Shown here in pieces: positions 1 to 53,909 of a stretch of DNA of 53,909 bases. The notes below the pieces were generated by a model, which saw only the letters and a list, made by a program, of their open reading frames with translations, had not been told where the DNA came from and made no database searches. Source of the DNA: a virus. Position numbers and translations under genes: made by a program. The stretch spans positions 1 to 53,909 of the IMG/VR virus record IMGVR_UViG_3300035070_000789; one strand, given 5' to 3'. Positions within the stretch are counted from its first letter, which is position 1; every line of letters begins with the position of its first letter.

Positions 1-2007
1 TGGGGATACCAAACTATTTTAACCGACGGATTTACTGTGTTAGCAGTACCACTTACTGGAACTTATGTAAGATCAACAACTGATTTTGCAAACTGGAATG
101 TAGAAATTGAACTACCTGTAGCAGGTGATACGTCATTAGATGACGGGCTTGGAGGGAATAATCCAAACTACAACGGTGGATGGGTTAACGGCACGTTTGG
201 TAATAACACTTGGTTCATAATGTCAAGTACAGGCCAAAACTGCTTGTATTCAGTTTCAGGCGGGTTAACCTGGTTAACAGTTAATCTTCCAACACTAACG
301 ACTGGCAGCTATGAATCTGTAACATACGGTAACGGTGTATTTGTTGCTATTGCTAGAAATGGCGAAACTAGTGCATACTCTACAGATAATTGTGCTACTT
401 GGACTAGAATTGATTTACTATTTGCAGACGATGATTGGGTTGATATTGCATATGGTAACGAAACGTTTGTAGCAATTGATAGTTCAAGCAATACTGTTAT
501 ATATTCAAAAACTAACGGCGACACTTGGAACACTGCGTCAGTTGACACTTCGTTAGATAGTACAGTAACTAACTGGAATAATATTGAATACGGTAATGGA
601 CGATTTGTTGCAACATCAACAGATTTAAGATCAGCTGTATACAGTTTTGATGCTGTAACATGGTATGCTTCTAACTTACTTGTTAAAGGTAATTTGCTTA
701 CATATGGCAACGGATCGTTTGCATTAATTGATTCAGAAACTAATAAACTTTACCAGTCAATTGATGGGTTAGATTGGCATACATTTACACTAGCATCTGC
801 AACGTATTCAGCATTAGGATTTACTTTTGATAAGACAACTAGAAAAGGGTATTTCATAACAATTGACGAGGATGCTAACACAAGCCAATTTAGTATCGGA
901 ACTAAGGCACTAGCAAGACCAACTATTACTGATGGAAAAATTACAAGTATTAGTATACTAACTCCGGGTTCTGGATATACTTCAGTGCCCACATTAACAG
1001 TTACGGATCCTAACAACTCTGAAGATGCGTTGTTTACAGCTCGTATTGGCGACGGTGTACTAGGTGCTCCGACATTTGCAAATCAAGGATTTGGTTATAG
1101 TACAGCTTCAACAGCAATTGCTATTACTGGTAGCGGCTTCTCTGACTCATTCCAAACTGGCTTAAAAATTGTTTGTAGAAATATTACTCGTGTTCCGCAA
1201 CCAGGCGATAACGTTGAGTTCGAAGGCAACCCGGAAGTATATAGAGTTGCTAAGTCGACTACAATTAGAGGAACAACAGTTCCAAACCTCGAGGCTGAGA
1301 TACAACTTTCTCCAGGACTAACACAAGCAGATACTCCGGCACACGACACAGCGTTTACTATTCGTAGTAGATTTAGTCAAGTACGTTTAACAAACCATGA
1401 CTTCTTAAACATTGGTTTTGGTAACCAACTACAGTCTAACTATCCGTTGCTTCCTGAAAATACAGGACTTGAACCACAAGACGAAGTTCAAGAAACAAAC
1501 AACGGTCGTGTGTTTTACTCAAGTACAGACCAAGATGGTAACTTTAGAGTTGGCGACTTGTTTGCTGTTGAACAGGCAACAGGTATTGTTACACTAAGTG
1601 CTGACGAGTTTGGACTTGATGGATTGAGTGAATTGAGTATTGGCGGTGTTGCACTTGGTGGATCACCTGTTGTTGTTAAAGCGTTTAGTACAGACGGCAC
1701 ATTTACAGCAAACTCGAATCAGTTAGTACCAACTCAACGAGCGATTAAGACTTACTTAACAAGTCGTTTGTCGCAAGGTGGTTCAGATACATTTACAGGC
1801 TTGCTAACAGCAGGTACTGTTAAAGTAGGTGGCCCAGATGAGATTACATCCACAGTACAAGAAGGTGGTGAAGGATGGGAAATTAAAATTGCAACCAAAG
1901 CAAACTTTTCAGGTGTCTTTGGTAATAGTGGTTGGGGTGGAGATGGTTTAGCATTAGCGTATTTTACCAAGACTTTTGCCGATCCGACACGTGATGGACA
2001 ACAATAA
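1..2007 (+). CDS. Tail-fibre/virion structural protein with propeller-like repeats (5' end outside window)
   Basis: The reading frame is open from base 1, and the first in-window start-like codon (GTG at 37) has no reason to be the true start, so the gene continues to the left. The N-terminal 250 residues visible hold at least four repeats of the type YGNGxFVAI...YSxDxxTWxx, as in sialidase-like or WD-like beta-propellers. A GSGYTSVPTLTV motif follows, then a C-terminal block (about residues 380-656) with HDFLNIGFGNQ, STDQDGNFRVGDLF and VPTQRAIKTYL. This same C-terminal block closes the giant protein encoded at 2041-14097, so the two are paralogous at that end. The block is familiar from uncharacterised virion proteins of marine T4-like phages. 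It is likely an external fibre or whisker component. A photosystem assembly role (Ycf48-like propeller) is unlikely in this context. Confidence 0.75.
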   Translation, partial: WGYQTILTDGFTVLAVPLTGTYVRSTTDFANWNVEIELPVAGDTSLDDGLGGNNPNYNGGWVNGTFGNNTWFIMSSTGQNCLYSVSGGLTWLTVNLPTLTTGSYESVTYGNGVFVAIARNGETSAYSTDNCATWTRIDLLFADDDWVDIAYGNETFVAIDSSSNTVIYSKTNGDTWNTASVDTSLDSTVTNWNNIEYGNGRFVATSTDLRSAVYSFDAVTWYASNLLVKGNLLTYGNGSFALIDSETNKLYQSIDGLDWHTFTLASATYSALGFTFDKTTRKGYFITIDEDANTSQFSIGTKALARPTITDGKITSISILTPGSGYTSVPTLTVTDPNNSEDALFTARIGDGVLGAPTFANQGFGYSTASTAIAITGSGFSDSFQTGLKIVCRNITRVPQPGDNVEFEGNPEVYRVAKSTTIRGTTVPNLEAEIQLSPGLTQADTPAHDTAFTIRSRFSQVRLTNHDFLNIGFGNQLQSNYPLLPENTGLEPQDEVQETNNGRVFYSSTDQDGNFRVGDLFAVEQATGIVTLSADEFGLDGLSELSIGGVALGGSPVVVKAFSTDGTFTANSNQLVPTQRAIKTYLTSRLSQGGSDTFTGLLTAGTVKVGGPDEITSTVQEGGEGWEIKIATKANFSGVFGNSGWGGDGLALAYFTKTFADPTRDGQQ

Positions 2008-2015
2008 GATAAATA
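2008..2015 (+). promoter_or_regulatory. T4-type late promoter octamer GATAAATA
   Basis: GATAAATA directly follows the TAA stop of the preceding gene and lies 25 nt upstream of the ATG of the giant structural gene. A GGAG stands in between. The same octamer recurs before several other virion genes here. Confidence 0.6.
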
Positions 2016-2040
2016 CATGAACATGGAGTATTAAATAAAA

Positions 2041-5000
2041 ATGGCAGAGTTTAAACTAGGTAGAATCCGTTTTGTATGGCAAGGCGATTGGGCAGCAAAC
2101 GTAGGATACGTTGCTGATGACGTTGTAAGTTTCGGCGGTAAATCTTACATTTGTATTCAGAATCATACATCTAATACAGAATTTAATACAGATTTCGAAA
2201 GCGACATCCCCAAGTGGGACATTGTTTCAGACGGAACGAGTTGGAAAGCTGACTGGGCGCCTGAAGTAGAATATGCTCCAGGTGACGTTGTTAAGTACGG
2301 TGCTAATGTTTACATTTGCGAAAACGGTCATACATCGGCTACATTTGTAGCACCTGATTATTTAGGTCTCGAAGCCAACCTAGATGATTGGACAAGTTTT
2401 GCTACATCGTTTGATTGGAAAGCTAGTTGGACTAATACTACTAGATATAAAATTAACGACTTAGTACGCTACGGAAGTTATGTTTATGTTTGTAATACTG
2501 CACACGTTTCTGCCACTACAGATACACTAGGACTTGAAAGTGATCAAGCTAAGTGGACGCTGTTTAGTGAAGGTCTAGTTTATACAGGCGAATGGGTAAC
2601 AGCAACAAGATACCGTGTTAACGACTTAGTAAAATACGGTGGTAATGTTTGGATTGCTACTGCGGCACACAGCTCAGTAGACTTTGAAGCAGATGAATCA
2701 TATTGGGAATCATTTGTTGAAGGGTTCCAATTTGAGAATTCATGGACTAACTTATCTAACTACCAAATCGGAGATACAGTAACATACGGCGGATATATCT
2801 ATGTTGCTAAAACAAATAATACAAATAGTCAACCAACTGCTAACCCAGATGACTGGGATGTTTTTACTACTGGATTTAAATTCCAAGGCGATTGGGCTGT
2901 ATTAACAAATTATAAAGTTGGCGATGTAGTACGTTTAGGAGGCAACACATATGTTGCACAAACTGACAACGTAGGAACTGAACCACCAGCTGCGGCATGG
3001 GAAGTTTTAAACACTGGCATTAACTGGACTATTAGTACAGAGACATTCCTCCAGGCACAGGGTACCAACTTAATTGGTTCTGGTTCTGGCGCAAGATTTG
3101 ACATTGTTAAATCTAAAACAGTTTACACTGTTACTGTTTCAACAGGCTTTGCTGGAACAGGGTATGCAGTAAATGACGTCATTCAGATTACAGGTGATGT
3201 TATTGGCGGCACAAGCCCAGCAAACGATTTAACTGTAACAGTTTCAGCTATTAACGCAGGTGAAGTAACAGGCGTAACACATACAGGTGTATCCTCTACA
3301 TGGAAACTTGGACAAGCATATGCAGTAGGCGATGTTGTAGTATATGGCGCAAGTAGCTTTATTGCTATTACGAAACATACTGCTACAGTTGATGACAGAC
3401 CAGATAACGATCTAACAGCAGCATATTGGAATCTATTAACACTTGGTAGTGAGGCATTTGCGTTAACTACTGACGGCGACATGGTTTACTACGGTGAAAA
3501 TGGTCCAACAAGATTGCCAGTAGGCATTGATGGACAAATTTTACGTGCTACTGACGGCGTACCGGCCTGGGCAAACTACGGTCTAATTGACAACGTTGTA
3601 TATATCGGACCACTAGGAACTAACGAGCCAGCTCCTGCATCCGGCTTAACAATTGACAAACCTTGGAGAAGTGTACGTTATGCGTTAGAGCAAGTGCGTG
3701 ACGGTTATCTAAATCCAGAAGCAAAACATATCTTAAAGAACAACAAAGAGTTCTTTATGAAGGAAATTACAAACTGGGTAAAATATACATATAGAGTTAA
3801 TATTACAGAAGCAACAACTGGTACACAGACATTTACTTGTTCAGATACTTCAAAATTAGACAGAGGCATGCCAATTGTATTTGACGGTACACTAGGCGGC
3901 GTCACTGCTGGAACAATTTACTTTGTTGATCAGATTATTACTAGTACAACATTCCGCATTAGCGACATTCAAAATAGTAACATTCCAAGAATCCTAACAA
4001 CTGGTGTAGGACAAATGGTAGGTGACTTAGCATACGATTCTGTAAAATGTGAAAGAGACACTGGCTATATTGTTGACGCGGTAATTTACGATGTTTCAAG
4101 AGGCGGAACATCTAAAACTGTTGAGGCAGCAAAAGCATACTACACAGTTGCAGGTAACTTGTATATTAATGGAACATTTGGTTCACAGGACGTACAAACT
4201 GTTGAAGCATATACACAATTAAAAAGTATTATTGGCACAGTATTAAATAACAAACAGCCTGTTAGTTTTCAACATTTAAATAATATTCCTAGAGACGAGA
4301 GAGCAGTACAAATTATTGATCTATCGTTAACAGCTGAAGAAACTGCAAAGACCAAAGCAGCTGGACTAGTAGATATTATTACTACTGGCATCGCAGCAGG
4401 GTCGGCAACAGCAGTCCCGACAGCAACTAATCCAAATACTACAGTGTTTATTAAAACAGGTACATACAATGAAGTTCTTCCAATTGTTGTACCAGAATTT
4501 ACAGCTATTGTTGGCGACGAACTACGTACATCTGTTGTACAACCAGCACCAGCTACTCCATTACTAGCAACTGACAGTAATAAAGCTACTAGCGCATTAA
4601 AGAGAATTAAAGAAGTTATTCCAGATGTGTTACAAAATATCGATATTACCAAAACAACTGGTAATACAACAGTACAAGAATATGTTAATGGTTATGCAGG
4701 AAACACAGCAGCATCAAACAGATTAGCAGTTGGCACTGGCTTAATTACTGAAATCTTACAAGAAGGTTTAGATGTAATTCCAGCGTTGCCTGCTGTAGGA
4801 AGTACTCCTACAAGTGGAGCAAATAATGCAAGTGATGCAGGACACGCTGATGCAATTGCACAAATTGAAGCAAACATTGACTTTATTGTTGCAGAACAAA
4901 CAGCATGGATCCAATTCCAAGTTGCTAATGTAATTGCACCATTTGCCGCAGACTTTACTTTTGACACTGCAAATTGCGAAAGAGATACAAAATACATTAT

Positions 5001-8000
5001 TGATGCATTGCGTTACGACTTAACGTATGGCGGCAATTTAGAAACTACTGTTGCTGCAAGAAGTTACTTTGTTAACGGTAATCCAGTATACGGTACAGGC
5101 AAGAAAGACGAAACACTTGCAACATATGCACATTTAAAATTAATTATTGGTGACGTAATTACTGAAACAGCTATTACGCCAACTTCTGGAAATACGTTAA
5201 CACAAGATGTTACAGGTACACCAGGTAGTGCAGCTGCCGAAACTTTTACAGATACACGTATTCAAGAAATTTATGACTGTATTGACAACGATGGCACATT
5301 GCCAACACCAGTTGCTCCAGATCTTACTTGGGTTCCAGCAACATTAACAACAGTTAATACTAATGTTGTAGCACAAACTGCAACTATACAAAATGCAGTT
5401 ATTGATCACGTTAACACAAACTACGGCGATTATACTTATGACAGTGCTAAGTGTCGCAGAGATTCAGGATTGCTACAAACTAACTCAGCATATGATGTTG
5501 CACTAAACACAAACTATAATGCTGTACGTGACGGTCTTTCTTACAGAAGACAGATGTCAAAAGAAGTTATTGACAACCAATTAACTGAAACTGTAGGTGC
5601 TATTACACAAGAAAAAACACTTGTAGCAGCATTAATGAGTGACGCCACTGCAATTACTAGAAACGCAGCATACTGGGATGAAGTAATTGACATTGTTAGT
5701 AACGGTACTGCAAACGCAGATACTATTACATTTAGTGACCCGGGCGGAGTAGCAGCAAAAACTACAGCACGAACACAGTTACAATCAAACAGACAAGACA
5801 TCATTGATGACTTAACAGTTTGGATCGCAGCAAACTATCCGAACTTAGATTACACAGTTGAAACATGTGAAAGAGATACTGGCAGAATTATTGACGCAGT
5901 TAGCTACGACATTCAATACGGCGGCAACAGTGCAATTATTGAAGCAGCTAATGCATACTTTATTGGTTATGCACAAGCATTGCCACTTCCACAACGTGCA
6001 GCATCAGCAGCAGCAATGGCACAATTGGCTATTATTGCTACTGATTACATGTCGGGTGCAACTGAAGAAGCAGAAGTAGCAGCGTTATTACAAATTGTTG
6101 TTGATGTAATTACATCAGGTGATAAGATTGACTTGCCTACTAAAGTATATCCAAGCACAACATGGGTTGCTGCTGGTATTAAAGCAGATGCTGATGCAGT
6201 ATTAGCGGACACAAGTGTTGTTCCGGCTGTATTACAGTATATTACTAATACTTACAGTAACTTTGTATACGATCATGCTAAATGTTCACGTGATGTTGGG
6301 TTTATGCTTGATGCACTACGTTTTGACATTATGTTTGATTCAACATTTAGGTCTATTAAAGCTGGTATGTCGTACCAAAGAGGTATTGCATCAGCACAAG
6401 TTGTTCTAGCCAATCAGTTAGAAGCAACTGTTGACACAATTGATGTTGTAAGAGCTAAAGTTAGAGAAATTACAACAGGTACTAAATCAGTTAACAATAG
6501 TAATACTATTATTAAAGATATTATTATTAATAACAACGTTGCTGCAACTACAATTTCAGACCCAACTGGCTATGACACTGGATTCTTTAATGCTAGACGC
6601 TTAATTGTTGCAAATAAACAATTCTTAATCGACGAAGCCGAAGCATACTTAGCAGATCAGTATAATGCTGTATGGACAGCGTTAACAGTTGACGAGCAAA
6701 CAGCTTGGTTAGCCGATGTTGGATACTCTATTAATTCATTAGAGTATGATTTAACATATCGTGGTAACTTAGAAACTATCGTTACTGCAAGAGCATACTA
6801 TGTTGATGGTGTATTTGTTAGACTAGCTGGACAAAAAGCAGCAACACTAGCTTTACAATCTCGTTTAGCAGATATTATTGACGATGTTGCTACAGGAAAT
6901 ACAATTACTAGAACAACTGGCAATACAACAGTACAAGATGTAACTGGTACAGCCGGTACAGCTGGCGCAGCAGCGTTTGCGCAGGATCGTATGAACGAAA
7001 TTGCTAATACTATCGATACAGGTGATTCTCCAGCAGCTATTAATCCATCAGTTCTTTGGGTAGATCCTGCATTAGCAAAATTAAAAACTGTAGCTGATTC
7101 TAGAAGAGAAATTATTCAAGATGCTGCTATTGCTTATATTAACTATAGCTATCCGGCACTAGTATATAACGAAGCTAAGTGTAAACGAGATGTAGGTTAC
7201 ATGGTTGATGCTATTGTATACGATGCTATCTTTGGAAGTAACTATCGTAGTATTACAGCAGGCATGTCATATCGTAGAGACATTGCATCTGCTCAAGTTG
7301 TACTAAACAATCAACTAGAGCCGTCAATTGACACTGTAGATTTTGTTAATACACAACTTCTTGAAATTACCCAAGGCATTGAAAGTGACTTAGGAACTAG
7401 AGAATATGCAGATAAAGCAGCAGAACTAGCAGACATCATTAAAGATGTGTTTGCTAACGGTATTGGCGCAGTACCTGGCGTAATTATGCCAAGTATTACT
7501 GGTCATAACACTGCTACATTAACAGATCTTGCTTTTGCAACAACTACTAACCCATCGGGTAACAGTAATACGTATGGAAATGCTGCTGATCAGTTACAAC
7601 TTAACAAAGAATTTATTAAAGACGAAGTTCGTCACTGGTTAGAAGATCCTGTTAACGGATTTGACACATATTGGGGCGGATTTAATGCAGATACACAAAC
7701 ACGTTGCATCCGTGACGTAGGATACATTGTTGATGCAGTACGTTATGACTTAATGTACGGTGGTAACACACAGTCTTTAGTTGCAGGTAGTGCATATTAC
7801 TCAAACTTTATTTTAACTATTGCAGTAGACGAACTTCCAGCAACACTTGCAGCATATGCAAGAATGAGAACAGTAATTGGCGAAGTAATTGCAGAAACAA
7901 CTGTTACTACAAGTCCAGGTGTTACCGAATTGCAAGATATTACAGGCACTCCGGGCAATTCAGAGTCCGTAGAGTTCGCACAAGACCGTGTTGACGATGT

Positions 8001-11000
8001 TTTAGACTGGATTAATAATGCAGAAGCAAACGCAACTATCGAAATTGCAAACAAGTGGGCATTACCTGATCTTACACATGCGTACAACCGCTTAGTTGAT
8101 CGTCGTTACGAAATTCAAGAAGACGTTGTGTTCTGGGTCGAGAAGTTTTGGCAGAAGATTGAATACAATCAAGACACTTGCCGTAGAGATGCAGGCTTAA
8201 TGGTTGACGCCATTACAAGAGATCTGCTAACAGGCAGTAACTTTGCGTCAATCATAGCAGGTAGATCATATTACAGAGGGTTATCTTCAACTAAAGAAGT
8301 TAGAGATAACGAAAAACTTGCAACAATTGGTGCAGTTAACTTCTTAAAACAAAAAGTTCGCCATGTTGCAGCAACTACAGCAGCAGCACATGCAGACATT
8401 ATTATTGATGACATTACAAATTACATTAATGGCGGCAAACTACCAGCACTGCAGGTACTTCCACTATTAGATTTGGCAATTTATGAAACAACTACCCAAG
8501 CAGCAGCTACAACTATTTGGGAAAACAAAGAGTTTATTAAAGTAGAGATACTTGCTTACCTAGATGAGAACTATCCAAATATTTCTTACAGTAGAGATAA
8601 GTGTGTAAGAGATGTTGGCCTAGCAGTTGATGCATTGCGTTACGACTTAACGTATGGCGGCAACTCTGCTTCACAGCAAGTTGGTATATCTTATTATTTA
8701 GGAACAGGCGCAGAAGATATTGTTATTGATCCAGACGACAAAGCAGCAACAGTTGCAGCGTTTGAACATATGCAGTTTATCGTTGATGAACTTGCACAAA
8801 ACAGATTAGACTCTCCAGGAGCACTACAATTTAAAATTGCTCCTAAGTTTAGAGATGCAAACACACAAGTAGTCGGCACACCGGCTGACGGAGATACTGC
8901 GTTTGCATTAGCTGGAGATATTGTTAACTTAATCGAATCAGGACCTGGCGCAAGAGGAACTGCTGACGTAGAAAGTATTGCATCTAATGTTATTACAACA
9001 GTTGACCCACACGGATTAAAAGCAGGTGACGAAATTAGTGTTAGTACAGATTTTGGAGGAATGATTTCTGAAACTATTTATTATATTAGAACAGCACCGA
9101 CAACGACTACATTAACGCTTTCAGAAACCTTTGGAGGCATTGAATATGTTCTAGAAGATGAAGCACCAGGCGGCCTAGGCGGAGCAATTGGTTCTTTAAT
9201 TATTGAAAGAAAAGTTGCAGACTTAACTGATGTTTCAGCTTCACTACAACAGCAATATACTAACTTGCAAGGATCTAAATCAGCTATTCAACAAACTATT
9301 ATTGAGTATCTTGCAGAAAACTATCCAACACTAGTATACAATGAAGTAAAATGTAGACGTGATGTTGGGTTGATTGTTGACGCAGTTGGATATGACATGA
9401 TGTTAAACAGTAATTATAAAACTACTGTTGCAGCATTGTCATATGCTAGAGGTGCGCAAGCAGAGATTGTTTTAGAAAAACAAAAAACTGCTACAGTACA
9501 ATCTTATAGAGAACTTAAAAATCAAATTGCAACTTTTGTAACTAACGATAAGGTTGCAGTTAAACGTTGTAACGAACTAATGGATATTATTATCCAAATG
9601 CTTGACAAGGGTGTTGGCGAAACTCCAGAGATGACTGGTACAATCACTTATTATAATGATGTACAGACTATTAAAGGAGTAGACATCTTAAAAGCTAACA
9701 GTAAGTTCTTAGCGCAAGAAGCAATTGCACACGTTGAACAGTCCTTTGGAGGAACAGCTACAGGTATTGCTGATTCACCTGGCACAATTACATTTAGTGC
9801 AGCACATAACTTTATTAAAGGCGATCCAATTTACTTTGATGAAAATGCATTTGGCGGACTAGTAGCAGATACTACTTACTATGTGTCTAGTGTACCTTCA
9901 CTGACTACAATTACTGTTGCAGCAACAGTAGGACAAGTTGGTAATGATCCGATTGTATTAGATGGCGGAGTAGGAACAAGTGTTGCAAGATACAAGTTTA
10001 ACGAAACAGCATTCCGTATAGATATGGAACGTTATATCGAAGCTATTGCTTATGATTTACAATACCCAGGTAACTATAAGTCACTAAGACAAGCAGAGCT
10101 TTATCTAAATGCAGTTAACGGATCTGAGCGTTCAGATATGTTCTATGTACGCAACTCAACTGGTGTGCGTAACCAAACACTAAATGGATTACGTGGCAAC
10201 TTAACAGAACTTAACGAGTTTGGCACAAGACGTCCAACAGCAGGTGCTTATGTATCGCTTGATCCAGGATTTGGTCCATGGGATAAAGAAGCCTGGATTG
10301 GCAACAAGTCACCTTACGTACAAAACGTTACAACATTCGGTGTTGGTTGTGTAGGTAACAAGATTGACGGAGCATTACATGCTGGCGGTAACAGATCAAC
10401 TGTTAGTAACGACTTTACACAAGTACTAAGTGATGGTATCGGTGTATGGTGTACTGGTAACAACTCATTAACAGAACTTGTTTCGGTGTTCGCATATTAT
10501 AATTACTCTGGATACATTGCAGACTTAGGCGGACGTATTCGTGCTACAAACGGTAACTCATCTTATGGTACATATGGTGTTATTGCTGAAGGCACTGACA
10601 CCGGCGAAGTTCCAATTCTTGCAGAAGTTAATAACAAATCTGCAGATGCATTTGCAAGTGAAGTACCTACAGACGGCAGCGCAATTATGCGTTTGGAGTT
10701 TGACAATGCTGGTCGTAACTACACTAATGCACAGTTTGCGTTAAGTGGCTCAGGCTTTAATGCTACATGTATTATGGATGAGTACAGAGACGGCGGCGTA
10801 TTTGAAACACGTTTGATTGACTTAAATGACAACAACGGTGTTGGCGGCTCAGATTATGTAACTGCTAAAAACGTTGCGCAGGGCGGTAGTCCAATTCACG
10901 TTACTATTGCAGCAACAGATACTGCACTAGGCGGCGGATACAACGGAATGCGTATTCAAATAACAGCTGGTACAGGTGTTGGACAATACGGAAACATTCT

Positions 11001-14000
11001 AGGATTTAATAACGGTACAAAAGTTGCTACTGTTTATAAAGACAACGTTGGTCCATTTACAGTTACAGATACTAATGCAACTGGAAATGTTGTGACACTT
11101 ACAGGTCCTACAGAACAAATTTATGTAGGCATGCCAGTATACGTTGCATCAAGTGTAGGCGGATTGCTAATTGGTAATACTCCGAGTAATGTTTACTACG
11201 TGATTACAGATAACAGAGACGGTACAGTTGTACTAAGTGAGGAAGAAGGCGGCACAGCAGTAACGCTTACAACCACAACTGGGCAAACTGTTGCAATGTA
11301 CGAAGCTGGCTGGGAACATTCTATTCCAGGCAACCCAATTGCAGCATCACTAGACTTAACAACAGGTTATACTATTGAACCACGTATTACTTACCAAAGC
11401 CCAGGCTTTAGTTCAACTGCAACAACTGTTACTTCAAATGCATACGAAGTAGCTACATATGCAAATGGTAACTTCTACGGATTACCATACGGTGCAGATC
11501 AAGTAATTCAAAGTGCTGATGGCGAAACTTGGACAGACATTGGTATACTACCAAGTGCTGCTAATTGGTCGGATGTTACATTCGGCGGCGGCACAGGTGT
11601 AGAAGCTGAAGTTATTATTGGTGGCTTAGGCGGATCAGGCGCAGTACTAACATGTGAACTAGGCGAGCTTAACAGTATCGGATTACCAGGACCAACACAG
11701 ATTGCTAAAGTAACTGTTGTTGACGGCGGTAAAGGTTACACAACTGCTCCTACAATTACATTTATTCCAACAAGTGGTGGCGGCGGTGCATCAGCAGTAT
11801 GTACAGTACTAAATGGTTCGATTCAAGATGTAATCATTACAAGTACTGGTGCAGGTTACGGCGCAGTACCGAATGTACAAGCAGATACAGACAAAGTAAC
11901 TGAAGTTAAAGTTATTCAAACTGGACGTGGATACAAAACTCCACCGACAATTACTTTAACAGGCGGTGGCGCAACTACACAGGCTACATTAGTACCAACA
12001 ATGGATAATGAAGGCGTAGCATTTATTACTATCGGACTAGATATCGATAATAACATTCTAAACGGTGCAGGTTACACTACACAGCCAACAATTACTATTG
12101 AAGATACAAATGCTAAGTTTGTTGCAGTTGCAACTGGTTCAGTTACTAATGCTAGTATTACACTAGCAGACATTGAAGCAGGAAATAACTGGACAGCTGG
12201 TAGTGTATTACCAAATGCTAACTTTGTTTCAGTAATCTACGGCAACGGCACATATGTAGCAGTTGGCGGAGCAGGCGGAGTTGGTTCGGGAGCATCGTCA
12301 ACAGACGGTAGCACTTGGACAGGTAGATCAATGCCTGCACTAGGCGCTGGAACATACTCAAGTGTGGCGTATGGACAAGGAAAGTTTATTGCAGTTAACA
12401 CAGGCGGTGTTGGCACAACTGTAAGTACAAACGGTATTGTTTGGACAGCAGGCGGAAACCTACCAACAAGTGCAGCATGGGTAGACGTAGTATATGGTAA
12501 CGGACGTTTTGTTACTATTGCAAACGGTGCTAGAGACGTTGCGTACAGTGTTGACGAGGGTGTTACATGGTATGCAGCACCTGGTGGATTACCGAGTGGC
12601 GCAGACTGGAAGACTATTAAGTATGCACAAGGCTTGTTTGTTTGTGTAGCTGAAACTAGTGACAAAGTAGCAACATCGTGGGATGGTATTGTATGGACTG
12701 AAGAAACATTAAGTGCTTCAGGTGCATGGCATGGCCTAGCACATGGTAGAGCTACTGGACAACAGCCTCGTTGGGTAGCATTAACAAACGCAGCAGATAC
12801 AGTAGCTACTCTTATTGCTACAGGGTCAACCGCAAGAGCAAGATTATCCGAAGCTGATGGCGCAATTGTTACAACTAGAATGATTGAACCAGGATCAGCA
12901 TATCCAAACGGTAATGCAACAAGCACAACAGCAGCTAACACAATTACAATTGACTCAACTGCACGTTTGCAAATTGGACAGCCGATTACGTTCTACGGAC
13001 TTTCAACTGCAACGTTAAATGACGATCAAGTGTATTATGTTAATACTATTCCAAGTACAACTGAAATTACAGTTAGCTTAATTGCAAACACTGGTATTCC
13101 AGTAACAGTTGCAACTAGTGCTCCAACAGGAGCAACTTGGAAAGCAGGACCATTACATGTAATTGTAGATCCTAATTCAACTGAGGTAGCACCAATACAC
13201 GCAAGACAAGGCAATGGCGTACTAGGCAACCCAACATTTACTAACAGAGGTACAGGTTACCAAACTGCAACAAGTGAAGGTGCTGGTGACGGATTTGCAG
13301 ACTTATTCCAACCAGCAACGTTTGTTGCTGTACGTGGATTGTTTGACTTACCAGAACCTGGATCAAACGTTGAGTTTACTGGCATTGACGGAACATGGTT
13401 TAAACTAGTTGCTGTTAATGCAGTAATTGGCGAAGCAGGCGATTACAGTGCTACATTGCAAATTAGTCCAGGACTAACAGTATTGCAAGCACCGCTAGAC
13501 GGTGTAAAAATTACTGCTACTAATAAGTACTCGCAAGTACGTCTAACAGGACATGACTTCTTGTACATTGGTACTGGTAACCAAGCTAAAACTAATTATC
13601 CATATGTGGATATTACAACATCAAGTGTAGCTAGACAACAATTAAGTAGCGGTGGCGGACGAGTATTCTTTACAAGTACTGACCAAGACGGTAACTTTAA
13701 CGTTGGTGGATTGTTTGGTGTTCAACAGAGTACTGGTACTGCGACATTGGACGCTGATGCGTTTAACTTAGCAGGCTTGCAGTCATTGCAGCTTCAAGGT
13801 ATTGGTTTAGGTATTGGGTCTGCTATTATTACGCAGTTCAGTACAGATCCATTCTTTACTGCAAACAGTGACAGTATTGTACCAACACAACGTGCTATTA
13901 AATCATACATTACAGCACAAATTGGTGGTGGTCAGAGTAGTTTGAACGTTAACACACTAACAGCAGGTGTTGTATTCATTGCAAACGATGAAATTACAAC

Positions 14001-14097
14001 AACCAGCGGCGGACAGCTAAATATTAAAGCGAAGATGAACTTTACAGGCGGAATTGACGGTGCACCGGTTGCACTTGGTTTCTTCCTAGCAAGATAA
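2041..14097 (+). CDS. Giant (4018 aa) modular virion/tail-fibre protein
   Basis: One uninterrupted frame starts at ATG 2041 after an ATGGAG Shine-Dalgarno-like sequence. Domains in order: seven W-rich modules (residues about 1-330 and one near 420; pattern W...Y.xGDVVxYGGxxYxA...HT), resembling small carbohydrate-binding modules; twelve helical CxRDxGxxxDAxxYD modules (about 665-2690); several small beta modules with GMPIVF/TYYV pairs; a stretch near 2740-2860 (GFGPWDKEAW, GGRIRATNGNSSYGTYG) recalling beta-helix regions of marine phage fibres; a GWEHSIPGNPI segment near 3100; GxGYTxxPTIT repeats; YGNGxFV propeller-like repeats (about 3380-3570); and the C-terminal block STDQDGNFNVGGLF/VPTQRAIKSYI shared with the upstream gene. 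It is probably a long fibre or a large baseplate-attached structure. Its size is far above that of T4 fibre proteins (about 1000-1300 residues). Function is inferred from style and position. Confidence 0.8.
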   Translation: MAEFKLGRIRFVWQGDWAANVGYVADDVVSFGGKSYICIQNHTSNTEFNTDFESDIPKWDIVSDGTSWKADWAPEVEYAPGDVVKYGANVYICENGHTSATFVAPDYLGLEANLDDWTSFATSFDWKASWTNTTRYKINDLVRYGSYVYVCNTAHVSATTDTLGLESDQAKWTLFSEGLVYTGEWVTATRYRVNDLVKYGGNVWIATAAHSSVDFEADESYWESFVEGFQFENSWTNLSNYQIGDTVTYGGYIYVAKTNNTNSQPTANPDDWDVFTTGFKFQGDWAVLTNYKVGDVVRLGGNTYVAQTDNVGTEPPAAAWEVLNTGINWTISTETFLQAQGTNLIGSGSGARFDIVKSKTVYTVTVSTGFAGTGYAVNDVIQITGDVIGGTSPANDLTVTVSAINAGEVTGVTHTGVSSTWKLGQAYAVGDVVVYGASSFIAITKHTATVDDRPDNDLTAAYWNLLTLGSEAFALTTDGDMVYYGENGPTRLPVGIDGQILRATDGVPAWANYGLIDNVVYIGPLGTNEPAPASGLTIDKPWRSVRYALEQVRDGYLNPEAKHILKNNKEFFMKEITNWVKYTYRVNITEATTGTQTFTCSDTSKLDRGMPIVFDGTLGGVTAGTIYFVDQIITSTTFRISDIQNSNIPRILTTGVGQMVGDLAYDSVKCERDTGYIVDAVIYDVSRGGTSKTVEAAKAYYTVAGNLYINGTFGSQDVQTVEAYTQLKSIIGTVLNNKQPVSFQHLNNIPRDERAVQIIDLSLTAEETAKTKAAGLVDIITTGIAAGSATAVPTATNPNTTVFIKTGTYNEVLPIVVPEFTAIVGDELRTSVVQPAPATPLLATDSNKATSALKRIKEVIPDVLQNIDITKTTGNTTVQEYVNGYAGNTAASNRLAVGTGLITEILQEGLDVIPALPAVGSTPTSGANNASDAGHADAIAQIEANIDFIVAEQTAWIQFQVANVIAPFAADFTFDTANCERDTKYIIDALRYDLTYGGNLETTVAARSYFVNGNPVYGTGKKDETLATYAHLKLIIGDVITETAITPTSGNTLTQDVTGTPGSAAAETFTDTRIQEIYDCIDNDGTLPTPVAPDLTWVPATLTTVNTNVVAQTATIQNAVIDHVNTNYGDYTYDSAKCRRDSGLLQTNSAYDVALNTNYNAVRDGLSYRRQMSKEVIDNQLTETVGAITQEKTLVAALMSDATAITRNAAYWDEVIDIVSNGTANADTITFSDPGGVAAKTTARTQLQSNRQDIIDDLTVWIAANYPNLDYTVETCERDTGRIIDAVSYDIQYGGNSAIIEAANAYFIGYAQALPLPQRAASAAAMAQLAIIATDYMSGATEEAEVAALLQIVVDVITSGDKIDLPTKVYPSTTWVAAGIKADADAVLADTSVVPAVLQYITNTYSNFVYDHAKCSRDVGFMLDALRFDIMFDSTFRSIKAGMSYQRGIASAQVVLANQLEATVDTIDVVRAKVREITTGTKSVNNSNTIIKDIIINNNVAATTISDPTGYDTGFFNARRLIVANKQFLIDEAEAYLADQYNAVWTALTVDEQTAWLADVGYSINSLEYDLTYRGNLETIVTARAYYVDGVFVRLAGQKAATLALQSRLADIIDDVATGNTITRTTGNTTVQDVTGTAGTAGAAAFAQDRMNEIANTIDTGDSPAAINPSVLWVDPALAKLKTVADSRREIIQDAAIAYINYSYPALVYNEAKCKRDVGYMVDAIVYDAIFGSNYRSITAGMSYRRDIASAQVVLNNQLEPSIDTVDFVNTQLLEITQGIESDLGTREYADKAAELADIIKDVFANGIGAVPGVIMPSITGHNTATLTDLAFATTTNPSGNSNTYGNAADQLQLNKEFIKDEVRHWLEDPVNGFDTYWGGFNADTQTRCIRDVGYIVDAVRYDLMYGGNTQSLVAGSAYYSNFILTIAVDELPATLAAYARMRTVIGEVIAETTVTTSPGVTELQDITGTPGNSESVEFAQDRVDDVLDWINNAEANATIEIANKWALPDLTHAYNRLVDRRYEIQEDVVFWVEKFWQKIEYNQDTCRRDAGLMVDAITRDLLTGSNFASIIAGRSYYRGLSSTKEVRDNEKLATIGAVNFLKQKVRHVAATTAAAHADIIIDDITNYINGGKLPALQVLPLLDLAIYETTTQAAATTIWENKEFIKVEILAYLDENYPNISYSRDKCVRDVGLAVDALRYDLTYGGNSASQQVGISYYLGTGAEDIVIDPDDKAATVAAFEHMQFIVDELAQNRLDSPGALQFKIAPKFRDANTQVVGTPADGDTAFALAGDIVNLIESGPGARGTADVESIASNVITTVDPHGLKAGDEISVSTDFGGMISETIYYIRTAPTTTTLTLSETFGGIEYVLEDEAPGGLGGAIGSLIIERKVADLTDVSASLQQQYTNLQGSKSAIQQTIIEYLAENYPTLVYNEVKCRRDVGLIVDAVGYDMMLNSNYKTTVAALSYARGAQAEIVLEKQKTATVQSYRELKNQIATFVTNDKVAVKRCNELMDIIIQMLDKGVGETPEMTGTITYYNDVQTIKGVDILKANSKFLAQEAIAHVEQSFGGTATGIADSPGTITFSAAHNFIKGDPIYFDENAFGGLVADTTYYVSSVPSLTTITVAATVGQVGNDPIVLDGGVGTSVARYKFNETAFRIDMERYIEAIAYDLQYPGNYKSLRQAELYLNAVNGSERSDMFYVRNSTGVRNQTLNGLRGNLTELNEFGTRRPTAGAYVSLDPGFGPWDKEAWIGNKSPYVQNVTTFGVGCVGNKIDGALHAGGNRSTVSNDFTQVLSDGIGVWCTGNNSLTELVSVFAYYNYSGYIADLGGRIRATNGNSSYGTYGVIAEGTDTGEVPILAEVNNKSADAFASEVPTDGSAIMRLEFDNAGRNYTNAQFALSGSGFNATCIMDEYRDGGVFETRLIDLNDNNGVGGSDYVTAKNVAQGGSPIHVTIAATDTALGGGYNGMRIQITAGTGVGQYGNILGFNNGTKVATVYKDNVGPFTVTDTNATGNVVTLTGPTEQIYVGMPVYVASSVGGLLIGNTPSNVYYVITDNRDGTVVLSEEEGGTAVTLTTTTGQTVAMYEAGWEHSIPGNPIAASLDLTTGYTIEPRITYQSPGFSSTATTVTSNAYEVATYANGNFYGLPYGADQVIQSADGETWTDIGILPSAANWSDVTFGGGTGVEAEVIIGGLGGSGAVLTCELGELNSIGLPGPTQIAKVTVVDGGKGYTTAPTITFIPTSGGGGASAVCTVLNGSIQDVIITSTGAGYGAVPNVQADTDKVTEVKVIQTGRGYKTPPTITLTGGGATTQATLVPTMDNEGVAFITIGLDIDNNILNGAGYTTQPTITIEDTNAKFVAVATGSVTNASITLADIEAGNNWTAGSVLPNANFVSVIYGNGTYVAVGGAGGVGSGASSTDGSTWTGRSMPALGAGTYSSVAYGQGKFIAVNTGGVGTTVSTNGIVWTAGGNLPTSAAWVDVVYGNGRFVTIANGARDVAYSVDEGVTWYAAPGGLPSGADWKTIKYAQGLFVCVAETSDKVATSWDGIVWTEETLSASGAWHGLAHGRATGQQPRWVALTNAADTVATLIATGSTARARLSEADGAIVTTRMIEPGSAYPNGNATSTTAANTITIDSTARLQIGQPITFYGLSTATLNDDQVYYVNTIPSTTEITVSLIANTGIPVTVATSAPTGATWKAGPLHVIVDPNSTEVAPIHARQGNGVLGNPTFTNRGTGYQTATSEGAGDGFADLFQPATFVAVRGLFDLPEPGSNVEFTGIDGTWFKLVAVNAVIGEAGDYSATLQISPGLTVLQAPLDGVKITATNKYSQVRLTGHDFLYIGTGNQAKTNYPYVDITTSSVARQQLSSGGGRVFFTSTDQDGNFNVGGLFGVQQSTGTATLDADAFNLAGLQSLQLQGIGLGIGSAIITQFSTDPFFTANSDSIVPTQRAIKSYITAQIGGGQSSLNVNTLTAGVVFIANDEITTTSGGQLNIKAKMNFTGGIDGAPVALGFFLAR
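2044..3450 (+). repeat. Seven tandem W-rich modules (coding)
   Basis: Modules of about 50-58 codons begin near 2044, 2239, 2412, 2578, 2728 and 2878, with a separated seventh near 3295. Each has W near its start, then Y.xGD(V/L)VxYGG, an aromatic strand and often HT. They are diverged in DNA and conserved in protein pattern. The spacing of aromatics and glycines is like small carbohydrate-binding modules (CBM5/12-like). That assignment is inference. Confidence 0.6.
4030..10110 (+). repeat. Twelve CxRDxGxxxDAxxYD modules alternating between two subtypes (coding)
   Basis: The motif C(E/R/K)RDxGxx(I/V)DAxxYD recurs near residues 669, 979, 1137, 1276, 1414, 1559, 1714, 1890, 2047, 2187, 2437 and 2657. 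The usual spacing is about 140-175 residues, with larger gaps where beta modules are inserted. Modules 6 and 12 lack the leading Cys. Subtype A has YD(L/I)xYGGN followed by AxAYF; subtype B has (S/T)N(Y/F)xSIxAGxSYxRG. From module 2 to 12 the order is strictly A,B,A,B,A,B,A,B,A,B,A. Confidence 0.75.
12190..12730 (+). repeat. YGNGxFV propeller-like repeats in the giant protein (coding)
   Basis: Four units of about 45 codons with (V/I)YGNGxxV, a T/S-D-G-xTWT hairpin and a W at the blade end are seen, matching repeats in the gene at 1-2007. The first unit of the same type lies earlier, near 11450. Confidence 0.6.
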
Positions 14098-14112
14098 CAA
14101 CGGAGAAAGAAC

Positions 14113-14433
14113 ATGGCAACAGGAAGACTCGGAAATGTAGATATTCCGGCAACAACAAACACAACAGCGTATACTGTCCCGGTTGGGACGTATGCGGTGG
14201 CAAACGTGTCATTGACTAATAGAAATGATGCGGCAGTACGATTACGTGTTGCAATGGCTACAACAGCAACACCGACTGATCAAGAGTGGTTAGAGTATGA
14301 CACTATTGTTATTCCAAAAGGCGTATTTGAGCGAACAGGCTTAGTAATGCAAGGCGGATTAAACTTAGTTATCTATTCAGATACTGCAAACATTGGATGT
14401 ACTGTTTACGGCATTGAAACATCTACTACATAA
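14113..14433 (+). CDS. Small virion-associated protein, probable beta-sandwich
   Basis: A 106-residue protein starting at ATG 14113 behind CGGAGA, 15 nt after the giant fibre gene. It is rich in beta-prone segments (TTAYTVPVGTYAVANVSLTNR, split here only for reading; then AAVRLRVAM and GVFERTGLVM) with no catalytic motif or membrane segment. The pattern (a 'neutral' N-terminal strand, then VRLRVA and a 'GxxVxxGxNLVIYSDTA' end) is common in small phage decoration or fibre-tip proteins. It sits inside a same-strand run of virion genes and is presumably co-expressed with them. No specific function can be assigned. Confidence 0.6.
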   Translation: MATGRLGNVDIPATTNTTAYTVPVGTYAVANVSLTNRNDAAVRLRVAMATTATPTDQEWLEYDTIVIPKGVFERTGLVMQGGLNLVIYSDTANIGCTVYGIETSTT

Positions 14434-14449
14434 GGGGACGGAGTAAAAA

Positions 14450-16228
14450 ATGGCACGTTATAATACATCACCGCAAACGCTATCGATAACTGGAGAAACT
14501 GAGCTCCAATATGCGTTTACTGGCGGAATCATCTCAATGACAGGAACGCCGGGGTATACAGTTACTATGGTGAATCCTGTATTTTTTCCTGGAAGTAGGC
14601 AAACATTTTATAATGCAACATCCGGATTTTTAACATTAGCGTCCGCATCAGGAAATATTACTGGTAACGGTGTTGCGTTAGGAAATTCAGTACAAATTCC
14701 AACTAACTCAACGTATACAATGACATCAGATGGTGCTAATTACGTCCTAACAAGTGCGTTGGCAGGTACTACAGAATTCCAACTTCCTGTACACTTTGAA
14801 GACTTATTAGAAGCAAACGGAAAAGTAGAGTTAAATCCAAATAACAACAATGTAGAAATTAGTCCGACAGGATCAGGTATTGTTGACATTAGCCCAGCTA
14901 GCCATGTTCAAATGCAGGGTACAGGTCAAGTTACTATTAATCCTTCGCAAGCAGTATCTATTACCTCTGCAGGTAGCTCAGTTACTATTGGTACAGCAGG
15001 GTTAGATACATTTATTAACGGCGACCTTAACTTGTCTGCTCCGGGACAAACAATTACATTATCGCCAAGTGGTGCAACAGGTAATGTTGTAATTAACCCA
15101 GGTGGAGATACAACTATTGGTGCAGGCGGACAAGTATTAATTACTTCTACTACTGGCGGCATTATTAACAATATGAGCATTGGTACAATTAATCCGGGTA
15201 CTGGTGCATTTACATCACTAGAAGCTAGTGGTACAATTCAAGCAAACGCAACAACTGCATCAACAAGTACAACATCGGGAGCATTAGTTGCAACCGGTGG
15301 CATCGGTGTAGGTGGATCAGTTTACGCAGGCGGACTAAATGGACCACTTGGCGGCGGAACAGCATCAACAATTGCAGCAACTACTATTACAGCAAGTGGC
15401 GCAGTATCGTTGACTCAAAACGTTGCTGCTACTAACACAACTTCTGGTACGCTGCGTGTTACTGGCGGTATCGGTGTTACTGGGTCAATTTATGCAGGCG
15501 GCATTCAAAGCACGCCAATTGGCAATACTTCTGCAAGTTCTGGAGCATTTACATCATTAAATGCTAACTCAACTGTAGACATTACAGGAACAACAGAAGC
15601 TACTAATGCAACTGGTGACACTGGCATTTTACGTGCCGAAGGCGGTGCAAGTATTGCAAAGCGTGTATACTCCGGCGGCGGCTTCCAGGGTGCAATTGGT
15701 AACATTAGTCGTAGCACAGGCTTATTTACAACACTTGGAACTAATAGTACTACAACACTCGGCGGCAATACTTCCGTTTCGGGATCAAGTACATTCAGTG
15801 TAGGAACTGGTGCTGCTACGTTTGGCGGCAGTGTACAGTTTAATGGCGGTTCTGTAGCAGCTACAGCAGCTTTTACTCCGTCAAACGCTTACGACTTAAT
15901 GACTAAAACTTATACTGAACGTCAATACGGTAAGACTTGGGTAATACAAAGTTCAAACACAACAGCGTCAAGCGGTGACAGACTAATGGTAAATACTACA
16001 TCGTCAGCAAGAACAATCACATTACCTGCAAGCCCAAATCTTGGCGATACAGTTACTTTTGTAGATTATGGCGGAACATTTAATTCGAGAGCTTTAACAG
16101 TTGCTAGAAATAACCAACGTATTATGGGCATTGCAGATAACATGACAGTTTCAACACAGGGTGCAGGCTTTACTTTAGTATTTTCAGGTAACAGCACCTA
16201 CGGTTGGAGAATGATGAACGGTATTTAA
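14450..16228 (+). CDS. Tail-fibre-like structural protein with tandem GGIGVxGSxYAGG repeats
   Basis: A 592-residue protein starting at ATG 14450 after GGGGACGGAG. The N-terminal 120 residues form a compact beta domain. Residues about 120-260 are low-complexity parallel-beta-like sequence (VEISPTGSGIVDISP, VTINPSQAVSIT). Two clear copies of T(T/S)SGxLxxTGGIGVxGSxYAGG follow at about residues 277-295 and 326-344, with a diverged third near 390 (GILRAEGGASIAKRVYSGG). The C-terminal 100 residues (TLPASPNLGDTVTFVDYGG, split; ARNNQRIMG; GNSTYGWRMM) match the end domain often found in fibres of marine T4-like phages. It is probably a trimeric fibre shaft plus head. Its place directly before the three adhesin-like genes suggests that it carries or connects to them. 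Confidence 0.7.
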   Translation: MARYNTSPQTLSITGETELQYAFTGGIISMTGTPGYTVTMVNPVFFPGSRQTFYNATSGFLTLASASGNITGNGVALGNSVQIPTNSTYTMTSDGANYVLTSALAGTTEFQLPVHFEDLLEANGKVELNPNNNNVEISPTGSGIVDISPASHVQMQGTGQVTINPSQAVSITSAGSSVTIGTAGLDTFINGDLNLSAPGQTITLSPSGATGNVVINPGGDTTIGAGGQVLITSTTGGIINNMSIGTINPGTGAFTSLEASGTIQANATTASTSTTSGALVATGGIGVGGSVYAGGLNGPLGGGTASTIAATTITASGAVSLTQNVAATNTTSGTLRVTGGIGVTGSIYAGGIQSTPIGNTSASSGAFTSLNANSTVDITGTTEATNATGDTGILRAEGGASIAKRVYSGGGFQGAIGNISRSTGLFTTLGTNSTTTLGGNTSVSGSSTFSVGTGAATFGGSVQFNGGSVAATAAFTPSNAYDLMTKTYTERQYGKTWVIQSSNTTASSGDRLMVNTTSSARTITLPASPNLGDTVTFVDYGGTFNSRALTVARNNQRIMGIADNMTVSTQGAGFTLVFSGNSTYGWRMMNGI

Positions 16229-16240
16229 TAGAGGTTTACA

Positions 16241-17092
16241 ATGGCATTTAATTACGACTCACTTAAAAGAATTACTAGTAGCGGTATTGTTGACGGATCG
16301 ATTGGATCTTCAGAAATTGCAGGTTCGACAATCGGGGCTAGTGAAATTGCAGCTAGTGCAGTTGGATCTAGTGAATTAGCAAGTAACTCTGTTAATTTGT
16401 CTGGAAGCAAAGTTTCTGGAACAGCAAGTGTTAGCAAAGGCGGAACCGGAACTTCAAATCCCTTCGGCGGCTCTTATAGAACACTTATTTCCAATGGCTC
16501 CGGTATTACTAGTAAGCAACACGGTATACAAGGTATGCAAGTATTCACAGGTAGTGGAACTTGGAGTAGACCGTCAAATGTACGCTATATTAAAATACAA
16601 ATTTCCGGCGGCGGTGGTGGCGGATCAGGACACGGCGAAAGTGGCGGCGCAGGTGGCTACTCTGAACGAGTACTTGACGTGTCTAGCATTAGTAGCGTAA
16701 GTGTTTCGATTAGCGGAACATCAAACGGAACATACTACTCAGGACGTGGCAATAACGGTGGCGGTTCGTCATTTGGTCCGTATCTAAGTGCAAGTGGCGG
16801 CTATGGCGCAAATAGAAATAACCAACACTCAGGCGGCTTAGGTGGCGTAGGCAGTGGCGGCAATTTAAATGTATATGGCGGCGGTGGCGGAAATCATCAC
16901 CAGCGTTCAGGATTTGGCGGACGCAGTTTTTGGGGCGGAGCTGTTGCAGGCGGACACCCACAAGGTGGCCACTTTAGTCACAGACACGAAAATCACTCAG
17001 CGCCTGGCTCAGGCGGTGCAGGCGGTTACTTCCATGGACACAGGGGATCAAACGGACGCCCTGGCTACTGTGTAGTAACTAATTACTATTAA
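16241..17092 (+). CDS. Glycine-rich adhesin-like tail-fibre tip protein, copy 1
   Basis: 283 residues, first of three tandem paralogues. The N-terminus MAFNYDSLKRIT is followed by a helical AAS-rich segment (GSSEIAGSTIGASEIAASAV). Then comes a conserved MQVFTGSGTWSRP strand and a C-terminal half made of poly-Gly runs (GGGGGGSGHGESGGAGGY, GRGNNGGGSSFGP, SGGYGANRNNQHSGG) and a His-rich stretch (GGHFSHRHENHS). Poly-Gly motifs joined by short strands recall the gp38-type adhesins of T2-like phages, which fold as polyglycine-II sandwiches. The family assignment is by motif style only. Likely role: receptor binding at a fibre tip. Confidence 0.65.
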   Translation: MAFNYDSLKRITSSGIVDGSIGSSEIAGSTIGASEIAASAVGSSELASNSVNLSGSKVSGTASVSKGGTGTSNPFGGSYRTLISNGSGITSKQHGIQGMQVFTGSGTWSRPSNVRYIKIQISGGGGGGSGHGESGGAGGYSERVLDVSSISSVSVSISGTSNGTYYSGRGNNGGGSSFGPYLSASGGYGANRNNQHSGGLGGVGSGGNLNVYGGGGGNHHQRSGFGGRSFWGGAVAGGHPQGGHFSHRHENHSAPGSGGAGGYFHGHRGSNGRPGYCVVTNYY

Positions 17093-17114
17093 GCAAAGAG
17101 GCAAAGGTTAGAAT

Positions 17115-17969
17115 ATGGCATTTAATTACGATACACTAAAGCGCATTACAAGAGAAGGTGTTGTTAGCGACACTGTAAGTGCAGGAGACTTAGCAGCAAA
17201 TTCGATAACAAGCGCAAAACTAGCAAATAGTTCTGTAGGATCTAGTGAGCTTGCAAATAACTCTGTTGTACTCTCAAGTGGTGACGTTACGGGATCGTTG
17301 CCTGTAAGTAGAGGCGGCACCGGACTAACTAGTGTTGGCGGCGCAAATCAAGCTCTAACTATTAACTCATCAAACAATGGTTTAACATATGCTAACGTTG
17401 GCATGTACGGTATGCAAGTATTCACAGGTAGTGGAACTTGGAACAGACCAAGTGGCGTTAGATTTATTAAAGTACAAATTTCCGGTGGCGGCGGTGGTGG
17501 CTCAGGACACGGCGAAAGTGGCGGTGCAGGCGGTTATTCCGAACGAGTATTAGATGTAACTAGTATTAGTAGTGTAAGTGTTTCACTCAGTGGAACTTCA
17601 AACGGAACATACTATTCAGGACGTGGCAATAATGGCGGCAGCTCGTCATTTGGTCCTTACTTGTCAGCTTCGGGCGGTTATGGCGCAAATAGAAATAACC
17701 AACACTCAGGCGGCTTAGGTGGCGTAGGCAGCGGCGGCACACTTACGATGTACGGCGGTGGCGGACAATCGCATCATAATAGATCGTCTGTAGGCGGAGA
17801 TAGTTTTTGGGGAGGCGCAGTAGCAGCTGGACATCCACAAGGCGGTCACTTTAGTCACAGACACGAAAATCACTCAGCACCAGGTTCTGGTGGATCAGGA
17901 GGCTACTTTCATGGACATAGAGGTTCCAATGGAAGACCAGGCTTTTGTGTGGTAACTATGTATTACTAA
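17115..17969 (+). CDS. Glycine-rich adhesin-like tail-fibre tip protein, copy 2
   Basis: 284 residues, paralogue of the gene just upstream. It has the same MAFNYDTLKRIT start, the same MQVFTGSGTWNRP strand, the same Gly-rich array and the same HFSHRHENHS stretch. Its middle (about residues 15-95) differs (SAGDLAANSITSAKLANSS), as do patches of the Gly-rich half (LTMYGGGGQSHHNRSSVGG). It shares a 56-nt block (17410-17465) identical to copy 3. A different copy in each fibre, or a stored set of alternative tips, are both possible. Confidence 0.65.
   Translation: MAFNYDTLKRITREGVVSDTVSAGDLAANSITSAKLANSSVGSSELANNSVVLSSGDVTGSLPVSRGGTGLTSVGGANQALTINSSNNGLTYANVGMYGMQVFTGSGTWNRPSGVRFIKVQISGGGGGGSGHGESGGAGGYSERVLDVTSISSVSVSLSGTSNGTYYSGRGNNGGSSSFGPYLSASGGYGANRNNQHSGGLGGVGSGGTLTMYGGGGQSHHNRSSVGGDSFWGGAVAAGHPQGGHFSHRHENHSAPGSGGSGGYFHGHRGSNGRPGFCVVTMYY
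17410..17465 (+). repeat. 56-nt direct repeat shared with 18288-18343
   Basis: The 56 bases at 17410-17465 are identical to 18288-18343. The first 31 or so are also present in copy 1, around 16534-16564. The block encodes the MQVFTGSGTWNRPSGVRF strand between the variable middle and the Gly-rich half of the adhesin-like paralogues, so it can serve as a homologous crossover point. Confidence 0.8.
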
Positions 17970-17998
17970 TAAATAAAGTAACAAAGGTATAACGACTA

Positions 17999-18847
17999 AT
18001 GGCATTTAATTACGATACACTAAAAAGAATAACTGGCTCAGGAATTGTCGACGGTACACTTCAGGCAGGACAAATTGCAGCAAATGCTGTTGCGGCTAGT
18101 GAATTAGCAGCAAATTCTGTTACTGAAGCTAAACTTGCAAACAACGCAGTTGACATTAATGGATCTAAAGTTTCTGGATCTGTAGCCGTCGGTGTTGGCG
18201 GAACAGGATTATCTAGTGTAGGTAGCAACTTGCAAGTACTACGTTCTAACGGTAGTAGTTTACAGTATGCAGACATTGGTATGCGTAGTATGCAAGTATT
18301 CACAGGTAGTGGAACTTGGAACAGACCAAGTGGCGTTAGATTTGTTCACGTACAGGTAGTAGGTGGAGGCGGCGGCGCATCAGGTCACGGCGAAAGTGGT
18401 GGATCAGGTGGCTACTCAGAAAGAATCTTAAACGTAGATAGTATTAGTTCAACAAGTGTAGGTGTTTCAGGACAAGCAAATGGAACATACTATTCAGGAC
18501 GTGGCAATAACGGCGGCGGCTCGTCATTTGGTCCATACCTAAGCGCAAGTGGCGGTTACGGCGCAAATAGAAATAATCAACACTCAGGTGGACTATCTGG
18601 AGTTGGTAGCGGCGGCAACCTAAACATTTATGGCGGCGGTGGCGGATCGCATCACGAAAGTATCGGACCAGGTGGTTCGAGTTTTTGGGGTGGATCAGTT
18701 GCAGGTGGACACCCACAAGGTGGTCACTTTAGTCACAGACACGAATCACATTCACCTCCAGGATCAGGCGGGCGTGGCGGATATTATAATGGCCACAGAG
18801 GCTCAAACGGAAGACCTGGTTTAGTTGTAGTAACGGAGTATAGATAA
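17999..18847 (+). CDS. Glycine-rich adhesin-like tail-fibre tip protein, copy 3
   Basis: 282 residues, third tandem paralogue, with MAFNYDTLKRIT at the start and MQVFTGSGTWNRP near residue 98. Its Gly-rich half differs from copies 1 and 2 at several short loops (VQVVGGGGGASGHGESGG, NIYGGGGGSHHESIGPGG, HSPPGSGGRGGYYNGHRG) while the frame of Gly motifs is the same. This is what is expected if the loops touch the receptor. The Shine-Dalgarno is weak (AAAGG, 13 nt upstream). An AATAAATA at 17968-17975 could be a weak late promoter. Confidence 0.65.
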   Translation: MAFNYDTLKRITGSGIVDGTLQAGQIAANAVAASELAANSVTEAKLANNAVDINGSKVSGSVAVGVGGTGLSSVGSNLQVLRSNGSSLQYADIGMRSMQVFTGSGTWNRPSGVRFVHVQVVGGGGGASGHGESGGSGGYSERILNVDSISSTSVGVSGQANGTYYSGRGNNGGGSSFGPYLSASGGYGANRNNQHSGGLSGVGSGGNLNIYGGGGGSHHESIGPGGSSFWGGSVAGGHPQGGHFSHRHESHSPPGSGGRGGYYNGHRGSNGRPGLVVVTEYR

Positions 18848-18848
18848 C

Positions 18849-19385
18849 ATGAAAAAAGCACTAATGAGTCAAATGGGATACATCCATCAAATCGAAGAGC
18901 CGGGCGACGACTTTGAGATTTATAACGGCCCAGATGCTACTATCCAATGGGTAGATGCACCCGATGATGTAACACTGTACTGGACACTTGAATGGAGCCC
19001 AGCACAAAACACAATGGTATGGTGTGAAAGAGACGCACCTCCAACTGATCCTACACTAGCAAGATCAATTGCTTATGGAGAAGTAGGCGAGCAACTAGAT
19101 ATGTTGTTTCATGAACTACAAGATACTGGAAGTATTTCAGCAAGTGGTCCATGGGCAACGCACATTGCTACAGTTAAGGCAACCTTAGATCCGCCACCTG
19201 AAAGAGATGAAGATATGACTCCGGAGGAAATGATGGCATTAGAATCAGTAATGGAACCTAGTGTAAATTCACAACCAAAACTATCTAACGAAACACAACC
19301 GTGTTGGGTAAGATATACAGGGTGGCACGGATATAGCAATCCAGACATTGGAACAGCAAATGACCTACATGGGGAGATTGAATAA
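18849..19385 (+). CDS. Probable tail-fibre assembly chaperone
   Basis: 178 residues, ATG one base after the stop of adhesin copy 3. The centre (about residues 77-117) reads YGEVGEQLDMLFHELQDTG and then WATHIATVKATLDPP. This matches the Y-x-x-xGDQLDxL(F/W)...V(K)xxYP style of phage tail assembly chaperone-like proteins (PF16778-like), by memory of the pattern. The N-terminal part (about 45-65: VTLYWTLEWSPAQNTMVW) looks like beta strands. The C-terminus is acidic. Its position right after the fibre-tip genes fits a dedicated chaperone. An alternative is a small fibre component. Confidence 0.5.
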   Translation: MKKALMSQMGYIHQIEEPGDDFEIYNGPDATIQWVDAPDDVTLYWTLEWSPAQNTMVWCERDAPPTDPTLARSIAYGEVGEQLDMLFHELQDTGSISASGPWATHIATVKATLDPPPERDEDMTPEEMMALESVMEPSVNSQPKLSNETQPCWVRYTGWHGYSNPDIGTANDLHGEIE

Positions 19386-19630
19386 TGGCATTACCACAAT
19401 TAGAAGCAGTAAGTCCGGTATTACTTGACATTGTAGAAACAGGAAAAACGGTCTCAGTACCGTTAGTATCTTTTGAAAAGAAAGATAACATGGTAGTAAA
19501 TTATGACGGTAGTGACTTAACACTAGTGTACAATAATGACAGAAGATTATATATTGGTACTATCCCAAGAGGAGATTCTAGAGTAACAGAAGTAGCATCA
19601 ATTAACCCTTCGTGGCGTGTAGCTACTTAA
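19385..19630 (+). CDS. Uncharacterised 81-residue protein at end of fibre operon
   Basis: The start overlaps the upstream stop by one base (TAATG), which argues for translational coupling and a real gene. The protein has beta-prone segments (VSVPLVSFEKKD, DLTLVYNNDRRLYIG) and no recognised domain, Cys pairs or membrane segment. It is the last gene before a strong terminator, so it belongs to the fibre transcription unit. Confidence 0.5.
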   Translation: MALPQLEAVSPVLLDIVETGKTVSVPLVSFEKKDNMVVNYDGSDLTLVYNNDRRLYIGTIPRGDSRVTEVASINPSWRVAT

Positions 19631-19651
19631 TCTAATTTAAAATTAATTTAG

Positions 19652-19680
19652 AAAAAACAGGAGTTTATCTCCTGTTTTTT
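19652..19680 (+). terminator. Rho-independent terminator after fibre operon
   Basis: A perfect 12-bp stem AAAAAACAGGAG / CTCCTGTTTTTT with loop TTTAT, ending in a T-run. It separates the fibre genes from the halogenase island. Confidence 0.9.
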
Positions 19681-19712
19681 TACCACATTTGCATCTGGTA
19701 ACATAGTAACAC

Positions 19713-19720
19713 TATAAATA
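19713..19720 (+). promoter_or_regulatory. Perfect T4 late promoter TATAAATA before halogenase 1
   Basis: TATAAATA lies 30 nt upstream of the ATG, with a CAGGAG Shine-Dalgarno in between. The surrounding 15 nt (19708-19722, AACACTATAAATATT) are identical to 32489-32503 in front of halogenase 4. Nothing like a -35 box is obvious, as expected for late promoters read with a gp55/gp33-type apparatus. Confidence 0.8.
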
Positions 19721-19750
19721 TTTGCGTATACAAATCATCAGGAGATAATA

Positions 19751-21376
19751 ATGCACATTAAAAAAGTTGCAATCATTGGCGGCGGATCATCAGGATGGAT
19801 GACAGCCGCAGCATTAGCAAAACTATGCCCGCATCTTGAAGTAGAATTAGTCGAATCAGAAGATTATGCTACTGTTGGCGTCGGCGAAAGTACGTTAGGA
19901 CATATTAATAGATTTTTAAGATTACTTGGATTAGAAGATAAAGATTGGATGGCTGCGTGTAACGCTACATACAAAAACTCTATTCGCTTTACAAATTTTA
20001 GAGATAACGACAACACAAGTTTTGAATATCCGTTCGGTAGTGGCTATGATTATACTGACGCACATGACGGATTACAAACATGGGGTAAACTATCGTCGTT
20101 GTACCCTGAAGAGTTTACTCCAGAGACGTTTGCAAGAATGTATTGTCCAACTAACACTGCGTTAGCTGAACAAAATAAACAAACTAGAGACGAAGAAGGC
20201 AAACTAAGAAATTATGACTTTACATACGATACTGCTTATCATATGGATGCAACAGCATTTGGACAGTATTTAAAGACTGAAATTTGTATTCCAAACGGGG
20301 TTACACATACTCTTGGAACTGTTCATTCTTATAATCAAGATTCTAGAGGATACTTCACAAGTATCATGTTATCAAACGGTAATGGCGTACAAGCTGATTT
20401 GTTTATTGATTGTACCGGGTTTAAATCTTTATTATTAGAGAAATGGCTCGGCGAACAATTTATCCCATTTACTCCGCATTTGCAGAATGACAAAGCTCTA
20501 GCATGTAGACTTCCTTACACGAATAGAGAAGAACAAATGCACAATGTTACTGACTGTCATGCACTTGGTAACGGTTGGGTATGGAACATTCCGCTATGGC
20601 ATCGCATTGGCACTGGGTATGTTTATTCTAGTAGATTTGTTTCCTTAGAAGGTGCAATGAATGAATTTAGAGCACACCTAGAAGAAGTACATGGTAAAGA
20701 AATTGCTGATGCGGCACAAATGTCACAGATTGACATTAAGCACGGCCGTAGACGTAAAGCCTGGGCTCAGAATGTTGTTGGTATTGGCCTAAGCTACGGA
20801 TTTGTTGAACCTTTAGAATCTACAGGACTATTAACAACACATGAAAACATTATTAAATTAGTTGATGTTTTAAATAGAAGAGACGGATATTGTACACAAG
20901 CTGAACGAGATGGATACAATTATGCTGTCGAATATGACTTACTAGCGTTCCGCGACTTTGTTTCTCAGCACTATGCACTTTCTAGAAGAACAGATACTCC
21001 GTATTGGAGATACGTAACACAAAAGGTTGTTTATCATCCTATTGCGTTTAATGACTTTTTACCTCAGCAAAACAGTTATACTAATCTTCTTGGTGCTATT
21101 AGCGGCGGCAATGTTTATCAAGAAACTCAACAAGGTAATAATTATATTGCAGCTGGCATGGGTGTAAGAAATATTTCAACCAAGGAACTTGTACTTGAAG
21201 AAGTTAATAATCAAGTAGCAAGAGGAGTGCCGGATGCATCTGGAAGACTCGAAGATTCTAGAAGACGTTATCATCAACATCAAGAATGGTTAGCAGACTA
21301 TGTAAGTAAGCTACCTTCGCATTACGAATATTTAAAAGAGAACATCTATGGAGGTGTTGACAACTTTAAGGATTAA
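19751..21376 (+). CDS. Flavin-dependent halogenase (tryptophan-halogenase family), copy 1
   Basis: 541 residues. The N-terminal FAD-binding GGGSSG (residues 10-15) and GVGEST (43-48) are present, with the family's catalytic Lys in CNATYK (K75, place of K79 in PrnA). The WxWxIP signature is intact (W276, W278, I280, P281), and so is FVEPLEST with Glu at 356 (place of PrnA E346). By family knowledge such enzymes use FADH2, O2 and halide to form HOX, which attacks an electron-rich substrate, often an indole or phenol. The substrate here is unknown. The gene has its own perfect late promoter and CAGGAG Shine-Dalgarno. It is closest in layout to halogenase 4 (PFG segment, WHFD/YHMDAT region, LESxGL). 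No flavin reductase is visible in the window. Confidence 0.92.
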   Translation: MHIKKVAIIGGGSSGWMTAAALAKLCPHLEVELVESEDYATVGVGESTLGHINRFLRLLGLEDKDWMAACNATYKNSIRFTNFRDNDNTSFEYPFGSGYDYTDAHDGLQTWGKLSSLYPEEFTPETFARMYCPTNTALAEQNKQTRDEEGKLRNYDFTYDTAYHMDATAFGQYLKTEICIPNGVTHTLGTVHSYNQDSRGYFTSIMLSNGNGVQADLFIDCTGFKSLLLEKWLGEQFIPFTPHLQNDKALACRLPYTNREEQMHNVTDCHALGNGWVWNIPLWHRIGTGYVYSSRFVSLEGAMNEFRAHLEEVHGKEIADAAQMSQIDIKHGRRRKAWAQNVVGIGLSYGFVEPLESTGLLTTHENIIKLVDVLNRRDGYCTQAERDGYNYAVEYDLLAFRDFVSQHYALSRRTDTPYWRYVTQKVVYHPIAFNDFLPQQNSYTNLLGAISGGNVYQETQQGNNYIAAGMGVRNISTKELVLEEVNNQVARGVPDASGRLEDSRRRYHQHQEWLADYVSKLPSHYEYLKENIYGGVDNFKD

Positions 21377-21542
21377 TGATGTTAGTTTTTGTAAATTTTA
21401 TAAAAACATGTCCTTATATTATTGTCGCACTAGTAGTACAGAACTTTGATCAGAAATATCTACTATCTATCCTGATCAGTATACACCGGATACTTTTGTC
21501 AAATTCTGTACTACTGCCCATACTTACACGGTGGTAAAAATA
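21377..21542 (+). other. Non-coding gap with long imperfect inverted repeat
   Basis: The gap holds a 12-bp perfect inverted repeat, AGTAGTACAGAA (21432-21443) with TTCTGTACTACT (21504-21515), extended inward by about 5 bp after one bulged C. Nested inside are GATCAG (21448-21453) and CTGATC (21472-21477). A weak AT-only hairpin (GTTTTTGTA/TATAAAAAC, 21385-21407) lies just after the halogenase stop. A poor sigma70-like pair (TTGTCA 21496-21501, 17 nt, CATACT 21519-21524) overlaps the right arm. It could be a structured leader, a small RNA or a protein-binding site for the oxygenase operon. It is not a tRNA. Confidence 0.55.
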
Positions 21543-22367
21543 ATGTTTAAAGAAAAGCCTTGGATAAGATTTTATTCGTTAGAACCGGGTGTACCAGAAG
21601 TTGTACCAATTATTCCTGCACATAAAGTAAAACGTGAATGGATGCAACGCAACGATCCACCTGATCCTGAAAACGGAAATATGCATACTAAGAATTGTCC
21701 TGGTATTACTAAGCTAGTATCAATGGGATATATCTTACGTGCTCCTGCTGACTTTGAAATTAAAACAGACGGTAGTAAAATAGATTTCATTGCAGGCGAA
21801 GCAATGAGATTTAATACAGAAGGTGGCCCTGGTAGTGAACGTTACGTAGGCTCACACAATCAGCATCAAACAGCTCCTACGTTAGATGACCCTAACAAGT
21901 CACTTAGTGTGGCAGTTAAAATAGATACTCCTTGGAGATTAAAAGCATCAGACGATGTACTACTATTGCAATTGCCTATACCGTATAACAATGAAGCAAG
22001 ATTTACAGCAGCACAAGGTATTTTAGATCCGCGGCATGCACACGTTGTTAATGTTCAATTATACTGGCATGTACTTAACGGAACGACAATTGTTAAAGCA
22101 GGAACGCCGTTGTGTCAATATATTCCAGTACCAAGAAGTTTTGGCATTTCAAATATTGATTTAATATGCGACGATGCTAATGAAGATGACAAGCTATTAG
22201 AAAAAGCATTTAACTACGCTAATAGGAGCGTAGTACATGACGACACACTGAAGTCAAGATTAAAACGAACAAATTCAGTGATGAATAAGTATAAACACAG
22301 GAGAAAAACATTATGGACTACATTACAGAGCTTAATATTGCGACTACTAAAGTTCAAGCGCAACTAG
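21543..22367 (+). CDS. Uncharacterised protein (DUF6065-like) heading the oxygenase operon
   Basis: Start set at ATG 21543, which has GGTGG 8 nt upstream; an in-frame GTG at 21531 is less likely. About 274 residues. The visible pattern is MKxNCPG near residue 50, a beta-rich centre, a PWRLKASDDVLLLQLPIPYN segment, and GTPLCQYIPVPR at about residue 195. This resembles a family (DUF6065, from memory) seen near phage and bacterial tryptophan halogenases and 2OG oxygenases, of unknown biochemical role. No HxD facial triad is clear. The basic C-terminal tail (YKHRRKTLW, LLKFKRN) overlaps the next gene by 55 nt in another frame. Context suggests a partner or scaffold of the modification enzymes. 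Confidence 0.6.
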   Translation: MFKEKPWIRFYSLEPGVPEVVPIIPAHKVKREWMQRNDPPDPENGNMHTKNCPGITKLVSMGYILRAPADFEIKTDGSKIDFIAGEAMRFNTEGGPGSERYVGSHNQHQTAPTLDDPNKSLSVAVKIDTPWRLKASDDVLLLQLPIPYNNEARFTAAQGILDPRHAHVVNVQLYWHVLNGTTIVKAGTPLCQYIPVPRSFGISNIDLICDDANEDDKLLEKAFNYANRSVVHDDTLKSRLKRTNSVMNKYKHRRKTLWTTLQSLILRLLKFKRN

Positions 22368-22558
22368 ACGAAAAGTTAGCACGATTAAAAGAATTGGAAA
22401 CAGAATTTAGCGATACTAAGTTAAATCCATACGGAATTACAACAATTGACTTTTCAGAGCGACAAGAGCTGCTAGAAGATACTACCAAAATGCAAGGTGT
22501 TATTCTAGGCTTAGAGTTAGCTAAAGAAACGTATGAAACGTCACTTGCCCCCGCTTAA
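22313..22558 (+). CDS. Small coiled-coil protein (81 aa)
   Basis: ATG 22313 follows a good Shine-Dalgarno (ACAGGAG, 9 nt upstream) inside the 3' end of the preceding gene. The protein is charged and helical with a heptad-like N-terminal half (TKVQAQLDEKLARLKELETE), suggesting a coiled coil, and has no Cys or membrane segment. The next gene starts 26 nt before its stop. It could be an adaptor or a substrate of the neighbouring enzymes; nothing in the sequence proves either. Confidence 0.6.
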   Translation: MDYITELNIATTKVQAQLDEKLARLKELETEFSDTKLNPYGITTIDFSERQELLEDTTKMQGVILGLELAKETYETSLAPA

Positions 22559-23129
22559 TGGGACACTAGCAGATCCCTTCCCAAGGCTAATATGGAAATT
22601 TAATTACGAATTTCCATATAGCACACTTTTGCCTTTAATTGAAGAAGTAAAACAAAAGACACCAGAAAATTCTTTATTAGAGCAAGGACAGGCATTTTCA
22701 ACAGCCTCTCAACAAAGCTATCCTCCACACATGTGGGATGTACTTGAAGACTTTAGAGAGTGGTTAATTCAACCTATCGACTTTATGTGGAAAGAGTTTG
22801 AATTTAGGGCTAATAGCGATGCTACTGTTTTAAATTCTTGGATCAACACGCACAAAAAAACAGGCGTAACGCTTGAGCATAATCATAATCAAGCATTGTT
22901 TGTAGTTACATCATATTTAAATCTTCCAAAAGATAGTGGATATATTGAGTTTAGAGACCCGTTAGAATATCATAAAGGTAATACGCCTATGGATCCTGAA
23001 GAGACTTTATGGAAATCCATTCCGTGCAAAACAAATGATGTTTTAATTTTTCCGGCTTGGTTAAAGCATAGGACACAGCCGAACAATACAGATGAAGAAC
23101 GAATAGTAATGACGTGGAATGTTGGATAA
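22533..23129 (+). CDS. Putative 2OG-Fe(II) oxygenase, TIGR02466/PF13759-like (oxygenase 1)
   Basis: 198 residues. The C-terminal half has the double-stranded beta-helix pattern: SWINTHKKTGVTLEHNHN (W103, H116, H118), a central strand TSYLNLPKDSG with EFRDP, then DVLIFPAWLKH (H179) and DEER (R190) for 2-oxoglutarate. The HxH at the first metal position, instead of HxD, is usual in TIGR02466-type proteins. The start ATG lies inside the preceding gene, so translation is coupled. Substrate unknown. This is the first of eleven consecutive oxygenase-like genes. Confidence 0.75.
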   Translation: MKRHLPPLNGTLADPFPRLIWKFNYEFPYSTLLPLIEEVKQKTPENSLLEQGQAFSTASQQSYPPHMWDVLEDFREWLIQPIDFMWKEFEFRANSDATVLNSWINTHKKTGVTLEHNHNQALFVVTSYLNLPKDSGYIEFRDPLEYHKGNTPMDPEETLWKSIPCKTNDVLIFPAWLKHRTQPNNTDEERIVMTWNVG

Positions 23130-23944
23130 TGGAATTTAGATTTTGCAACCCTGATGCTAATACATTTGATCAAGAAATTAAATTAAAGCTATTAGAAGAT
23201 TGGAAAGTAGAATACGTTTCGCTTACCGATAGTACAGGATATTGGATTGCTGACAACCCGTTTCAAGCAGACGGATTTGAAAAATATAAAGAACTTGTAT
23301 CTACCTTTCCGGTGTCTATTAATAATAATGCAGATACATGCACTGATCCAAATCCGTTTGACACAATACATTTACCGCAGTGGATGACGCAAGGTGTTAT
23401 TAATTTAATTATTAATTTTTATAAAAATAATATCGAACCGTATTCTGCAAATGAAGAAGTACACGAATGGGGGAATTTGTATTGGAAAAATAAAAGTAAG
23501 CCCATTGATGCATTTAGAATGGCTCACGTAGATTATCCGCATGGTATAGTTGGAAATTTGTGGTTTTCAGATCACGCTCTAGGTACTACAGGTACAAACT
23601 TATACGAGTACAAAGGACAAGTTCACGAGTTATTTGGAAAAAATGATGGCAACTTTGCTAGTTTTTATGACTTCCAAGTTGACGAATTACATCCTATGTA
23701 TAAGAGGTATAAAGAACTTTCTACAACTAAACGTTTATCTAAGTGGACTAATTGGACTGACGACGAAGCAGCTGAGTTTGGGTTTGTTAAAGTAGGAATG
23801 GTTCCTGCAGAATATTCTAAATTAACAATGTATAAATCTAGTACCCCGCACTGTCCGTATATCGAAGATAGTGTAGATTTTAGATGGAGTCACACATTTG
23901 CCTTTCAACACAGTATAATGACAGCACAGGATTTTTTTAAATGA
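23129..23944 (+). CDS. Putative Fe(II)/2OG oxygenase, DUF6445-like (oxygenase 2)
   Basis: Start chosen at ATG 23129, overlapping the upstream stop as TAATG; an ATG 15 nt earlier is in frame but embedded in the previous gene. 271 residues. Candidate facial triad H133-x-D135 (MAHVDYPHGIVGNLWFSDH) and H241 (STPHCPYI), with R252 as candidate 2OG-binding Arg. The GTNLYEYKG strand is like DUF6445-type dioxygenases. The roughly 100-residue spacing between HxD and the last His is longer than in the neighbours because of a helical insert rich in K and W. Function and substrate unknown. Confidence 0.6.
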   Translation: MEFRFCNPDANTFDQEIKLKLLEDWKVEYVSLTDSTGYWIADNPFQADGFEKYKELVSTFPVSINNNADTCTDPNPFDTIHLPQWMTQGVINLIINFYKNNIEPYSANEEVHEWGNLYWKNKSKPIDAFRMAHVDYPHGIVGNLWFSDHALGTTGTNLYEYKGQVHELFGKNDGNFASFYDFQVDELHPMYKRYKELSTTKRLSKWTNWTDDEAAEFGFVKVGMVPAEYSKLTMYKSSTPHCPYIEDSVDFRWSHTFAFQHSIMTAQDFFK

Positions 23945-24534
23945 ATTTAGATTTTTATTTTCCTACACCGATTTGGTGGGATGACACAAATATAAACCTT
24001 GAACCTATAAGAACGCTATGTCAACGACTTCGCGACGAAGACCCTAATGGCAGACAAATTAGTAATAATGGAGGATGGCAGTCGGCAGACTTTAAAGGCG
24101 GTGATCATAATGAACTTAGCACATTAATAGATTATATTTTGGGTGCTTCTGAACGCTGCTTAGGCGACTACGGTTACGCATCAGGTTACAAATTTAAAAT
24201 GCTCAATTTGTGGTTCAATGTTAACGGCAAAGGTCACTCAAATCAAATTCATACTCACGCTGGCTCTTTTTTATCAGGCACGTTCTACGTAACTGTTCCA
24301 AATAATGCAAGCGACATTGTTTTCTATAAAAATACAAGCGAGGATCATATCATCGCATCAGCAGCACACATCGACACACATACTGCTATTAGTGGAGCAA
24401 CCTGCCGATATCCACCTAGAGATGGAAGAATGGTGTTGTTCCCTTCGTACCTACCGCACGGAGTATTGCCTAGTCAAACCGAAGAAGAAAGAGTGTCACT
24501 AGCTTTTAATTTGGAGATTGTAGATGTATCATGA
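23941..24534 (+). CDS. Putative 2OG-Fe(II) oxygenase, TIGR02466/PF13759-like (oxygenase 3)
   Basis: 197 residues, start overlapping the upstream stop by 4 nt (ATGA). The TIGR02466 hallmarks are clear: N-terminal FPTPIWW, LWFNVNGKGHSNQIHTH (H104, H106), SGTFYV, DGRMVLFPSYLPHGV (H173) and EEERVSLAFNL (R184). This is one of the best family matches of the array. It is likely a small non-haem iron hydroxylase whose substrate could be protein, peptide or small molecule. Confidence 0.85.
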   Translation: MNLDFYFPTPIWWDDTNINLEPIRTLCQRLRDEDPNGRQISNNGGWQSADFKGGDHNELSTLIDYILGASERCLGDYGYASGYKFKMLNLWFNVNGKGHSNQIHTHAGSFLSGTFYVTVPNNASDIVFYKNTSEDHIIASAAHIDTHTAISGATCRYPPRDGRMVLFPSYLPHGVLPSQTEEERVSLAFNLEIVDVS

Positions 24535-25249
24535 CTTAGCAGAAAAGATCTTTACTAAAGTTGATTTAGAAAATGATGACAAGCCATGTTATTTTAAAAA
24601 CTTTATTAGTAATCCCGAACAGCTAGTAACGTGGAATGATGTAGAAGATTGCATGAATAACACAAACTTTTACGAGTTTGAACTAATTGACGAACATTGT
24701 AATAAGATTGTAATACCAGAACATCAAAAGGCGTGGAACTACTATAAGCCTGTACAAGATAAGCAATTTATTTTTGACAAAGTAAATAACGGCGCCGGGT
24801 TAGTAATTACTAATTACGGATTTCATAATGATTATACAAATGAATTACTAAGTCGATTTGAAGAAATGTTTGATGTTCATGCAGCTATTCATGTATATGC
24901 AGGACTAAAATCACACAGTTCTTTTTCAGTACATGACGACTATCCGTCAAATTTTATTATTCAAGTAGAAGGCACAACACACTGGAAAGTATTTGAAAAT
25001 AGGATTTCAAGCCTATTTGCAACTGGACGAATGAATGGAAGAGTAAATAATAATGCACTACGTGCAGCAATTGATGTTACCCTTGAACCAGGTGATGCAT
25101 TGTACATTCCGTCAAGAGCATATCATATTGCAGAGCCAACTAATACTAGACTATCTATTAGTATTCCGTGTTGGCAAAGATTAAAAACTGATGCACCAAC
25201 TAATGCAGTCGATAGAAACAAGTATAGGATTAATAAAAATGGCAATTGA
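24524..25249 (+). CDS. JmjC/cupin-4-like oxygenase (oxygenase 4)
   Basis: 241 residues, start 11 nt inside the previous gene. JmjC-type features: SVHDDYPSNFIIQVEGTTHW (H137-x-D139, then the strand before a conserved W154), and a C-terminal EPGDALYIPSRAYHIAEP (H201) with R209. This order (HxD, W after the strand, PGDxLYIPxxxxH) matches ribosomal-oxygenase/cupin-4 proteins (ROXA/YcfD-like), which hydroxylate Arg or His of ribosomal proteins. It is shorter than those and lacks the usual C-terminal dimer domain. A protein substrate is thus plausible, but this is inference. Confidence 0.75.
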   Translation: MYHDLAEKIFTKVDLENDDKPCYFKNFISNPEQLVTWNDVEDCMNNTNFYEFELIDEHCNKIVIPEHQKAWNYYKPVQDKQFIFDKVNNGAGLVITNYGFHNDYTNELLSRFEEMFDVHAAIHVYAGLKSHSSFSVHDDYPSNFIIQVEGTTHWKVFENRISSLFATGRMNGRVNNNALRAAIDVTLEPGDALYIPSRAYHIAEPTNTRLSISIPCWQRLKTDAPTNAVDRNKYRINKNGN

Positions 25250-25817
25250 ATTACAAGAATTTTCTAACATTGTTGACAGCGAATATCAGAAAAAATTATA
25301 CAATGCTGTTACTGATGTTACATTTCCGTGGCACTATTTAGAAGATACAACTTATGAAAGAGCGACTAAGCCTGGAGCAAATACCCCGGGCTTTACACAT
25401 TTGTTGTTTAATAATAACGGAACACAAAGTGATTACTTTGAAATGTTTAAACCAGTATTTGAAAACGGATGCGCAGCAGCAGGACTAAAACCAATTGGAG
25501 TAATTCGTTTTAGGTTAGGGTTTTTATTAAAAACTAGATACAATTTACCGAGTCAGCCTTATGTTTATAATCAGCCTCATGTTGATTGTGATTTTGATCA
25601 CTACACTGCATTGTACTACTTAAATAAAAGTGATGGCGATACTGTAATCTTTGATCAAACTGAAGCTTCTGAAAAATATATTCCACGTGTTGATGTTACT
25701 CCAGAAATGGGAAAGTTTGCAGTATTTAATGGTAGACATTATCATGCTAGTACGTGTCCTAAGATGCTACCTAGTAGAATTGTATTAACAATGAACTTTA
25801 CTGCGGAGAAGATATAA
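25239..25817 (+). CDS. Prolyl-4-hydroxylase-like 2OG oxygenase (oxygenase 5)
   Basis: Start chosen at ATG 25239 after AGGATTAATAAAA; a longer frame to 25191 has no ribosome site. 192 residues. HxD in NQPHVDCDFDHY (H114, D116), YYLNKSDGDTVIF, then MGKFAVFNGRHYHAS (H169) and SRIVLTMNF (R180). The YYxNxxDGDTxIF strand and the TFPWHYLED...GFTHLLF N-terminus make it a paralogue of the genes at 27152 and 50867. Probably a hydroxylase of unknown substrate. Confidence 0.8.
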   Translation: MAIELQEFSNIVDSEYQKKLYNAVTDVTFPWHYLEDTTYERATKPGANTPGFTHLLFNNNGTQSDYFEMFKPVFENGCAAAGLKPIGVIRFRLGFLLKTRYNLPSQPYVYNQPHVDCDFDHYTALYYLNKSDGDTVIFDQTEASEKYIPRVDVTPEMGKFAVFNGRHYHASTCPKMLPSRIVLTMNFTAEKI

Positions 25818-26452
25818 TGCCTGATCGCGGTAAAGGTACTCCTTGGATCCCTACTACAGTTGTAGATAACTTCTTTGAAACTCCGGACTTAATACGTAAA
25901 ATGGCGTTAGAGTTAGAGTACTACAAAGGAGAGCGAGGCACTTGGCCGGGATTAAGGTCACCAATGCTGCAAGAAATTAGTATGGAGTTATACGAAGTAC
26001 TAGAATGCAAATTGTTAGAACATCTTCCAATGTTTAAAGGGTTTGATGAAATTCAATCAACCTTTCAGATCATTGACGAAACATGGGGCAGAGGTTGGGT
26101 CCATGACGACAATCCTATTCATGATGTTGCAGGTATTATATACCTAACTCCGGAATGTCCGCTACACTCTGGTACAACATTTTATAAAGATGTTGAAGAA
26201 TTTAACGGAGAGTTTTATACAGAGATGTTTCAACAGGATGTTACAAACGAAAATGCCGAAGAACGTAAGAAGTTTTGGAAATATAGAGAAGAGCAACGTG
26301 CAACTTTTCCTCCTGAAGCTGAAGTAGACTTCTTATATAATAGATGTGTAATGTTTGATCCTCGTACTTGGCATAGTGCAAATGACTTCTTTGGCAAGAC
26401 TAAAGAAGACGCTAGAATGACATTAGTATTTTTTGGGAACGCAATCAGATGA
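25817..26452 (+). CDS. DUF6445-like 2OG oxygenase (oxygenase 6)
   Basis: 211 residues, start overlapping the upstream stop by one base. N-terminal VVDNFFETPDLIRKMAL and WPGLRSP are typical of DUF6445-type proteins. H96-x-D98 (GWVHDDNP), GIIYLTPE, SGTTFYK, then MFDPRTWHSAN (H186) and R200. The helix between the two metal motifs contains KYREEQRATFPP, which is also in the next gene. It forms a tandem paralogous pair with 26449-27150. Substrate unknown. Confidence 0.75.
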   Translation: MPDRGKGTPWIPTTVVDNFFETPDLIRKMALELEYYKGERGTWPGLRSPMLQEISMELYEVLECKLLEHLPMFKGFDEIQSTFQIIDETWGRGWVHDDNPIHDVAGIIYLTPECPLHSGTTFYKDVEEFNGEFYTEMFQQDVTNENAEERKKFWKYREEQRATFPPEAEVDFLYNRCVMFDPRTWHSANDFFGKTKEDARMTLVFFGNAIR

Positions 26453-27150
26453 GAGAAGTTAATTTAGAAAGTATTTTGGATAATTCTAGAAACAGTGTAG
26501 ACTTAATTCAAAACCGTGATTTAAAAAATCGAAGAAAACATAAATTTTTACCTACAAAAATCATCGATAACTTTTTTGATGTTCCGTCTCTTTGGAGGAC
26601 ATTGGCACTAAGTCAAGAATATAAATTAGCTTCAGATAGCACATATCCGGGATCACGAACACAATTTCTTAATCAAATTGATCAAGGAGCTTTTGAAGAC
26701 TTTGCAAAACGACTTCTAGTACACTTACCAATGTTTAAAGGGTTTGAACAGCTATGGGCTAACTTTCATTTAATTGATGAAACTTACGGCAACGGCTGGG
26801 TTCACGACGATGATCCGACTCTTAGTGTTTCTGGATTAATTTATTTAAATCCAGAACCCGCTCCGAACAGCGGTACAACAATTTATAAAGATCAAATAGC
26901 AGTTGATGCAGATCGATATAGTGATTTCTTTCATAAGGATGTGTTACATGCAAATGAAGATGAACGTGCTGCACTAGCTAGATACCGAGAAGAGCAACGT
27001 GCAACATTTAGGCCTACTATGACTATTGAAAATGTTTATAATAGATGTATTTTATTTGATCCAAAAGTATGGCATGCTCCAAATAATTTCTTTGGCAAGA
27101 CTAAAGAAGATTCGAGATTAACATTAGTATTTTTTGCAAAAGGCGGATAA
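26449..27150 (+). CDS. DUF6445-like 2OG oxygenase, paralogue of upstream gene (oxygenase 7)
   Basis: 233 residues, ATGA overlap with the upstream gene. It repeats that gene's plan with about 20 extra N-terminal residues: IIDNFFDVPSLWRTLAL, YPGSRTQF, H119-x-D121 (GWVHDDDP), LIYLNPE, SGTTIYKD, RYREEQRATFRP, FDPKVWHAP (H209), R223 and FFGKTKED. Clear local duplication followed by divergence. Both copies keep all metal and 2OG ligands, so both are probably active. Confidence 0.75.
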   Translation: MREVNLESILDNSRNSVDLIQNRDLKNRRKHKFLPTKIIDNFFDVPSLWRTLALSQEYKLASDSTYPGSRTQFLNQIDQGAFEDFAKRLLVHLPMFKGFEQLWANFHLIDETYGNGWVHDDDPTLSVSGLIYLNPEPAPNSGTTIYKDQIAVDADRYSDFFHKDVLHANEDERAALARYREEQRATFRPTMTIENVYNRCILFDPKVWHAPNNFFGKTKEDSRLTLVFFAKGG

Positions 27151-27151
27151 C

Positions 27152-27757
27152 ATGGAACTAGATAATGAAATTTATGTAATTGATGATGTTATACCTGTAA
27201 CATATCAAAATCATATTTTAGACAAAGTGACTAGTTTGCAGTTTCCGTGGTATTTTAATACAAACTTAGTTTCAAATGAAGAGCAACTTGCTAAGGACGA
27301 AGAAAACATACAAGGGTTTAATCATTTTCTGTATGAAGAACAAAAAGCAGTTTCTCCGTTTTTTGAATCAATATATCCGTTATATTTGTCTATTGCAGAC
27401 AAGTCTCCTGTACAGTTTAATATGTTAGAACGTATGCGCTTTAACTTAACACATCAAAACAAGTACTCTAAATTAGACTGGCATATGCCGCATATTGACA
27501 GTTTGTATCCTCATTATATTGCTATCTATTATGTCAACGATAGCGACGGAGATACTTTTATTTTTAATGAATCAAATCCTACGTTTGAAAAAGACTTTGA
27601 CGAAATGCAAAAAAATAACTTTACTGTAAGACAACGTGTTACGCCTAAAAAAGGAAGGGTAGTTATTTTTCCTGGGCACACTTATCATGCAAGTTCATTT
27701 GCTAGAGAAAGTAAATTTAGGTGCGTTGTAAATATTAATTTAGGATTATTGTTTTGA
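27152..27757 (+). CDS. Prolyl-4-hydroxylase-like 2OG oxygenase (oxygenase 8)
   Basis: Start chosen at ATG 27152, one base after the previous stop; the upstream in-frame ATG at 27134 lies inside that gene. 201 residues. H114-x-D116 (WHMPHIDSLYPHY), YYVNDSDGDTFIF, GRVVIFPGHTYHAS (H179), R190. Paralogue of the genes at 25239 and 50867 (shared FPWYF...GFNHFLY N-terminus and DGDTxIF strand). Confidence 0.8.
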   Translation: MELDNEIYVIDDVIPVTYQNHILDKVTSLQFPWYFNTNLVSNEEQLAKDEENIQGFNHFLYEEQKAVSPFFESIYPLYLSIADKSPVQFNMLERMRFNLTHQNKYSKLDWHMPHIDSLYPHYIAIYYVNDSDGDTFIFNESNPTFEKDFDEMQKNNFTVRQRVTPKKGRVVIFPGHTYHASSFARESKFRCVVNINLGLLF

Positions 27758-28281
27758 GCGATTGGGTATTACATAAGTCTCAAAATGTAATAGATAATCA
27801 TGAATATATGGTGCGTGATTTACATAGAGTGCATGGACATTTTTTAAATGCGTTTCCGAATAAAGACTCAACTTGGGCATATGGAATGTACAATGTATTT
27901 GCTGCGACATCACCGTCGCCTGTATTCTACGAGTTGTTTAAAGAATTATCAACCCACATAAGAACTTTTGCAGGACACGACAAACCTTTATGGATGCAGT
28001 CGTGGATAAATTATCATATGCCTACTCAAGTGTTAGACTGGCACGGACACGATTGGACGTTTCATGGATATATTAGTATTGATCCAAAAGAGACAAAAAC
28101 AATGTTTGAAGGATACGAAATAAAAAATGAAATTGGAAACATTTATATCGGTCCAGGTTATCGTCAGCATAAAGTAGAAGTAATAGAAGAATTTAACACG
28201 CCAAGGATGACATTAGGCTTTGATGTACACGACGAGCCTGCCTTGCCCTTTGAACAATTTAGTTTGGTGCCAATACTATGA
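27754..28281 (+). CDS. Putative cupin-fold/2OG oxygenase with TTG start (oxygenase 9)
   Basis: 175 residues. The start is TTG at 27754, overlapping the upstream TGA, with AGGAT 7-8 nt before it. Pattern: SWINYHMPTQVLDWHGHDW (H97, H99, D100), GYISIDP, GNIYIGPGYRQHKV (H139), RMTLGFDV (R151). The acidic third-position ligand is replaced or shifted (HGHD), as in the TIGR02466-type neighbours. It is weaker than the others but has the right order and spacing. Confidence 0.6.
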   Translation: MSDWVLHKSQNVIDNHEYMVRDLHRVHGHFLNAFPNKDSTWAYGMYNVFAATSPSPVFYELFKELSTHIRTFAGHDKPLWMQSWINYHMPTQVLDWHGHDWTFHGYISIDPKETKTMFEGYEIKNEIGNIYIGPGYRQHKVEVIEEFNTPRMTLGFDVHDEPALPFEQFSLVPIL

Positions 28282-28919
28282 GTGAAGTTACAGTTATAAA
28301 AAATGCAGTAAGTTTAGATATATGCGATTTTATATCAGCAGAGTTTCGTATGATGGATAGCTGTATAGATATCATGAATCCCGATGCTGGTAAAGAACAA
28401 GGCATGGCAGAAAGTTTTTCTGTTTATTCACCGTTGTTTATTGAAACACTATCTTTATTAATACAGCCTCAAGTTGAAGCAGCCGTAAATAAAACTTTAT
28501 ATCCATCGTATTCGTACGGAAGAATATACAGGACAGGAGCAGTACTTCATCCTCATTATGATCGCAGAAGTTCAGAGTACACTGTGTCAGTAACGTTAGA
28601 TAAAGATGATGTTGATTGGTTACTGTGTGTAAAGCATGAAGACGATACTATTGAAAGAGTTTTATTAGAAAAGGGCGATATGTTAATATATCCCGGAAAT
28701 AAACTGCCGCACTGGCGCAAAGGTGCGTTTAAAGGCAATGAACAAATACAAGCATTTATACAATACGTAGATGCTAACGGCACAAACGCAGACTTAAAAT
28801 GGGACGGACGTCCTGCAATGGGAATGCCATGGGACAGTGTCTCAGAAAACGTGCATATAGAATTAGAACAGATGATGATGAATAGTAAACAAATTATAAC
28901 TAAGGATCATTTAGATTGA
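28278..28919 (+). CDS. Phage-type prolyl-4-hydroxylase-like oxygenase (oxygenase 10)
   Basis: 213 residues, ATGA overlap. YGRIYRTGAVLHPHYDRRSS gives H93-x-D95. VSVTLDKDD, then LEKGDMLIYPGNKLPHWR (H145) and QAFIQYVD follow. The R-x-Y-xxGxxLxxHxDRxxCE-like pattern is common in P4H-like proteins of T4-like marine phages and differs from the paralogue trio above. The C-terminal 45 residues are helical and Met-rich. The 2OG-binding basic residue after the last His is not certain (K152 is a candidate). Confidence 0.7.
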   Translation: MSEVTVIKNAVSLDICDFISAEFRMMDSCIDIMNPDAGKEQGMAESFSVYSPLFIETLSLLIQPQVEAAVNKTLYPSYSYGRIYRTGAVLHPHYDRRSSEYTVSVTLDKDDVDWLLCVKHEDDTIERVLLEKGDMLIYPGNKLPHWRKGAFKGNEQIQAFIQYVDANGTNADLKWDGRPAMGMPWDSVSENVHIELEQMMMNSKQIITKDHLD

Positions 28920-29467
28920 AGAAGATTAAACTAACAGTTCCTGCCATCATTACTAAGTTTGAAGAGCACACATTAATAAAAGACTCTGTGTTAAAATTAA
29001 TTAGAGAACAAGATAGTGCAGAAAGAATTTACGAAGAAGGTACTAGTACTTTAGATATAACTCGTTGCGATTACAAAGAGTCGTACGATCCACGTCCTTG
29101 GACAGATGTAATGCAGCCTCATTTATTAAAAGCACTAACATCTATATACAGTGAATTGGGTTATGCATCTTATAGCATACATAATATTTGGTTTCAACAA
29201 TATAATACAGGTAGCACACACGGATGGCATGTACACACTAAATGTCAATGGACTAATGTGTATTATTTGGACTTACCTGACGGCACTCCAAAAACAGAAC
29301 TAATTGATCCGTGGAGTCGTGAAGTTATTACAATGGATGTTCAAGAAGGCGATATACTTACATTTCCTAGTTTTGTTATACATAGAGCACCTGTAAACAA
29401 AACAGCAACACCAAAAACTATCATTAGTTTCAATAGCGATACTGAGATTGACGGTGCTACGTACTAA
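28916..29467 (+). CDS. Putative 2OG-Fe(II) oxygenase, TIGR02466-like, TTG start (oxygenase 11)
   Basis: 183 residues. The start is TTG at 28916 (TTGA overlap with the previous stop) with AAGGA 10 nt upstream. SIHNIWFQQYNTGSTHGWHVH (split after 20: H105, H107 are the metal pair), VYYLDLPDG, GDILTFPSFVIHRAP (H156) and KTIISFNSD (K167 in place of Arg). This is the last gene of the plus-strand array; its 3' end overlaps the convergent halogenase 2 by 11 nt. The W-rich strand around 104-112 may contact substrate. Confidence 0.7.
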   Translation: MKKIKLTVPAIITKFEEHTLIKDSVLKLIREQDSAERIYEEGTSTLDITRCDYKESYDPRPWTDVMQPHLLKALTSIYSELGYASYSIHNIWFQQYNTGSTHGWHVHTKCQWTNVYYLDLPDGTPKTELIDPWSREVITMDVQEGDILTFPSFVIHRAPVNKTATPKTIISFNSDTEIDGATY

Positions 29468-30965
29468 TTAAATCTTTAATATCTCTCATTAACATAGTTT
29501 CTGTAAGTTCTGTCAAATGACGCAACGCTTCTCTATGTGGAAAATATTGAATACTTGATGTAACAAATTCTCGTTCTCTAAGTTGTTCTTCGATAAACGG
29601 AATAGTATGAGTTAAGTTATCGTAGAACCATTCATTAAGTGTTTTATAATCGTACAGGCGTAATCCATGCATAACTTGCAACCAGTTTAACTCTTTAAAC
29701 ATTAAAAACTTATCTTGAAATGCGTATTGCCCCGGCAATGTTTTTTTAAAGTTATCTAAATGTGTTTTGTTAAATTCTGATTTAGTAATGCCGCCGTTGT
29801 TGCACCACTTCCAAAATTCACTATCTTTTCTTTCAGTAAAGTAATGTAGTTGCACAAAGTCAATAATATTTTGTGCAACTATTTTAAATGTATCGTTGTA
29901 TGTGCTTCGTGCTAGTGTATTTTTAGAACTATAATTTGGCAAACTTATTAAGAATCCAAACATCTGTTGAATAGTAAATCCAATACTAGTTGCTTCAAGC
30001 GGTTCAACAAACATTCCTGCTAAGCCTACATTAAGACAATTTTTAACCCATAGCTCGTCTAAGTAACCTGCTTCAAATTTAATTTTTTTAGCAACTGTAA
30101 TTTCATACGGAAATTGTGATTTAAATTCTGCTTCGGCATCTTCGTCACTAATAAATTTGTCGCAGTAAACATACCCGTTACCAAATCTATCTTGCGTAGG
30201 GATACGCCACATCCATCCTGAACTTAATGCTCTAGCTTCGGTATGTGAAGGAATTTCTTCTTCGTATGGCGTAGGTGCTGCTAATGCAGAATTCATAGGC
30301 AATTGATCTGCACAACTGTTCCATTTAACATTAAGTTTAGAACTAATTACTCGTCGAAAGCCACTACTGTCAATAAAGAAATCTGCGGTGTAAAAATCTT
30401 TCTCACCAATTAACTTGTGTACGTTGCCCTGACTATCTAGCGTAACGTCATTAATTTTATCGTCAATAACTGTAATATTTCGTTCGCTGCACAGCTTATG
30501 CATGAATACATTTAATTTGTTAGTATCGAAATGGTATTGGTGTACCGAATAGTGCAACGGCTGTGCGTGTAATGATTTACGTCCAGTCGGCAATACTGTA
30601 TCAACAGGATCTACATTATCTGCAATTAACTTAATCATGCCTGTGTATAGTCCGACTTTTTGATCTTGATGAGACAAGTCTTCAAATAAGTTGTGCCAAT
30701 ATTCTGTGCCATCGCCGTGCCAGTTAGTAAATCTAATTCCTGTCTTATATGTAGCAGCAGTTTCTCTAACTAATGTAGGAACATCAACGTCAATGTGCTG
30801 CATAAATCCTGCCCAGTGTTCTGTACTGCCTTCCCCCACTCCGACAATTCCGTATTCACTTGATTCTACTACTGTAATACTTAATTTTGGATATGATGAT
30901 CTTGCCATTAACGCTGCAATAAGCCCAGCTGTGCCGCCGCCTAGTATGCATAGTGATTTAATCAT
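29457..30965 (-). CDS. Flavin-dependent halogenase (tryptophan-halogenase family), copy 2
   Basis: 502 residues on the minus strand. GGGTAG (9-14), GVGEGSTEHW (42-51), the catalytic Lys in AATYKTGIRF (K74), WMWRIP (W251, W253, I255, P256) and FVEPLEATS (E324) are all intact. The GVGEGSTEHW form and the NWHGDGTxY segment are shared with copy 3 and differ from copies 1 and 4 (GVGEST, NF). The two minus-strand genes are therefore a tandem duplication. The start overlaps the copy-3 stop by 4 nt (ATGA on the minus strand). Substrate unknown. Confidence 0.92.
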   Translation of the reverse strand: MIKSLCILGGGTAGLIAALMARSSYPKLSITVVESSEYGIVGVGEGSTEHWAGFMQHIDVDVPTLVRETAATYKTGIRFTNWHGDGTEYWHNLFEDLSHQDQKVGLYTGMIKLIADNVDPVDTVLPTGRKSLHAQPLHYSVHQYHFDTNKLNVFMHKLCSERNITVIDDKINDVTLDSQGNVHKLIGEKDFYTADFFIDSSGFRRVISSKLNVKWNSCADQLPMNSALAAPTPYEEEIPSHTEARALSSGWMWRIPTQDRFGNGYVYCDKFISDEDAEAEFKSQFPYEITVAKKIKFEAGYLDELWVKNCLNVGLAGMFVEPLEATSIGFTIQQMFGFLISLPNYSSKNTLARSTYNDTFKIVAQNIIDFVQLHYFTERKDSEFWKWCNNGGITKSEFNKTHLDNFKKTLPGQYAFQDKFLMFKELNWLQVMHGLRLYDYKTLNEWFYDNLTHTIPFIEEQLREREFVTSSIQYFPHREALRHLTELTETMLMRDIKDLIST

Positions 30966-32455
30966 AGTTGTACCTTTAGTTCGTTGTTAATAATATTAAT
31001 TGCATCCCTGCAAGTAAACCAATAATCTGCTGTTGGTTCGTTAGGCAAATAACTTAATTCCTCTGCATCTAACTTACTATAAAATTGTTTACATCGTCTG
31101 TTATATAATTCTTTTATTGAGTCAACATCAAACATACGTAATCCGTGCATAACTTGAATCCAATTTAAGCAATCGTATATCATATAGTTATCTGCTGCGC
31201 CGTCTTCGGGCAAAAGTAGTTGATTTACAAAATTAGTTTTAAAATTTTCTAAGTTGTTCTTAATAAATTCTGTTCTAGGTAATTCATTTTTAACCCATCT
31301 CCAAAACTCTGTATCTTCTCGTTGTGTGTAGTAGTGTAACTGAATAAAGTCTAAAATATTATGCATCATATTATCTACTACTTCATTATACTTATCGGGG
31401 GATGCAGTGTCTTCACGTGTCCAGTTCCATAATGCAGTTGCTAATAATCTGCTTTGTTGAATAGTAGTAGAAATACTGCTGGCTTCTAATGGCTCTACAA
31501 AGTTACTACTAAGTCCGATAGATACTACATTTTTAATCCACGCCTTATTAACATGTCCTGATTTATATTTTATTTTACGACCTACTTTTAATGGAAAGTC
31601 AAAGTATTGTTGAACTTCTATTAATGCTTCTTCTTCGGTAATAAATCTGTCATCATATACATAACCGTTACCAAAGCGTTCTTGTACAGGCGCTCGCCAC
31701 ATCCATCCTGCATTCATACAACGTGCTAGTGTATACGGAGGAAGTTCTTCTTGGTAAGGAGTTTGAAAAGCAATGACGCTATTTAATGGAAGATAATGCG
31801 ACCAATCAACCCATCCTGCTCCTACGTTAGATGCAATAACACGATTAAATCCACTACTGTCAATAAAGAAGTCAGCGAAGTGTACATTACCGTTAGTGTC
31901 TACAATTGATTCTACAAAGCCTTCATTATCTACATTAGTATTTACGATATCAGCCTCGATAATATTAATACCGGCTTCGATAGATTTTTTAATTAAAAAT
32001 GCATTTAATTTTTCACTATCAAAGTGGAACTGGAATACGTTCTCAAACGGTTCGGCAACATATCCCTCCATTGGCAAATTCCAATTTAGATCTTGAGTAC
32101 TAGTACCGTTGGCAATTAATCCCATCATCTGATGAGCAACACCGGTAAGCGGATCTTGATGTGTAAAAGCAGTTGGGAGACTATGAAAATAACTAGTACC
32201 ATCACCGTGCCAGTTTTCAAATTTTAATCCCATTTTAAAAGTTGCGCCGCACTCTTTAACAAGCTCAACAAAACTAATTCCTACTGTTTTAGCAAAGTAC
32301 ATCCAGTGTTCTGTACTGCCTTCGCCTACTCCAATTGTGCCAATCTTACTCGACTTAATAATAGTAAACTTGACATCTGGTACAGATGTTTTGAGATATA
32401 ATGCAGACATTAATCCTGCATTGCCGCCACCTAAAACTGTTAACGATTTAATCAT
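30962..32455 (-). CDS. Flavin-dependent halogenase (tryptophan-halogenase family), copy 3
   Basis: Start chosen at the ATG ending at 32455 (MIKSLTVLGGGNAG), with GAGAGG just upstream; a frame extension of four codons is less likely. 497 residues. GGGNAG (9-14), GVGEGSTEHW, K74 in ATFKMGLKF, WMWRAP (W251, W253, Ala at 255 where the family usually has Ile, P256), FVEPLEASS (E324). Catalytic Lys and Glu are kept, so an active halogenase is expected. The WxWxAP change could affect the monooxygenase-suppressing role proposed for that motif. First gene of a two-gene minus-strand operon. Confidence 0.9.
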   Translation of the reverse strand: MIKSLTVLGGGNAGLMSALYLKTSVPDVKFTIIKSSKIGTIGVGEGSTEHWMYFAKTVGISFVELVKECGATFKMGLKFENWHGDGTSYFHSLPTAFTHQDPLTGVAHQMMGLIANGTSTQDLNWNLPMEGYVAEPFENVFQFHFDSEKLNAFLIKKSIEAGINIIEADIVNTNVDNEGFVESIVDTNGNVHFADFFIDSSGFNRVIASNVGAGWVDWSHYLPLNSVIAFQTPYQEELPPYTLARCMNAGWMWRAPVQERFGNGYVYDDRFITEEEALIEVQQYFDFPLKVGRKIKYKSGHVNKAWIKNVVSIGLSSNFVEPLEASSISTTIQQSRLLATALWNWTREDTASPDKYNEVVDNMMHNILDFIQLHYYTQREDTEFWRWVKNELPRTEFIKNNLENFKTNFVNQLLLPEDGAADNYMIYDCLNWIQVMHGLRMFDVDSIKELYNRRCKQFYSKLDAEELSYLPNEPTADYWFTCRDAINIINNELKVQL

Positions 32456-32481
32456 ACTGCCTCTCAATTATGCTATGCAAG

Positions 32482-32489
32482 TATTTACA
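32482..32489 (-). promoter_or_regulatory. Possible late promoter TGTAAATA for halogenases 3 and 2 (minus strand)
   Basis: The reverse complement of 32482-32489 reads TGTAAATA followed by CTTGCATAGC, 26 nt before the halogenase 3 start. The bases after the octamer (CTTGCA) match those after the gp19 promoter octamer. It is one base off the commoner octamers, so only tentative. Confidence 0.4.
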
Positions 32490-32493
32490 ACAC

Positions 32494-32501
32494 TATAAAT
32501 A
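32494..32501 (+). promoter_or_regulatory. Perfect T4 late promoter TATAAATA before halogenase 4
   Basis: TATAAATA lies 20 nt upstream of ATG 32522. It is embedded in AACACTATAAATATT (32489-32503), identical to 19708-19722 before halogenase 1. A TTGGAG follows as a possible ribosome site, though at an unusual distance (about 12 nt). Confidence 0.8.
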
Positions 32502-32521
32502 TTATTGGAGTATAACTGAGT

Positions 32522-34066
32522 ATGAAATTTAAAGATATTGTAATTGTTGGTGGCGGTAGTGCAGGTTGGATGACAGCAGCTACCATGGCCAAAGCATTTC
32601 CAAATAATACCATTACGATTGTCGAATCGCCGACAAAACCCGTAGTAGGAGTAGGCGAAAGCACCACGCAATTAATGCGCCGATGGCAAAAATACTTAGA
32701 AATACCTGACATTGATTTTATTACAAAATGCAATGCTACTAATAAACTGAGTATTCGATTTGAAAACTTTCATAAAGATGACAAAGTAGGATTTCATTAT
32801 CCGTTTGGAAGATTAGATCAAAGATTCTTCAGTGTAGCAGAATGGTTTCAACATCAATATCTTACTAAGGTACCTTTTGAAAATCTAGTCAACGACATGT
32901 CACCTATATCACAATGTTTGGATTCTAACAAAGTTCCTGTTACGCCTTTTGGTGATGGAGGAGTAATAGGAAACATTTGGTCGTTAGAAAAAGATGCGGC
33001 CTGGCATTTTGACACTCATAAATTTTACGCTTATTTGCGTGACGAATATTGTTTGCCTAAGGGCGTAATACATATAGTTACAGATGTGAACGGAGCGCAA
33101 ACTGATGAAAACGGATACATTACAAGTTTAGATACAGATCAAGGATCAATTACCGGCGACTTATTTTTTGATTGCACTGGATTTAAACGTGCATTGATTG
33201 AAGGTGTATTAGAAGAACCGTGGGGCGAGTTCAATAATAAAACTTATACTGACTGTGCTTGGGCAGCAGCACGGCCGTATAAAGATAAAGAAAAAGAATT
33301 AAGACTTTATACTAATTCAGTTGCACTAGGGTACGGATGGGTATGGGAAATACCAACTTGGGAGCGTATCGGTACTGGATATAATTATGCAAGCAAGTAC
33401 ACCACTAAAGAACAAGCATTACAAGAGTTTAAAGATTATTTAGGCCCAGTTGCTGATGAAATGGAATTTAAGCACATACACATGCGCAATGGCATGAGCG
33501 AACGACTTTGGGTCAAAAACTGTATAAGTATCGGACTTGCTGGTGCATTTATTGAACCGTTAGAATCAAATGGATTAATGAGCGTACATGAATTTTTATT
33601 GAACTTTGTAAACATTGCAGAAGGCAAAGATGCACTAAACAATTTTGACGCACATACATTTAATAACGTATGTCGTGAACAGTTTTTATATTTTGCAGAT
33701 TTTATTACATTGCATTACGCTATGACAAATAGAGACGATACACAGTATTGGCGCGACATACAAATGCAAGAGTTTAACGATAGTGATTTGTTAAAAGAAA
33801 TTTACGAACTTCGAGGATCTCAATTCTTCAATATAGAAGATAAACTAAAGTTTGAAACATTAGGTGCTAATATTTACATGTTAGCTGGACATAAAATAAA
33901 TCCGTATACTAGTTTTAAACATAGTAATATGAAATTTTGGAATGTAGACTTCGACGACATGGTTAAGGATTTACAAACTGTTATTAATAATAACAACTTA
34001 GATAAAGAAAAAATTACTGCTAGGTTTCCGACTAGTTTAGAATATTATAGTCAGTTTCACAAATGA
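32522..34066 (+). CDS. Flavin-dependent halogenase (tryptophan-halogenase family), copy 4
   Basis: 514 residues. GGGSAG (10-15), GVGEST (43-48), CNATNKLSIRF (K75 as catalytic Lys; the residue before it is Asn where others have Tyr or Phe), WHFDTHKF near 161-168, WVWEIP (W273, W275, I277, P278), FIEPLESNG (E348). All catalytic positions are intact. In plan it resembles copy 1 and not the divergent neighbour copy 3. The next gene overlaps it by 4 nt, so a halogenase-oxygenase pair is translated together. Confidence 0.92.
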   Translation: MKFKDIVIVGGGSAGWMTAATMAKAFPNNTITIVESPTKPVVGVGESTTQLMRRWQKYLEIPDIDFITKCNATNKLSIRFENFHKDDKVGFHYPFGRLDQRFFSVAEWFQHQYLTKVPFENLVNDMSPISQCLDSNKVPVTPFGDGGVIGNIWSLEKDAAWHFDTHKFYAYLRDEYCLPKGVIHIVTDVNGAQTDENGYITSLDTDQGSITGDLFFDCTGFKRALIEGVLEEPWGEFNNKTYTDCAWAAARPYKDKEKELRLYTNSVALGYGWVWEIPTWERIGTGYNYASKYTTKEQALQEFKDYLGPVADEMEFKHIHMRNGMSERLWVKNCISIGLAGAFIEPLESNGLMSVHEFLLNFVNIAEGKDALNNFDAHTFNNVCREQFLYFADFITLHYAMTNRDDTQYWRDIQMQEFNDSDLLKEIYELRGSQFFNIEDKLKFETLGANIYMLAGHKINPYTSFKHSNMKFWNVDFDDMVKDLQTVINNNNLDKEKITARFPTSLEYYSQFHK

Positions 34067-34608
34067 ACATAACTCCGCTATTTCCTAGTTTTCTAGCCAG
34101 CGACGAACCTAAAGTCGATAATAATATAATTGCAACATACTGTAACAGCTTAGTAGGTGAAAGTGTAACAGTTGACCCGTTTGTTAATGAACTTTCTGAT
34201 TTAACTGAATGGATGGTATCTAGAGCAAATGGCTTTAAAGAATTACAAGGACTTCATAGTCATTTAAAAGTTAATCTTAATGAATGTTGGGTTAATATAT
34301 TAAACAAACAATCGTTTCATATAAATCACCCACATGCACATGCAGACAATTGGGTTAGTTTTGTATACTATGTAACTGCCAATGAAGATAGCGGTAATAT
34401 TATTTTTATGTCACCGCATCAAAATGTTGAGTTAACTATTCCTAGAAGTTATGTTAATAATGGAAACTTGCATAACTCTCCTAGATGGTCTGTTACTCCG
34501 TTTAATGGGTTAGTAATTGCATTTCCTTCTTGGCTCACCCATTATGTCGAACAAAACCAAAGTAGCGAGCCAAGAATATCTATTGCTTATAATTTTACGT
34601 TGTCTTAA
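34063..34608 (+). CDS. Putative 2OG-Fe(II) oxygenase, TIGR02466/PF13759-like (oxygenase 12)
   Basis: 181 residues, ATGA overlap with halogenase 4. N-terminal PLFPSFL, then ECWVNILNKQSFHINHPHAH (H89, H91, H93), VYYVTANEDSGNIIF, LVIAFPSWLTHYV (H160) and PRISIAYNF (R171). It is a full set for the TIGR02466 family. The direct coupling to halogenase 4 is the clearest sign in the window that halogenation and hydroxylation act on one pathway or one substrate. The 3' end overlaps the convergent cupin gene by 4 nt. Confidence 0.85.
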   Translation: MNITPLFPSFLASDEPKVDNNIIATYCNSLVGESVTVDPFVNELSDLTEWMVSRANGFKELQGLHSHLKVNLNECWVNILNKQSFHINHPHAHADNWVSFVYYVTANEDSGNIIFMSPHQNVELTIPRSYVNNGNLHNSPRWSVTPFNGLVIAFPSWLTHYVEQNQSSEPRISIAYNFTLS

Positions 34609-34988
34609 ACAAACGGACTTTTTTCTACTTCTAGCACTGCCTCTGACAAATACAGTCGATCTTCTTTATCATCTTTATCGCTAATCTGAGAAATAGATCC
34701 TTCTTGAGATAATAATTCTAGTCCTGCAGGCATACACGGGGGAGCATGAAATACTGATCCTTCAGTCATTTCTTGTTCGTATAACTTACCTTCTTGAGTG
34801 TTAATGTAGCTAACTTTAAACTTGCCACTATTAATAAACCAACTCTTAGTTGCATTTTGATTAAAGTAAATTGGCGTCTTGCCACCTTGCTTATCAAATA
34901 CCATAATTTTACCAAGATATGTTTCTGTCTTAACCCAGGTAACGATATAGCCAAAGGTTGTTTTTTCAACGTTGTTATTTGTTGTCAT
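34605..34988 (-). CDS. Cupin-fold protein with degenerate metal site
   Basis: Start chosen at the ATG ending at 34988 (MTTNNNVEK), which has TGAGGA overlapping the Nudix stop; a longer frame starts inside that gene. About 127 residues. Cupin motif 1 appears as GGKTPIYFNQNATKSWFINSGK, split at 20, and motif 2 as GSVFHAPPCMPAGLELL. The usual HxH(x)3-4E and the last His are replaced by F/Q/S/L, so a bound metal is unlikely. It may be a sensor, sugar-binding or structural cupin, and it ends the gp14-gp15-Nudix minus-strand operon. Confidence 0.6.
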   Translation of the reverse strand: MTTNNNVEKTTFGYIVTWVKTETYLGKIMVFDKQGGKTPIYFNQNATKSWFINSGKFKVSYINTQEGKLYEQEMTEGSVFHAPPCMPAGLELLSQEGSISQISDKDDKEDRLYLSEAVLEVEKSPFV

Positions 34989-34995
34989 TTTATCC

Positions 34996-35427
34996 TCAAT
35001 CAATTAAATTAATTACTTCAAACAATGTTTCTAATTTATTCAAATTTACTTTTTTGTTTAAAGTGTTTTGTAGTCCATAGTGCAATGGCTTTGGCCAGTG
35101 CCCAAACGATACCCATGCATATCCGTTATGTTCGCTGTTTAGACAAGGAATAAATTCTTCCTTAATAACGCAGAGATATGTATGGAATAAAAACTTAGTG
35201 TCCACAGATACAAATGTTTCAAGAGGAATTGTTTTCTTTATTTCTAAAGGACCAATTTCTTCTTCAATTTCTCTACGTAACCCCTCCCAAGGAGTTTCAG
35301 AGTCTTCATTTGTTCCGCCTACTAGCCCCCATACATTTTTATTTTTACTGTTTGCTCTATGTAAAAATAAAAACCGGTTAGAGTCTAGTGCATAGACCAG
35401 AGCACCACTGCAAATAATATCTTTCAT
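34996..35427 (-). CDS. Nudix hydrolase
   Basis: 143 residues. The Nudix box is complete: GTNEDSETPWEGLRREIEEE followed by IG, matching Gx5Ex7REUxEExG. The N-terminus ICSGALVYALDS and the W-G-L-VGG strand before the box are typical. The C-terminal YAWVSFGHWPKPLH...GLQNTL pattern occurs in Nudix proteins of T4-like marine phages. It could cleave dinucleotide or nucleotide-sugar diphosphates, NADH or FAD; the sequence does not tell which. It starts 13 nt after the gp15 stop, in one operon with neck genes. Confidence 0.85.
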   Translation of the reverse strand: MKDIICSGALVYALDSNRFLFLHRANSKNKNVWGLVGGTNEDSETPWEGLRREIEEEIGPLEIKKTIPLETFVSVDTKFLFHTYLCVIKEEFIPCLNSEHNGYAWVSFGHWPKPLHYGLQNTLNKKVNLNKLETLFEVINLID

Positions 35428-35440
35428 ACAAGTAGTTATA

Positions 35441-36880
35441 TTAGAATTCTATTTTCCAAGCGCCATTTGGATATTCGCCTTCGAATGAAAGAATCCATTC
35501 GCCGCTATCAAACTTATATTGAACGCCTGTGTTAAGATTTGTAGTATAAACTGTTCCGTATACACTAACATCAGTATCTGCATCAAATACAACGCTCCAC
35601 TTGGCACCGTCCCATTCTACAATATCATTTGCATCAGCAACAAAATCAGTACCGTCGTTGTTTTTCCAAGCATCGGCGCCGTCAGTGTTTATACTACTTC
35701 CTATTGGCGCTAATAATAATATTCTTGGGTTATCTGACATGCTTACGCTTTGTAGTGTACGTGGATCAGATTTAGTAGGATCAATAATTGCGTCAATCTT
35801 ACTTCTATTTCCTTGAGAACTTGAAATAACAGTGTCAGTTGGTAAACTGTCTATATCCCAATCAACTGTTACTTCTGTATTAGATATTGGACTAATTGCA
35901 ATTCTTCCAATGATGTCGTATTCAAAGTCAGAGCGAGATAATCTAATAGTAGTTACGCCATCTTCAAATTTACTAGGAAATCCTTTAACAAATTCGTCCC
36001 ATGAAATGCCGCCTACTATGCCTCGTTTAATTAATTTAGCAGTGGTATTTAATACTAACAATTCGCAGTCTTGGTATGCAGATTTATTTACATTAAGTTG
36101 TGTAAGCGATTGTGTCCAAGATTGTTCAGTACGCTCTCGTTTAATCTCGCCTGTAGGACTTACATAAAGGCCAGTTCGTAGATTTGCTTCTGGCAAAATA
36201 TCAGTTTTTGGTATTTCTTGGAATACTTTTGTAAGAATATCTGTAACAACTCCAAGGCGTTTAACCTTTGCAGGAGGACTAATGTAAATTGGAGTACTAA
36301 ATGTTAATGTACCTACGTCAATTTCGCTTTCTGTACCTGTTGGAATACTTCTGCTGCTCCAGTTAACAGTATCTAAGTTAACAACACTTAAACTAGTCCA
36401 GTCTAAATAATTATCTGTTGTTTGCAGTTCTAAACTAGGATTGAACAACATTAATATTTGTTCCATCAGTTGCAATTTTTGTTCAGTATTACTAGTCCAT
36501 ATGTCTACATTAACAGTAAGTGTATACGGAGTAGGCATTAGACGTTCTACAGTATAATTACGACCTTCGTGGTTTAAATATTCTTGGCCATCTGCGTCAT
36601 ATGCACGTTCTCTAATATTAACTTTGTTAACATATGAACTATCGCTAGTCCTATTACGATCCATTTCTAGTCCAGTAATATATACGCCCATACGCGGAGC
36701 ACTTGGTATTTTGTTCTCCGAGTTGTCTCTTAAAATACTTCCAACTTGTCTAGTAATATCACCGTACATAGCAGGAACAGTAGTAAGTTGACCACTGCCG
36801 TCTGCGTATGTAAACCCACTCATCATTCTAATTAATTGAGTTAAGTATCGTCTTATCTGACCGTCGTAAAAGTGATCCAT
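35441..36880 (-). CDS. gp15: Tail completion / sheath-terminator protein gp15-like
   Basis: 479 residues. The N-terminal 250 residues carry the gp15 pattern of marine T4-like phages: HFYDGQIRRYLTQL, VPAMYGDITRQVGSIL, YITGLEMDRNRTSD, PTPYTLTVNVDIWTSNTEQK and EQILMLFNPSLELQTT. T4 gp15 is 272 residues, so this protein has an extra C-terminal half (about 260-479) with beta-rich modules (TTIRLSRSDFEYDIIGRI; NDIVEWDGAKWSVVF; GVQYKFDSGEWILSF). The last part looks like a GW/WDG virion module also seen in the sheath protein. It caps the tail and stabilises the sheath in T4. The start overlaps the gp14 stop by one base. Confidence 0.7.
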   Translation of the reverse strand: MDHFYDGQIRRYLTQLIRMMSGFTYADGSGQLTTVPAMYGDITRQVGSILRDNSENKIPSAPRMGVYITGLEMDRNRTSDSSYVNKVNIRERAYDADGQEYLNHEGRNYTVERLMPTPYTLTVNVDIWTSNTEQKLQLMEQILMLFNPSLELQTTDNYLDWTSLSVVNLDTVNWSSRSIPTGTESEIDVGTLTFSTPIYISPPAKVKRLGVVTDILTKVFQEIPKTDILPEANLRTGLYVSPTGEIKRERTEQSWTQSLTQLNVNKSAYQDCELLVLNTTAKLIKRGIVGGISWDEFVKGFPSKFEDGVTTIRLSRSDFEYDIIGRIAISPISNTEVTVDWDIDSLPTDTVISSSQGNRSKIDAIIDPTKSDPRTLQSVSMSDNPRILLLAPIGSSINTDGADAWKNNDGTDFVADANDIVEWDGAKWSVVFDADTDVSVYGTVYTTNLNTGVQYKFDSGEWILSFEGEYPNGAWKIEF

Positions 36881-38259
36881 TAATTATCCGCCTTAGGCCT
36901 TAGTGCCTTACTTAGACTTTGTTTCTCTGCTTCTCTGTTATTGTAGAAGTTTATAGTCCATTGTCCATCGTATTCGATTGTGTCTTGTACATTAGCAATT
37001 TCCGGAAGTGTAATTAGCACAGTTGAATCACTGTTTGCAGTAACTAGTCCTGGATGATCTGCAATGACATAATGTTTAGTATGTGTGTCAATTTTTAATT
37101 CTAGATACAATGCAGTAACAGGGTATGCAATACTAGTATCAAACGATATTGCACCTACAGTAAGTACAGAACTTCCTGATGCAACCTTATCGTTGTACAC
37201 ATATGCTTTGTTGTTAATAAACGTACCTTTTTGGTGCATACGATTTGTATTGTTTGTCATTGTCATTCTGTCAACATCGTGTACTTTCCTCCACGCTGCT
37301 CCATCATATTGAAATAAACGTTTTGGCATAAAATCAGTACGTAAAAAATAATCGCCTGAGCCTGCAATTTCAGGAAAAGAAATGCCATGGCCAAAATTTG
37401 AACCGTTAGGAGCAAACTCGTCACCAACTAGGTATCCACTATACCCAAGTTTAGACGGAGGTGCTGTTACACTAGCTCCGTCGACTTTTTCTATTTGAAT
37501 TTCACTACTAGTTTCAGTAGATTTAACTTCCATTTGGTAATAGTGGCTAGTGTCATACCCCGACTTAGGTGCGTCTACTTCTGCCTGATTAATAATAGCA
37601 TCATTTACTTGCATTTCTTTTTCGTATGTAGACAGTAGGTCACGTAATGTATTGCCAGTATCTCCATCTTCGGCTGACAAATCAAGTATTTCTTTGAATT
37701 CTTGACTATCGACAATTTGTTTTAATTTTAGTCTATACAGGTGTGGATACCATGTAGGACTAAAACCTTCACTTGCACGGTTAACATCTTCTACTACATA
37801 AAAGCGTTTTAACGCAACACTGTAATCGTTTAGTGCGTACTCGTCTTTCATATGCGGCAATTCAATAACGTCACCGCTCATCATTTTTCTGCCAATTGTT
37901 TTAACACTTTTGTTTATTGGAATAGTCATAAACAATGTATCGTTATCTAAGAATAGCCCAAACTGTGACATATTAAAGTCATTGTCGTTTACGCTATAAA
38001 TGCCACGCATGGTATAAATGTCTGGATCGTATTTTCGATCTCTATTTTCCATAAACAGCAAGTCTTGTATATTAGTTTCCTTAACGCTATCATACTTCGG
38101 CTGGTCAGCTGTAGCATCTGCGTCATCGGGGTTTTTAGGGCCTAAGTACTTGTGGACATTAATATCCGTACCTCCGACTGTAAACATCTCTGTGATCTGA
38201 CGATCTAAGAAGCTGTAGTCTTTACCCTTTTCTGGTTTATATAAACTTATTCTTGGCAT
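36880..38259 (-). CDS. gp14: Neck protein gp14-like
   Basis: 459 residues. Features: FLDRQITEMFTVGGTDINVH, IQDLLFMENRDRKYDPDIY, NMSQFGLFLDNDTLFMTIP, GRKMMSGDVIELPHMKDEY, and KRFYVVEDVNRASEGFSPTW. This order (outer-surface loop, then GDVIELP and a 'KRFYVV' strand) resembles gp14 neck proteins of cyano- and pelagiphages (GDVIExP...). T4 gp14 is 256 residues; the extra C-terminal 200 residues include IAGSGDYFLRTDFMPKRLFQ-type virion modules (YDGAAWRKV). By T4 analogy it sits between connector and tail. The divergent gp13 supports the assignment. Moderate certainty. Confidence 0.6.
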   Translation of the reverse strand: MPRISLYKPEKGKDYSFLDRQITEMFTVGGTDINVHKYLGPKNPDDADATADQPKYDSVKETNIQDLLFMENRDRKYDPDIYTMRGIYSVNDNDFNMSQFGLFLDNDTLFMTIPINKSVKTIGRKMMSGDVIELPHMKDEYALNDYSVALKRFYVVEDVNRASEGFSPTWYPHLYRLKLKQIVDSQEFKEILDLSAEDGDTGNTLRDLLSTYEKEMQVNDAIINQAEVDAPKSGYDTSHYYQMEVKSTETSSEIQIEKVDGASVTAPPSKLGYSGYLVGDEFAPNGSNFGHGISFPEIAGSGDYFLRTDFMPKRLFQYDGAAWRKVHDVDRMTMTNNTNRMHQKGTFINNKAYVYNDKVASGSSVLTVGAISFDTSIAYPVTALYLELKIDTHTKHYVIADHPGLVTANSDSTVLITLPEIANVQDTIEYDGQWTINFYNNREAEKQSLSKALRPKADN

Positions 38260-38263
38260 ACTA

Positions 38264-38271
38264 TATTTATG
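38264..38271 (-). promoter_or_regulatory. Late promoter CATAAATA for the gp14-gp15 operon (minus strand)
   Basis: The reverse complement reads CATAAATA, then TAGT, then the ATG of gp14. With T4 spacing the transcript would start at or within one base of the start codon. It faces away from the GATAAATA at 38277-38284, so a compact divergent promoter pair is formed. Confidence 0.6.
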
Positions 38272-38276
38272 CTACG

Positions 38277-38284
38277 GATAAATA
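38277..38284 (+). promoter_or_regulatory. Late promoter GATAAATA for gp13
   Basis: GATAAATA lies 18 nt upstream of ATG 38303; TGGAG is found between them. Divergent to the minus-strand octamer 5 nt away. Confidence 0.65.
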
Positions 38285-38302
38285 CTATGTGGAGAATATT
38301 AT

Positions 38303-39052
38303 ATGTCAACAGTAAAACAACAAGTATTTGATTATGTAAATGCAATGCTCGGCGGCGGAATGATTGACGTAGAGCTAGATCCGATCCATTATAATACAGG
38401 ATTAGATAAGGCATTGTCTAAATTTAGACAGCGCAGCGATAACGCAGTTGAAGAATCATATATGTTTATGCCAACAGTGATTGATCAAAACACATACACA
38501 CTGCCAAATGAAGTTGTAGAAGTACGTCAGCTTTTTCGCAGAAGTATTGGCTCAAGAACAGGCGGCGGCGATGGCGGAACATTATTTGAACCATTTAACA
38601 TGGCATACACAAACACTTATTTGTTGTCTAGTTCAAACTTAGGCGGATTAGCAACATACGATATGTTCTCACAGTATCAAGAATTAGTTGGACGTATGTT
38701 TGGGTCATTTATTGAATTTAAATGGAATACCCAATCTAAGCAACTAACTTTACTACAGCGTCCTAGAGCTGAAGAAGCATTGTTACTATATGTTTATAAT
38801 TATAGAACTGATGAACAGTTGCTAGACGACTATCTAGCAAAACAATGGCTTAAGGATTATACATTAGCAGCCTGTAAGCATATGCTAGGCGAAGCACGTT
38901 CAAAATTTGCTACAATTGCAGGACCACAAGGCGGCACAAGCCTTAACGGTGATGCACTAAAAGCCGAAGCATCAGCTGAAATGGAAAAACTTGAAGAAGA
39001 ACTTAAACTACAAGTTGCAGGCGGTGTTGGCTACGGATTTGCAATCGGCTAA
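38303..39052 (+). CDS. gp13: Neck protein gp13-like
   Basis: 249 residues. N-terminal VKQQVFDYVNAMLGGGMIDV and ELDPIHYNTGLDKALSKFRQ, then a ValVal-rich strand (YTLPNEVVEVRQLFRR), FIEFKWNTQSKQLTLLQRP, and a C-terminal helix (WLKDYTLAACKHMLGEARSK; GDALKAEASAEMEKLEEELK). This is the layout of connector/neck gp13 in cyanophage T4-likes (V(E/K)LD...DNAI...ALxxY). T4 gp13 is 309 residues, so this one is a little short. It works with gp14 to close the head after packaging. Confidence 0.65.
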   Translation: MSTVKQQVFDYVNAMLGGGMIDVELDPIHYNTGLDKALSKFRQRSDNAVEESYMFMPTVIDQNTYTLPNEVVEVRQLFRRSIGSRTGGGDGGTLFEPFNMAYTNTYLLSSSNLGGLATYDMFSQYQELVGRMFGSFIEFKWNTQSKQLTLLQRPRAEEALLLYVYNYRTDEQLLDDYLAKQWLKDYTLAACKHMLGEARSKFATIAGPQGGTSLNGDALKAEASAEMEKLEEELKLQVAGGVGYGFAIG

Positions 39053-39080
39053 AAACATTCAAAGTTGGCGCTAACATTCT

Positions 39081-39104
39081 GTTATGCTGTAAATACAGTA
39101 TAAC
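39081..39104 (+). other. 24-bp palindrome, possible operator or small hairpin before gene 39119
   Basis: GTTATGCTGTA and TACAGTATAAC form an 11-bp inverted repeat around AA (one G-T wobble). It ends 1 nt before AAGGAGG and contains TGTAAATA (39088-39095). It could be a repressor site, an mRNA hairpin controlling the strong ribosome site, or a weak late promoter. A poor sigma70-like pair (TTGGCG, 17 nt, TGTAAA) overlaps it. Confidence 0.45.
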
Positions 39105-39118
39105 AAGGAGGTACTAAC

Positions 39119-39322
39119 ATGTGCAGTCCGTATGTACGTAAAGAAGCTAACCGACTTAACTGGATGATCAAAGGACAGTTAATTGACAAGTCCGAGTCAG
39201 ACACAACCATTGAACGCATATATGATTCGTATTTCAAAAGGTTGTGGAATAACAATGAAAATTATATCCACGAAGAAGGGTTTGAAGAAGCCTATCAAAA
39301 AGTTCTTGACAAACAACAATAA
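39119..39322 (+). CDS. Small uncharacterised protein (67 aa)
   Basis: A very strong ribosome site (AAGGAGGT, 7 nt spacing) precedes ATG 39119. The protein is charged and helical (VRKEANRLNWMIKGQL; EEGFEEAYQKVLDKQQ) and has one Cys at position 2. No family is recognised. Flanking early-type promoter signals suggest that it is an early regulatory or accessory protein, unlike the late virion genes around it. Confidence 0.55.
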   Translation: MCSPYVRKEANRLNWMIKGQLIDKSESDTTIERIYDSYFKRLWNNNENYIHEEGFEEAYQKVLDKQQ

Positions 39323-39333
39323 GATGCTATAAT
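39306..39333 (+). promoter_or_regulatory. Sigma70-type promoter before the kinase-like gene
   Basis: TTGACA (39306-39311) and TATAAT (39328-39333), both perfect, are spaced by 16 nt. The -35 box lies in the last codons of the preceding small gene. It predicts early, host-polymerase transcription of the gene at 39362. Confidence 0.75.
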
Positions 39334-39361
39334 AAACAGTATATTCACTAAGGAGTATTCT

Positions 39362-39922
39362 GTGTTACCTAAATTATTAGTAGTTGGACATGGCAGGCAT
39401 GGTAAAGATACCGTCTGCGAAATTTTAGAAAATTATGGTTACAAGTTTGAATCAAGTTCAAAGTTTTGTTCTGACCTTTTTATCTTTAATGATTTAAAAG
39501 ACAAATACGGTTATCAAGACGAAGAACAATGCTATGCAGATAGACACAATCATCGTACCGAATGGTACAACATGATTCATGATTACTGCAAAGATGATCT
39601 AGCACGACTAGGCCGTAACTTATTTAAAGAACATAATATCTATTGCGGATTGCGTAATCGTCGAGAATTCTTTGCAATGCAAAATGAACAAATTTTTGAT
39701 TATGCTATTTGGGTAGATCGTTGTGATCATTTGCCTAAAGAAGATCCTAGTTCAATGAGTATCGAACAATGGATGTGTGATTACACACTTGACAATAATG
39801 GTTCGTTAGAAAGATTAGAAAAGAACGTTGCAGTTCTTATGCGCACAATTTTTAAAAATCAGGGACTAGGTCACCCTGCTTCCAACGGATACCTTCTTTC
39901 TGAAGTAGACGTTGACAGTTAG
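39362..39922 (+). CDS. P-loop deoxynucleotide/nucleoside monophosphate kinase-like protein
   Basis: The start is GTG at 39362 with AAGGAG 8 nt upstream. 186 residues. The N-terminus LLVVGHGRHGKDTVCEIL is a P-loop (G9-D16, GKD instead of GKS/T) like T4 gene 1 dNMP kinase and related phage kinases. YADRHNHRTEWYNMI and LARLGRNLFKEHNIYCGLRN follow, with the usual lid-like Arg pair, then FDYAIWVDR as the next strand. The last about 24 codons are overlapped by the antisense HNH gene, and the C-terminus (GHPASNGYLLSEVDVDS) does not look like a kinase end. The tail may have been replaced. A perfect sigma70 promoter stands before it. Confidence 0.65.
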   Translation: MLPKLLVVGHGRHGKDTVCEILENYGYKFESSSKFCSDLFIFNDLKDKYGYQDEEQCYADRHNHRTEWYNMIHDYCKDDLARLGRNLFKEHNIYCGLRNRREFFAMQNEQIFDYAIWVDRCDHLPKEDPSSMSIEQWMCDYTLDNNGSLERLEKNVAVLMRTIFKNQGLGHPASNGYLLSEVDVDS

Positions 39923-40187
39923 CACATATAGTTTTTAAATTTGTAGGACGGCAGTTATTTAAATCTCCGTCTATGTGAAATACGTTAAACTGTTCTTTAT
40001 GGATTGATTGGTATCCACACTTTTCGCAGTTGTCTTTCTTTTCGTATCCACGTTGTTTCCATTTAGGTATTCCGTGATTAACACCATTCCGCAAACAGGT
40101 TTCGCAGAGCTTACGATAGTAAGTTCTGTTTCCTTTTTTGTAGTTTATTGCTGCGGGACGCTCTCCGCATTTACATAATGGGCGCAT
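39852..40187 (-). CDS. HNH-type zinc-knuckle endonuclease-like protein
   Basis: 111 residues on the minus strand. Cys pairs: C5-x-C7 (KCGERPA), C28-xx-C31, C54-xx-C57 (CEKCG) and C88-xx-C91 (ICANC), with VFHIDGDLNN (H71, D73) and PTNLKTICANC. Treble-clef HNH arrangement (H-x-D...N...CxxC) found in small HNH proteins scattered in cyanophage genomes. It is likely a free-standing homing-type nuclease or a DNA-binding relic of one. Its 3' end runs 71 nt into the kinase-like gene. Its start lies 5 nt from a late promoter octamer. Confidence 0.8.
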   Translation of the reverse strand: MRPLCKCGERPAAINYKKGNRTYYRKLCETCLRNGVNHGIPKWKQRGYEKKDNCEKCGYQSIHKEQFNVFHIDGDLNNCRPTNLKTICANCQRLLQKEGIRWKQGDLVPDF

Positions 40188-40192
40188 ACTAT

Positions 40193-40200
40193 TATTTAGC
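40193..40200 (-). promoter_or_regulatory. Late promoter GCTAAATA for the HNH gene (minus strand)
   Basis: The reverse complement reads GCTAAATA, then ATAGT (5 nt), then ATG. There is no room for a ribosome site downstream of the predicted transcript start. The same octamer is used by gp18 and gp19 on the plus strand. Confidence 0.6.
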
Positions 40201-40255
40201 TCACCTTTTCGGCCCCTTTTTTGGGCATATATCGCATGGGTTTTCTCCTGCGGTT

Positions 40256-40263
40256 GCTAAATA
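40256..40263 (+). promoter_or_regulatory. gp18: Late promoter GCTAAATA for gp18
   Basis: TTGCTAAATACATGTAAC here and TTGCTAAATACTTGCAAC before gp19 (43696-43713) agree at 16 of 18 bases, which suggests a shared sheath/tube promoter type. It is followed by a 41-nt leader with ATAGGAG before ATG 40305. Confidence 0.7.
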
Positions 40264-40304
40264 CATGTAACGAAACTACCAACTCGTATTATAGGAGAAA
40301 ACAA

Positions 40305-43300
40305 ATGGCATTAACATCACCAGGAGTAGAAGTCAAAGTAATTGACGAATCGTTCTACACCCCGGCAGAGCCAGGCACAACACCAATGATCTTTGTTGCT
40401 TCCGCTGAAAACAAAACGAACGCAAGCGGAACAGGAACAGCACAAGGAACCATTAAGGCAAATGCTGGCAAACCTTACTTATTAACATCACAGCGTGATT
40501 TAGCAGACACCTTTGGCGATCCGCTATTTTATACAGATAACAATAATAATCCAATTCATGCAGGCGAACTTAACGAATACGGCTTACATGCTGCTTATTC
40601 ATATTTGGGCGTAAGTAACAGAGCATGGGTTGTACGTGCAGATATCGACTTAGCAGCACTAAGTCCATCAGCAACAGCACCATCAGCTAATCCAATGGCT
40701 GGAACATATTGGATCGACACACAAACAACAAGTTTTGGCATCCAAGAGTGGAATGGCGCAGCAGTAACAGTAACTGGTGGACAGTCATATACATACAAAA
40801 CACCTATTGTTATTACTGACAGCACCCAATTAACAGCTGGTTCAGATCTAACAAACGGTACACAGGGACAAATTCCAAAAACTACTGTAGGTGCCATCGG
40901 CGACTATGCTGTTGTGTTTGGCAGTACAATTGCTAGAACATTTTACAGAAATCAAAGCGGCACATGGGTACTAGTTGGTAGTGATGTATGGAAAAAGAGT
41001 TGGGCTACAGTACGCGGTACTAAGTCTAATCCTGTTTTCTCCCAAGGCTCAGCAAACTTTACACTAAACGGTACACCAGTTACTGTTACTTCAGGCAATA
41101 CTATCGGTGATGTTGCAACTACTATTACTTCATTGTTTCCTTTAGGAAATATCAATGCAGCAGCAGTTGACGGCAGACTAGAAATTTACAGTGACGGAAC
41201 TGATTCAGCAGCTGACGATTCAGCAGCAGAAGGTTCAATTGAAGTTGCAGGTGATGCACTACTTTTAGGCGAGTTAGGCCTAGCAGCTAGTACATATTAT
41301 CCACCAGCATTGCAAATTAGTAAGCACACACAAGTTCCAGCTTACAAAACACAAGACACATACTCACGCCCAACAGGAAGTGTATGGATGAAAACAACCG
41401 AGCCAGGCAATGGCGCACGTTGGAGAGTTAAAGTATGGAACACAGCTACGCTATTATGGGACACTGTTGAAGCACCGCTTTTTGCATCACATGAAGAAGC
41501 ATTATACAGTCTAGATAAAGTAGGCGGCGGCTCAAACATTGCAGTCGGCGCACTTTATGTACAAGCAAACGTTGCAGGGGATGCAGATCCATTAGCGACA
41601 TTTACTGTTTACAAGCGCGAAGCAGTTGCACCAACTACAATTACAAGTGCAGCAGTAACAGGCGTAACTCCGGGCAATTATGCAATTGGGTTATCGGCTA
41701 CAGCGCCAAACAGTGCAGTCTTTAGTGAGCAGGTGACTATTGAATTTACAACTACAAATAGTACAGTAGATGCAGAGGCATTTGCAACTGCAATTACTAA
41801 TGCAGGTGTTGCACATGTTAGTGCATCAGTTACAAGTCAAAATAAGATTGTAATTACACATGCTAAAGGTGGTGAAATTAAATTCCGTGATGATTTATCT
41901 AATGCAGTATTAGGCAACTTAGGATTTACACGCTTTGCAAGTGTAACAAATGGTACGCCTAACTTATACTATGCACAAGGCACATCCAGCGCCACAGATC
42001 CATTACAATTAGTAGCAAGTCAATGGAAAGCAACACGTAACAGTTCAGGTACTGAAGTTGCATTTTACACTGCATCAAACGATCCAGTAACTTCACTTGC
42101 TTTAGATGGCGCATTATGGTACAATTCAATTGTTGACGAAGTTGACATTATGATCCACAACGGTACTACATGGGTTGGCTATCAAAACTATAGTGCAGAT
42201 TATTTAAACTGCGATCCGGCAGGTCCGATTGTTGCAGCAAGTACTCCGCTACTACAAAGTAATGGCACAGCACTAGCAGACGGTGATCTTTGGATTGACA
42301 CTAGCGACTTAGAAAACTATCCGATGATTTATCGCTTTAACGCTAACTTAGTTAACACACCAACAGCTAATCGTTGGGTATTGTTAGACAAAGCTGATCA
42401 AACATCAGAAAACGGTGTACTATTTGCAGATGCACGTTATAATACAGCAGGCGCAAACAGTGGCCTGGAAGGCGATATTGCAGACTTACTAGTAAGTAAC
42501 TACTTAGACCCAGATGCTCCAGATCCAGCACTATATCCAAAAGGTATGTTGTTATGGAACCTAAGACGTTCTGGCTTTAATGTTAAGAAGTTTGTACGTA
42601 ACGCAATTGATGTTAATGCAGACAACGGACGCATGGCCGACGAAGCAATGGGATCATACTATCCACATCGTTGGGTTACTGAATCAGGCAACCAAGCTGA
42701 TGGCGCAGGTAGCTTTGGCAGAATTGCACAGCGTAAAGTTATTGTACAATCATTACAAGCAATGCTTAATAGTAATGATGACATTAGAGATAATGAGTCA
42801 CGTATCTTTAACTTAATGGCAACACCAGGATATCCAGAACTAATCGGCGAAATGATTACACTAAATTATGACAGAGGTTTAAGTGCTTTTGTTATTGGTG
42901 ATTCACCAGCAAGATTAACACCAGATGCAACTTCATTAAATGAATGGGCAACTAACGTTAAACTAGCAGTTGAGGATAATGATGACGGTCTAGTAAGTAG
43001 AGATGAATACTTTGGTACATTCTACCCATGGGGCTTTACAAGTGACAACTTTGGTAACAATGTTGTTGTTCCGCCAAGTCACATGATGCTACGCACAGTT
43101 GCACTAAGTGACCAAGTTAGCTACCCATGGTTTGCACCAGCAGGTACAAGACGTGGCGGCATTACTAATGCGTCAAGTGTTGGATATATCAACAACGAAG
43201 GCGAATTTGTAAGTGTTGCACTAAACGAAGGTCAGCGCGATACATTGTATGCACAGAATGTTAACCCAATTACATTTATTAGTGGTGCAGGACTTGTTAA

Positions 43301-43658
43301 CTACGGTCAAAAAACTCGTGCAAGAGGTTCGAGCGCACTAGACAGAATTAACGTGGCACGTTTGGTAATTTACTTACGTTCACAACTAAGTCAGTTAGCT
43401 AAACCTTATATCTTTGAACCAAACGATAAGATTACACGCGATGAGATTAAACAGGCAGCAGAGAGCTTAATGCTTGAGCTTGTTGGTCAAAGAGCATTGT
43501 ACGACTTCTTAGTAGTTTGCGATGAATCAAACAATACTCCAAGCAGAATCGATAGAAATGAACTATACTTAGACATTGCTATTGAGCCTGTAAAAGCAGT
43601 TGAGTTTATTTACGTTCCACTAAGACTTAAAAATACTGGGGAAATAGGCGGGCTATAA
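40305..43658 (+). CDS. gp18: Tail sheath protein gp18
   Basis: Start set at ATG 40305 (MALTSPGVEVKVIDES), preceded by ATAGGAG; an upstream in-frame ATG overlaps the promoter and is rejected. 1117 residues. The N-terminal signature SPGVEVKVIDES/YT and the C-terminal domain (LDRINVARLVIYLRSQLSQL; AAESLMLELVGQRALYDFLV; AIEPVKAVEFIYVPLRL) are diagnostic of T4-type sheath proteins. T4 gp18 has 659 residues. The extra about 450 residues lie between about 120 and 720 and contain G-xx-W-(I/M)-(D/K)-T motifs (GTYWIDTQT, GSVWMKTTE, GALWYNSIV, GDLWIDTSD) and beta modules (VTVTSGNTIGDVATTI). They are likely surface-exposed domains on the sheath. Followed by a hairpin and the gp19 promoter. Confidence 0.93.
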   Translation: MALTSPGVEVKVIDESFYTPAEPGTTPMIFVASAENKTNASGTGTAQGTIKANAGKPYLLTSQRDLADTFGDPLFYTDNNNNPIHAGELNEYGLHAAYSYLGVSNRAWVVRADIDLAALSPSATAPSANPMAGTYWIDTQTTSFGIQEWNGAAVTVTGGQSYTYKTPIVITDSTQLTAGSDLTNGTQGQIPKTTVGAIGDYAVVFGSTIARTFYRNQSGTWVLVGSDVWKKSWATVRGTKSNPVFSQGSANFTLNGTPVTVTSGNTIGDVATTITSLFPLGNINAAAVDGRLEIYSDGTDSAADDSAAEGSIEVAGDALLLGELGLAASTYYPPALQISKHTQVPAYKTQDTYSRPTGSVWMKTTEPGNGARWRVKVWNTATLLWDTVEAPLFASHEEALYSLDKVGGGSNIAVGALYVQANVAGDADPLATFTVYKREAVAPTTITSAAVTGVTPGNYAIGLSATAPNSAVFSEQVTIEFTTTNSTVDAEAFATAITNAGVAHVSASVTSQNKIVITHAKGGEIKFRDDLSNAVLGNLGFTRFASVTNGTPNLYYAQGTSSATDPLQLVASQWKATRNSSGTEVAFYTASNDPVTSLALDGALWYNSIVDEVDIMIHNGTTWVGYQNYSADYLNCDPAGPIVAASTPLLQSNGTALADGDLWIDTSDLENYPMIYRFNANLVNTPTANRWVLLDKADQTSENGVLFADARYNTAGANSGLEGDIADLLVSNYLDPDAPDPALYPKGMLLWNLRRSGFNVKKFVRNAIDVNADNGRMADEAMGSYYPHRWVTESGNQADGAGSFGRIAQRKVIVQSLQAMLNSNDDIRDNESRIFNLMATPGYPELIGEMITLNYDRGLSAFVIGDSPARLTPDATSLNEWATNVKLAVEDNDDGLVSRDEYFGTFYPWGFTSDNFGNNVVVPPSHMMLRTVALSDQVSYPWFAPAGTRRGGITNASSVGYINNEGEFVSVALNEGQRDTLYAQNVNPITFISGAGLVNYGQKTRARGSSALDRINVARLVIYLRSQLSQLAKPYIFEPNDKITRDEIKQAAESLMLELVGQRALYDFLVVCDESNNTPSRIDRNELYLDIAIEPVKAVEFIYVPLRLKNTGEIGGL

Positions 43659-43665
43659 GGCATAG

Positions 43666-43695
43666 ATTTAGACCCCTGAAATATGGGGTCTAAAT
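43666..43695 (+). terminator. Hairpin after gp18
   Basis: ATTTAGACCCC / GGGGTCTAAAT, 11 bp with an 8-nt loop, followed by only TT. It could be a terminator or an mRNA 3' processing/stability hairpin; the late promoter of gp19 begins 2 nt after it. Confidence 0.6.
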
Positions 43696-43697
43696 TT

Positions 43698-43705
43698 GCT
43701 AAATA
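43698..43705 (+). promoter_or_regulatory. gp19: Late promoter GCTAAATA for gp19
   Basis: GCTAAATACTTGCAAC precedes CAGGAG and ATG 43727. Near copy of the gp18 promoter. Confidence 0.7.
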
Positions 43706-43726
43706 CTTGCAACAGGAGAAAACAGA

Positions 43727-44353
43727 ATGGCAATTTCAACACTAAGCAAAATTACAGTTCCTTTAGCAACAGGCGATAGCGCAGCTAGTCAAGGCTTATT
43801 AATGCCGAAGCTACAGTACCGCTTCCGTGTTACGCTAGAGAACTTTGGTGTATCAACACCGACAACAGAATTAACAAAACAAGTAGTAGATGTAACCCGT
43901 CCAACGGTAAGTTTCGAAGAAATCGAAATTCCAGTTTACAACTCACGTGCTTACCTAGCTGGTAAACATGCGTGGGAAGCTATTACACTTAACTTACGTG
44001 AAGATGTTAATAATAACGTACAGAAGCTAGTAGGCGAACAGTTACAGAAACAGTTTGACTTCTACGAGCAGTCAAGTGCAGCATCTGGACAAGATTATAA
44101 ATTTACAACACGTATTGAGATCTTAGACGGCGGTAACGGTGCTAATACACCAAACGTACTAGAGACATTTGAACTATACGGTTGCTTTGTACAAAACGCA
44201 GCGTATAACCAATTATCTTACAGTGCAAACGAACCTGTTACAGTTACATTAGCAATTAGATACGACAATGCTATCCAAACACCAGATGGAACAGGCATTG
44301 GTACAGCAGTAGGCCGTACAACTAATACAATGATTACAGGTGGCGGCGTATAA
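43727..44353 (+). CDS. gp19: Tail tube protein gp19
   Basis: 208 residues, ATG 43727 with CAGGAG. The tail-tube fold pattern is clear: LQYRFRVTLENFG, TRPTVSFEEIEIPVYNSR, HAWEAITLNLREDVNN and FELYGCFVQNAAYNQLSYSA followed by PVTVTLAIRYDNA. Size is somewhat above the 163 residues of T4 gp19. It forms the inner tube within the gp18 sheath. A strong terminator follows. Confidence 0.9.
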   Translation: MAISTLSKITVPLATGDSAASQGLLMPKLQYRFRVTLENFGVSTPTTELTKQVVDVTRPTVSFEEIEIPVYNSRAYLAGKHAWEAITLNLREDVNNNVQKLVGEQLQKQFDFYEQSSAASGQDYKFTTRIEILDGGNGANTPNVLETFELYGCFVQNAAYNQLSYSANEPVTVTLAIRYDNAIQTPDGTGIGTAVGRTTNTMITGGGV

Positions 44354-44378
44354 TAAACTCCACAGCCATTCTACAATT

Positions 44379-44406
44379 AAGGGAGCTTTTTAGCTCCCTT
44401 TTTTAT
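44379..44406 (+). terminator. Rho-independent terminator after gp19
   Basis: AAGGGAGCT / AGCTCCCTT, 9 bp with a TTTT loop, followed by TTTTATT. It isolates gp18/gp19 from the next unit, which has its own promoter. Confidence 0.9.
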
Positions 44407-44429
44407 TATATACGTACTTTATTATAAAG

Positions 44430-44437
44430 GATAAATA
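44430..44437 (+). promoter_or_regulatory. Late promoter GATAAATA 5 nt from ATG 44443
   Basis: GATAAATA-TTTAT-ATG. T4 late transcripts begin about 6 nt after the octamer, so the first base of the message would be the A of ATG. No ribosome site is possible downstream of that start. Confidence 0.65.
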
Positions 44438-44442
44438 TTTAT

Positions 44443-45720
44443 ATGGCAAGTAAGTTTACAGGATTCTTAGATAACGTAGCAAGTGGTATTTTAGGACCAA
44501 AAGGCAATATGGCTGATTGGCAGCATGCCGCACGTCTATATACCGACGACACACAAAAACATGCTCCAAAACTTGGATTTTTGTATCATGTTACATTTAC
44601 GCTAACTAAAGAAGCACAAGCAATTATACCAGAACTAGCATCGTATACTAATGTCATTGGCATGTTAGTTAAGAACGTTGATCTACCTAAATTCCAGGCG
44701 CAAACAGATACTAAGAATATGTACAATCGTAAGAAGAATGTACAGACACGTATAGACTATTCGCCAGTTAATATTACATTTCATGATGACAACTTTGGTG
44801 CTACTACTGCATTAATGGAAGCATACTACAAGTATTATTATGCAGACGGCAATCATTCGTTAAGTACCGGAGCATACGGTAATAGAACTACAGGCGACAA
44901 CACTTATGCTGGCGCAAGTGCTAATGAATACAAATATGGTATGAACAACAACACACCTAGTGTACCGTTTTTTGATCGTATTGAAATTGCGCAAATGGCA
45001 CGTAAGAGTTATACTAAATTTACATTAGTTAATCCGCTAATACAGTCTTGGCAACACGATAGACTTGACAATACACAAAGTAGTAACATACTAGAAAATC
45101 AAATGACTGTTGCATATGACTCTGTGTTTTATGACAGGGGCTATGTTGAAGCAGGCGAAAACGGAAGCCCAACAGGCTTTGGTAGAACTGATCATTATGA
45201 CAGAACTCCTAGTCCTATTACATTAGAAGGCGGAGGCACATTAGGCATTGATGGAGTGTTTGGAGCAGGTGTAGACTTGTATGAATACATTACACAAGGC
45301 AAAAATTTTAGTAACCCATTTGCAGCAGGAATTGCAGCAGCAAATCTAGCTAGGAATGTAAGAGATTTAAACTCAGAAGGATTACGAGAAGGCGGCCTAC
45401 GTATCCTAACTGGAGCAATTGGTGACGCTGCTGGCATTGATGTTAGCGGAGTTGCACAAACGTTTTTTCCAAAGAACAGCGGCAAAGGCGGCGGCAAAGA
45501 CTTGCTAGTAGCAACAGCAGCAATTGCAGGTTTATCAGCAATTGCATCATCGAGGCAAACGTCAATTACTACAGGGGACACTAATCCTGCGCAAGAACAA
45601 GACGCACAATTTCAAAAGTTTAGAAGTTCTTTTCAAAGCGGAAATAGTGCAGGGGGCATAAACGAAGCAAGAGCGCGATTTGACGCTTTACCAGACTCTG
45701 AAAAGGCAAAATTTAGTTAA
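44443..45720 (+). CDS. Second tail-tube-fold protein, candidate tube-initiator/baseplate junction (gp48/gp54-like)
   Basis: 425 residues. The N-terminal 250 residues show tube-fold features: KLGFLYHVTFTLTKEAQ, MLVKNVDLPKFQAQTDTKNM, NVQTRIDYSPVNITFHDD, and KFTLVNPLIQSWQHDRLDNT followed by MTVAYDSVFY. The C-terminal 170 residues are Gly/Ala-rich (SGKGGGKDLLVATAAIAGLS is hydrophobic and may form a helix) and end in a low-complexity charged tail. Tube-related proteins next to gp19 in T4 are gp48 and gp54, which start tube growth on the baseplate. The identification is by fold pattern only. Predicted leaderless mRNA. Confidence 0.55.
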   Translation: MASKFTGFLDNVASGILGPKGNMADWQHAARLYTDDTQKHAPKLGFLYHVTFTLTKEAQAIIPELASYTNVIGMLVKNVDLPKFQAQTDTKNMYNRKKNVQTRIDYSPVNITFHDDNFGATTALMEAYYKYYYADGNHSLSTGAYGNRTTGDNTYAGASANEYKYGMNNNTPSVPFFDRIEIAQMARKSYTKFTLVNPLIQSWQHDRLDNTQSSNILENQMTVAYDSVFYDRGYVEAGENGSPTGFGRTDHYDRTPSPITLEGGGTLGIDGVFGAGVDLYEYITQGKNFSNPFAAGIAAANLARNVRDLNSEGLREGGLRILTGAIGDAAGIDVSGVAQTFFPKNSGKGGGKDLLVATAAIAGLSAIASSRQTSITTGDTNPAQEQDAQFQKFRSSFQSGNSAGGINEARARFDALPDSEKAKFS

Positions 45721-45730
45721 GGAGTATATT

Positions 45731-46099
45731 ATGTCTAGCTTACCTCAAGAAAAACCTAATAATTTTAGTGACAAGGGTGTTACTACTTTTTTTAATAATT
45801 ATTATTCAAAGAAATTAACTTTTCCTACTAACCAAGTTGATGCTGTTATTGCATTTTTTGAAAAACGAGGCTTTGACAAAACTGCTGCAATTTCAGTTGG
45901 TACTACATTATTGCAGCAAGCAAAACTCGACAACATAAACGTTTTCAAATTACTAGATACTCTTAAAGGGTTAAACGAAGTACAATTAAGTGCAGTAGTA
46001 ACTGAAGTACTTAATTACAATAGACCAAAGACTAGTACACTAGGCTACAAACGACCAGCATCTGCTGAAAAATTTGAAAAAAGAAATATTGTAGCTTAA
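45731..46099 (+). CDS. Conserved-type T4-like phage protein of unknown function (122 aa)
   Basis: Start chosen at ATG 45731, which has AAGGAG 8 nt upstream; the longer frame begins inside the previous gene. 122 residues, mainly helical: VDAVIAFFEKRGFDKTAA, LLQQAKLDNINVFKLLDTLK, GLNEVQLSAVVTEVLNYNR and a C-terminal STLGYKRPASAEKF. The pattern is familiar from uncharacterised proteins near the gp4/gp16 genes of marine T4-like phages. It may be a small head or neck component; no catalytic motif. Confidence 0.6.
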   Translation: MSSLPQEKPNNFSDKGVTTFFNNYYSKKLTFPTNQVDAVIAFFEKRGFDKTAAISVGTTLLQQAKLDNINVFKLLDTLKGLNEVQLSAVVTEVLNYNRPKTSTLGYKRPASAEKFEKRNIVA

Positions 46100-46100
46100 C

Positions 46101-46541
46101 ATGAGTAGATTTGCTCAAGGAAAATTCACACCACGATTTCCTGAAAAATATATAGGAACAAAAACACCAACTTACCGCAGTAGTTGGGAATTCCATTTTA
46201 TGAAATTTTGTGACGAACATCCTAGTGTAGCAAAATGGGCGAGTGAAGCAATCAGAATTCCTTATCGCAATCCCTTAACTGGTAAACATACTATCTATGT
46301 ACCAGACTTCTTTATTGCATATGCAGATAAAACAGGTAAACAGAAGGTAGAACTAATTGAGGTTAAACCCAATAATCAAACTTCATTAAAAGAAGCAGGT
46401 AAAAGTAAACATAATCAATTACATGCGGTAGTTAATCAAGCCAAATGGGCAGCAGCATATGCATACTGTAAGCAAAAAGGCATTACATTTCGTATTATAA
46501 CAGAAAATGACATGTTCCACAAAGGTGGATCAAGACGATAA
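46101..46541 (+). CDS. gp4: Head completion protein gp4-like (nuclease-fold)
   Basis: 146 residues, starting one base after the previous stop. FTPRFPEKYIG, YRSSWEFHFMKFCDEHP, KWASEAIRIPYRNPLTGKH, YVPDFFIAY, KVELIEVKP, and a C-terminal FRIITENDMF. The order E...PDF...ELIEVKP (E-D-ExK) is that of PD-(D/E)xK nuclease-fold proteins. T4 gp4 (150 residues) is the head completion protein with this plan. It acts at the end of DNA packaging in T4. The 3' end overlaps the promoter for gp16. Confidence 0.8.
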   Translation: MSRFAQGKFTPRFPEKYIGTKTPTYRSSWEFHFMKFCDEHPSVAKWASEAIRIPYRNPLTGKHTIYVPDFFIAYADKTGKQKVELIEVKPNNQTSLKEAGKSKHNQLHAVVNQAKWAAAYAYCKQKGITFRIITENDMFHKGGSRR

Positions 46542-46544
46542 ATA
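46537..46544 (+). promoter_or_regulatory. gp16: Late promoter GATAAATA for gp16
   Basis: GATAAATA overlaps the stop codon of the gp4 gene and lies 26 nt upstream of ATG 46571. No strong ribosome site is visible before that ATG. Confidence 0.55.
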
Positions 46545-46570
46545 ATAGTAGCATATAATGGAAAACTGCG

Positions 46571-47077
46571 ATGACAAAGAAACTTGAAGAACTTTTAAAT
46601 TTGCCTGACTCTAAAGAGATTGTACAAGAGGCAAAAAAAGAAGAAGACAAACGAAATAAAAAACACTCAGCTGTAATTCAACAAGAAGAGACAGTTAGAA
46701 GTATTGAAGAGTTTGACAAGATTGCAAGTGCATTACCAGCAGTTAAAGGTCTTGGACAAAAAGCAGACGACGAACTCGAAGACATTGCTCAAAAAGCATT
46801 AAGTGCATATGACGATCTAATGGACTTAGGAATGAACGTAGAAGCACGTTACTCTGGGCGAGTATTTGAAGTTGCTGGAGGAATGCTCAAAACAGGACTT
46901 GATGCTAAAGTTGCAAAAATGGATAAAAAATTAAAAATGATCGAATTGCAACTTAAAAAAGAAAAAATGGACAGAGATGGCGTAGGTACTAGTGAAGGCG
47001 ACATCGTAAACGGCACAGGATTTGTAGTTACAGACCGTAACAGTTTAATTGAGAAGTTAAAGAATCTAGATAAATAA
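46571..47077 (+). CDS. gp16: Terminase small subunit gp16-like
   Basis: 168 residues: N-terminal LEELLNLPDS, a charged linker, IEEFDKIASALPAVKGLGQK, ELEDIAQKALSAYDDLMDLG, MNVEARYSGRVFEVAGGMLK and a C-terminal coiled-coil (KMDKKLKMIELQLKKEKMD). This matches gp16 of marine T4-likes (LMDLGMNV...AKxKxDKKLKMIxLQLKK) and T4 gp16's size (164 residues). It regulates packaging by the large subunit gp17, which here is separated from it by two other genes. Confidence 0.8.
   Translation: MTKKLEELLNLPDSKEIVQEAKKEEDKRNKKHSAVIQQEETVRSIEEFDKIASALPAVKGLGQKADDELEDIAQKALSAYDDLMDLGMNVEARYSGRVFEVAGGMLKTGLDAKVAKMDKKLKMIELQLKKEKMDRDGVGTSEGDIVNGTGFVVTDRNSLIEKLKNLDK
47069..47076 (+). promoter_or_regulatory. Late promoter GATAAATA for gene 47096
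   Basis: GATAAATA at the very end of the gp16 gene, 19 nt before ATG 47096; CTGGGAAACAAC lies between. Confidence 0.5.
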
Positions 47078-47095
47078 CTTAAACTGGGAAACAAC

Positions 47096-47656
47096 ATGAA
47101 AAAGTTTAGCGAATACTTAACAGAGTCTAATAAGACATATAAATTTATTGTAAGAATTGCAGGTGATTTACCTGAGCAATGTGACGAAAGTCTAAACACT
47201 TGTTTAGGCAGATTCCAATGCGTAAACGTGTCAAAACCAAAGCGCACACCAATTCAAGAAACACCAATGGATTTTCCAACACTACGCAATACAGAAGTGC
47301 ATACTTGGGAAGTTGAAATTAAGTATCCAACTACTAAGCAAGTTATGCAAGAATATATTGCACAACATTGCGGTGTTCAAAACTCACATGTTAATGTTCG
47401 AGCCGAAGGCGACCCAGTTGAAGCAGATCATCAAGAAGATGCTAAGAACGAACCATATGAGTCAGTACTACAAACAGAAGACATGGGCGGCGAAAGCGCA
47501 CAAGACGCTGTTGGAGAGAACAGAGTAATGGACTTGTTAAAAGAATTAGAAAAATCTCGCTCAGAAAGAGAAATTGATCCAATTGACGCTGCTCCCAGTG
47601 GCACTTCAACAGATATTGGTGACACAGAAAACACTAAAGCAGTTGTAGGAGGCTAA
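47096..47656 (+). CDS. Uncharacterised acidic virion-type protein (MKKFSEYLTES start)
   Basis: 186 residues. The N-terminus MKKFSEYLTES resembles the MKxFxEFLxES starts of T4-like head-associated proteins, in which this segment can be a capsid-targeting or cleaved leader. Then KFIVRIAGDLPEQCDE, CLGRFQCVNVSKPKRTP, TWEVEIKYPTTKQVMQEYIA and HVNVRAEGDPV form a ferredoxin-like alternation. The C-terminal half is acidic and disordered-looking (EDMGGESAQDAVGENRVMDL). It may be an internal or scaffolding-type head protein. Not firmly assignable. Confidence 0.5.
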   Translation: MKKFSEYLTESNKTYKFIVRIAGDLPEQCDESLNTCLGRFQCVNVSKPKRTPIQETPMDFPTLRNTEVHTWEVEIKYPTTKQVMQEYIAQHCGVQNSHVNVRAEGDPVEADHQEDAKNEPYESVLQTEDMGGESAQDAVGENRVMDLLKELEKSRSEREIDPIDAAPSGTSTDIGDTENTKAVVGG

Positions 47657-47659
47657 ACA

Positions 47660-49219
47660 ATGAGCAACAATATGTTAGACATCTTAAAGAATCTAGATGC
47701 AGCAGTCGCAGGAGATAAACCATCTACAGGTGCTGCCAACGTAAACGATATGAAAACTATCCTAGAGTCAATTCAGTCAGTAGAAGAGTGCGGTATGGAA
47801 GGCTCAATGCCACCTCCGATGTCTGCACCTACTATGCCAGAAAGAGACAAAGTACGTATGAATGTTAACATGAGTGCAGAAGGCACTGATGGTATTGCAG
47901 ATTTACTTAGATTAGTAGGCGGCGCAGCTAAGCCAGAAACTCCTAATTTACCAATGAAGATGCCAGTAAAGGCACCAATGCCAATGTCAATGGACGGACA
48001 TGACGACATGGCACGTTTAATGACTATTGCTAGTGACGAACACGGCGATGACATGGACATGGATGAAGAATGGGACAATGCTCCAGCTGAAGTTTATGAG
48101 CCGTTAGATGCTGCATTAGCATCAGGCGATGATCTACACAAGTCTAAAAAATCATACAAAGCAACTGCTGGTGGAGACAATCCTATGGCAGTTGAAGAAG
48201 ACGATGAGTTAGAAGAAATTAAATCTGCACTAAGAGCAGAGTGGGATCAAAAGCTCGGAGAAGAAGAATTAGTACGTGGTATTCAAAGTAATGGCGCTAC
48301 TGTTAATTTTAACATCGATAAAAAAAAGCCTAAAACTACATGGAAAAAAGGCGCCGATACAATGACGCTATATGCAACTCCAGAAGAGATTGCAAAAGCT
48401 AGAGATCTTAAAGGGTGGAAACAACAGAAAGCAGCAGCCCCAGCAGCAAAGCCAGCAGTTGCCAGCGGTGCAGGTGATGAAGCAGCAGCACAAGCAGCAG
48501 GTGCAGCAAAAGCAGGTGTAGACGGTCCAGCAGATGCAGCAGCGGCAGCAGCATCACAACAAAATGCAAAAGCAGGCATAGACGGTTCAGCAGCGCCAGC
48601 AGCAGAGCCAGCAGCAAGCACAGAATATACTGTTGTAGCAGGCGATAATTTAACTAAAATTGCAAAAGCAAACAACACTACAATTGATGCTATTGCTAAA
48701 CTAAATGGCATCAAAGATGTTAACAAAATTCAAGTTAATCAGAAACTTAAAATTCCAGGAGCAGCAGCTCCAGCAGCAGCTCCAGCAGAGCCAGCAGCAG
48801 AGCCAGGCATTGTTGACAAAGCGCAAGACGCGGTAGGCGGAGCAGTTGACAAAGCGCAAGACGCGGTAGGCGGAGCAGTTGATGCAGCACAAGCCGCAAC
48901 CGGCACCGATACTGGTGCAGTTGGAGCAGCAGTTGATGCAGTTCAGGCAGGTACTGGAGCAGCAGTTGATGCAGTTCAGGCAGGTACTGGCGCAGCAGTT
49001 GATGCAGCACAGGATGCAGCAGGAGCAGTAGGCGATGCAGTATCGAGTGCATGGGATTCAGTTAAGAGCTGGGCATCAGATACATTTGGTTCAGACGACG
49101 AAGCAGCAGTAGCAGATACTCCAGAAGCTACTAAAAAATCGTTAGAAGCACAGATGGCTGAAATCCAATCTAAACTTAAAGAACTTGAAGCCGCTGAACA
49201 AAAAGACGGTCAAGCGTAA
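47660..49219 (+). CDS. LysM-domain protein with Ala-rich repeats (virion-associated or scaffold-like)
   Basis: 519 residues. Order: helical Met-rich N-terminus (MLDILKNLDAAV; MPPPMSAPTMPERDKVRMNV), an acidic segment (about 115-150), a basic WKKGADTMTLYATPEEIAKA part near 230, Ala/Pro linker, a LysM module at about 322-367 (YTVVAGDNLTKIAKANNTT, IDAIAKLNGIKDVNKIQ, VNQKLKIPG), then repeated amphipathic units (DKAQDAVGGAV; DAVQAGTGAAV) and a C-terminal coiled-coil (SLEAQMAEIQSKLKELEAAE). LysM binds peptidoglycan-like glycans, so a virion or lysis role is possible. No hydrolase domain is present. Followed by a strong terminator. The LNGIKD motif is shared with the LysM protein encoded downstream of gp17. 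Confidence 0.65.
   Translation: MSNNMLDILKNLDAAVAGDKPSTGAANVNDMKTILESIQSVEECGMEGSMPPPMSAPTMPERDKVRMNVNMSAEGTDGIADLLRLVGGAAKPETPNLPMKMPVKAPMPMSMDGHDDMARLMTIASDEHGDDMDMDEEWDNAPAEVYEPLDAALASGDDLHKSKKSYKATAGGDNPMAVEEDDELEEIKSALRAEWDQKLGEEELVRGIQSNGATVNFNIDKKKPKTTWKKGADTMTLYATPEEIAKARDLKGWKQQKAAAPAAKPAVASGAGDEAAAQAAGAAKAGVDGPADAAAAAASQQNAKAGIDGSAAPAAEPAASTEYTVVAGDNLTKIAKANNTTIDAIAKLNGIKDVNKIQVNQKLKIPGAAAPAAAPAEPAAEPGIVDKAQDAVGGAVDKAQDAVGGAVDAAQAATGTDTGAVGAAVDAVQAGTGAAVDAVQAGTGAAVDAAQDAAGAVGDAVSSAWDSVKSWASDTFGSDDEAAVADTPEATKKSLEAQMAEIQSKLKELEAAEQKDGQA
48812..48877 (+). repeat. Two perfect 33-nt tandem repeats (coding)
   Basis: Unit 48812-48844 is repeated exactly at 48845-48877 and encodes VDKAQDAVGGA. 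Identity at DNA level points to a recent slippage or unequal-crossover expansion. Confidence 0.9.
48932..48997 (+). repeat. Two 33-nt tandem repeats, one mismatch (coding)
   Basis: Unit 48932-48964 is repeated at 48965-48997 with one base change and encodes VDAVQAGTGAA. Same 11-residue period as the neighbouring repeat, in keeping with amphipathic 11-mer helices. Confidence 0.9.
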
Positions 49220-49244
49220 ATTAACATTACTAATTTACAAACTC

Positions 49245-49272
49245 AAATAGCACCCAAGGGTGCTATTTTTTT
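49245..49272 (+). terminator. Rho-independent terminator before gp17
   Basis: AAATAGCACCC / GGGTGCTATTT with an AA centre, followed by TTTT. It ends the gp16-LysM unit and lies just before the gp17 promoter. Confidence 0.9.
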
Positions 49273-49273
49273 G

Positions 49274-49281
49274 GTTAAATA
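49274..49281 (+). promoter_or_regulatory. gp17: Late promoter GTTAAATA 5 nt from the gp17 ATG
   Basis: GTTAAATA-ACTTT-ATG. Same 5-nt spacing as three other genes in the window; it predicts a leaderless gp17 message. Confidence 0.55.
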
Positions 49282-49286
49282 ACTTT

Positions 49287-50867
49287 ATGAGCAAATCACT
49301 AGACGGCGTCTTAATTAAAAAGGCGAATAAAAAAGAACAATACACTGAAGAGCAAATTGCAGACTTAATGGCCTGTATGGATCCTGAATCAGGATACTTA
49401 TACTTTGCTAAAAAGTTTGCATACATTCAGCATCCTGTACAAGGTAAACTGTTGTACAATCCTTACGATTATCAGCTAGGGTTAATGCATAGTTATCACA
49501 ACTTCCGCTTTAATATTAATATGATGCCTAGACAAACAGGTAAAACTACGTGTGCTAGTATCTATCTAGCATGGTATGCAATGTTTATACCAGATCAAAC
49601 TATTCTAGTTGCTGCACACAAATACACAGGTGCGCAAGAGATTATGTCCCGTATACGATTTGTATACGAAAGTTGTCCAGATCATATTAGAGCAGGCGTT
49701 ACAAGCTACAACAAACAATCAATTGAATTTGAAAACGGTTCACGTATCGTAGCACAAACAACAACGGGCAACACAGGACGTGGTATGAGTATCTCGTTAC
49801 TATACTGTGACGAGTTTGCATTTGTGCAACCTAACATCGCTGAAGAGTTTTGGACTTCGATATCACCTACACTAGCAACAGGTGGTCGTGCTATTATTAC
49901 AAGTACACCTAACTCGGATGAAGATACCTTTGCAACCATTTGGAAACAAGCAGAAAATAAGTTTGATGAACACGGCAATGAACAAGAACTAGGCGCAAAC
50001 GGGTTCCACTCATTTATTGCACACTGGAGCGAACATCCAGATCGTGACGAAGAATGGAAAGTAGCAGAGGTCGGCCGTATTGGCGAAGAGAAGTTCCGTC
50101 GTGAATACGGTTGCGAATTCCTAGTATTCGACGAAACGCTTATTAACTCAATTAAATTAGCAGCAATGGAAGGTGTTAATCCTATACTTAATATGGGACA
50201 AACACGTTGGTACAAAAAACCCACTAATCAATTTACATATTGTATTGCACTTGACCCTAGCATGGGTACAGGTGGAGACAATGCTGCTATACAAGTGTTT
50301 GAATTGCCTAGTTACGAACAAGTAGCAGAATGGCAACATAATCAGACTGCCATTCCAGGACAGATTAGAGTACTGTCCGATATATGCAAATATATTGAAC
50401 AGGAAACTAAAAACCCGCAGGGAATTTATTGGAGCGTGGAGAACAATGGCTTAGGTGAAGCTGCCCTAATCGTTATAAACGACTTCGGTGAAGAGAACAT
50501 TCCGGGTTTGTTCGTCAGTGAGCCGATGCGTAAGGGACACGTTCGTAAATTCCGCAAAGGATTTAATACTACACACAGTACAAAAGTAACTGCATGTAGT
50601 AGACTAAAAACAATGCTTGAAAACGACAGAATGACTATTAATAGTAAACCTCTACTAAGTGAGCTAAAAGGATTCATTGCAACTAATACAAGTTTTCAAG
50701 CAAAGTCAGGCATGTCAGACGATTTAGTAAGTGCTACATTATTAGCATTAAGAATGATCACTGTACTTAAAGATTGGGATCCTAGAGTATATGACACATT
50801 TAATCAAGCGGAAGTAGATGCTGATTATGAAATGCCAATGCCAATCTTTGTAAGTAGTAGTTATTAA
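49287..50867 (+). CDS. gp17: Terminase large subunit gp17
   Basis: Start set at ATG 49287 (MSKSLDGVLI), since the upstream GTG lies inside the terminator hairpin. 526 residues. ATPase: Walker A PRQTGKTT (81-88), Walker B LLYCDEF (D175, E176), coupling motif ITSTPN (205-209). Nuclease: ALDPSMGTGGD (D323), WSVENNGLGEA (E385), SGMSDDLVSA (D478/D479). All three catalytic acids expected from T4 gp17 are in place. T4 gp17 is 610 residues, so N-terminal and linker parts are shorter. It cuts and packages DNA into the prohead. Confidence 0.95.
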   Translation: MSKSLDGVLIKKANKKEQYTEEQIADLMACMDPESGYLYFAKKFAYIQHPVQGKLLYNPYDYQLGLMHSYHNFRFNINMMPRQTGKTTCASIYLAWYAMFIPDQTILVAAHKYTGAQEIMSRIRFVYESCPDHIRAGVTSYNKQSIEFENGSRIVAQTTTGNTGRGMSISLLYCDEFAFVQPNIAEEFWTSISPTLATGGRAIITSTPNSDEDTFATIWKQAENKFDEHGNEQELGANGFHSFIAHWSEHPDRDEEWKVAEVGRIGEEKFRREYGCEFLVFDETLINSIKLAAMEGVNPILNMGQTRWYKKPTNQFTYCIALDPSMGTGGDNAAIQVFELPSYEQVAEWQHNQTAIPGQIRVLSDICKYIEQETKNPQGIYWSVENNGLGEAALIVINDFGEENIPGLFVSEPMRKGHVRKFRKGFNTTHSTKVTACSRLKTMLENDRMTINSKPLLSELKGFIATNTSFQAKSGMSDDLVSATLLALRMITVLKDWDPRVYDTFNQAEVDADYEMPMPIFVSSSY

Positions 50868-51379
50868 TGATTATTGATTCTGTGCCTAATAGTATTAGTG
50901 ACCCTATTTTAACCTTGTTAGAATCTGATCAAGTGCCTTGGGTATTTGGCAATGAAGGTGTTAAAGAATTAGATACAGCAGGGTACTACGATAGTCCTCA
51001 ATTTACACATACAATGATCGAAGAAGATTATGCCGGTGACGTACACCCTGCTGTTCACGATTTATGGAAATATGTATACAAAGCACATAAAGAAGTTGCA
51101 GAAGATTTTGTAAAATTATATAGAATAAAATGTAATATGGTTACTAGAGGTAAAGACAGTGTACCTCATGTACCGCACCTAGATCGTTATACTCCGCACA
51201 CTGTGATGATCTATTATGTAAATGATTGCGATGGTAACACTATTATTTTTAACGGTGAAGAAGAAGTTAGAATAACACCAGAAAAAGGAAAGTATGTAAT
51301 TTTTAGCGGAGACTTAAAACATTGTGGAACCAGCCCGATAGTAAGCAACTATAGGTTATTAATTAACTTTAACTTTTAA
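50867..51379 (+). CDS. Prolyl-4-hydroxylase-like 2OG oxygenase next to gp17 (oxygenase 13)
   Basis: 170 residues, start overlapping the gp17 stop by one base (TAATG). PHVPHLDRYTPH (H104-x-D106), YYVNDCDGNTIIF, GKYVIFSGDLKHC (H152), R163. The N-terminus (VPWVF...FTHTMIEED) and the YYVNxxDGxTxIF strand make it a paralogue of the island genes at 25239 and 27152. Its direct coupling to the terminase means it is made during packaging, which supports a late role for the whole oxygenase set. Confidence 0.8.
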   Translation: MIIDSVPNSISDPILTLLESDQVPWVFGNEGVKELDTAGYYDSPQFTHTMIEEDYAGDVHPAVHDLWKYVYKAHKEVAEDFVKLYRIKCNMVTRGKDSVPHVPHLDRYTPHTVMIYYVNDCDGNTIIFNGEEEVRITPEKGKYVIFSGDLKHCGTSPIVSNYRLLINFNF

Positions 51380-51380
51380 G

Positions 51381-51388
51381 GATAAATA
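51381..51388 (+). promoter_or_regulatory. Late promoter GATAAATA 5 nt from ATG 51394
   Basis: GATAAATA-CTTGT-ATG. The octamer begins 2 nt after the oxygenase 13 stop. Leaderless transcript predicted. Confidence 0.65.
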
Positions 51389-51393
51389 CTTGT

Positions 51394-53178
51394 ATGAAAA
51401 GTTTAGATAATATCGCAGAAGATCTGTTTAATAAAATACGTGGTCGTTTCCCCAGTATAACGATCGGTAATCAAGATGGTAAAGTTACAACTGATCCACT
51501 GACTGCTCGTTTCTTTGATTTTGATTATAAAGAAGCAGGACGTAGTATAGGCAAAGTAAGTATCTCAATAAGTGAAGATAAACTTTCAGTAATGTATAGT
51601 AATAGTTTCGTTGAAGCTGAAGACTCAATGACTAGACAAAATTGGTATAACTTCTTAAAGGAGTTAAGAACCTTTGCAAAGAAAAGACTATTACAGTTTG
51701 ACACAAGAGACATTACGAAATCAAATTTAGATAAAAGAGATTATAAATTCCTTGCACAGAAACAAGGCGGAGAACAAACAATGAGCGAATCAAAATTATA
51801 TGGTACTAGTCGTATTAGTTACCAAGATGTAGGAAATGCTAGATTGAGCATTAGACACAGCCAAAGTGTAAACCAAGAAGTTGCATCTAGTCGTACACAA
51901 CATATTGACAGAATTTATGTTGAAAGTACTGAAGGCGAACGCTTTATGTATCCTTTCCGTCACTTGAATGGTGCCCGTGCAATGGCAAGACACGTTGCAG
52001 AAGGTGGCAAACCGTTTGATGATTTTGGCAAACATATTACTGGGCTAAGTGAAGAGCTTGCTAATCTAAAGAAATTTAAAAGTTACATGGGTCGCTCAAG
52101 TGTAATGGCTGAAAGTCTTGCTGATTATGTAGATGTAGTAAAAGAAAGAATCCAAACAGTTAAAAAGACTGTAGAAGGACTACAAAAAGAGTCTTACTAT
52201 AAAGAATCATTTAATAGTTTTGAAACACCGGTAATGGAAGATGTACCTGCAGATGTAGTTGAAAATTGGATTGAACAATTAACTATTAAGCAGTTTAATG
52301 AAGATTTAAAAGATGTATTTCCTTATGTATATAAATTAGTAGGCGAAGCAACTAAAGCTCAAGAACTAACTGCTGAGGATATGCTAGGCGAAAATGACGA
52401 CATTGAAGCCGCTGTAAAAAGTGCGCTAGGCATGTCAACTAAACCAAAGGCTCGTCCAAAGGATTTAGGTAGTACTAAGCCAGCAGAGTCGTACGTTGTT
52501 AAACCTGGTGACACAATTTGGTCGATTGCAAAAAGATTTGCAGATAGTAATTATGACGGCGATACTAAAGAAGGCGCAAAAGATATACTAGAACTAAACG
52601 GCATCAAAGATCCCAAATCACTAAAGCCAGGACAAAAATTAGAAATTGGCTATTTTATGGGTGCAATGAAAAGTGGTGCAACACGCGGCCTTCCGCCAGG
52701 TGGGTTTGCAAATTACGAAGCTGACTTAGATAAAATGATGGGACAGTTTAGCGATAAAGAAGAAACTCCGCCAACTCCAAAAAAGCCAGAAACTCCAATT
52801 ACTGAATTTATTCTTTCACTGTATGACAGAGAAACAGGCGAATTTCCAAAAGGCGAAACAGCAGTACTAACGGCAGTAGAAAAAGATTACGGCGAACAGT
52901 TTATTAACTCAGCTAAAGCATTTATTGAACGTGTGCAAGAAACATATGACTCTTATCAAATGGAAGCACATCCACAACAAATGGACACTGACGGTAAATT
53001 AGTATGTAAAGACTGTGGAGATGAACTAGATCACCCAACAACTAACTGTCCGCATGATTCACATGACCCGAGCGGTGACAATTGGGTAAAGGTAGATGTT
53101 GACGGAGACGGTGACAGCGATATTGAGATTCGTTCGACACAAGAAGAGAACGACATTAAAAGATTAGCAGGGCTATAA
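51394..53178 (+). CDS. LysM-domain virion-type protein with zinc-knuckle-like C-terminus
   Basis: 594 residues. The N-terminal 250 residues (NIAEDLFNKIRGRFPSITIG; YGTSRISYQDVGNARLSIRH; QHIDRIYVESTEGERFMYPF; LNGARAMARHVAEGGKPFDD) resemble an uncharacterised protein recurrent in marine T4-like phages. A helical centre follows. A LysM module lies at about 366-420 (SYVVKPGDTIWSIAKRF, LNGIKDPKSLKPGQKLEIG). Near 535-555 there is CKDCGDELDHPTTNCPHD, a CxxC...CxH knuckle, then a DVDGDGDSDIE calcium-loop-like segment. It may be a virion protein that touches the cell wall or an assembly factor; no catalytic domain seen. The message is predicted to be leaderless. Confidence 0.6.
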   Translation: MKSLDNIAEDLFNKIRGRFPSITIGNQDGKVTTDPLTARFFDFDYKEAGRSIGKVSISISEDKLSVMYSNSFVEAEDSMTRQNWYNFLKELRTFAKKRLLQFDTRDITKSNLDKRDYKFLAQKQGGEQTMSESKLYGTSRISYQDVGNARLSIRHSQSVNQEVASSRTQHIDRIYVESTEGERFMYPFRHLNGARAMARHVAEGGKPFDDFGKHITGLSEELANLKKFKSYMGRSSVMAESLADYVDVVKERIQTVKKTVEGLQKESYYKESFNSFETPVMEDVPADVVENWIEQLTIKQFNEDLKDVFPYVYKLVGEATKAQELTAEDMLGENDDIEAAVKSALGMSTKPKARPKDLGSTKPAESYVVKPGDTIWSIAKRFADSNYDGDTKEGAKDILELNGIKDPKSLKPGQKLEIGYFMGAMKSGATRGLPPGGFANYEADLDKMMGQFSDKEETPPTPKKPETPITEFILSLYDRETGEFPKGETAVLTAVEKDYGEQFINSAKAFIERVQETYDSYQMEAHPQQMDTDGKLVCKDCGDELDHPTTNCPHDSHDPSGDNWVKVDVDGDGDSDIEIRSTQEENDIKRLAGL

Positions 53179-53220
53179 TAGTCCTGTTATAAGTTTTATT
53201 TCTTTTTCTTAAAAAAAGAC

Positions 53221-53249
53221 TTGACAATGTTTGTAAATCAGTATATAAT
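53221..53249 (+). promoter_or_regulatory. gp32: Consensus sigma70 promoter for gene 32
   Basis: Perfect TTGACA (53221-53226), 17-nt spacer, perfect TATAAT (53244-53249). Early/middle expression by host polymerase is expected, matching the replication role of gp32. Confidence 0.9.
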
Positions 53250-53256
53250 ATAAACT

Positions 53257-53301
53257 GTGCTACAAACAATTAGGCACTAGTAGCAACGTAGCTACAAGCA
53301 C
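53257..53301 (+). promoter_or_regulatory. Structured gene 32 leader, possible autoregulatory operator
   Basis: In the predicted leader, GTAGC-AACGTA-GCTAC (53280-53295) forms a hairpin, and GTGCT (53257-53261) can pair with AGCAC (53297-53301) around it. T4 gp32 represses its own translation by binding a leader pseudoknot; an equivalent here is inference. Confidence 0.35.
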
Positions 53302-53330
53302 ATAGGCATAACATTTAGGAGGCATTAACT

Positions 53331-53909
53331 ATGGCATCATTAGCAGAAATCCGAGCAAAGCTCAAAGAGCAAGAAGCAGGTAACAACAACCGCAGTTCAG
53401 GCGGTGGTGACAACACAATTTACCCATTTTGGAATATTAAAGAAGGCGAGAGCGCAACCTTGCGTTTCCTTCCTGATGGTAATCCAGACAACACATTCTT
53501 TTGGAAAGAACGTTTAGTAATTAAACTTCCATTTGCAGGTGTTAAGGGTGACACGGACTCTCGTCCAGTACAGGTACAAGTTCCATGTATGGAAATGTAT
53601 GGGGAATCATGCAGTATTCTTAACGAAGTGCGTGGTTGGTTTAAAGACGCAAGTCTAGAAGACATGGGTCGTAAGTATTGGAAGAAACGTTCTTATATCT
53701 TCCAAGGCTTTGTAACAGATAATCCGCTGTCGGACGATACAACTCCTGAGAATCCAATTCGTAGGTTTATTATTGGTCCACAAATCTTCCAGATCATTAA
53801 GCAAGCACTTATGGATCCAGATATGGAAGAGCTGCCAACAGATTATACTGCTGGTGTAGACTTCCGTCTTAACAAAACATCCAAAGGTGGATACGCAGAC
53901 TATAGCACA
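53331..53909 (+). CDS. gp32: Single-stranded DNA-binding protein gp32 (3' end outside window)
   Basis: ATG 53331 has TAGGAGG 9 nt upstream; the frame is open to the window end (193 codons visible). MASLAEIRAKLKEQE is the helical N-terminus (cooperativity domain), YPFWNIKEGESATLRFLPDG opens the OB-fold core, and VPCMEMYGESCSILNE carries two Cys of the zinc site (C-x7-C). YWKKRSYIFQGFVTDNPL and RFIIGPQIFQIIKQAL follow as in T4 gp32 homologues of marine phages. It coats ssDNA in replication, recombination and repair. Confidence 0.93.
   Translation, partial: MASLAEIRAKLKEQEAGNNNRSSGGGDNTIYPFWNIKEGESATLRFLPDGNPDNTFFWKERLVIKLPFAGVKGDTDSRPVQVQVPCMEMYGESCSILNEVRGWFKDASLEDMGRKYWKKRSYIFQGFVTDNPLSDDTTPENPIRRFIIGPQIFQIIKQALMDPDMEELPTDYTAGVDFRLNKTSKGGYADYST

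Follow-up and report, generated by a model that had tools for sequence, protein, structure and literature searches.

A conserved phage cassette links flavin halogenases and oxygenase-like genes to Gly-rich adhesins

The window, a 53,909-nucleotide stretch of DNA from a marine virus infecting bacteria (IMGVR_UViG_3300035070_000789), carries an island of halogenase and oxygenase-like genes. Their order is conserved, they overlap and they occur together in distant phages, which strongly supports a coordinated, multi-step modification system encoded by the phage. A preliminary description had proposed such a pathway; its coordination is what the comparisons bear out, while halogenation and hydroxylation by the cassette enzymes are predicted from their sequences. 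A second IMG/VR contig is collinear with the whole island at 99%, indicating that the island is not an assembly artefact. Nor is it a random pile-up of auxiliary genes.

Four genes encode flavin-dependent halogenases, as previously described: HAL1 (19751..21376, + strand), HAL2 (29457..30965, −), HAL3 (30962..32467, −) and HAL4 (32522..34066, +). All four matched PF04820 over nearly the entire profile (E = 1e-95 to 1e-107) and kept the GxGxxG, catalytic-Lys, WxWx(I/A)P and EPLE motifs, and they are predicted to bind FAD and to halogenate. VirX1 is the iodinating enzyme of cyanophage Syn10. HAL1 matched it along its full length (PDB 6qgm; E 1e-191, 642 bits) and grouped with the halogenases of syn9, whose copy is 55% identical to HAL1, and S-CREM1. 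The VirX1-related HAL4 fell in a sister clade and HAL2 and HAL3 formed a separate lineage; among the window halogenases, only HAL1 combined full-length similarity with membership of the same clade. Since HAL1 is a VirX1 ortholog, this type of locus is the native context of VirX1, whose natural gene cluster is left blank in a review that describes the active site as large, open and able to take bulky substrates (PMC8407142).

The count of twelve oxygenase-like genes, all on the + strand, was likewise upheld by profile, family and motif matches; in HMM searches, PF04820, PF13759, JmjC_2/Cupin_8 and DUF6445 were all matched in the island. Profiles support eight of them as 2OG oxygenases. These comprise the 2OG-FeII_Oxy_5 (PF13759) genes OX1 (22533..23129), OX2 (23941..24534) and OX4 (34063..34608), identified by Pfam and hhalign, and OX3 (28916..29467), identified by Pfam and with few relatives; the JmjC_2/Cupin_8 gene JMJ (24524..25249; Pfam); and the oxygenase-like p274a (25191..25817) and p274b (27134..27757), both phrog_274, and p2696 (27754..28281; phrog_2696). 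Three are of the DUF6445 type by metal-ligand motif or family match: D6445a (25817..26452) and D6445b (26449..27150), found by Pfam, and D6445c (23114..23944), which matched only the related phrog_1644. The last, p2954 (28278..28919; phrog_2954), is counted by its motif only. For it and for the DUF6445 group, the double-stranded beta-helix fold of Fe(II)/2OG oxygenases is putative.

In family alignments, D6445a, D6445c, JMJ, p274a and p274b showed an HxD..H..R pattern, while OX2, OX4 and p2696 showed HxH..H..R, with His in place of the canonical Asp. In the window's OX1 and OX3 the pattern is HxH..H, and p2954 has HxD..H without the usual Arg; these readings of the metal triad cover eleven of the twelve genes, the alignment for D6445b being mixed. 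Hhalign interlinked OX1, OX2, OX4, p274a, p274b and p2696, and JMJ more weakly; p274a, p274b and p2696 also cross-matched among PHROGs and reached 81-93% to OX1 and OX2 in hhalign. Links beyond their own groups were weak for the DUF6445 genes (≤53%) and p2954 (≤24%), although D6445a, D6445c and p2954 kept the ligand pattern. PDB profile searches with p274a, p2954 and p2696 returned nothing.

Two further genes belong to the operon. The marker gene p7084 (21531..22367, +) had no Pfam match. We considered it as a thirteenth oxygenase and ruled this out, as its predicted structure resembles dUTPase/dCTP deaminase (Foldseek against dUTPase: E 3.6e-4, probability 1.00, with a query TM of only 0.2-0.36, no more than a fold-level resemblance). 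The small protein s22313 (22313..22558, +) has a conserved motif around NPYGxTxIDF in alignments. The idea that it is a RiPP precursor was set aside: the protein is charged and helical-looking, its middle motif is constant and no core region is evident.

From 21531 to 29467, neighboring genes overlap end to end. We examined 80 IMG/VR p7084 loci out of 294 candidates and found the core order in 80/80, with HAL1 accompanying p7084 in every one (100%). A shorter version of this order is present in cultured Synechococcus and Prochlorococcus phages. The comparison with related contigs that the preliminary description had suggested thus showed co-occurrence in both uncultured and cultured phages.

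The conserved order extends upstream of the enzymes. A giant 4018-aa protein (2041..14097, +), whose neighbors match tail-fibre PHROGs and whose relatives occupy the same place, precedes three Gly/His/Tyr-rich adhesins: ADH1 (16241..17092, +) and ADH2 (17115..17969, +), both phrog_863, and ADH3 (17999..18847, +), a profile match with an unusually conserved C-terminal region of ~185 aa. Both the phrog_863 profile and a Gly-rich tip identify them as Gly-rich phage adhesins; the structural model was poor (pLDDT 59), with the cyanophage Pam3 fibre as best match (E 0.003). Between the adhesins and HAL1 lies p1787 (18849..19385, +; phrog_1787), a small Trp-rich protein. Among the 80 p7084 loci, the order adhesins, p1787, halogenase gene(s) held in all 74 with enough sequence, in two of which one oxygenase gene separates p1787 from the halogenase. 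The same order is found in the isolates syn9, Syn10, S-CREM1, P-TIM40, S-RIM44, Sf-FR1, Sf-FP1, P-RSM6, S-SZBM1 and S-WAM1. In the reverse test, 75 IMG/VR contigs had the adhesin DNA motif: 54 carried the operon, 19 were too short and two lacked an adhesin match, so that the operon was present in 54/54 informative contigs with the adhesin. Similarly, among 50,697 phage records, p1787 matched 20 and two adhesin queries matched 4 and 15, and every such phage had a halogenase. The minimal common unit is adhesin-p1787-halogenase with some oxygenases, p7084 being absent from P-RSM6, S-SZBM1 and S-WAM1.

The adhesins are among the most conserved components: together with the cassette they are 37-76% identical to their syn9 and S-CREM1 counterparts. 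Mean pairwise identity among adhesins was 72% in the C-terminal domain and 48% in the N-terminal part, and 8/14 His and 6/8 Tyr positions of the C-terminal domain were at least 90% conserved.

The backbone of the phage has a different affinity. The window's terminase is nearest to those of the jumbo phages PA5oct and Phosso (54% and 48%), is 61-74% identical to those of virus contigs of 114-278 kb and is only about 32-33% identical to those of the S-RIM44 and Sf cyanophages. "T4-like", the label given initially, is therefore loose; the phage belongs to a jumbo-phage lineage and not to the Kyanoviridae T4-like cyanophages. With a cassette 37-76% identical to syn9 and S-CREM1 and a terminase about 32% identical to related cyanophages, these comparisons indicate that phage families have exchanged the cassette as one block. 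A search for psbA in five jumbo-lineage contigs (114-278 kb) found none, whereas syn9 has psbA, making a substrate tied specifically to photosynthetic hosts less likely.

Previously described loci share parts of this arrangement. The VirX1 locus of Syn10 and syn9 gp38-gp54 have near-identical gene order from adhesin to p2954, but contain two halogenases rather than four and place p2696 differently; compared with them, the window adds a jumbo-phage backbone and second-lineage halogenases (HAL2/HAL3) encoded on the other strand. S-CREM1 ORF67-80 encode, in similar order, an adhesin, p1787, HAL1, p7084, s22313 and nine oxygenases, with one halogenase against four here; the S-CREM1 paper reported ten 2OG oxygenases in the genome, named the halogenase PrnA and treated these as separate auxiliary metabolic genes. 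The S-SSM6a/S-SSM7 cluster also has a halogenase, 2OG oxygenases and cupin proteins near neck genes (PMC7824862), but the adhesin-p1787-HAL1-p7084 order is missing there, genes for carbamoyltransferases, heptose and sugars are present, and the halogenase is distant (27%). PrnA, RebH and PyrH share the PF04820 family and motifs with the window halogenases, but act on free tryptophan in natural-product pathways, genes for which were not recognized in the window. In bacteria, HAL2 relatives adjoin TonB-dependent receptor genes in three of four loci, once with DUF6445; these loci resemble the window in placing a halogenase and DUF6445 beside a gene for a surface binding protein, and differ in their halogenase clade and glycan-use context.

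What the enzymes modify is suggested by their neighbors. With the adhesin and p1787 genes directly upstream, genomic linkage points to these proteins as the target, and we consider the chances about even that, as late assembly proceeds, the adhesin or p1787 is halogenated and hydroxylated by these enzymes. We infer the substrate, activity in the cell, timing and benefit as follows. Late in infection, adhesins, p1787 and the overlapping operon would be produced together. VirX1-type halogenases would add halogen to exposed aromatics (Tyr, Trp, possibly His), and the JmjC, PF13759, DUF6445 and phrog_274 oxygenases would add hydroxyls to side chains, among them those of His, Asn, Arg or Pro, in the Gly/His-rich adhesin tip or in p1787 before tail-fibre assembly; p7084 and s22313 would serve as scaffold or adaptor parts. 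The receptor-binding tip would then carry chemistry beyond the genetic code on a near-constant sequence. This reading draws on the adhesin-p1787 position, the reverse co-occurrence test and adhesin conservation; on the orthology of HAL1 to VirX1, with its active site suited to bulky substrates; on an operon in which neither enzymes that build a scaffold nor an obvious precursor peptide was recognized; on the five jumbo-lineage contigs without psbA; and on the TonB-dependent receptor genes beside bacterial HAL2 relatives. More tentatively, halogenation and multi-site hydroxylation might diversify the receptor-binding tip, the cassette might move with its substrate between phage families and the natural substrate of VirX1 might be the adhesin or p1787. 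A search of a limited literature collection for adhesin halogenation or hydroxylation found no paper.

Several points weigh against an adhesin target. Adhesins and enzymes could be travelling together in a tail-fibre hotspot, with no enzyme-substrate relation behind their linkage. Some phage halogenases are located elsewhere: S-B64 has one among recombination genes, and the S-SSM7 halogenase, shortly ahead of the neck genes, is surrounded by sugar-epimerase, heptose and carbamoyltransferase genes. One bacterial halogenase relative sits between sugar-hydrolase genes, a better fit to small molecules. To our knowledge, few flavin halogenases have a protein or peptide as their proven substrate.

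We also weighed other readings. The operon could make or tailor a small molecule, a halogenated and hydroxylated amino-acid or host-derived metabolite acting as antibiotic, signal or protectant. Most characterized flavin halogenases use free tryptophan or another small aromatic as substrate. VirX1 accepts many small aromatics in vitro (PMC8407142), and antibiotic protection (PMC2984593, PMC9964418) and, in S-SSM6a, a halogenated secondary metabolite (PMC7824862) have been proposed for phage halogenases. We nevertheless regard this as unlikely, though with an appreciable chance: activating and export genes, like scaffold-making ones, were not recognized in the operon, the constant adhesin and p1787 linkage is left unexplained, and the phages that carry the cassette probably differ in their hosts. 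Nor is that linkage explained if the enzymes instead favor infection by modifying host proteins or the translation machinery, such as ribosomal proteins via the JmjC gene. JMJ matches JmjC_2 (PF08007), a family that includes bacterial ribosomal oxygenases, but a dozen enzymes would need many host targets, and we judge this improbable.

Decoration of glycans or glycoconjugates, whether on the virion or in the host envelope, seems similarly doubtful. The surroundings of the S-SSM7 halogenase and the bacterial relatives in glycan-use loci speak for it, as does a proposal that the S-SSM6a cluster decorates capsular polysaccharide (PMC7824862); however, the targets of flavin halogenases must be electron-rich and are usually aromatic, and no sugar genes were found in the operon. 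Slighter still is the likelihood that there is no common pathway and that a tail-fibre hotspot gathered auxiliary genes working independently of one another, in 2OG balance, DNA repair or stress, their order being only an inherited neighborhood. Cyanophage 2OG oxygenases are common and have been tied to 2OG levels and DNA repair (PMC3037559, PMC9146016), and a variable region does precede the neck genes, but phages whose core genes are distant share the order at 37-76% identity, the genes overlap, and p7084 and HAL1 co-occurred throughout the 80 loci.

Phage halogenases and 2OG oxygenases have long been catalogued as unrelated auxiliary genes, with guesses at antibiotic, DNA-repair or 2OG-balance roles. 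The conserved cassette ties such enzymes, including VirX1, a known biocatalyst, to one adhesin class, and this linkage offers a specific and cheap test in cultured phages. If the adhesin is indeed modified, host recognition by phages would be altered by a new route, and the cassette would be a source of protein-modifying enzymes.

Finally, we note several minor observations. A near-identity search of phages found no match, a promoter and terminator scan gave no excess over shuffles, and Rfam and tRNA searches of this DNA found none. Apparent stop codons in the terminases of relatives were set aside: for L219 and L220 they fall where the alignment begins, and none is seen in L221. A comparison of adhesin residue content with oxygenase gene number, over 20 residue types, gave rho 0.64 for His (p 0.065, n=9), and other residues scored equal or higher. 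Immediately after the island lie a small cupin-like protein (34605..35003, −; phrog_7851, labelled cysteine dioxygenase) and a NUDIX hydrolase (34996..35427, −; family match).

The preliminary description counted four flavin halogenases and twelve oxygenase-like genes with conserved metal ligands. Both counts were borne out: HAL1 (19751-21376, plus strand), HAL2 (29457-30965, minus), HAL3 (30962-32467, minus) and HAL4 (32522-34066, plus) are full-length PF04820 genes with every hallmark motif present, and profile searches returned twelve oxygenase-like genes. Metal ligands, scored in family alignments of 6-72 sequences each, are conserved in most families; the motif of D6445b was not resolved, its alignment being of mixed paralogs. 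HxD..H..R is conserved in D6445a, D6445c, JMJ, p274a and p274b, HxH..H..R in OX2, OX4 and p2696, and HxD..H in p2954, and OX1 and OX3, as encoded in the window, show HxH..H. When family profiles were compared with hhalign, OX1, OX2, p274a and p274b were mutually linked at 81-100%, p2696 to OX1/OX2 at 88-90% and JMJ to OX1/OX2 at 28-77%; the DUF6445 group and p2954 had weak links to other families. Several PHROG labels accordingly look misleading: phrog_274 is named "DNA endonuclease V", phrog_2954 "ferrochelatase" and phrog_1644 "minor coat protein". The oxygenase-like proteins bearing these labels lie at 25191-25817, 27134-27757, 28278-28919 and 23114-23944, p2954 being oxygenase-like by motif only. 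A second IMG/VR contig is collinear with the whole island at 99% identity.

From p7084 (21531-22367) to OX3, neighbouring genes in the window overlap by 1-59 bases, and a 154-base gap separates HAL1 from p7084. An alignment search identified 294 IMG/VR stretches encoding p7084, of which the best 80 were fetched and annotated with profiles made from that set. HAL1 lies immediately upstream of p7084 in 80/80 of these loci, a non-random sample of closest matches, many mutually related. Each of the 74 loci with enough upstream sequence encodes the Trp-rich small protein p1787 ahead of its halogenase gene(s). Genes are usually arranged as fibre, g14113, g14450, two or three Gly/His-rich adhesins, p1787, HAL1, p7084, the small protein s22313, OX1, D6445c, OX2, JMJ, p274a, D6445a, D6445b, p274b, p2696 and p2954, followed in many loci by HAL3/HAL2 on the opposite strand. 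Among the variants, some place HAL4 next to HAL1, and L007/L010 show a five-halogenase arrangement that is inverted. Both L007 and L010 read HAL2, HAL2, OX3, OX2, HAL4, D6445c and then the inverted core block, which in L007 ends in two HAL1 genes, for a total of five halogenases.

The operon marker p7084 has no Pfam match. Structures similar to its AlphaFold model (pLDDT 76) include dUTPase/dCTP deaminase (best E 3.6e-4 and probability 1.00, at low TM) and uncharacterised phage proteins, and p7084 was accordingly rejected as an oxygenase. It is nearly confined to phages, with 3 matches across 84,980 bacterial and archaeal species (one genome per species). One of these is in a P-TIM40-like contig of a Nonlabens assembly (NZ_RMVE01000006.1, 188 kb), 98% identical to cyanophage P-TIM40 across 20.9 kb and likely phage DNA inside a bacterial assembly. 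Weak p7084-like proteins are encoded by the haloarchaeal virus HRTV-2 of Halorubrum (L021:4752-5624), where thymidylate synthase is encoded nearby, and on the chromosome of the haloarchaeon Halospeciosus flavus (L106).

Among phages, p7084 matched 14 cyanophage records (Syn10, two of syn9, S-CREM1, two of P-TIM40, five of S-RIM44, Sf-FR1, Sf-FP1 and Sf-CH3) and, weakly, one archaeal virus. A halogenase adjoins p7084 in every phage checked (one record each), and the module in the window is carried by syn9 as gp38-gp54 and by S-CREM1 as ORF67-80. Since HAL1 is the ortholog of the Syn10 iodinase VirX1, the operon is the native locus of VirX1, whose natural cluster was entered as blank in a 2021 review (PMC8407142). 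P-RSM6, S-SZBM1 and S-WAM1 lack p7084 but carry the series adhesin, p1787, halogenase of HAL1 type, oxygenases.

The window terminase is 54% identical to those of PA5oct-like Pseudomonas jumbo phages, 48% to that of Sinorhizobium Phosso and 61-74% to those of IMG/VR contigs of 114-278 kb, which carry four or five halogenases apiece and in which psbA was sought and not found. The fibre region of the window encodes a 4018-aa protein (2041-14097). Two endolysin-type matches (47660-49219 and 51394-53178) lie amid structural genes.

We also approached the linkage from the adhesin side, scanning DNA for HPQGGHF. Of the 75 contigs recovered, 54 carry the operon, 19 are too short for judging and 2 lack any adhesin match. 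Among 50,697 phage records, p1787 matched 20 and two adhesin queries, limited by the BLAST low-complexity filter, matched 4 and 15; every matching record is a halogenase carrier. Mean pairwise identity in the adhesins is 0.72 in the C-terminal domain, where His, Tyr and Asn are conserved, versus 0.48 in the N-terminal 100 residues. Over the aligned parts, the window adhesins are 57-76% identical to those of syn9 and 64-70% to those of S-CREM1, HAL1 is 55-58% identical to its counterparts in these phages and most oxygenases 37-54%. The terminase, by contrast, is 32-33% identical to those of S-RIM44 and the Sf phages, the syn9 and S-CREM1 terminases lying outside the fetched loci. On this basis we read the cassette, adhesins included, as exchanged between phage families.

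An inherited neighbourhood could produce part of this linkage pattern. The most economical reading, short of proof, is that the adhesin or p1787 is the candidate substrate, such that the operon enzymes would act on products of their own gene block. A substrate of this kind would account for the linkage, for the missing scaffold-making genes (none was recognised in the operon), for exchange as a unit and for the open active site of VirX1. When adhesin residue content was compared with the number of oxygenase genes (n = 9, 20 residue types), His gave rho 0.64 with p 0.065, and some other residues equalled or exceeded it. In the S-CREM1 paper, mass spectrometry identified 14 virion proteins (4 structural, 9 of unknown function, 1 unmatched). 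Because the S-CREM1 annotation names the halogenase and several oxygenases, these data weakly suggest that the enzymes are not components of the virion. Earlier publications describe halogenases in phages, phages with several 2OG oxygenases each and one different halogenase-oxygenase-carbamoyltransferase cluster (PMC3037559, PMC9964418, PMC9146016, PMC7824862). The new element appears to be the cassette as a unit and its adhesin link, for which a limited literature search, covering papers outside subscription, found no earlier description.

In bacteria, where four loci rather than a survey were compared, plasmid-borne HAL2 relatives adjoin TonB-dependent receptor genes in 3/4 (L215:3711-9176, L216:3746-8407 and L214:1-8398); the fourth is located between sugar hydrolases. 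DUF6445 is also present in one of the three, adjoining the halogenase and receptor genes in Catenovulum, and Niveispirillum has four successive halogenases. Directly before its neck genes, cyanophage S-SSM7 has a different set of modification genes, which comprises carbamoyltransferases, heptose genes, a halogenase, oxygenases and a cupin.
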